Origin: a virus
IMG/VR virus record: IMGVR_UViG_3300045738_002458
Coordinates: 1-28,911 of that record
Reading direction: 5' to 3' (one strand)
DNA length: 28,911 nucleotides
Part shown: in pieces, positions 1 to 28,911 of the stretch
Position numbering within the stretch: the first letter of the stretch is position 1
Layout of the letters: each line of letters starts with the position of its first letter
Made by a program: the position numbers and the translations under genes
The notes under the pieces: model-generated
What the model was told of the DNA's origin: nothing
Database searches by the model: none
What the model saw: the letters and a program-made list of their open reading frames with translations, nothing else

Positions 1-34
1 CGTTTATACAAGTTAGCACAAAATAATAGACATT

Positions 35-59
35 AAAAAAGGCGCTTAAAAAGCGCCTT
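35..59 (-). terminator. Intrinsic terminator of the integrase gene
   Basis: A perfect hairpin with arms AAGGCGCTT and AAGCGCCTT lies just beyond the integrase stop. On the minus strand it is followed by a run of Ts, the usual form of a Rho-independent terminator. It would end the integrase transcript before the left edge of the window. Confidence 0.85.
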
Positions 60-107
60 GCTAACAAGTATGTGTGCTTAAAACATATCTTTATAGGAGC
101 AACGACC

Positions 108-1289
108 TTAAGTGCTTGAAATCATTGATTTTCTAAAGACTTCTTTTTTAGTGGGGTCATCCAGCGCCCAAACTGGTTCTGCATCGGGGATGAATTTGCC
201 ATACACTTTACGAATCATTGCGGTGTCAGTATGCCCTAAATGGGCGGCTACTGTCGACTCAGGTTCACCAGCTTTTAGCATCCAACTGGCGAAGCTATGT
301 CGAGTTGCATATGGTCTCAAGTAGGCTAAGCCCGCTTTATCAAGTGTCTGCTTCCAATGTTTCTGCGTGAACAGCCTCGACGTCGTGTAAGGGACTCCCC
401 TGCTCGTCACCCATGCTCTCTCGGAATCGTGCGTCTGCAATTCTAGTTCTAAGGCCAATCTCGCGGAAGATGGAAGGTAGATTTTCCTTGCTCGGCCACT
501 CTTCGGTGATTGCTCTGCCCCTGTTTGGGTTAAAGTGCGTTTCACAGTGATATACGGTAGACATACGTCCTCCCTCCTTAGTGCTGATGCTTCGCCTGGT
601 CTTAATCCTGACCAGAACATAAATGTGACTAATCGCTTACGACTTTCGCTGTTGAAGGCCTTCGCTATCCGTTCGGCTTCATCAATTGTAAAGACCTCAG
701 TCGAGTCTATGCTCTTGTGAAGTCCCTCCATTGTTAAGGCCTTGGACTTTGACTCCACGCCGTCCAGCATACGGCCAAAGTTATCGGATTCGATAACTAA
801 TGACCTAACTGCTCGTGTAATGGCAAATCGAACAAGCCACAAGCGGAACGATGCGAACTCTGTTGAGGGCGACATTTTAATTATATCGTCGCGCAAACGC
901 ATAGCCTCTGTGGGTGTAATATTTGCCGCGTCTATGTGACCGAAGTTCTCTATTACCCACTCAGCCCTAATGCTGTACGTAATATGTGTAGAGCCTTTGA
1001 CCTTGCCACGTTTAGCCTCAATGAAATGCTCACGAATAATAAACTCCAACCGGCGCTCGTCCTTTTTCAAACTTGGATCATTTGGGAAGTAGCGAGCTAA
1101 ATCAAATTGACCAAGCGTAATGTCACGCCTTATAGCGTTTAGCATTTGTTCGGCAGCCTTGATATTTGCCTTAGTCGGTGGTATTCCTAGCGTTCGTCGC
1201 CACTGGTTCCTTTCATTTGGTGGGCGAAAAGCAATGCGTAGTTTGTCTCTATGCACTGTTACACCCTTGGGTAAATCTAAATCACTCAT
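108..1289 (-). CDS. int: Tyrosine site-specific recombinase (phage integrase, DUF3596 arm-binding type)
   Basis: This enzyme would integrate and excise the phage genome by strand exchange between attP and attB. I chose the ATG at 1289 (MSDLDLPKG, 393 residues) because GGAG lies 9 bases before it; an upstream start at 1322 has no such site. Residues about 6-70 match the DUF3596 arm-DNA-binding pattern, including the GQFDLARYFP end. A SAM-like core-binding domain follows. The catalytic domain has Arg230 (SGLRPGE), Lys263 (SPKSGRARK), Tyr327/Arg330 in YATRHSF (Tyr in place of the commoner His), His353 (LGHTDT) and nucleophile Tyr363 (VYGKF). It has its own terminator and is separated from the late operon by another. 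No excisionase or attachment core could be recognised nearby. Length and all key residues look intact. Confidence 0.95.
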   Translation of the reverse strand: MSDLDLPKGVTVHRDKLRIAFRPPNERNQWRRTLGIPPTKANIKAAEQMLNAIRRDITLGQFDLARYFPNDPSLKKDERRLEFIIREHFIEAKRGKVKGSTHITYSIRAEWVIENFGHIDAANITPTEAMRLRDDIIKMSPSTEFASFRLWLVRFAITRAVRSLVIESDNFGRMLDGVESKSKALTMEGLHKSIDSTEVFTIDEAERIAKAFNSESRKRLVTFMFWSGLRPGEASALRREDVCLPYITVKRTLTQTGAEQSPKSGRARKIYLPSSARLALELELQTHDSERAWVTSRGVPYTTSRLFTQKHWKQTLDKAGLAYLRPYATRHSFASWMLKAGEPESTVAAHLGHTDTAMIRKVYGKFIPDAEPVWALDDPTKKEVFRKSMISST

Positions 1290-1370
1290 ACGGCTATACT
1301 CCTGATAGTGATTACCCCCCACCGAGTAGGTTAAAGCACGGGGATCATGGTGTCTATTTGTTTGGGCATA

Positions 1371-1399
1371 AAAAAGCCCCGCCTATTGAGGCGGGGTTA
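1371..1399 (-). terminator. Intrinsic terminator closing the late operon
   Basis: Arms CCCCGCCT and AGGCGGGG form a GC-rich 8-bp stem with a 4-base loop, followed on the minus strand by CTTTTTT. It lies just after the 51-residue gene and before the integrase, so it should stop late transcription running into int. Confidence 0.9.
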
Positions 1400-1413
1400 T
1401 TAAACCAATCGGT

Positions 1414-1569
1414 CTATTTAAGGGCTTTTTCAATCATAGCGTGTAGCTCGTCATCCCATTTTGGTTTTGAACTCTTAACAAGCTTTTCAGACGCAAACAA
1501 CGCGAGTTTTACAAGGAACTCTGTTGTTACTAAGCGAGTCATCAAGAACGCTAACAGTTTACTCAGCAT
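1414..1569 (-). CDS. Small late protein, hypothetical (51 residues)
   Basis: This short gene starts with ATG inside the last codons of the upstream 63-residue gene (11-base overlap in another frame), which suggests translational coupling. The product has a mostly hydrophobic first half (MLSKLLAFLM, then FLVKLALFA around residues 18-26) and a charged second half (KPKWDDELHAMIEKALK). Small proteins with this layout are common at the ends of phage late operons. It could be a membrane-associated lysis accessory or holin-like protein, but no family is certain and the hydrophobic stretch is interrupted by Arg12 and Lys21. A strong terminator follows at once, making this the last gene of the operon. 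Confidence 0.6.
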   Translation of the reverse strand: MLSKLLAFLMTRLVTTEFLVKLALFASEKLVKSSKPKWDDELHAMIEKALK

Positions 1570-1750
1570 TGGTCTCTACCTGAATTACGGGCACAGCTTC
1601 CACAAGCTCTGCCAAACTTTGGCCTTCAAAACCGACACGTTTAGCTATTGTGCCCAACACTTCACTTAGGCCTTTGGCCTCGTCCAGTGAATCAAGAACA
1701 CGTGCTTTTAGTCGGATTATTTCTGCTTGTGCATTTTGTTGTTCTTCCAT
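1559..1750 (-). CDS. Small coiled-coil late protein, hypothetical
   Basis: The product has 63 residues. Residues 1-35 are charged and heptad-like (EEQQNAQAEIIRLKARVLDS), then comes a short hydrophobic helix ending LAELVEAVPVIQVE. There is no signal peptide or membrane span. The ATG lies two bases after the TAA of the 117-residue gene, with GGAG about ten bases upstream; its own end overlaps the start of the 51-residue gene. Similar short coiled-coil proteins often follow tail-fibre genes in phages, but their role is unknown. I cannot name a family. Confidence 0.65.
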   Translation of the reverse strand: MEEQQNAQAEIIRLKARVLDSLDEAKGLSEVLGTIAKRVGFEGQSLAELVEAVPVIQVETNAE

Positions 1751-1752
1751 TA

Positions 1753-2106
1753 TTACTCGACTCCAATTACTTCTAGTTTGCAGTGTGTTTCCGCTGCTGT
1801 TTCGGCGGTTAGGCCTGTGTACGTCTCAGAGTCTAATGTATAGCTAGCGAAATCTGAGTTGTAAGTAGTAGGGTCAATCAGGATATACGGCGGTGAACCC
1901 GCGTCCTTATCTTCCTGCGCAGGCCAATAGCCCATGCGGTAATTAAGGCTAAAGTTAGCAGTGTCACTGTCTACCGTCCCTTTACCCTCACGAATGTCAT
2001 ACGAGAAATTCTCACCTGTATTCGCGGTGAACTCTGAACGAAGAACTTGGAATACTGCTGCTGCGAACGTAGTGCCTTGTGGGTCTGTGAATGGTGCTGT
2101 GAACAT
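1753..2106 (-). CDS. Hypothetical late protein after the fibre genes
   Basis: The product has 117 residues, is acidic, and is probably beta-rich (many Thr, Ser, Tyr and Asp; for example GYWPAQEDKDAGSPPYIL in the middle). No catalytic motif or membrane segment is visible. A good ribosome-binding site (AGAGG, 7 bases before ATG) decides the start. It is separated from the fibre-assembly gene by 77 bases holding an inverted repeat and a -10-like TATACT, so it may begin its own transcript. Its place just after the fibre and chaperone suggests a tail, fibre or decoration role, but that is inference from position only. Confidence 0.7.
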   Translation of the reverse strand: MFTAPFTDPQGTTFAAAVFQVLRSEFTANTGENFSYDIREGKGTVDSDTANFSLNYRMGYWPAQEDKDAGSPPYILIDPTTYNSDFASYTLDSETYTGLTAETAAETHCKLEVIGVE

Positions 2107-2136
2107 TTTAGAACCTCTTGTTGTTATTGAGCTGCG

Positions 2137-2142
2137 AGTATA
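2137..2142 (-). promoter_or_regulatory. Candidate -10 box (TATACT) before the 117-residue gene
   Basis: TATACT matches the sigma-70 -10 consensus in 5 of 6 positions and lies about 30 bases before the start codon. No good -35 hexamer is present at the normal distance; the recurrent AGTAGTAA element occupies that place instead. It could be an activator- or repressor-controlled promoter. Confidence 0.35.
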
Positions 2143-2146
2143 ACGC

Positions 2147-2180
2147 GTTACTACTAACTAAAATAGTAGTAACACTGTTA
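2147..2180. promoter_or_regulatory. Recurrent intergenic element, copy A, with inverted repeat
   Basis: GTTACTACT (2147-2155) and AGTAGTAAC (2165-2173) are perfect inverted arms around a 9-base spacer. The right arm continues as AGTAGTAACACTGTTA, 15 of 16 bases identical to copies B and C but on the plus strand. The symmetry looks more like a protein-binding operator than an RNA hairpin, since no T-run follows. Confidence 0.5.
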
Positions 2181-2183
2181 AAT

Positions 2184-2543
2184 CTATTTAAAAGGAGAGT
2201 CAGTTTTTACCCGTGCTACGGCCTCTATCCAGTTGTTCTTAGCCTCATCAGTCTGGTCAAACTGCCACTCCATGAACAGCTTATCAGTTTGGGCATAACC
2301 CTTTTGGCGAGCCTTGATCATCTTAGCGTTATGCATCTCGATGGTTGGCACAACAACCCCCCAAGCACTAGTGCTTGGGTCATAGATTTTACCCATGTAC
2401 TTGAACGTCGGGTCGAAATCTATTTCGTACCAATTTTCTAAGTCTTCTGGCACAGGCCACACTTGAACCGACCTACACGTTTCAACATCGACATATGCCT
2501 TATCGAAGACTTCTTCGGTCTTCGGAACATGATTAACAATCAT
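2184..2543 (-). CDS. Tail fibre assembly chaperone-like protein
   Basis: I chose the ATG at 2543 (MIVNHVPKTEE, 119 residues): it overlaps the fibre stop as TAATG and has GGAG 8 bases upstream. The longer reading from 2573 adds ten residues without such a site. The C-terminal stretch DKLFMEWQFDQ, followed by WIEAVARVKTDSPF, follows the pattern of phage tail-assembly chaperones (an aromatic LF segment, a charged turn, then W-x-x-x-V-x-x-I/V-K with a Pro near the end). The protein would help the adjacent 2,261-residue fibre fold or trimerise. The direct downstream, translationally coupled position supports this. It is not expected in the mature virion. Confidence 0.6.
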   Translation of the reverse strand: MIVNHVPKTEEVFDKAYVDVETCRSVQVWPVPEDLENWYEIDFDPTFKYMGKIYDPSTSAWGVVVPTIEMHNAKMIKARQKGYAQTDKLFMEWQFDQTDEAKNNWIEAVARVKTDSPFK

Positions 2544-5500
2544 TATATTTTCTCCACAATGTTCACGCCCCATATACGACGGATAAGGCTGTTTTCGCCA
2601 TGTTCAATAAGCCCCCGCTTACCTTGCAGTGACACACGCCAGTATTTGTCGTAAAGGGGGCTTGATAGCATGAATTGCTTATCGTCAAATTTACCTACGT
2701 CAGCCTTTACTACATATGTAGGGATCAAAGTAATACCCATCACATCATCATTATCTTCTGAACCCTCAACGGCCAAAAACTCGTATTTGTCGTAGTCGTC
2801 AGACAGCGTAATGTTACCATTCGCAAGACCCGCAGCGTTGTAGTAAAGCGATGTGTAATCATACTTCATTTGTATCTGCTTGAATGCAGGTGACTTACCA
2901 GTGAAGCTGCGCACCGAAATAGCCATCGAAGTACCGCTAAGGCGAGTTACACGTATGGTGTACCTCTGACCACTTGCTGCATAGTTATCACTGATTTGGT
3001 CATCAATATGTATAGAAGAACTTCCTTCCCAACGACCATAACTAGGTGAGCCATACTCGTTGTCTACATGCTGAAACGATGTCCCTGTGTAGGTACGGTT
3101 AACGATTCGAGTATTAGACGTTGTACCCCGAAAAATCTCTACGCGCCAATTAGGTGTTGAGTAGCCTTGTTGTCCTGATCCATTAAGGTAACTCGTTGAG
3201 CCGCTTACAACCCACGAGAGATTAACCTTTCCACCTAGAACTGTTATAGCGGGCAGTACATAAGTCCCCCCCGTGTTCAAGGATTTATTAGTACCACTTT
3301 GCGTGCCACCTGCCACAGTACCCACGTAATACGGGTTTATCTGTCTACGAGCCTCGTCTTGGATGGACTCAATATCAACCGTGTTTTTAGATAATTTACC
3401 ATCAAAGAAACCGTTACCCTTTGTATCCACATAGAATATTGGCGAGATTTCCTTGCCCGCCGAGTCAGTCCTAGATAAAGCTATAGGACGCACAGCATCA
3501 GGAGCAATTTTAAGGCTTGTGTACGAACCACCATTGTTTACTAAGCTATTAACCTGTAGGTGTCTTGCGTTGATAGCGCCCGCACCAATCCAGCTAGCCG
3601 TGATAGTGTTTTCAAGCCCAGCGGGGGGGGTAGATGGGAGGAAATCATCGTACGTAATAACCCTTGAGACAACACCCGTAGTAGCTTTAGCCCGAATGAC
3701 ACCGTTGAACCTAGCGTCACCCTCCATGCCAAGCCATATACCAATTACACCACTCTGTTTGATAACTATTTGGTGCCTACGCTCACCATCGACCTCCCTG
3801 CCATAGTGATACCCGAGCCCAAAATGAGTCGCGTGGGTACGCCAGTCAGTGCCGATTGTCCATATCATTTCATCCACCCCATACCCGAGTGTTTTATAGT
3901 TGCCAACAATACCGCCCTCACCCGTTGGATTAGTGCTATAAAGCTGCTGCTTAAAGCGGATACCACCATCCGTGTTTATTGCCTGTAATGAGTTAGTGCT
4001 TGATGAGAATAAAGCTTTGCCCCCATAGGTGCGAACCCATTCGCTGTCGATCATATAGAGACCACCACCGTGCGAGCTAAAGTAGATACCGTCGTCACTG
4101 TTAGTCCTTATCCATGTGTCACCACTATTTATAAACGTGTGTACCCCTCGTCGTAACCCACCATTAATGTCAACCACGCCATTAACTATAAAATCGCCAT
4201 TACGCCTGAACGCCGCTATATTGCCTCTGTCTCCCCCCGCTGAGCTATATGCACCGCCCGCCGTGCTTGTCTGAATGCGCAGCTCGCCCTCATCGGCATT
4301 AGCCTCAAAGCGAAACGCCCCCTTAGACGCGTTCTTACTTACTATGGCTACGTTTGCGTTTCGCGTTGGGTGCTTAAAAATACCCGCTACTTGGTTAGAG
4401 CCTATGGATGAAGCCTCTGCTATGAGCTGCCCTGTAGTAACTACCGACCCCTCATTATTGATAAGTGCCCCGCGCGTATAGTCGGTAAGCCCCTTGCTTC
4501 CTGTTATAAAACGAGCTATGTCACCCGCCCCCGATTGGACGGCGTAGAACGCTGGGTTGCTAGAATCACGATGCACGTACAAATAATCACTTGTCGGAGA
4601 TGTCGTACCAATTCTTGCGAACGAGGTTGCATGAAAACCATCAAGTTTATCAGCGTCTAGGCCTGATCCACTGCCCATATTATCCGTGTGGAAAAACTCT
4701 TGCCATCCACCGCTGCTACCAGAGCTGACGCGCTTGAACATCATACGGTTAGTGTGGAATGAACACGCTATGTCGAAGTAATAGCCCCCACCATTCGCAT
4801 GGTTAGCGGTGATATGATACCACCAATCATTTGTGGGGTTTTCCAAGGCAGTGTTGTCCGTACCCTCACCACCGCTCCCCGCCACATTAGAGGCTTGTAG
4901 CCCTGAGCGACCATACACCACCTGATTATGGTACTCTAGGAAGTCAGCTCTAACAGCTGTCTCATCTTTGCCCAGATACTTTGAGTCCGATTCAGACTTT
5001 ATAGCGAAATGACTAGTGTTGCCCGTATGGTATATTTTGTTGTCACGATACTTTACCTCTGACAGATCAAGCCATAGCACATCAGTTAGGCCTGTAGCCT
5101 CACCATTTGTGACACTACCCCCAAGCCCAATGCTCATGAACGGGTCGTTACTAGCGTCGGTGTTTACTTCTATACGAGCCGCGTTACCGTTACGTATTGG
5201 TCTTCCATTTGCGTGGTTAAACGTTATGTTTGCGTTACCGTATCCATCGTTAGCGGTTAATGCGACCTTACCATCCATAACGCCAACAATTCTTCCTGAT
5301 GTAACTGCATTTTCTGAGGAAGATAGGTAGCGGCCATTCGCCTCACCCTTAGAGTAAACATCAACAAACGCACGGACAGACGACATGTTAGAGCAGAATC
5401 GAATGTAGTTGTCACTTGTACTATTTCTAAATGCGATAGCACCGCTAATATCGGACTGGCTTCCGTACCTAGAGCGAAAAAGTCGAGAATGTATGTCACC

Positions 5501-8500
5501 TGCGCTGTCTCGACTGGCGATACTGTTTCCCGTAATACCCGTTGCGTAGCTTCTTCCACCTAGCTTGTCAGCATTTGTCGCTGTGGCCGTTTTGCCTAGA
5601 TACTTAGACGACAGCTTAGTGCCACTCTCTGAAAAGGAAGGTGCAGAGACCTCATGCGCGAACGCTGCTGTCCCCCCCTTATTGAGACGGAAAGCTATAT
5701 CACCACCATTGTATCGGAACCCCAAAGTGCCGCTTTGATGGTCAAACTGCCAGTAGTTATTCTCGTACGTGGAATCCATTAGGTTTAGCTGTACGTTAGT
5801 GTGCCTTATGGTCAACTGGCCTTCTACCGTTCCGCCCTTGTCACTTCTAAGGAATTGTGACGAATTAATATTGTCTAGCTTGTCAGCATTTGTCGCTGTG
5901 GCCGTTTTGCCTAGATACTTGCTACCTAACGATACGCCATTTTCATAAAAGTTAACTGAGTGGACTTCTTTAAACTTCCACGAACTTGTGCCCAAGTTAC
6001 TTTTGTTATTGGCATATGGCAATAAGCCCGAACTTGTTGTGCGAACCCAACTACCCGAACTAGCAGGGTTGTTAGCAGGAAACATGCGCGGGTATGAAGA
6101 ACTGCCCGACGTGTCGATACCCAGATAACTTGGCTGCTCTTTTACATCTTTCCAGCGAACGTCTGTTATGAACCCACCACTTGATATTGTTGGTTCTGAA
6201 ACACTAACAGCAAAAAAGAGCTTGTCAGCATAATTGTAAGAGACAACACTTTTAGGATTAAACGTAATGTTCGAGATAGTGAACTCGTACGTGTACTCTA
6301 ATCCTTTAGTCGGTGCGGGTAAGATAACTTGTTCTGAGAAGTTGAACGATGTGCGGTAAAGTCTGTGACCACCCTCCTCTGTTGAGTAATTAATGTTAGC
6401 TGACAGACGAATTGTAGCTTTACCTACCGTAAAGTTATGCGCCGCGCCGTTTAGCTTCATTGTCACATCGAACGCCACATCTTTAAGGCCTGCTTCATTA
6501 GGGCCACTAACACTAAAGTTCATAGTTTGGGCGCTACCGCCCGACTTAAGAGCGGGCACTGAGATTTTCTTGTTAAACCCAACCCCCTTTGAAGTAATAG
6601 ATTGCGTGCCCCCTAGTACAACACCATCAGGGCTGACGCGTACTAGGCCATCTTTAAAAGCGGGGTCAATCATGTGTTCGCGGATTGCACCAGGCGGCAT
6701 AGTAATGTCGTCCGAAAGTATAGCAATACCGTCAACCGCTAAACGGCCACTGTCGATTGTTTCCGCTGATAATTGACGAATAACGGCTTCGTCAAGGTAC
6801 ATGTAGTTACGGTCTTCTGAGAAGTAGAATGGGAACTTTGACTTATCCAATTCGCTACTGCCATTCCAGTTAGGTGGCACGATAGCAATTTCATCAGCTT
6901 GGAAGTAAAGCTTACCACCCGCGTCCACACCACTGCCTTTAGACAGCAAATGGACACCCGATACTTTACCGTTAGCATCTGCTTTGATTACACGCTCAGC
7001 TTTAAGGATGCCCGTCGTTGAATCTGTATAAGCTCTCGCGATGCTTTTAGCACTGGCCACCGCCCCATTTTGGTTGCTATTAACTTCCTCAATACGCGCG
7101 GCACTGTCTGCCGTTGCCTGCTCAAGTACCGTCGCACGACTCCTAGCGTCAACCGCTCTGCTATTGGCTGTATTAGCTGTGCTTTGCGCTGTGTTCGCTT
7201 TTGACACGCCAATTTCTGCCCTTGACTCAACACTAGTAAAACGTGTTGCATAGTCACTGCTAGTTTCCTCAAGCGTTGTAACGCGATTAGTCGCGGCGAC
7301 TGCCTTGTTGTCTGCTGCATCAGCGGCACTTTGCGCCGTATCAGCTTTATCTACAGCGCTGTCCGCCACAGTTTCTACAGCAGTGAAACGTGTTGCGTAA
7401 TCTTCGCTTGTTTCTTCTAGTGAGGACACACGGTTCGTAGCGCTAGTAGCCTTCGAATCCGCTGAGTTAGCTTTAGTCTGTGCTGCGTTTGCCTTATTAA
7501 CACCCGTAGTAGCTTTCGTTTCCACAGTGGTTAAACGTGACGCATGACCCGTACTAGTTGACTCAAGCGTTACCACACGATTTGTTACCGCTGTAACCTT
7601 TGTATTTGCCGAGTTCGCTTTGGCCTGTGCTGCATCTGCTTTAGTAGTCGCGGTGGTTGCCGTAGTTTCAACATTAGTTAAGCGCGAGGCATGACCAGCA
7701 CTCGTTTCTTCAAGCGTTCCGACACGATTCGTTACAGCCGTTACTTTAGTCGTTGCCAAATTAGCTTTTGCCTGCGCTGTATTCGCTTTGCTAACACCGC
7801 TATCTGCTGTGCCTTGCGCATCATCTGCTTTAGTGACTGCTGTAACTGCTTTCGTTTCTACCGTAGATAAACGGGACGCATGACCTTCGCTGGTTTCTTC
7901 TAACGTAGACACACGGTTAGTAGCAGCTGTTGCAATAGTGGTTGCAGCATTAGCCGTGTCTTGTGCATCATCCGCTTTAGTAACCGCGCTAGTTGATTTG
8001 GTCTCAACGTTAGTTAAACGTGACGCATGGCCTGTGCTGGTTTCTTCAAGTGTTCCAACACGGTTCGTTACAGTCGTAACCCTCGTATCAACCGAATTTG
8101 CTTTAGCTTGTGCCGCGTTCGCTTTAATAACACCGCTATCTGCTGTGCCTTGCGCATCATCTGCTTTAGACTCTGCGGTAGTCGATGCGGTCTCAACACT
8201 CGTTAAACGTGACGCATGACCCGTGCTAGTTTCTTCAAGTGTACCCACACGATTCGTTACGGTTGCGACCTTAGTATTTGCCGAATTTGCTGATCCTTGT
8301 GCGGCATCTGCTTTAGTGACTGCACTAGTTGATTTGGTTTCAACATTAGTTAAACGTGACGCATGGCCTTCGCTAGTTTCTTCAAGACCTGTGACACGGT
8401 TCGATACAGTTGCGACCTTAGTATTTGCTGCGTTTGCTGAGCCTTGTGCGGCATCTGCTTTAGTGACTGCACTAGTTGATTTGGTTTCAACATTAGTTAA

Positions 8501-9328
8501 ACGTGACGCATGGCCTTCGCTAGTTTCTTCAAGTGTAATAACACGCGCTTTACTCTCACCATTGCTAGTCTCAAGAACGGCTACACGTTGGGCTTGTTCA
8601 TCCGTAATCGTCTCAAGGCCGACAATAGCCGAACCGTGCGAACCCGTTAATGATGAAAGACCTGTAATGTCGTTCTGAACGTTACCGATTGCGGTAGCAG
8701 CCGATGCAATTTTAGAATCAGCCAATGCAATATTAGACGTAAGACGAGTGTCCGTAGACTTAATAGTTGCGTCTAGCCCTTCGACAGCCGTATCAATGCG
8801 AGATACGCCATCTGTAATGCGCTCGTCAGTAGTTACAATAAGGGCATTAGCCTTATTTAGCGATACAGTGAAGTTGTGTTCCGCAGTCGCAAGTGCCGAG
8901 GCTAAGCCACCATCTGCGGCCTTAAGGCGTGACTCTACATCATCGACCGCAACGGCAATGTCATCTTGTTTGGTGAGTATTTCATTGAGGACTTCTGGAT
9001 CAACGTCATCACCATCAGTACCTTTGATTAGCGACCAATCGAAAATACTTGGGTCAGCTAGTTTGGGTTGTTCAGTAGTTTGGCCTACTGCGAAGCCTAT
9101 ATATTCTTTGCCCTCTGGCAATAGGCTTATGCCGTTACCTTGTTCATCATCAGCGTAGGCTTTCCACACATGGTAAGCGGGGCCTACGGCCTCTGCATTC
9201 AGGTCGATTACGTGCCAAGCACCCTCTAACCTAGAATAAAACGCCGTATGGTCTACCCATACCGCGTTTCTCTTAACTTTTACCGATACGACTTGTTGCC
9301 AAGTCCCATTTACTTTTATAGCTGACAT
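2543..9328 (-). CDS. Giant tail fibre protein with coiled-coil repeat shaft
   Basis: The 2,261-residue product is the likely long receptor-binding fibre. Residues 1-45 have two G-x-W segments (NGTWQQV, EGAWHVI) typical of tail-attachment ends; 50-110 resemble the ADDEQGNG...GTDGDD module of phage tail proteins. Residues 263-731 are nine heptad repeats (see repeat entry). Residues about 784-857 resemble the C-terminal fibre module of lambda J (ANGKVSGV, then FPFYFSEDRN and LDEAVIRQLS). After that come beta-rich fibre segments with LGKTATATNADKL and YHTGNTSH motifs, and a compact C-terminal domain that is the probable receptor-binding tip. No S74 self-cleaving chaperone is visible; a separate chaperone gene follows. 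It starts 13 bases after the adaptor gene. Confidence 0.9.
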   Translation of the reverse strand: MSAIKVNGTWQQVVSVKVKRNAVWVDHTAFYSRLEGAWHVIDLNAEAVGPAYHVWKAYADDEQGNGISLLPEGKEYIGFAVGQTTEQPKLADPSIFDWSLIKGTDGDDVDPEVLNEILTKQDDIAVAVDDVESRLKAADGGLASALATAEHNFTVSLNKANALIVTTDERITDGVSRIDTAVEGLDATIKSTDTRLTSNIALADSKIASAATAIGNVQNDITGLSSLTGSHGSAIVGLETITDEQAQRVAVLETSNGESKARVITLEETSEGHASRLTNVETKSTSAVTKADAAQGSANAANTKVATVSNRVTGLEETSEGHASRLTNVETKSTSAVTKADAAQGSANSANTKVATVTNRVGTLEETSTGHASRLTSVETASTTAESKADDAQGTADSGVIKANAAQAKANSVDTRVTTVTNRVGTLEETSTGHASRLTNVETKSTSAVTKADDAQDTANAATTIATAATNRVSTLEETSEGHASRLSTVETKAVTAVTKADDAQGTADSGVSKANTAQAKANLATTKVTAVTNRVGTLEETSAGHASRLTNVETTATTATTKADAAQAKANSANTKVTAVTNRVVTLESTSTGHASRLTTVETKATTGVNKANAAQTKANSADSKATSATNRVSSLEETSEDYATRFTAVETVADSAVDKADTAQSAADAADNKAVAATNRVTTLEETSSDYATRFTSVESRAEIGVSKANTAQSTANTANSRAVDARSRATVLEQATADSAARIEEVNSNQNGAVASAKSIARAYTDSTTGILKAERVIKADANGKVSGVHLLSKGSGVDAGGKLYFQADEIAIVPPNWNGSSELDKSKFPFYFSEDRNYMYLDEAVIRQLSAETIDSGRLAVDGIAILSDDITMPPGAIREHMIDPAFKDGLVRVSPDGVVLGGTQSITSKGVGFNKKISVPALKSGGSAQTMNFSVSGPNEAGLKDVAFDVTMKLNGAAHNFTVGKATIRLSANINYSTEEGGHRLYRTSFNFSEQVILPAPTKGLEYTYEFTISNITFNPKSVVSYNYADKLFFAVSVSEPTISSGGFITDVRWKDVKEQPSYLGIDTSGSSSYPRMFPANNPASSGSWVRTTSSGLLPYANNKSNLGTSSWKFKEVHSVNFYENGVSLGSKYLGKTATATNADKLDNINSSQFLRSDKGGTVEGQLTIRHTNVQLNLMDSTYENNYWQFDHQSGTLGFRYNGGDIAFRLNKGGTAAFAHEVSAPSFSESGTKLSSKYLGKTATATNADKLGGRSYATGITGNSIASRDSAGDIHSRLFRSRYGSQSDISGAIAFRNSTSDNYIRFCSNMSSVRAFVDVYSKGEANGRYLSSSENAVTSGRIVGVMDGKVALTANDGYGNANITFNHANGRPIRNGNAARIEVNTDASNDPFMSIGLGGSVTNGEATGLTDVLWLDLSEVKYRDNKIYHTGNTSHFAIKSESDSKYLGKDETAVRADFLEYHNQVVYGRSGLQASNVAGSGGEGTDNTALENPTNDWWYHITANHANGGGYYFDIACSFHTNRMMFKRVSSGSSGGWQEFFHTDNMGSGSGLDADKLDGFHATSFARIGTTSPTSDYLYVHRDSSNPAFYAVQSGAGDIARFITGSKGLTDYTRGALINNEGSVVTTGQLIAEASSIGSNQVAGIFKHPTRNANVAIVSKNASKGAFRFEANADEGELRIQTSTAGGAYSSAGGDRGNIAAFRRNGDFIVNGVVDINGGLRRGVHTFINSGDTWIRTNSDDGIYFSSHGGGLYMIDSEWVRTYGGKALFSSSTNSLQAINTDGGIRFKQQLYSTNPTGEGGIVGNYKTLGYGVDEMIWTIGTDWRTHATHFGLGYHYGREVDGERRHQIVIKQSGVIGIWLGMEGDARFNGVIRAKATTGVVSRVITYDDFLPSTPPAGLENTITASWIGAGAINARHLQVNSLVNNGGSYTSLKIAPDAVRPIALSRTDSAGKEISPIFYVDTKGNGFFDGKLSKNTVDIESIQDEARRQINPYYVGTVAGGTQSGTNKSLNTGGTYVLPAITVLGGKVNLSWVVSGSTSYLNGSGQQGYSTPNWRVEIFRGTTSNTRIVNRTYTGTSFQHVDNEYGSPSYGRWEGSSSIHIDDQISDNYAASGQRYTIRVTRLSGTSMAISVRSFTGKSPAFKQIQMKYDYTSLYYNAAGLANGNITLSDDYDKYEFLAVEGSEDNDDVMGITLIPTYVVKADVGKFDDKQFMLSSPLYDKYWRVSLQGKRGLIEHGENSLIRRIWGVNIVEKI
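5560..5605. repeat. Exact 46-bp direct repeat in the fibre gene, copy 1
   Basis: The same 46 bases occur at 5875-5920, an offset of 315 bases (105 codons), in frame. The repeated peptide is the KYLGKTATATNADKL fibre motif. Exact identity at DNA level suggests recent duplication or gene conversion inside the fibre shaft. Confidence 0.85.
5875..5920. repeat. Exact 46-bp direct repeat in the fibre gene, copy 2
   Basis: Second copy of the 46-bp repeat at 5560-5605. Flanking sequence differs on both sides, so only the LGKTATATNADKL motif segment is shared. Confidence 0.85.
7136..8542 (-). repeat. Nine-unit 147-bp (49-residue) coiled-coil repeat array
   Basis: Residues 263-731 of the fibre divide into nine units that start V-x-x-LEETS and end near TNR. 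Seven are 49 residues (exactly seven heptads). Units 3 and 5 are 63 residues because of an extra 14 (two heptads) around GVxKANxAQAKAN. DNA identity is high between units nearest the N-terminus: 8295-8386 and 8442-8533 are identical over 92 bases at an offset of 147. Units 7-9 are the most diverged (units 8-9 have DYATRF in place of GHASRL). The array should form a long trimeric coiled-coil rod. Confidence 0.9.
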
Positions 9329-9340
9329 TGAGGATTTCCA

Positions 9341-9724
9341 TTAGGGAGCTGCGACAATCCAAATGTCACCATCTTTACCCTGCCCCGCACTCGGCGCAGT
9401 GGTGGAAACGGTGACTCGATTCCCTAGCTTCTCTAATGTGTCACTGACTTGTGCTGCAAGTCGAGTGTTTGTGGTTGCTGACACACTTCGCATAATACCA
9501 TACAACATGTTCGACTTAGTAATTAAGTTGTACGGTCTATCAATAAGAATTGTAGAATCATCAATGACTTCGGTCACTTCGTAGACACGGTTATCAAGGG
9601 AGAACATATCGCCCTCAACAGGTCTATTTGCCGCTGATTTCCAATACGTGCCAACACCCTTTACCACAGCGCTGTCTTTCGTCATTGTGATAACACCCGT
9701 TCTGTACCATCTGCTAGTGCTCAT
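9341..9724 (-). CDS. Short fibre-adaptor or fibre-associated structural protein
   Basis: The 127-residue product begins WYRTGVITMTKDSAVVKGVG and continues with GDMFSLDNRVYEVTEV. This is the pattern of small beta-sandwich modules found at the base of phage fibres and spikes (a Y-x-x-G-T-V repeat, then GD-x-F and YEV). The C-terminal VSTTAPSAGQGKDGDIW is a linker seen in many tail proteins. It overlaps the upstream J-like gene by ATGA and lies directly before the giant fibre, so a role joining the fibre to the tail is likely. No enzyme motif is visible. Confidence 0.6.
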   Translation of the reverse strand: MSTSRWYRTGVITMTKDSAVVKGVGTYWKSAANRPVEGDMFSLDNRVYEVTEVIDDSTILIDRPYNLITKSNMLYGIMRSVSATTNTRLAAQVSDTLEKLGNRVTVSTTAPSAGQGKDGDIWIVAAP

Positions 9725-11670
9725 AGAAAATCTACCTCATACATGTAAAGGCCTTTCACGCTATTGAACGTGTTGCCTGATTTGAATACGTCCGCAACAA
9801 TCGCTGACTGCTGGACTAGAATGTTGTCGTTTACGTCTGGAACAAGAACAACGGCGAACGTATGTTCTGCGGTACTTGCAGGAATATTGCAGCCCAGCTG
9901 AACCGTTACCGAACCTTCTTCGTTCGCGTTATGTGAATGGAATTTTTGGACTACTGAGCCATCGAGCAACAGGTATACGTCAAAGTTACTTGATGAACCG
10001 CCACCGCCTTGATGGTCAAGTGCTATGCCGCTTATGACAAGAACCCGATCACTTTCAGCACCTATTACACCGGGCGACACTTTGCCTGAGATAAGGGCGA
10101 ACTTCTCGTTTCTATGCACGGTGAAATCATCTTGGATAACAACAACTGTACGGTCGACGATATCGCCCTCGATGTTCTTGGCTTTCAACGTCCCTTCAAT
10201 GGTGCAAGACTCGTCAATGCGGACGTTCTTCATGTAGCCATTTGTCGCAGCCAAGTTGCCCTCAAAGAACCCGTCTTTAGCGCGCATTACACCTTCTTGC
10301 GTTACGCTAAATCGGCTACCGATACTGAGGCTAGCACCTTCGATTGAGCCACCCTTAATCTTAGGGGAGCTAAACGACAGGCCAACCTTTACGTGCTCTG
10401 CGGTGATGTTTGCTGCCAACAGATTATATATCTCAGCATCTTGGATAAATGCTTTGTCGATTATCGTTTTGCCATCTTTAATGATGAACGGGAATAACTT
10501 TGACTCACCGCCCGTTACCGTAAATGACTGAGCATCGACCACGAAGCTAGTCTTGTTCCCATCGTTCAAGAACCCCACACCGCCTTGTAGGTCGCCAACC
10601 GTAGTTTTAACGCCCCATTGCGCGTTGTACTTGTTGGCCTCAGAAGCGGTGGCCGTTGCAAGTTGGTCTAGCGTTACGTTCGTACCGTTGTAATCAACAG
10701 TGAAGTTGCGTAGAGACTGTGCAATGCCGCCCGTGCTGCTGGACAGTACGGTATCGAACTCAGTAATCTTTGCCGATATTGATTTGCCTAGGTCGTTTTC
10801 CCACTTAGACTCAAGCTCTTGGATGCGTAGAACATAGGCTTCGTCCGCATTTACCGCTGCATGAATGCCTCCCGATAGGCGAGCGTAGTTCTTAGCGAAT
10901 TGCTGCTGAATAGTCTCACTTTGCACATGTTTTGAAATTGCACCACTGAGCGCTTGTTCGGCCAACATATCGCTAACTGACGCGCTATCGCCTAGCAATG
11001 CCGACAGATTCGAGTCACCTAGGCCAGTGCCTTGAAGCGATCTGTTTAGGGTGTCCAACACACTTAAGTCACTGCGCAACCATTTGAAGTTTTCGCCCTG
11101 TGCAATCTCATTGCTGTAATTAATCAATACCTGTTCAGGGGTATCGGACGTAGTGCCTTTTGTGCCCTCAGGTGAATGCACATCGCCTGTTACGTAATCG
11201 CGGTTAACGTGTCGAACCCAATAGATAAACGATTTAGAAGGTTCTACCATATCCGAGTAAAAGCCTGTCGATGACGAGCCAACAAACACCGCGTCAGCGA
11301 ACACAGGCGTATCATCAATAGCATTTGCTAGGTCTACACGATAAACCTCTGTGAACGCATACCACGAAGCACTAGACCTATCCCATTCGAGGCCTACCAT
11401 GTTGAACATGCCGAACACTTCAACATTAGTCGGTATGCTAGGTCGAGGGTCATTGAATGCTGTGACGACACCCGATTCAGTTTTGGTCATTAGCTGGCGC
11501 ATATCCACTGTGCCAACAGCCTGTTTGAAGTCACGGAACGTAACCGCTTTATCTAAGGAGTTGCCACGCCCCATGCCCGCTTGAATCTGTACAGTTTCAC
11601 GCAACGCCGAAAGGAACTGCTGGACAGAGCGGGATGCGTCACGCGGAACAGGCGGTAAAGCACGGCTCAT
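9721..11670 (-). CDS. Lambda J-like receptor-binding tail protein (DUF1983-type C-terminus)
   Basis: The product has 649 residues. Residues about 60-170 look like a fibronectin type III-like domain (PTNVEVFGMFNMVGLEWD, then WVRHVNRDYVTG). Residues about 170-310 are helical and probably coiled-coil. From about 335 it matches the C-terminal module of lambda host-specificity protein J: KYNAQWGVKT, FVVDAQSFTV, FPFIIKDGKTIIDKAFIQDA, AANITAEHVKVG. The last 130 residues are a beta-rich domain that may bind the receptor. The large N-terminal ring part of J, which belongs to long non-contractile tails, is missing. It starts at an ATGA overlap with a good AGAGGA site. It may be a second, shorter fibre beside the giant one. 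Confidence 0.75.
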   Translation of the reverse strand: MSRALPPVPRDASRSVQQFLSALRETVQIQAGMGRGNSLDKAVTFRDFKQAVGTVDMRQLMTKTESGVVTAFNDPRPSIPTNVEVFGMFNMVGLEWDRSSASWYAFTEVYRVDLANAIDDTPVFADAVFVGSSSTGFYSDMVEPSKSFIYWVRHVNRDYVTGDVHSPEGTKGTTSDTPEQVLINYSNEIAQGENFKWLRSDLSVLDTLNRSLQGTGLGDSNLSALLGDSASVSDMLAEQALSGAISKHVQSETIQQQFAKNYARLSGGIHAAVNADEAYVLRIQELESKWENDLGKSISAKITEFDTVLSSSTGGIAQSLRNFTVDYNGTNVTLDQLATATASEANKYNAQWGVKTTVGDLQGGVGFLNDGNKTSFVVDAQSFTVTGGESKLFPFIIKDGKTIIDKAFIQDAEIYNLLAANITAEHVKVGLSFSSPKIKGGSIEGASLSIGSRFSVTQEGVMRAKDGFFEGNLAATNGYMKNVRIDESCTIEGTLKAKNIEGDIVDRTVVVIQDDFTVHRNEKFALISGKVSPGVIGAESDRVLVISGIALDHQGGGGSSSNFDVYLLLDGSVVQKFHSHNANEEGSVTVQLGCNIPASTAEHTFAVVLVPDVNDNILVQQSAIVADVFKSGNTFNSVKGLYMYEVDFL

Positions 11671-13484
11671 ACAAGTTCCTCTGGCGCTTGAGCTAATTGA
11701 ATATCGCGAATTTCTAGCGGGACAGCTTGGCTAATTGGGTCAACGCCCACACGCCATCTGAACGCACGGCTATTAAACGGCAAGTAGAAGAACGTAGGGC
11801 TAGCCACTTCTTTCGTATAGCTAACAATCTCGCCTGTAAGTGCATGGTCATACTCAACACGAAGACGCACGGGGTATTGGTTCGCACGTACTTTTGCAAT
11901 GTTGAAACACGTTGGGTCATTGAACACATACGTTTTTGAAGTCCACTCGACAGGCATAACAGCATCGCTACTAGAATCGAACAACATAAGCTCTCGGCTA
12001 TCAGTGTCGATGTAAGCAAGGTCGTTTGTTTCCTCAAGCTCAACGAATGATTCAGCGCTGATGTCAACGGTTCGTATGCCCGCATTTGGATCAATAGCAT
12101 CAAACACAAACGTTTTGCCGACCGTTGGGCAATGAACAAACACCTTGTTATCTGAGTTCGCTAATCGCATGGTAGATGGGTCAAGCGCGCGCCATTCGTC
12201 AGACTCGATAAAGCCTGTGCTAACGTTAGCCATTGAATAGCTTTCAATACGGAATAGGCCGACCTCACTCGCGAAGTAGACAGCCCCCGCCACCTCAGTC
12301 GAGCCGTGTGGACTTGAGCAAGGAACTGGATCAGCAAGTCTAGCCGCATCCATTGACTCAGGATGAACACCTTGAATTATGTAGGGAACGCCCGTAGTTA
12401 ACACAACAAGGTTTGAACCTGATGGTTGGATGGTCACGATGTCTTCTTGGAACACTTTGTAATACTTCACAGGCCACGCGTAGAAAGCTCCTGGCTCTGC
12501 AAAACATAAGATTCGTTTGTTATGGCCGACAAGTATATCCGCGCCCATGACCGCAATCTTTTCCATTGCGCCACTAGGGAAAAGCGCAGCATTGGTATCA
12601 GGTGCGCCCACCCAATCCTCGTTGATAGGGGCATCAAGTAAGTCGCCACTGTACGCGCTATCCACATACGTTAATTGTGTGCTAGGAATTTCAGCAACGA
12701 ACTGAAACACACTCTTACCCGATGTGCCCAAGTTAGTGCGGTAGATACGGGTTTTAGCTGTTGTCTTGCGAAGTGGATCAGCCGAAAGTAAAGAGTCTGG
12801 AACATCTGGCAACGTAAGCGTAACCGCTGTTGTGTTTATATATTCCCACTCACGGATAGTCACTAAATCGGTCGGGTCAGACAGCGCGCTTAATCTGCCC
12901 CACGCATCAACATAACAGATAGCGTATACAACTTCTGACAGGTCATACTCACTAACCTCAGGGTCAGTGAAAGGACGAACGCCAACGATTCCATCGCCAT
13001 TACTGTCCGTTCCTTCTTCAAAGTCAGGCGGCATTTCTTCACCTCCATCACCATTCGCCACCGCTTCTGATACCCACTTTTCAGCATCACCCGTTGTCAC
13101 TCCGACAATAGATAAAGGCACTGGAACATTGAGCGGATAAGAGGCCGCTGGGTATGGCCCTCCCCCTTCTTCTGCGTCCAAGTTGTATGCGACTTGTGGG
13201 TCAGTATCTTTTGAAGCTATAACAACAAAGTCGTACGCATCATTCTTAAGAGGCGCTTTAACCGCGTATGTAACTTGCGGCCAAGAGAACCATTCGTTGC
13301 GGTACTTGAACATAGACTTAGCATTGCTACGGCCATACTGACCAAGCGACACAGGCATTGCCCACGGCTCAAGAATGCCCCGCTCAGATTTAGTATTATG
13401 CGATACGGTAGCGTAACCATCGGGCACTTGTTCATCATCAAACTTTGGTGCAGTGCCCAAGAACGCATTGAAGAGGATTTTCAT
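11667..13484 (-). CDS. Podoviral tail nozzle or tail-stabilisation protein
   Basis: The 605-residue product begins MKILFNAFLGTAPKFDDEQV and is beta-rich throughout. The repeated blocks (DILVGHNKRILCFAEPGAFY, GAVYFASEVGLFRIESYS, NKVFVHCPTVGKTFVFDAI) look like blades of a beta-propeller, as in T7 gp12 nozzle and related podoviral proteins. Loop DSNGDGIVG at 160-168 has the spacing of a calcium-binding EF-hand-like loop. By family and position it should form the distal tail tube below the adaptors and carry the fibres. It overlaps the M15 peptidase gene as TAATG and has little ribosome-binding site of its own, so coupling is likely. The order here (after the ejection proteins) differs from T7, where the nozzle precedes them. 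Confidence 0.6.
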   Translation of the reverse strand: MKILFNAFLGTAPKFDDEQVPDGYATVSHNTKSERGILEPWAMPVSLGQYGRSNAKSMFKYRNEWFSWPQVTYAVKAPLKNDAYDFVVIASKDTDPQVAYNLDAEEGGGPYPAASYPLNVPVPLSIVGVTTGDAEKWVSEAVANGDGGEEMPPDFEEGTDSNGDGIVGVRPFTDPEVSEYDLSEVVYAICYVDAWGRLSALSDPTDLVTIREWEYINTTAVTLTLPDVPDSLLSADPLRKTTAKTRIYRTNLGTSGKSVFQFVAEIPSTQLTYVDSAYSGDLLDAPINEDWVGAPDTNAALFPSGAMEKIAVMGADILVGHNKRILCFAEPGAFYAWPVKYYKVFQEDIVTIQPSGSNLVVLTTGVPYIIQGVHPESMDAARLADPVPCSSPHGSTEVAGAVYFASEVGLFRIESYSMANVSTGFIESDEWRALDPSTMRLANSDNKVFVHCPTVGKTFVFDAIDPNAGIRTVDISAESFVELEETNDLAYIDTDSRELMLFDSSSDAVMPVEWTSKTYVFNDPTCFNIAKVRANQYPVRLRVEYDHALTGEIVSYTKEVASPTFFYLPFNSRAFRWRVGVDPISQAVPLEIRDIQLAQAPEELV

Positions 13485-13858
13485 TAGCTATATGTCCACG
13501 ACACTGGTTCAGCCGACAAGCGCCAATCAATGTGTAGGAAGGAGTTGCCGAAGCCGAAGCCCTTAGCGCCAAGCTTAAGTGCAAGCGCAACAATACGCAT
13601 ACGTTTAACACCCCATCCCACGCGAATGTCGAATGCTACGCCATTAAAATGTTGACCAGGCTTAGCCTTTCGAGCTTCGTCTGGGTGCTGCGCGCATCGG
13701 AACGCACTAGACAAGCCCAATGCGCCTACTTCTTCACGTATTTTTTGCAGCATACTGAGTGCAAACGGGTCACATTCATTAGGTACTTCACCCTTACAAA
13801 TGTCGCACGTGCATCGTAGTTCGCTAGCTGCGAAATGTTTTGTTTTTGGTTCTGCCAC
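13484..13858 (-). CDS. M15-type D-Ala-D-Ala/L-Ala-D-Glu metallopeptidase (endolysin or entry enzyme)
   Basis: This 124-residue protein is a complete Peptidase_M15_3-type domain: HFAASELRC near the start, SSAFRC at 50-55, then zinc ligands His70 and Asp77 in QHFNGVAFDIR and His109 in FLHIDWR, ending with the usual W-x-Y. It would cut peptidoglycan cross-links or stem peptides. The start is GTG (MAEPKTKHF); AGGG nine bases upstream is the only ribosome-binding site and lies in a hairpin arm. No signal peptide or holin is adjacent. Its place between the giant ejection protein and the nozzle allows two roles: lysis endolysin, or virion-borne enzyme for entry. An extra Cys pair in CTCDIC (17-21) is notable. 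Confidence 0.9.
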   Translation of the reverse strand: MAEPKTKHFAASELRCTCDICKGEVPNECDPFALSMLQKIREEVGALGLSSAFRCAQHPDEARKAKPGQHFNGVAFDIRVGWGVKRMRIVALALKLGAKGFGFGNSFLHIDWRLSAEPVSWTYS

Positions 13859-13861
13859 GAT

Positions 13862-13892
13862 AATGCCCTATTAGTATTACTATTAGGGCATT
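13862..13892 (-). promoter_or_regulatory. RNA hairpin covering the ribosome-binding site of the M15 gene
   Basis: AATGCCCTA and TAGGGCATT are perfect arms; extending inwards gives 14-bp arms with one mismatch and a 3-base loop. There is no T-run, so it is not a normal terminator. The AGGG that precedes the GTG start by about nine bases lies in the 3' arm, so folding should hide it. It could also be an RNase processing site. Confidence 0.55.
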
Positions 13893-13893
13893 G

Positions 13894-13909
13894 TAACAGT
13901 ATTACTACT
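13894..13909 (-). promoter_or_regulatory. Recurrent intergenic element, copy B
   Basis: On the minus strand this reads AGTAGTAATACTGTTA, identical over 16 bases to copy C (20695-20710). It begins right at the stop codon of the giant protein gene and is followed by the hairpin before the M15 gene. The preceding bases TTAAATAA also match the context of copy D. Promoter element or protein-binding site is likely; no good sigma-70 promoter overlaps it. Confidence 0.5.
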
Positions 13910-16900
13910 TTATTTAATCAAATTCTTGACCCCCTCATTGATTGGTTGCGCAAGCCAAGGGATTTGGTTAGCAAGCGGGACAATACGGCTCGGCTGCATT
14001 TCAAGCGTCGCAACGTCCACAGCGAATTGGGCACTTGGCCCTGCTGCCGCCACAACGGGGTGATTACCATATGTAGTGCCCGCATATATTGACTCCGCCA
14101 TTGTCGCAGGACCGAGAAGTCCAGTAGCCGCAAAGACAGCTCCGCCCCAATCCCCTATGTTACGTTCGCCCTGCCATTTAGGACGACCAAACGGGTATCG
14201 AATCTGTTCACGGATAGTCTCTGCAACCAACGCAAGAGGCACGGCAACTGCAGCGGTTACAGCAACAGCCATCATAGGATTGACACTGCTGTCCTTGTCC
14301 TTGAAGCCTTTTGCTAATGACTTGTGCACGTTATCGTAGAAGCCATAGAAGAACTTCTTAAGTGTGGTGACAAGCAGGAAACGTGGGTCATTCGCCACTA
14401 ATGGGAGCTGAGTAGCGCGCGGATTCGTAACAGCCTCATTCACAAATTGGTGAACAGCATCACGATAGCGTTTACCCGCTGGCGTATTCAGGTCGGCTTT
14501 ATCCTTGAACTCCGTAACATCTTTAGCAGTAACGCCTAGCTCTTTCAAACGGGCAACACCGCTCGTTCCTTCTTCAACGGCACGTATCATGTAGCGTTCA
14601 GCCGCTTTCGTTGCAATTGCGCGTGTCATCTTAGTTACATAATTCTGACCATTCAGCTTGAACACAGTGCCTTGTATCTTCTGCGACACACGGCCTGTCG
14701 ATAGGTCATTCATGTTGTACATTTCTTGTAGCGAATGCTCGATAGCGTCATTGGTTATAATGTCGTAATCACGTGCCACCTTGTACATTTTCTCACGACC
14801 TACGCTTGTCAAAACGCTTTTAGCATCGTTGAGCATTCCATCGGTATCACCACGCATACGTGCGTAAGTTGCCGCAACCTCAGGGATACTCGCTAGGCCA
14901 GTGAACCACAGAACAGTAGCCGCTTGGAAACCAAGTGCCGCAGAGTTAAGGGCGCGTAACTTAGGTGACATACTCATACCTAATCGCCCTGTCACACCTT
15001 GGTAAAGTTTAGAGAACTCGTGGCGATTGCCCGTATGTACTTCACTTTGAATACGGTTAAACTCGCCATTAGAATCCCATTTGCCATCTACCATTGAGCC
15101 ATGCGTTTTGTTCCATGCTGACCAGCTTGTAGCCGAATTAACTAGACGCAACAAGTGGCGCGGCGCATCGGTGTCAACGAACTTACCCTCTTTCAGCTTA
15201 TCGTAAAGTGGGTCAAGTACCTTACGGCCTGCTCTTGGTGGGTTCGACAGCTCTGGGCGAATAGCAAACTCAGGGTAGCCACGACCATCTAAAATAGACT
15301 CTAAGAGCGATTCAGGATTCTTTACATTACCTTCGCGGAGGATAGACAAAAAGCCCTCTCTATTGCGCTCAATAACGTGTGTGTCTAAATGCACCTTAGA
15401 ACTTACTGACTCAAACGATTTGTCGTTTTTACGGGTGTATTCATTCAGGTCTTTAAGGAATGCCTCGTACTTAGTACGTTCAGGACTATTCACGTTGCGT
15501 ATGGTGTCCTCATAGCCTTTCTGAATGGCTTTGTTGTTGCCAACATCTTTGCCTATTCTTGAGGCGTAATACTCCGTAGCGTTTCGCTGAATGGCCGTAA
15601 ACTTATCTGCGCGTAGTGCTGCGTCAGGATGGATGCGTTCAAGGCGCGTACGTGTCATTTCTAACAAGCGAAACATAGATTTCTTCGCTAGGCCACGGTT
15701 ACGTTTAACAACTTTCATCAGTTTACGATTAAGCTGTATCTTACGGCCTTTGCTAACATCAGTGCCCACTCCAACATCGTTGTCCTTGTGGCTCTTGAGT
15801 GCCAGTTCCGCTATTTCCATACGTCTTTGTGCTTCTGACAGGATAGCGGCCTTAACATCGACTCCCTCTTTTGAGGAATCAGCTACCGCTTTAATACCTT
15901 TAAGGCGCTCCAATCGGTGCTTTGCCTGTACCATATCGCGGTGAACATCTGACGCATTACCGAAGTCACCTTTATTAACGAATGGCTTGCGTGAGTTATT
16001 ACGTTCTTGATTACCTACTGCATGTAACAGGTCGCTTGGTGCATTGTCCAAATCACCGTGCGCGTTACGAATAGCAGTTTTACTGTGGCCTTTAACATCA
16101 TCACGGCGTATTGCGTCAACAAGTGATCGCTTCATGGCGCGTCTTGCTTCGGTATGCTCCACTCTGGCGCGCTCTACTTCGGCAACCATATCATCGCCCT
16201 TGCTCTTTTTGGCAAGTTCAAAGTCTTCGCGAGCTTTGGCTGCATTCTCAGTTAGTGCCTCACGGGTAGCCGTTTCCTTTTTGCCGCTAAGGTTTTCAGT
16301 TTTACGTGTTTTGCGGATTGCGCCACGAGTGTTAGCGACTTCCGATATTTCATCACGGTTAGCGATTTCATTGTCTACACGTTCTGATTTGATCGTAAGC
16401 TCACCGCCATCTTTAGCCGCTTGCTCGTAGTCTTTATCGAACACGCCCGAACGCGCATCACGAAGTATGTCATCGCCTCGTTCTTCTGAGATTTTGCCTT
16501 CATCAATTGAGCGCTGAACCAGTGTATGCACATCATCGTAAGAGACTTCATCGCGGTACACATTGCCAATATCCTCAGGCATAAGGTCAGACAGTGTGCG
16601 AGTCTTGCGCATATTGCCCTCAATACCCGACACCAACGAAACCAACTCTTTGGGCAGCAAGTCACCCACTTTTACCGCGTGTTCTGCGGTAGCGATAACG
16701 GTCTTAAGCTCTGGGGCATCCGACAGTTTTAACCCAATCTTACGAAGCAATGGCCTAACAGCACGGTCAACATGAGGCGCACGAACAACATCAACTTTTT
16801 TGTTGTACTTACGGCCTTTGTGGTAAACATTAGCGCGTATTGCACCCATAGTTACCGACGCAAGCTTGTCGCCATTCATACGGTAAACAACGGAATCGTC

Positions 16901-19900
16901 AGGGATTGTGTTCATATCAAAGCTGAATACAGGTCGGCCATCAGGTAGTCTTAAATCGGCCAATGCTGAAATACCGCTAAGCACAGAGTTTGAAAGCTCA
17001 TTGATAAAGTTAAGGTCTTTGCCCGACGAGTCGTTAAAATCAACATCATCTTCACGCATAGCCCAGCGCGTAACCGCATCAACATCAACACGAATTACCT
17101 TACCACTTTCGTTATCACGTGCCATCACGCCACGGTCACTACGGTTTTGCCCCGCCTCGTCAAGGGCATTACGTACACGCTTATTACTGGCGAATGAGCT
17201 ACGAACACTAGATATTAATCGTTCTTCGGGGCTGGCCTTAGCTAACTGGCCTATGCCACTATCTTTCGGAAGTATGCCAATTTTTGATAGTAGAGTACCG
17301 AATGCAGATAGGTCGTCATTCTCCAAATATTCCTTAAGCTTTTTAATCGTACCCTCTGACACATGCTTAGAGTCAGGGAGCTTCTCTTGCTCTCCAAATG
17401 TAAAGGCTGGCGGCTTCTCTGAACCTTTAGCGAACTGGTTAGTCTTGTTTGAGTTCTGGTTATCAATGGCCTTAGAGTTTGCGCTTCTGCGTTTAGGTAA
17501 ACGATTTCCTAGCAATAGCTCACGTTCGTTAGGCTTAACCGACTCGCGCATGAACTTAACTAAGCCACTTGCGTTTAGACCAGGCACTTTGCGAAGTAGC
17601 TGGTAAGCGTCGACCGCCGCAGAGGTTCTACGAGTATAGTTTGCCGCAACTTCTAGGTCATTTGATGTGGTGTCAATCGTGCTTTGAACATCGCCAATAC
17701 TACGTTCCGCGCCATCTTCTCCACGTTCAGCATACGCTAGTTGTTGGTCGTTCCTGTCGCCAAGCTGACGGCGAGACCTATCTGCAGCAGTGTCCTCATA
17801 CATCTTATTGACAGTTTTCTTATAGGCTTCGTTGAACTCGAACTTGTCAACACGCGCTTGTAATGCGTCTATTTTCTTAAGGTCATCTGGCTTGTCTTTA
17901 AAGCTGTCACGTTTGCCCAATAAGCTACGCACAACCGGTGTAAGTTTACTCGGGTCTAACGCATCATTGTCTTTAGCATTCTTGTTGAACTGCTTTTCAG
18001 CTTCCAACAGTTTACCCATATCGCCATCACTGGCCGTACGCGTTCCCAACTCTCGCTTAAGATAATCAAGCTTACCAACAACAGTCGTAGGGGCTGGTTT
18101 GGCTTTGGCCTTAACTTCTGCTTTAGCTGTTGTGCCGTTTTCGCTACTGTCCGCAATCTTAGTCAACAATGAAAGTTTGTCAGCTTCGAGTGAGCTGGTA
18201 CGCTCAAGTTCATAGTGTTGACCGACCTCGTTAAGCTGCTTACGGGTAGTGGCTAACTGTGTATCGAATATATCTTTAGCGGCCTGTGTATCTTTGCCTT
18301 TGTTTTGGATCACACCACGTATACGAATAGCCAGCTTGTCCTTAACATCCGACAGCATAGTCATCGACTCGTCTAGTTCTTCTTTGCTTGGTTTGCGACC
18401 TTCTTTAATCCAAGTAGGCGCGCTATCTGGTACGTTCTTCTCTTTAGCCGTTGGCGCTTTGCCTTTAGGGACTTCGACCGCTGGTTCGTTATCAATGTTT
18501 TTCTCTACTTTGGACTCTTTTTTGATCCGCTCGCTATTTTTAATGCGGGCAGACTTAACCTTGGAATAGTCACGGAACATCGCACGGCCATCGAACTTGT
18601 TAGCGCTTCGGTAGACAATGTTATTGAACTCAGGATTGATAGCACCCAACGCTCCTTTAAGCGCAACATCTGTGCCCGTATCTTCGGCCATTGTTAGCTT
18701 TTCACGTTGTTCATCAGTGAGCTTAAGCTTACCTTCGCGTGACATGCTAACGACTTTACGGAACACATTAGCAAGTGCTGCATCCCCTTTGGCCTTGTTA
18801 TAACCGCCCGACAACGGTGTTTTAGAACCGTAATGAGAATCGGCTGCATAGCTCGCCAGTTCTTCATCCGTAAGTGTGCCCGAGTCAACTAATGCCCCTA
18901 CCTGTTTCTCATCAAGCGGTTTGCCCTCAGGCTCAAGCATCTTACGTAGTTCATCGTAGCGTTCAGTCTTAAGATTCGGCACATCGCGTGAGGTCATAGA
19001 GTCAAATTGCCCTTGGCCTACAACACCCGCATCAACATCGGCATCATCACCCGCAGCAGTTTTACGCGCCTTAGGCTTACGCTTTGCAACACGTTCAACA
19101 TTCAGTTCTAACGATTCAGAACCATCGTATGCAGGCGCTTCGTTTTCAGATTCTTCTACTGTGTCCTCTTTCCAGCCGTGAGCATCAACAGCTTCGCCCT
19201 CAGCATCAGCACCGCGTCTAGCTTCGTTGTAGTCACGCATGTAGCCAACAGAGTTACCCAAGCTCGATGCGATACCACCGACAGCACCACCACCAATAAC
19301 AGCTCGAATGCCCGCTTCAACAATATCGCGTGTTTCAAGATTCCAATCAGCGCCGCCCATTTCAGTGGCAATAACTTCATCAATCACCACTTGTGCCGTA
19401 GAGGTAGCACCTTCGATGCCTGCACCCAATGCAGCGGTATTCATAACGTCTTTTAAGCGCTTTGCAACCGATGGTTTAGCCAATGCGTCAAGGACAGGTT
19501 GCGCCGCTGCCTCCGACATTCCTGTGGCTCTAAGTGATTTGCTCATAACAGCAATAAATGGAAGCGCATTAGTCGCCGCACCCACAAGGCCTGAGGCCAA
19601 TGTAGAGCTGCCGTGGTCTTCATTACCCGAAGCATCAAGACGATTTTCCATCGCACCCGCTGCCTGAGCAAAACCAGATGCAGCAGGCCCCGCGTACAAT
19701 CCAGCCTTAACACCCTTCATTAACGAACGCGTTGCCGTAGCGCGCATTGCACCCATTAGGCCTGCACCCACAACTGCACCCGTACCACCTGTAGCCGCAC
19801 CGACTGCAACAGTACCCGCAGTTGCTATCGCATCAACAATAAGACCAGGAGCAGCCTCGCCCAATGTTTCAACAACATAATCTACTGCATCGCCAAAGCC

Positions 19901-20635
19901 TTGAACTTTATCGACTGACTCGAATTGACGCTTGTTAGCGGAGGCCGCTACGCCATGTTCAAATGCAACAAGCTCACCTTCTTCTTTCCACTCGTCATTG
20001 CCAAGCGATTCACCGATATAGTTTAGCGCGCCACCTAATGCAGCTTTAGTTTCATCCGTTCCGCGATCAAATGCTCGGCTAAACGTACCACGGCGGTCAC
20101 GTATTTTGGGTTGGAACTCACCGCCCATCCATGATGTAAACTCGTCGTTTGTGTCGCGAAGCTCTTGGCCTACAGCGTTCATATCTGTGTTGCTAGTAGA
20201 CTCGTAACCGAGTGCGCGACGTGTAATACCTGTTAGTGACGCTTGCATAGAGTCAGCATCTTGAGTTGGCATAGCCGCACCCGAACGTACTAAATCACCC
20301 GCAACGTCTAAGCCATTCTTATCACGAAACGTAGAGATTTTACGCCCGTATGCCCCGCGTTCACCGCCAGCATCTACGTAGCCGCCATCGTCAATAATGC
20401 TCTGCGACAATTCTTGCTCTAGGCCTGCATTAATATTCGAGTCGCTGCGCCAATCATGCTCACGTTCGACACTGTTAAAGCCTTTAGCACGTGCATCCTT
20501 TTCGTCACCAATGCCGCCACTGTCACCATCTCGCAGCTCAATATCGCGTTTATCTGTATTGGCCTGTTCTTCTGCCAATGCTCTATCACCATCATTTGGT
20601 TCAAGTAACCTAGCCATTAACTCGTCTTCGTTCAT
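13910..20635 (-). CDS. Giant internal virion (DNA-ejection) protein, T7 gp16-like by position
   Basis: The 2,241-residue product starts at MNEDELMARLLEP; the reading from 20653 would start inside a terminator hairpin. Residues about 264-300 form a Gly/Ala-rich hydrophobic stretch (TAGTVAVGAATGGTGAVVG), and about 2121-2140 a probable membrane span (MMAVAVTAAVAVPLALVA). Between them are long charged, coiled-coil regions. The last 350 residues (from about LRALNSAALGFQAATVLWF to FLLVTTLKKFFYGFYDN) resemble a domain common in giant podoviral internal proteins and large polyvalent proteins. By position after two other internal proteins it fits T7 gp16, which forms the inner part of the ejection conduit. 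I see no lytic transglycosylase motif and no RNA polymerase motif. A hairpin with its ribosome-binding site lies just upstream. Confidence 0.7.
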   Translation of the reverse strand: MNEDELMARLLEPNDGDRALAEEQANTDKRDIELRDGDSGGIGDEKDARAKGFNSVEREHDWRSDSNINAGLEQELSQSIIDDGGYVDAGGERGAYGRKISTFRDKNGLDVAGDLVRSGAAMPTQDADSMQASLTGITRRALGYESTSNTDMNAVGQELRDTNDEFTSWMGGEFQPKIRDRRGTFSRAFDRGTDETKAALGGALNYIGESLGNDEWKEEGELVAFEHGVAASANKRQFESVDKVQGFGDAVDYVVETLGEAAPGLIVDAIATAGTVAVGAATGGTGAVVGAGLMGAMRATATRSLMKGVKAGLYAGPAASGFAQAAGAMENRLDASGNEDHGSSTLASGLVGAATNALPFIAVMSKSLRATGMSEAAAQPVLDALAKPSVAKRLKDVMNTAALGAGIEGATSTAQVVIDEVIATEMGGADWNLETRDIVEAGIRAVIGGGAVGGIASSLGNSVGYMRDYNEARRGADAEGEAVDAHGWKEDTVEESENEAPAYDGSESLELNVERVAKRKPKARKTAAGDDADVDAGVVGQGQFDSMTSRDVPNLKTERYDELRKMLEPEGKPLDEKQVGALVDSGTLTDEELASYAADSHYGSKTPLSGGYNKAKGDAALANVFRKVVSMSREGKLKLTDEQREKLTMAEDTGTDVALKGALGAINPEFNNIVYRSANKFDGRAMFRDYSKVKSARIKNSERIKKESKVEKNIDNEPAVEVPKGKAPTAKEKNVPDSAPTWIKEGRKPSKEELDESMTMLSDVKDKLAIRIRGVIQNKGKDTQAAKDIFDTQLATTRKQLNEVGQHYELERTSSLEADKLSLLTKIADSSENGTTAKAEVKAKAKPAPTTVVGKLDYLKRELGTRTASDGDMGKLLEAEKQFNKNAKDNDALDPSKLTPVVRSLLGKRDSFKDKPDDLKKIDALQARVDKFEFNEAYKKTVNKMYEDTAADRSRRQLGDRNDQQLAYAERGEDGAERSIGDVQSTIDTTSNDLEVAANYTRRTSAAVDAYQLLRKVPGLNASGLVKFMRESVKPNERELLLGNRLPKRRSANSKAIDNQNSNKTNQFAKGSEKPPAFTFGEQEKLPDSKHVSEGTIKKLKEYLENDDLSAFGTLLSKIGILPKDSGIGQLAKASPEERLISSVRSSFASNKRVRNALDEAGQNRSDRGVMARDNESGKVIRVDVDAVTRWAMREDDVDFNDSSGKDLNFINELSNSVLSGISALADLRLPDGRPVFSFDMNTIPDDSVVYRMNGDKLASVTMGAIRANVYHKGRKYNKKVDVVRAPHVDRAVRPLLRKIGLKLSDAPELKTVIATAEHAVKVGDLLPKELVSLVSGIEGNMRKTRTLSDLMPEDIGNVYRDEVSYDDVHTLVQRSIDEGKISEERGDDILRDARSGVFDKDYEQAAKDGGELTIKSERVDNEIANRDEISEVANTRGAIRKTRKTENLSGKKETATREALTENAAKAREDFELAKKSKGDDMVAEVERARVEHTEARRAMKRSLVDAIRRDDVKGHSKTAIRNAHGDLDNAPSDLLHAVGNQERNNSRKPFVNKGDFGNASDVHRDMVQAKHRLERLKGIKAVADSSKEGVDVKAAILSEAQRRMEIAELALKSHKDNDVGVGTDVSKGRKIQLNRKLMKVVKRNRGLAKKSMFRLLEMTRTRLERIHPDAALRADKFTAIQRNATEYYASRIGKDVGNNKAIQKGYEDTIRNVNSPERTKYEAFLKDLNEYTRKNDKSFESVSSKVHLDTHVIERNREGFLSILREGNVKNPESLLESILDGRGYPEFAIRPELSNPPRAGRKVLDPLYDKLKEGKFVDTDAPRHLLRLVNSATSWSAWNKTHGSMVDGKWDSNGEFNRIQSEVHTGNRHEFSKLYQGVTGRLGMSMSPKLRALNSAALGFQAATVLWFTGLASIPEVAATYARMRGDTDGMLNDAKSVLTSVGREKMYKVARDYDIITNDAIEHSLQEMYNMNDLSTGRVSQKIQGTVFKLNGQNYVTKMTRAIATKAAERYMIRAVEEGTSGVARLKELGVTAKDVTEFKDKADLNTPAGKRYRDAVHQFVNEAVTNPRATQLPLVANDPRFLLVTTLKKFFYGFYDNVHKSLAKGFKDKDSSVNPMMAVAVTAAVAVPLALVAETIREQIRYPFGRPKWQGERNIGDWGGAVFAATGLLGPATMAESIYAGTTYGNHPVVAAAGPSAQFAVDVATLEMQPSRIVPLANQIPWLAQPINEGVKNLIK

Positions 20636-20671
20636 ACAAAAAATCCCTAACATTTAACTGTTAGGGATTTT
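20636..20671 (-). terminator. Terminator-like hairpin holding the ribosome-binding site of the giant gene
   Basis: AAAATCCCTAACA (20640-20652) and TGTTAGGGATTTT (20659-20671) are perfect 13-bp arms with a 6-base loop. On the minus strand TTTTTT follows, the form of an intrinsic terminator or attenuator. The start codon lies only four bases further on, and the only AGGGA site is inside the 3' arm, so the hairpin may both stop transcription and block translation. Confidence 0.75.
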
Positions 20672-20676
20672 ATCAC

Positions 20677-20710
20677 ATTACTACTTAGTTGCTTTAACAG
20701 TATTACTACT
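20677..20710 (-). promoter_or_regulatory. Recurrent intergenic element, copy C (one full, one half copy)
   Basis: On the minus strand, AGTAGTAATACTGTTA (20710-20695) is identical to copy B, and AAGTAGTAAT (20686-20677) repeats its first half 24 bases further on. It overlaps the stop codon of the 629-residue gene and precedes the hairpin before the giant gene, the same order as at copy B. Confidence 0.5.
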
Positions 20711-22598
20711 AAAGCTTATCGGAAGTAAAACCTGTATCAAACAGTTTTTGACGTTCTTCATTCCAGTCTAAGCCCTTTTCCTTTGCGGCATCTGAATATC
20801 TCATTAGCTTTTTATCATACGCATTACGCACCTCACGAAGCGAACGGCCTGAGTTCTTAGACGCGCCTAAAATCGTCTGTGCCGCGTTTGGCTTGAACTT
20901 ACCTAATGCTGTGTTGATAAATGGTAGAACAGTCTCAGCAGACAGGTTATTGTCCTCTCCTTTATTTGCCAAGAACGAACGAACACCCTCATTGAACATA
21001 GCGCCGAACTTAGGGTCTTTCATCTGGTCAATGCTGAAAGTTTCGCTACCCATCAGGCTTGTCGCCAACGCTTTAACACGGCCACGAACACCCGCAGCTT
21101 GTTGTCCTTTAAGTCCCATTCGACCACTATACCAATCAGCAATATTAGAGCCCTCATCCTGTAGGAACTTCAACGCATCATTTCGGCGCTTAACATCGCT
21201 TTTATAATTCTTACCCGCTAAGTCAACATACTTGCGCTGGGCATCAAAGCGTTTTGCTTCGGCTGTCGCTACGGCCGTTTGACCTCTGGCCTCTGCTACA
21301 TCAAGTGCCACATTGTGCTTGTCCAATTCCATCTTAGACACACGCATATCGCCCGTTTCCATGTAGTTACGCATCTGACCTTCGTCAATGTTATTAGTAA
21401 GGTAAAGCTCACCCACAACAGCGGCACGTTTACGACGAGTTGCATACTTTTCATGAATGGCTTGCATACGCTTTTCAGCATCACCGGACTGCAACACAGG
21501 CTTAAGCTCTGCTCTGGCCTTAAGCGGTGGTGAACCCATGCTCTCTACCGTTTCTTTGGTATCCACAAGATCATCGACACCCTCAGGCGTTTCTATTTTA
21601 TTGCTAGGGAGTATCTTAACTTCGCCCTTTTTCTCGATACTAGCCTTAGCATTTTTGCCCATAACAAACTGGTTGGCCGTCTTCTTAACCGTATCACCAA
21701 AGCCACGTTCCTTAGCGCCATCCGACAGCCAGTTACCCGCTTCCATGATTTTTCTAGCACCCGCTGCACCTTTGTTATACATCTGTTCAAGGCCAACAAA
21801 TACACTCTCTGTCATCTTACGCTGCACGAAACCTATCGGGTTCGCCAAGTCGCTAGCTGTTACAGAACCATCGCCTTCAGCCTTTACAGTTGGCACACCT
21901 TCGCCCGCATTGATAGGCACATCACTGTCAGGTGAAGTCTGCTTACCTTTCAACAGTCCATGAGACTTAAGGTTAGACATAAACTCCGATTCACTGGCTT
22001 CACGAATGTTGCCATCTTCATCTGAGGTAAAGCCCGCACGGATATAGGCCGAATGGTTTTCAGGTTCAACGCCATTACTTTCCGCAATATCAATACTGCG
22101 CTGTGCATGTTCCTGTAGGCGCGGTAAGTCTACGTTCTTGGCACGAAGCGGCTTACTCTTATCATCGTTTGGATTTGACGTTAACTGCGTTTGCTCTCCA
22201 TTATCTTTTAGAACACCGAATGAAGTAGTGCCATCGCCATTGTCTACAGGGGTAATTTCGTCACCACTGCGGCTAACAGAACGAGACAAACGCTTGTTAC
22301 GTTCAACTGCGGCCTGTTCCTGCGCATCAATATCACCCGATATACTGTCTACATAAGACTGGCGCGCTTGTTTAGATTGGTCACGCTCGGCTACCTTGTT
22401 GTCGTACTCGTCCGTCTGCCTGTTGAACAACGTTTCCGAACGGTTGTCAGCAATAGCCTGTCGTGACGAACGTTCTTCATCTAATTTCGCTTGTCGGTTA
22501 CGCGCATACGTCTTATCTTTCTGACGCTCGGTGTAATCCGCGTACTGCCCAATTGCATTAATGATGGCCGTGCCATCGTGCATGCCATATCCTGCCAT
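20709..22598 (-). CDS. Internal virion protein, T7 gp15-like by position
   Basis: The 629-residue product starts at MAGYGMHDG; AAGGA lies six bases before this ATG, while the earlier ATG at 22604 would touch it. The protein is hydrophilic and mostly helical: residues about 25-110 are charged coiled-coil (ARNRQAKLDEERSSRQ, then AQEQAAVERNKRLSRS), and the C-terminal third is also helical (KRFDAQRKYVDLAGKNYKSD). No enzyme motif or membrane span is visible. Size and place between a Gly-zipper protein and the giant protein fit the T7 gp14-gp15-gp16 order, so a part in the ejection conduit is likely. This is inference from position; I do not recognise a sequence family. Confidence 0.55.
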   Translation of the reverse strand: MAGYGMHDGTAIINAIGQYADYTERQKDKTYARNRQAKLDEERSSRQAIADNRSETLFNRQTDEYDNKVAERDQSKQARQSYVDSISGDIDAQEQAAVERNKRLSRSVSRSGDEITPVDNGDGTTSFGVLKDNGEQTQLTSNPNDDKSKPLRAKNVDLPRLQEHAQRSIDIAESNGVEPENHSAYIRAGFTSDEDGNIREASESEFMSNLKSHGLLKGKQTSPDSDVPINAGEGVPTVKAEGDGSVTASDLANPIGFVQRKMTESVFVGLEQMYNKGAAGARKIMEAGNWLSDGAKERGFGDTVKKTANQFVMGKNAKASIEKKGEVKILPSNKIETPEGVDDLVDTKETVESMGSPPLKARAELKPVLQSGDAEKRMQAIHEKYATRRKRAAVVGELYLTNNIDEGQMRNYMETGDMRVSKMELDKHNVALDVAEARGQTAVATAEAKRFDAQRKYVDLAGKNYKSDVKRRNDALKFLQDEGSNIADWYSGRMGLKGQQAAGVRGRVKALATSLMGSETFSIDQMKDPKFGAMFNEGVRSFLANKGEDNNLSAETVLPFINTALGKFKPNAAQTILGASKNSGRSLREVRNAYDKKLMRYSDAAKEKGLDWNEERQKLFDTGFTSDKL

Positions 22599-22610
22599 GA
22601 TCATTCCTTA

Positions 22611-23309
22611 TTAGTTACTGATAGCGCCGCCTGCCGCACCACCAAGAGAAGCCCCCGCAGCTGCACCCATAGGGCCACCTACAAAGCCACCAATAACGCC
22701 GCCCGCTACTGCGCCAACCTGTGTCATAAATCCACCTTTAGCAGATTTGTACGCCGCATCACGTTGCTGCTTAGCTTGGTATGCTTGTGACATAGAGGCC
22801 GTGCCCGTCGCTTGCAACTGCTCACCAATACTCATTAGCTGTGTACGGGCTGCTTGTTGTTTAACGCGTTGGTCTTCATGCGCTTGAGTCATAACAGCGC
22901 TTCGAGCTGTTGCAACACCCCTTGTTTGCGTCCGATCCATTGCGCTACTTTGCGATGCTAGTTGGCCGCTCATGCTGTAACCCAATTGGCGATCAACAGT
23001 ATTCGCAGTCTTCTCACCTAGGCCATCGCTTAGCTTGCGGGACGTATCAACGATTGACGTACTTTTTGACTCGTCTACAAGGTCGTCAACAACGGGCAAT
23101 GTGTTCTGCTCGTAATCAAGGACTTGCTGGCGGTACATATCTTCAAGCGAATCTTCATAAGACTTTTCATCAAGCTTTTCCTCAATGCCTCGTTGCACCA
23201 TACCAATTTTGCCCGGGCCATATGTTTTCTCTTCTTTGGCGAGCGCAATAGTTTGCGAATCAGATGGCGTAATAGCCCCACTAGTCGTTGTCTGTTTTAC
23301 AGTAGGCAT
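22611..23309 (-). CDS. Internal virion protein with C-terminal glycine zipper, T7 gp14-like by position
   Basis: The 232-residue product has a hydrophilic N-terminal half, a Gln/Ala-rich helical middle (SAVMTQAHEDQRVKQQAARTQ), and a C-terminal glycine-zipper region from about residue 198 (GAVAGGVIGGFVGGPMGAAA). Such zippers insert into membranes and oligomerise. T7 gp14, the ejection protein in the outer membrane, has a similar size. The gene overlaps its upstream neighbour as TAATG and is followed 12 bases later by the gp15-like gene. The role is inferred from order and the zipper; the sequence itself is not clearly matched to gp14. Confidence 0.6.
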   Translation of the reverse strand: MPTVKQTTTSGAITPSDSQTIALAKEEKTYGPGKIGMVQRGIEEKLDEKSYEDSLEDMYRQQVLDYEQNTLPVVDDLVDESKSTSIVDTSRKLSDGLGEKTANTVDRQLGYSMSGQLASQSSAMDRTQTRGVATARSAVMTQAHEDQRVKQQAARTQLMSIGEQLQATGTASMSQAYQAKQQRDAAYKSAKGGFMTQVGAVAGGVIGGFVGGPMGAAAGASLGGAAGGAISN

Positions 23310-23878
23310 TATGTAGTTCTCCCCATCTCGTCATAGTTTGAGGCAGATAGCGGGCTAAATATTGACACCTCACCACCGATTTCCTCATTGTTTTTCTCTT
23401 TGAACCCATCCGAACGGGCATAGGCCGAAGTAGCCGCCACGCCAATATCTAAAAACGCTTGTGTCTTCTTATTAGAGTCCGTGAAATCACTTAACGAACG
23501 TTGCTGACCCACTGCTGCCATGCTACGTGCCACGCGCGCTGTGCTTGAGGTATCTTGGCGAACAATATCGCCCTCAGTACCATAAGAACGACCGCCTTTG
23601 CCTGTTGCAGAAATGCCAGTAGACTGAACATCAACACCACCATCAACAGTCTTAAACTCGCCACCTGACCGTGAATTATTAAGGCGTGTACGACTAATGC
23701 TGGCGGACTCTGCCCCAACGCGGGACATAAGATTAGAACGCTCGTCACGGCGGTTTGAGGCCATGAACGCATCACGCGAACCCTCTTTTACAGTCGTTCC
23801 TTCCTCGAACATCTTGCTTGCAAGCTTAACCTGCATTTTCTCCCCCTCAGGGGTGGTGGGCTTATCTGGACTCGACAT
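23309..23878 (-). CDS. Hypothetical virion-associated protein
   Basis: I chose the ATG at 23878 (MSSPDKPTTPEGEKM, 189 residues): GGAG lies seven bases upstream and the ATG falls one base after the previous stop. The product is hydrophilic and rich in Ser, Arg and Gly (RSNLMSRVGAESASISRTRL), with probable disordered stretches and a short helix near DIGVAATSAYA. No domain is recognised. It is embedded between a GNAT-like gene and the internal virion genes with overlaps at both ends or nearly so, which suggests a structural or packaging accessory role. Confidence 0.65.
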   Translation of the reverse strand: MSSPDKPTTPEGEKMQVKLASKMFEEGTTVKEGSRDAFMASNRRDERSNLMSRVGAESASISRTRLNNSRSGGEFKTVDGGVDVQSTGISATGKGGRSYGTEGDIVRQDTSSTARVARSMAAVGQQRSLSDFTDSNKKTQAFLDIGVAATSAYARSDGFKEKNNEEIGGEVSIFSPLSASNYDEMGRTT

Positions 23879-23879
23879 T

Positions 23880-24269
23880 TCAAAACTCCATAGCATACGT
23901 CTTTGATTCAACGTGGAAGCCTACTTGCGCGGCCACGCGACCCCAACCTTCTCTTGGGCTGGTAAAAGTCAGTTTACTACACCCCAACTGTTTGACATAG
24001 CTAGTAGTAGCACTAATAACATCAGGCCATGAATCAAGGTGGCCTTTCAACGAAGCCGCACATAAAACGTGACACTTATTCTCAGACCATTGGGCAATTA
24101 GGAACGCATCTTCCCCCACTAAATGTAAAGTAGCTGCACCAACGAGTAACAGACGTTCTACCTCATGCTCAGGGTAGCCCCCGAACTCACGATAAAGCCG
24201 CTCAATGAACGGCTTAATTGTAGGGAAAACCCTTGGTATGTCTTCAACACTGAATGGATCACTTACCAT
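23880..24269 (-). CDS. Small GNAT-like protein, T7 gp13-like by position
   Basis: The 129-residue product ends with LTFTSPREGWGRVAAQVGFHVES (104-122 region), the pattern of the last part of a GNAT acetyltransferase fold (R/G-x-G-W, then a helix and GF-x-x-x-x). The CoA-binding R/Q-x-x-G-x-G/A loop is weak, so enzyme activity is doubtful. Small GNAT-like proteins stand in this place, between tail genes and internal proteins, in many podoviruses, including T7 gp13, which is needed for assembly. Its start overlaps the upstream gene by seven bases (ATGGTAA). Confidence 0.5.
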   Translation of the reverse strand: MVSDPFSVEDIPRVFPTIKPFIERLYREFGGYPEHEVERLLLVGAATLHLVGEDAFLIAQWSENKCHVLCAASLKGHLDSWPDVISATTSYVKQLGCSKLTFTSPREGWGRVAAQVGFHVESKTYAMEF

Positions 24270-24877
24270 GAAAATCCTGTATTAAACTGCACCGAACGTT
24301 TCGGGCGACTGCGGTCATCACGTGCTTCACGCTTAGCCTTTTCGATACCTTCGCGAAAGTGCATTTCGTACGTTGCGGCTGCACGGCTGTTAGCCCAAGT
24401 AGCATCTGGCATCGACAGTAAACGGGCGATAGCTCCACGCCTTATAACGTCAAACCATTTGTCAGCTAACGAGTCGGGTACGCTTTCTATGTTTCGGGTG
24501 GGCTGCACAACAACCGATACCTCAAGCGTACCCTTTTCAAACGCGTCTAAAATGATAGTGTTACCACTGTGCGAGAATGACCCCACACGGTTTGTTTTAC
24601 TGATGCGGTGAGCTAGTTCACTCACAAGCTTAAAGCGGTCACTACGACCCTCAGGCTCGAAATAAGCGAACTTCGTTGACGCTACATAAGTTTCCTCAGG
24701 TAACATTTGAAGTGCCGCAGTGTCCTCTACAAGTTCGATGCGCTCGGTGTGTAACCACACTTCCGAAGTCCTAAAAAACTCTTGCAGGGCGTAACGTACT
24801 TGTCGCGCCACTGTAGGGTCTAACGGCTCTGAAACGTCCATGCGGATACTGTCTACCCATTCTTGGACGTTAGCCAT
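24263..24877 (-). CDS. Second adaptor or tail-tubular-like protein
   Basis: The 204-residue product has an alpha/beta arrangement: helical N-terminus (VARQVRYALQEFFRTSEVW), a beta-rich middle, then the pattern DSLADKWFDVIRRGAIARLL followed by a long charged helix. This late helix with an Ala-Arg-Leu-Leu core resembles the final part of podoviral adaptor proteins like its upstream neighbour. It may be a second ring component between portal and nozzle. The start overlaps the upstream stop as TAATG. No enzyme motif is seen. The assignment rests on pattern and position. Confidence 0.5.
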   Translation of the reverse strand: MANVQEWVDSIRMDVSEPLDPTVARQVRYALQEFFRTSEVWLHTERIELVEDTAALQMLPEETYVASTKFAYFEPEGRSDRFKLVSELAHRISKTNRVGSFSHSGNTIILDAFEKGTLEVSVVVQPTRNIESVPDSLADKWFDVIRRGAIARLLSMPDATWANSRAAATYEMHFREGIEKAKREARDDRSRPKRSVQFNTGFSW

Positions 24878-25542
24878 TAACGAGCCCCTATTGGATCACG
24901 TGTCACACCATTGTCGCTTTCCATGCTAGCTTGTGTGTCACCAATTTGAGCCGTAAACACATTGTAGTAACTTTGCGCGCGAGCCTGCATTCCTTCCGAT
25001 TCAGTGAACTTACCGAACGCACGATGCAAAATGTAGTTAGCTACACAAGCGGCGTACATCGTAGGTAATGGGAACGGTTCATCAAGTGATAAAACCTCTG
25101 CTGGCGTAGTACCAATAACCATCATTAAACCATTACCGCCGATTGTAGGTGGATACACATAGAAAGTTCGCGGGTCAGTAAGGCTTACACTGTAGCGGAA
25201 GACTGTTAGCGTTTTAGTAGCGGCCATCCAGTTTGGGTCTTCGTTATCCAGTGTAGCGCGTTCGACACGACGAACTGAGCGACCTTCATCTTCACCCACC
25301 ATATTACAAACAACTTCTAGCACACGCGATGCGCCAAGCGCCGCTACACTCTGTTTAGAGCCTGCGCTTAAGTTAAAGGTTTCAGTGCTGCTGCATGATT
25401 CAGGACGTACACGGGCAATTTCGGCACAAGCTTCGTTAAACCATTGGATTAACTCAGGGTCACGCCATTGAACACCGCCCTCGTCAATATCACGTAAAAG
25501 TACACGGACGCGGTTTGTTAGTATTGTTCCTACGGTTAACAT
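24877..25542 (-). CDS. Phage adaptor (head-to-tail) protein, gp11/DUF6682-like
   Basis: The 221-residue product starts LTVGTILTNRVRVLLRDIDE and continues with WRDPELIQWFNEACAEIAR, the start pattern of podoviral adaptor proteins (a D-x-x-G-x-x-W followed by an L-x-x-W/F-x-N-x-A helix). The middle is beta-rich (RTFYVYPPTIGGNGLMMVIG), and the end holds PFPLPTMYAACVANYILHRA, the usual late helix. In this family the protein forms a twelve-fold ring below the portal and receives the tail nozzle. AGGG stands about ten bases before the ATG. Confidence 0.7.
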   Translation of the reverse strand: MLTVGTILTNRVRVLLRDIDEGGVQWRDPELIQWFNEACAEIARVRPESCSSTETFNLSAGSKQSVAALGASRVLEVVCNMVGEDEGRSVRRVERATLDNEDPNWMAATKTLTVFRYSVSLTDPRTFYVYPPTIGGNGLMMVIGTTPAEVLSLDEPFPLPTMYAACVANYILHRAFGKFTESEGMQARAQSYYNVFTAQIGDTQASMESDNGVTRDPIGAR

Positions 25543-25556
25543 GACGTTTTTCCCTA

Positions 25557-25910
25557 TTACTCAGATGCTTTAGTAGCTGCGTTCGCGGCACGTGTTGCTG
25601 CAGATTTCTTAGCTGCTTCACTTGCTTTAGCTTTTTTTGCGGCTTCTTCTAACGCTTTCGTCTGTTCCGTTGCGGCTTCCACTTCTGCTTTAGCCTCAGC
25701 GTCTTTATGAGACTGAACCACAGATGCAAGCTCGGCTTCACGTTCTGCAATATCCATAATGTCATCAAGTGGCACTAGGCCTGCGCGAATTGCATCTTCT
25801 TCAAGGTGCTGTGGAACGCTGCGTTCTTCGCCAGATTTAAAACGGATAACATGGCCGCCAATGCGGGCAGTTACACGGATAGTGTCGCGAGTAAAGTTTT
25901 TCAATTTCAT
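25557..25910 (-). CDS. Small head-associated structural protein
   Basis: The 117-residue product has two parts. Residues 1-50 form a small beta domain with GGHVIRFKSGEERSVPQHL, a pattern common in short phage structural proteins next to capsid genes (a G-H-x-I-x-F, then VP and a helix ending in G-L-V-P). Residues 60-117 are an Ala/Lys/Glu-rich coiled coil (AKAEVEAATEQTKALEEAAK). Its place directly after the capsid gene and before the adaptor suggests a head-completion or decoration role. The alanine-rich tail is low-complexity and may vary between relatives. Confidence 0.6.
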   Translation of the reverse strand: MKLKNFTRDTIRVTARIGGHVIRFKSGEERSVPQHLEEDAIRAGLVPLDDIMDIAEREAELASVVQSHKDAEAKAEVEAATEQTKALEEAAKKAKASEAAKKSAATRAANAATKASE

Positions 25911-25959
25911 GTTTTTGTCTCTTTAGAGGTCGGGGGCAATCGTCACCACCCCCTGCAAA

Positions 25960-27099
25960 TTAGATCGCGAAGTCGATACGTAGAACGCCGTAATCTTGTT
26001 TAACAGCACGGTCAGCAGTCTTCTTAGCATCTTTGAACTGCATTTTCTTCATACCGAAGATTTTGCCGTACGCGATACCGAAGTTGTTACCGTAATCGAA
26101 ATGGTCTCGTTCATCCCATGAAGGGCTATCAAGGTCAATAAAGCCGAGTGCTTGAGCGCCACATAGTAAGCCCATGCAACCTTCAACAGTGCCAGTAGCA
26201 CCCCATTTAGAACCCGAAGCGACACCAAGCGTAGTTGGTACATGACGGAACTCATGGATGTGTAGGCCATCAACAATGTAAGACTCGCCGCCAGCAAACA
26301 ATGTGTTACTGTCGCCACGAACGCCCGCATGACGCGCATTCTCTTTGAAATCAGGGTCTAATTTCAGTGCAGCAAGTGCCATTGGGTGTAGGAACAAGTG
26401 GTAAACTTCTGAACCGCCAGTGCCACGAATACCACGAATGTAACGAGTCTTAGCAATCGCTTGTAAACGTACAATGTGGTCGTAGCCTAGTTTGTCTTGG
26501 GCAGTAATAGCAGTCGTGTCACTTTCAGTAACTTGGCCGCCTTTAATACACATAAGGTGACGCTCAGACGTTGAGGCAAGGCCGCCATCAGTGTTGAACG
26601 CTAAGTCAGACAAGTTGTCATCATTAGAGCCCTGACCAGGACGTACTCGACCATCATTCGTTTGCGCGAAATCTAAGCCAGCTAGTTGTAGGAATGTCAT
26701 CTGATCTAAACGGTCTGATAACCAGTAAGATAGCTGGTCACGCGCTTGTTCACGGAAGTTAACAACCGTTTTCTGGTCGTTCATTTTACCCGTGTTCTTC
26801 ACTGCGTTACGTAATTGGTCAACTTCAACTTTGTCTTGATGCGCAGTTAATGTTGATTCGTTACCGGTCAGCTCGTTGTCACCAACAATACCGTCGCCGT
26901 GCATATCTGGAACAAGGGTTACAACTGCTTCTGTACCACGTTCTGATTTAGTCAGCTCCGTAATACGTTGGATCATTGCGTTTTGACCCGAACCCATGAA
27001 CTTAGACACGAACATCTTGTCGCGTGCTTGATGCCACGTATCACGTGACCATACTTTTTTAGCGTCATCATCTAACGCTGAGAAATTAGTTTTTGCCAT
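25960..27099 (-). CDS. Major capsid protein, N4-gp56 family
   Basis: The 379-residue product has the features of N4-gp56-type capsid proteins: an N-terminal arm with KKVWSRDTWHQARDKMF, then MIQRITELTKSERGTEAV and VTLVPDMHGDGIVGDNELTG (the GDGI-x-GD-x-L-x-G block), and NFREQARDQLSYWLSDRLDQ. These have the HK97 fold and make the icosahedral shell. Length is normal for the family. GAAGGA precedes the ATG at a somewhat long distance. Between it and the scaffold gene lie a bidirectional terminator and two reversed genes, so the capsid gene should need its own promoter, for which copy D of the recurrent element is the best candidate. Confidence 0.92.
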   Translation of the reverse strand: MAKTNFSALDDDAKKVWSRDTWHQARDKMFVSKFMGSGQNAMIQRITELTKSERGTEAVVTLVPDMHGDGIVGDNELTGNESTLTAHQDKVEVDQLRNAVKNTGKMNDQKTVVNFREQARDQLSYWLSDRLDQMTFLQLAGLDFAQTNDGRVRPGQGSNDDNLSDLAFNTDGGLASTSERHLMCIKGGQVTESDTTAITAQDKLGYDHIVRLQAIAKTRYIRGIRGTGGSEVYHLFLHPMALAALKLDPDFKENARHAGVRGDSNTLFAGGESYIVDGLHIHEFRHVPTTLGVASGSKWGATGTVEGCMGLLCGAQALGFIDLDSPSWDERDHFDYGNNFGIAYGKIFGMKKMQFKDAKKTADRAVKQDYGVLRIDFAI

Positions 27100-27283
27100 T
27101 ACAGTGCATATCCTTCGTTAGTCCCTGAGCCGTTGGCTTGTTGCGAAACGACAAACAGAGGACTTAATAAATCCAAGTGTTTTGAGTCGTCCCGTAACGT
27201 GGGTCTATCGAAATGTATGCACGGCATGACTGAGCTGTGAGGCAGGATTGATTTACAAGGCATCACCTTGAATATGCTTCAAT

Positions 27284-27324
27284 AGTAGCAATACTACTTA
27301 AAAAAGTAAACAGTAACACTACTT
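27284..27324 (-). promoter_or_regulatory. Recurrent intergenic element, copy D, with inverted repeat
   Basis: AGTAG and CTACT (27284-27298) are inverted arms around CAATA. Next to them, on the minus strand, AAGTAGTGTTACTG resembles AGTAGTAATACTG of copies B and C, with the same TTAAATAA just before it as at copy B. A terminator between scaffold and capsid genes means a leftward promoter is needed in this interval. Confidence 0.45.
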
Positions 27325-27498
27325 ATTTAAAGCGCGCGAATGGGCTAATATGTTGCTTATACATACTTTTTTGATGGGCAACCTGCTTTATTTTCGATCA
27401 CTTTTGTTGTAATTCAGCAGAAAACATAATAATATTACTTCTGTTGACGTAGCCGTCAGCAGCAATGATCTGCCCTCATTGCACAATGACCACAAGCT

Positions 27499-27515
27499 CT
27501 ATTACTCTGTAATAG
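27499..27515. promoter_or_regulatory. Candidate operator upstream of the plus-strand cassette
   Basis: CTATTACTCTGTAATAG is a perfect 7-bp inverted repeat with a 3-base spacer. A -10-like TATAAG follows at 27519-27524, without a good -35. Toxin-antitoxin operons are often autoregulated through such palindromes, so this may be where the antitoxin or complex binds. Confidence 0.35.
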
Positions 27516-27591
27516 GGCTATAAGTCTTTGTTTGATGGGGCAAGTAACAACAGCAATTTTGCCAATATCGATGCCTATTAAGGGGTCTATT

Positions 27592-27738
27592 ATGGATAAT
27601 GTAATGGAGTACACAGGTAAAAAACCGTTTAAACTTTCGGTTTCTTACAGTGAATTGATCAGCGGCCTGCCTACAATTGAGCAAGCGCGTGATAAGCGAA
27701 AACCTAAAAAGCGAACGGCTAAAACTAATAGCCGATAA
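27592..27738 (+). CDS. Small basic protein, possible antitoxin of the adjacent toxin-like gene
   Basis: The ATG at 27592 (MDNVMEYTGKKPFKLSVSYS, 48 residues) has AAGGGG six bases upstream; a longer reading from a TTG at 27532 lacks support. The C-terminal third is very basic (RDKRKPKKRTAKTNSR), which would suit nucleic-acid binding. It precedes the YafO-like gene by 13 bases with the same strand and a shared control region, the usual antitoxin-first order. It does not resemble the YafN/Phd antitoxins normally paired with YafO and is only half their length. It may be a new antitoxin type, or a small regulator unrelated to toxicity. Confidence 0.5.
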   Translation: MDNVMEYTGKKPFKLSVSYSELISGLPTIEQARDKRKPKKRTAKTNSR

Positions 27739-27751
27739 CAAAGGACGTTGA

Positions 27752-28288
27752 ATGAGCAGCGACAACACAGAAGAGTTAAGAGTTACAGTTTCCCATAACT
27801 CAGACTGGATTGATGGAACTAAGGAAAACCAAATTATACTGGAGAATTTTGTACAGTATAAAGGTGATAGCCTGAGCGTTGCACACAAAGATAGTGGGGG
27901 TACTATAGTGACCCCCAATCCTAATTTCGTGACACCGAACGAAAATCTCCAAATGTCAAACCCTCGCATCCATCCACTCTTTGGGCGTGACCGTGTATTT
28001 GACCACCCTATTAGTTTACACGTGGATATACAATATCATGGGCTAGCTCACGTACATGTAGTAGATCCAACAGGCTATGCCGAAAACCACCCACAGTGGG
28101 ATTGTAAATCAAACGCCGCCACCGTGTACTCAGCGTTCACGCTGGGGCCGATGCACTATCACTACCATGTAATAGAGATATTCAATGGGGGCCCTCCACT
28201 CGGGGACGCACACAAATACTATACGACGGGTGACATTAAAGATTACCTGTGGTTAGCTGAAGACTTTAGAAAAAAAGCCAACAAATAA
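27752..28288 (+). CDS. YafO-like putative mRNA-interferase toxin
   Basis: The 178-residue product has the pattern I associate with the YafO toxin family, which cuts mRNA on the ribosome: ENFVQYK (31-37), HPLFGRDRVFDHP (74-86), LAHVHVVD (98-105), VYSAF (125-129), HYHVIEIF (137-144), an AH at 153-154, and a final helix with AEDFRKK. YafO of Escherichia coli is about 132 residues; the extra length here lies mainly in a polar stretch of some 30 residues (about 40-73) before the FGRD block and in the N-terminus. AAGGA lies six bases before the ATG. It is the only operon facing right, and ends in a terminator. Its identity rests on motif memory, not a search. Confidence 0.6.
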   Translation: MSSDNTEELRVTVSHNSDWIDGTKENQIILENFVQYKGDSLSVAHKDSGGTIVTPNPNFVTPNENLQMSNPRIHPLFGRDRVFDHPISLHVDIQYHGLAHVHVVDPTGYAENHPQWDCKSNAATVYSAFTLGPMHYHYHVIEIFNGGPPLGDAHKYYTTGDIKDYLWLAEDFRKKANK

Positions 28289-28301
28289 GTTGGCTTTTTT
28301 A
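28270..28301. terminator. Bidirectional intrinsic terminator
   Basis: AAAAAAGCCAAC (28271-28282) and GTTGGCTTTTTT (28289-28300) are perfect 12-bp arms with a 6-base loop and T-runs on both strands. The toxin stop codon lies in the loop. It should end both the rightward cassette and the leftward scaffold transcript, so the two flanking virion genes are transcriptionally separated. Confidence 0.9.
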
Positions 28302-28311
28302 TGTGTGCTGT

Positions 28312-28911
28312 TTAAGCGATGTAATCGCCACGTGCGGTGGCTAACGCTTCTTTGCTCAGTTTCCCGAACTCGTCATCCCCTAGCCGCGAAATATCCACCT
28401 TAGGGCGGCTACTTCCACCTGAACCCCCTAACTTGCCACGTTCTTTTTTAGCAGCATCTAGTTTAGCTTTGCTGTTTAATCGCTTAGCAGGCTTAGCCAT
28501 ATCAGCCTTAGGCTTGGCTGTACGGTCTTTCAAGCCGTTCTCTAACGCAACTAGACGTACTGACTTCTTAAGCGCGTCAGATGGTGATAAGCCACGTTCA
28601 ACGTACAGGTCACGCATTTCAACAACTTCTTCAATCAAGCCGTCGTCCGAATCGTCGCCCGCACTATCTAATTCAGGATATTGAACCGATAAATCAGTAG
28701 CCGTTTTAACCAGTTCAGCAGTCGCACGGTCTTGGTTAATCTCACTGCGAACACGGTCTGCAACGTCTTTTTCAGTAAGGCTTTGAACGGCTTGATTCTG
28801 GCTGTTCATCATCTTGCCAAATATCTCGAATGCCTTGTCTGTCTCGCCATCAAGCATTGCTTCCTGCATACCTTCAAATTCTTCACGCGAAATACCTGTA
28901 GCCTCAGGTTC
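28312..28911 (-). CDS. Capsid scaffold-like protein, partial
   Basis: The reading frame stays open to the right edge, so the N-terminus is missing; 199 residues are visible, from EPEATGISREEFEGMQEAML to ATARGDYIA. The visible part is highly charged and helical: an acidic segment (DSAGDDSDDGLIEEVVEMRD), then a basic, Lys/Ala-rich stretch (KPAKRLNSKAKLDAAKKERG), and a short conserved-looking C-terminus (ISRLGDDEFGKLSKEALA). An acidic middle and a basic end next to the capsid gene is the usual layout for scaffolds, whose C-terminus binds the coat protein during prohead assembly. Its start and any protease domain lie outside the window. Confidence 0.65.
   Translation of the reverse strand, partial: EPEATGISREEFEGMQEAMLDGETDKAFEIFGKMMNSQNQAVQSLTEKDVADRVRSEINQDRATAELVKTATDLSVQYPELDSAGDDSDDGLIEEVVEMRDLYVERGLSPSDALKKSVRLVALENGLKDRTAKPKADMAKPAKRLNSKAKLDAAKKERGKLGGSGGSSRPKVDISRLGDDEFGKLSKEALATARGDYIA

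Follow-up and report, generated by a model that had tools for sequence, protein, structure and literature searches.

Dyads on early and late promoters of a temperate phage group as probable dispersed operators of a lambda-CI-like repressor

A 17-bp dyad, TAnnAGT-nnn-ACTnnTA, recurs on early and late promoters in a group of phages and, judged from sequence, is most probably a dispersed operator bound by the phage's own immunity repressor, a protein of the lambda CI kind. The dyads are numerous, concentrated between genes, commonly paired and often overlap a -10 box, and the group has a conserved repressor gene whose product carries a lambda-CI-like DNA-binding domain; from this we infer that the repressor binds the dyads, represses by binding and does so cooperatively. 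The window (the whole 28,911-nucleotide stretch of viral DNA that was analysed) is a fragment without the repressor gene, which is encoded by its relatives.

The original prediction described a 16-base element between genes, with two exact copies, one copy with a single mismatch and one looser copy. All were recovered by a motif scan of the window: the exact copies at 13894-13909 and 20695-20710 (minus strand), the one-mismatch copy at 2165-2180 (plus) and a copy with three mismatches at 27308-27323 (minus). A chance origin, also considered very unlikely at the outset, would require eight matches with at most three mismatches where 0.22 are expected, a number reached by none of 100 shuffles. 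The 16-mer is part of the 17-bp palindrome, and the dyads are near-palindromic as sequences (for example TAACAGTGTTACTGTTA in genome G001). Strand is therefore without meaning, the copy at 2165 does not run in the opposite sense to the others, and the strand bias of the element was dropped. The string TTAAATAA before two of the copies, noted earlier as shared, is uninformative and coincidental, since at 13917-13910 it is where the giant gene ends (Ile-Lys-stop). At two copies the element abuts or runs into the stop codon of the preceding gene, so that the sites open the short intergenic gaps. At most boundaries a second dyad, often weaker, lies about 23-25 bp from the first. The placement near the starts of units holds at four boundaries, but three further, weaker dyads are intragenic (1956-1972, 11957-11973 and 24002-24018). 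The features are as follows.

27308..27324, no strand: dyad AAACAGTAACACTACTT (on the plus strand), adjoining or overlapping the -35 of the promoter before a 55-aa ORF and the major capsid gene
27283..27299, no strand: second capsid dyad, 25 bp off, overlapping the -10 of the capsid promoter
27282..27310, minus: predicted sigma70 capsid promoter, TTTACT-17-TACTAT (TTTACA-18-TATAAT in G005 and G013)
20695..20711, no strand: dyad TAACAGTATTACTACTA before the giant gene (2247 aa); it begins within the stop codon of the 631-aa gene
20670..20686, no strand: degenerate second dyad of the giant gene, 25 bp downstream and overlapping the -10 (presumed position)
20667..20672, minus: predicted -10 TAAAAT of the giant-gene promoter
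20638..20671, minus: hairpin and T-run before the giant gene, whose likely start is ATG 20635-20633; the 3' arm contains the Shine-Dalgarno AGGG and the 5' arm starts in the -10/discriminator
13894..13910, no strand: dyad in the gap separating the giant gene from the M15 peptidase gene, its 3' half entering the -10
13869..13885, no strand: second M15 dyad, 25 bp off, at the centre of the hairpin
13890..13895, minus: predicted extended -10 TGTTACAAT of M15 (TGnTATAAT in six relatives)
13862..13892, minus: M15 hairpin; in read-through RNA it is predicted to lock the Shine-Dalgarno AGGG that serves the M15 peptidase gene (GTG 13858)
2164..2180, no strand: dyad TAGTAGTAACACTGTTA, upstream of an operon for 117-aa, 63-aa and 51-aa proteins and integrase
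2141..2157, no strand: degenerate second dyad of the integrase operon, about 23 bp off, overlapping the predicted -10 (presumed position)
2142-2137, minus: predicted -10 TATACT of the integrase operon (TATAAT in relatives)
108..1322, minus: integrase (phrog_1, E=1e-39), closing the operon that follows the 2164 dyad; evidence for a temperate phage
24002..24018, no strand: dyad within the 129-aa ORF 23880-24269, a possible operator, roadblock or coding coincidence

For the group as a whole, dyads were scored with a matrix that is symmetric by design and was trained on two genomes, G001 and G002. At a threshold of at least 14 bits, a complete relative of about 97% identity has 20 dyads and three other near-complete genomes with 17-bp dyads have 19-20 each; a Shewanella gaetbuli prophage, which was outside the training set, has 14. 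Markov sequence gives 0.2-0.6. The intergenic excess is clear both in the window, where six of nine dyads fall in the 3.5% of sequence that is intergenic (p=1.4e-7), and in the Shewanella prophage (13 of 14 in 10%, p=1.2e-12). Close neighbours are spaced 22-25 bp apart, with a sole exception at 42-43 bp. When all viral contigs were searched for the exact 16-mer, about 100 scattered matches were obtained, and only two, in a 65.5-kb relative, came from a known relative; no near-identical phage was found in INPHARED by megablast. The group has a P22-like portal and occurs in Shewanella and in a Bermanella MAG. A search for att sites around the Shewanella prophage gave just one 15-bp repeat, at chance level. 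In the related phages KPP25 and phiA008 (the latter scanned over 45 of 65 kb) neither the dyad nor, by tblastn, a repressor homologue was detected; with GC contents of 60% and 53% these phages differ in many respects besides the lack of the repressor, which makes the absence of dyads weak evidence.

The dyads usually overlap a -10 or -35 box, the commonest position being over the spacer between the two, and the 3' half-site often continues directly into a sigma70 -10 box (ACTGT followed by TATAAT). A TAxxxT box begins exactly +7 from the dyad centre at about 15 of 72 sites, against about 0.3 expected per position. The sites do precede late units, as would befit a late promoter specific to the phage (one of the roles originally proposed), recognised by a polymerase or sigma factor that the phage encodes. 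However, the early region is also full of dyads, and a promoter for a phage RNA polymerase was ruled out by the adjoining sigma70 boxes and by the absence of RNA polymerase and sigma families among the early genes scanned; we consider this reading practically discounted. The second proposed role, an activator box through which a phage regulator turns on late and also early promoters, is unlikely. It would suit the promoters of the M15, giant and 117-aa units, which are without a good -35 box as is typical of activated promoters, and a CI-like protein could do both, PRM being activated by lambda CI itself. Yet an extended TGnTATAAT -10 can do without a -35, the commonest dyad position would block polymerase, and the dyad stands at differing distances from the -10 (+7, +27 to +31, or with the dyad downstream of the -10), which makes activation the less likely role. 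It is the third proposed role, the operator, that agrees with the dyad, its tandem copies and the repressor gene.

The occurrence of dyads at unit boundaries, within some genes and over both the early and the late arm also recalls mycobacteriophage L5, where such sites (stoperators) act in the prophage as roadblocks to elongating polymerase. It is very unlikely that the dyads serve chiefly in this way, because they are symmetric and often adjoin a -10, whereas the stoperators of L5 and Bxb1 lack symmetry, for the most part follow the direction of transcription and in the main lie away from promoters (PMC6550527; PMC9283540). A minority of intragenic dyads could nevertheless be roadblocks.

The putative repressor of the proposed operators is a 200-aa protein (57697-58299 in G001). 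Its N-terminus matches residues 16-76 of lambda CI (3kz3, E=9e-4; segment 'lsqakaakamGmnqsafsqylrG'), and the best matches of its predicted model are lambda repressor structures (3bdn, 7jvt, 1lmb), the N-terminal domain superposing on 1lmb_3 at 1.3 A over 63 columns with the five helices of the lambda repressor DNA-binding domain. The recognition-helix segment MGMNQSA[FY]SQY is invariant among orthologs, even where identity overall is as low as 35%. The half-site of the 17-bp dyad, TAnYA, is similar to lambda TATCACC, in which A2 is read by Gln44/Gln33, and the counterparts of both Gln are present here. A LexA/S24-fold dimerisation domain at the C-terminus is weakly suggested by a Peptidase_S24 match below the cut-off (E=0.025) and by a match of a low-confidence region of the model to the lambda C-terminal domain (1kca, prob 1.00, E=1.5e-3). 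As judged by eye, the orthologs have no Ser at the GDSM position (NDFM, DDFG, QDYA, SNHI or DGLP) and no Lys in the next strand; owing to this apparent loss of the catalytic pair RecA-triggered induction is unlikely, and SOS inducibility is not claimed. CI-type repressors without cleavage exist, such as phage 186 CI. A distant HTH homologue (L162) keeps 'GQSAFSQYLNG', and the two one-mismatch dyads at most 150 bp upstream of that match are only suggestive.

In G001 about 40 bp separate a dyad from the repressor start downstream of it; G002-G004, G013 and the Shewanella prophage likewise have dyads ahead of their orthologs. The gene sits in the early operon. In the early region the CI-like protein is the only HTH protein recognised, and several conserved early proteins have no recognisable domain. 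One of the latter, or a host regulator, might bind the dyads and leave the CI-like protein a bystander. This is highly improbable, given the dyad just upstream of that one protein and its invariant recognition segment; moreover, dyad matches in whole Shewanella and Bermanella genomes are not above those of a control pattern, and the best ones lie within the phage contig or prophage. What counts against the operator reading is the absence of the repressor gene from the window fragment, the apparent loss of the catalytic Ser and Lys, the presence of some intragenic dyads, the location of the repressor gene in the early operon and the pattern in the G006 clade.

In that clade the same half-sites occur at the same promoters, mostly as 15-bp dyads (gap 1) and some with gap 2, whereas the clade of the window and the Shewanella prophage have 17-bp dyads with gap 3; in G006 no dyad was seen directly upstream of the repressor gene. 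With the recognition-helix segment unchanged and the gap altered over most of the regulon, it is possible, and we hold this tentatively, that immunity diverged through the geometry of the repressor dimer and not through base recognition. Sister lineages of this kind offer a natural experiment on the divergence of phage immunity types.

Under the operator reading, a repressor dimer would bind each dyad, and the tandem spacing of 22-25 bp would permit cooperative binding. Since ordinary sigma70 promoters at most unit boundaries, early and late, carry dyads, which are usually also present upstream of the repressor gene, the promoters of the prophage may be shut separately, one by one and not only the early ones, and the repressor is likely to regulate its own gene. 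Where repression fails, host sigma70 polymerase could initiate at every late unit. A further layer is predicted for the giant and M15 genes, which are preceded by conserved hairpins with the 5' arm within the promoter. Folding of five M15 and five giant leaders gives -13 to -24 kcal/mol for read-through RNA and mostly -0.4 to -6 kcal/mol (one -11.4) for RNA from transcription starts that are themselves predicted, so the hairpin may sequester the ribosome-binding site in read-through mRNA. In this way sequence alone yields a large part of the control map of a temperate phage group not studied before, and the map points to a prophage whose promoters, those of late genes included, are silenced one at a time.

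Systems of this kind are known from P1 C1, the L5 stoperators and the lambda operators; the arrangement is new. In bacteriophage P1 the immunity repressor C1 silences many units through 22 dispersed 17-bp operators (PMC8546580), and many sites scattered genome-wide are likewise found here. The P1 operators are asymmetric, however, with the consensus ATTGCTCTAATAAATTT (PMC8546580), and P1 late genes are reached via the activator Lpa, whereas here the dyad is symmetric, has another sequence and also overlies late promoters themselves, and the repressor is of the lambda CI kind. With L5 and Bxb1, whose repressor is of another type, the group shares a scatter of sites, here putative repressor sites, over early and late genes; the dyads here are near-palindromic and many adjoin a -10. 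The hidden ribosome-binding site recalls T4 gene e, where it is masked in read-through mRNA and the RNA from the local promoter is without the 5' arm (PMC3014915). In the predicted folds, too, the Shine-Dalgarno is part of a helix, and the 5' strand of that helix overlaps the promoter of the unit, with the difference that two boundaries (giant and M15) and sigma70/operator promoters are concerned instead of T4 late promoters, and that the effect is a predicted one. The closest likeness in detail is to lambda CI and OL/OR: symmetric operator-like sites of about 17 bp that overlap promoters, tandem copies at about 24 bp, a homologous DNA-binding domain and a possible S24-like C-terminal domain. 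Lambda, on the other hand, has six operators on two early promoters only, a self-cleavage Ser/Lys pair that is apparently missing here and a divergent repressor gene, whereas the present group has about 20 dyads on early and late promoters and its repressor gene in the early operon.

The repeated element is present in the four copies originally noted, two exact (13894-13909 and 20695-20710), one with a single mismatch (2165-2180) and one loose (27307-27324), and chance is excluded, as eight matches with at most three mismatches occur in the window against 0.22 expected after dinucleotide shuffling. The strand on which it is read carries no information, because the sequence is a palindrome. The true unit is a 17-bp dyad, TAnnAGT-nnn-ACTnnTA, and at most unit boundaries of the window a second copy lies about 25 bp away.

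The window is a 28.9-kb fragment of a temperate phage. It encodes an integrase (108-1322), tail proteins, internal virion proteins, an M15 peptidase and a capsid protein assigned to phrog_334, and has two giant genes, one with 2261 codons and the other with 2247; a P22-like portal protein is encoded by its close relative. The complete relative G001 (65.5 kb) is 93-97% identical to the window over most of the window's length and has a gene order common to three further near-complete relatives. Other relatives are found on a Bermanella MAG contig (93% capsid identity) and a Shewanella gaetbuli chromosomal contig (72%), and the capsid's nearest kin in the phage collection is the Kochitakasuvirus KPP25 group (47%). 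Tandem repeats of about 147/336 bp occupy 7332-8597, inside the 2261-codon gene (2543-9328), whose orthologs range from 1138 to 3038 aa across relatives. The gap between the capsid unit and an open-ended 199-codon ORF (27324-28311) looks like a cargo (moron) spot; it holds a 178-aa plus-strand ORF (27752-28288), and in G001 a different one of 138 aa, also on the plus strand, sits in its place.

Two genomes, G001 and its relative G002, served to train a symmetric 17-bp matrix. At a cut-off of at least 14 bits it detects 19-20 dyads in each of five relatives (G001-G004 and G013) and 14 in the Shewanella prophage, which is outside the training set; the 35-kb fragment G005 has 8, and Markov sequence yields 0.2-0.6. 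The comparison of intergenic and coding counts, a check named beforehand, revealed a strong intergenic bias. In the window 6 of 9 dyads are intergenic (p=1.4e-7), where intergenic DNA makes up only 3.5%, and the same holds for 14/20 in G001 (p=1.8e-11), values that depend on the training set; the values for G003 (10/18, p=5e-7) and the Shewanella prophage (13/14, p=1.2e-12) are independent of it. The gene calls rest on a simple longest-ORF rule, under which promoter regions tend to be scored as coding. Dyads are present in both the early (replication) arm and the late arm, and neighbouring dyads are spaced by 22-25 bp, except for one pair at 42-43 bp in three genomes.

Among 72 sites from four genomes, a -10-like box starts exactly at +7 from the dyad centre about 15 times (about 0.3 expected per position), and a further group of boxes, at +27 to +31, belongs to dyads placed 24-25 bp further upstream. 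The M15 boundary reads TGTTATAATG in G002, G004, G005, G013 and the Shewanella prophage, TGCTATAATG in G003 and TGTTACAATG in the window. The capsid boundary has a dyad over its -35 region and, for the window, G001 and G003, another over the -10. An operator and an activator box had both been proposed for the element; repression fits better than activation, because dyad placement is variable and overlaps the polymerase footprint.

The candidate regulator, a protein of about 200 aa, combines an HTH domain with a C-terminal half that is weakly S24-like; it is found in every genome with 17-bp dyads that includes the early region. Its profile matches lambda CI, and lambda repressor structures are the top matches to its model, which is of low confidence (pLDDT 63; 74-88 in the N-terminal domain). 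Gln33, Gln44 and Ser45 of lambda CI contact the operator. In the profile alignment both glutamines and the serine are kept. The segment MGMNQSA[FY]SQY is invariant among orthologs whose overall identity falls to 35%. A dyad lies closely upstream of the repressor gene in G001-G004, G013 and the Shewanella prophage. For the related phages KPP25 and phiA008, tblastn against the phage collection found no repressor homologue, and no dyads were detected (45 of the 65 kb of phiA008 were scanned). Self-cleaving repressors have a catalytic Ser and Lys; both seem to be missing here, as judged by eye from the alignment, so that SOS induction would not be expected. A separate S24/UmuD-like protein is encoded near the right end of G001 (60482-60868; L121:482-868), with relatives in G002 and G013.

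In the sister lineage G006-G009 (L135-L142) the half-sites are kept, mostly with a 1-bp gap (a 15-bp dyad) instead of 3 bp. The G006 repressor is 46-48% identical, with an unchanged recognition segment. Exact half-site pairs in G006 number nine at a 1-bp gap, two at 2 bp and one at 3 bp (0.08 expected each); in the window clade and the Shewanella prophage the counts are 6-10 at 3 bp and 0-1 at 1 bp. Five orthologous promoters (capsid, giant gene, M15, 67-aa gene and gp34-like gene) have gap 3 in G001 and the Shewanella prophage and gap 1 or 2 in G006, where the gp34-like promoter also has a gap-3 site with one mismatch. G006 shows no dyad immediately upstream of its repressor gene. The change seems limited to G006 and the fragments G007-G009, and most of this evidence comes from one near-complete genome.

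On sequence grounds, the dyads are probably repressor operators of an ordinary kind, the CI-like protein being the candidate that would bind them. Their arrangement is unusual and well defined: they are scattered across the promoters, early as well as late, of a temperate phage that has a P22-like portal.

Two leaders can form hairpins whose 3' arm contains the Shine-Dalgarno sequence:

20638-20671, minus strand, hairpin before the giant gene (2247 codons)
13862-13892, minus strand, hairpin before the M15 gene

Both start in the bases directly after the -10, the 5' arm overlapping the promoter discriminator, and the arm sequences vary between genomes with pairing preserved. Read-through RNAs fold at -13 to -24 kcal/mol, and leaders from the predicted start mostly at -0.4 to -6 kcal/mol. 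Since a T-run follows the hairpin at the giant gene, this hairpin may also terminate transcripts coming from upstream. By analogy, both genes would be translated well only from RNA started at the local promoter, the arrangement being the same as that of T4 gene e (PMC3014915).
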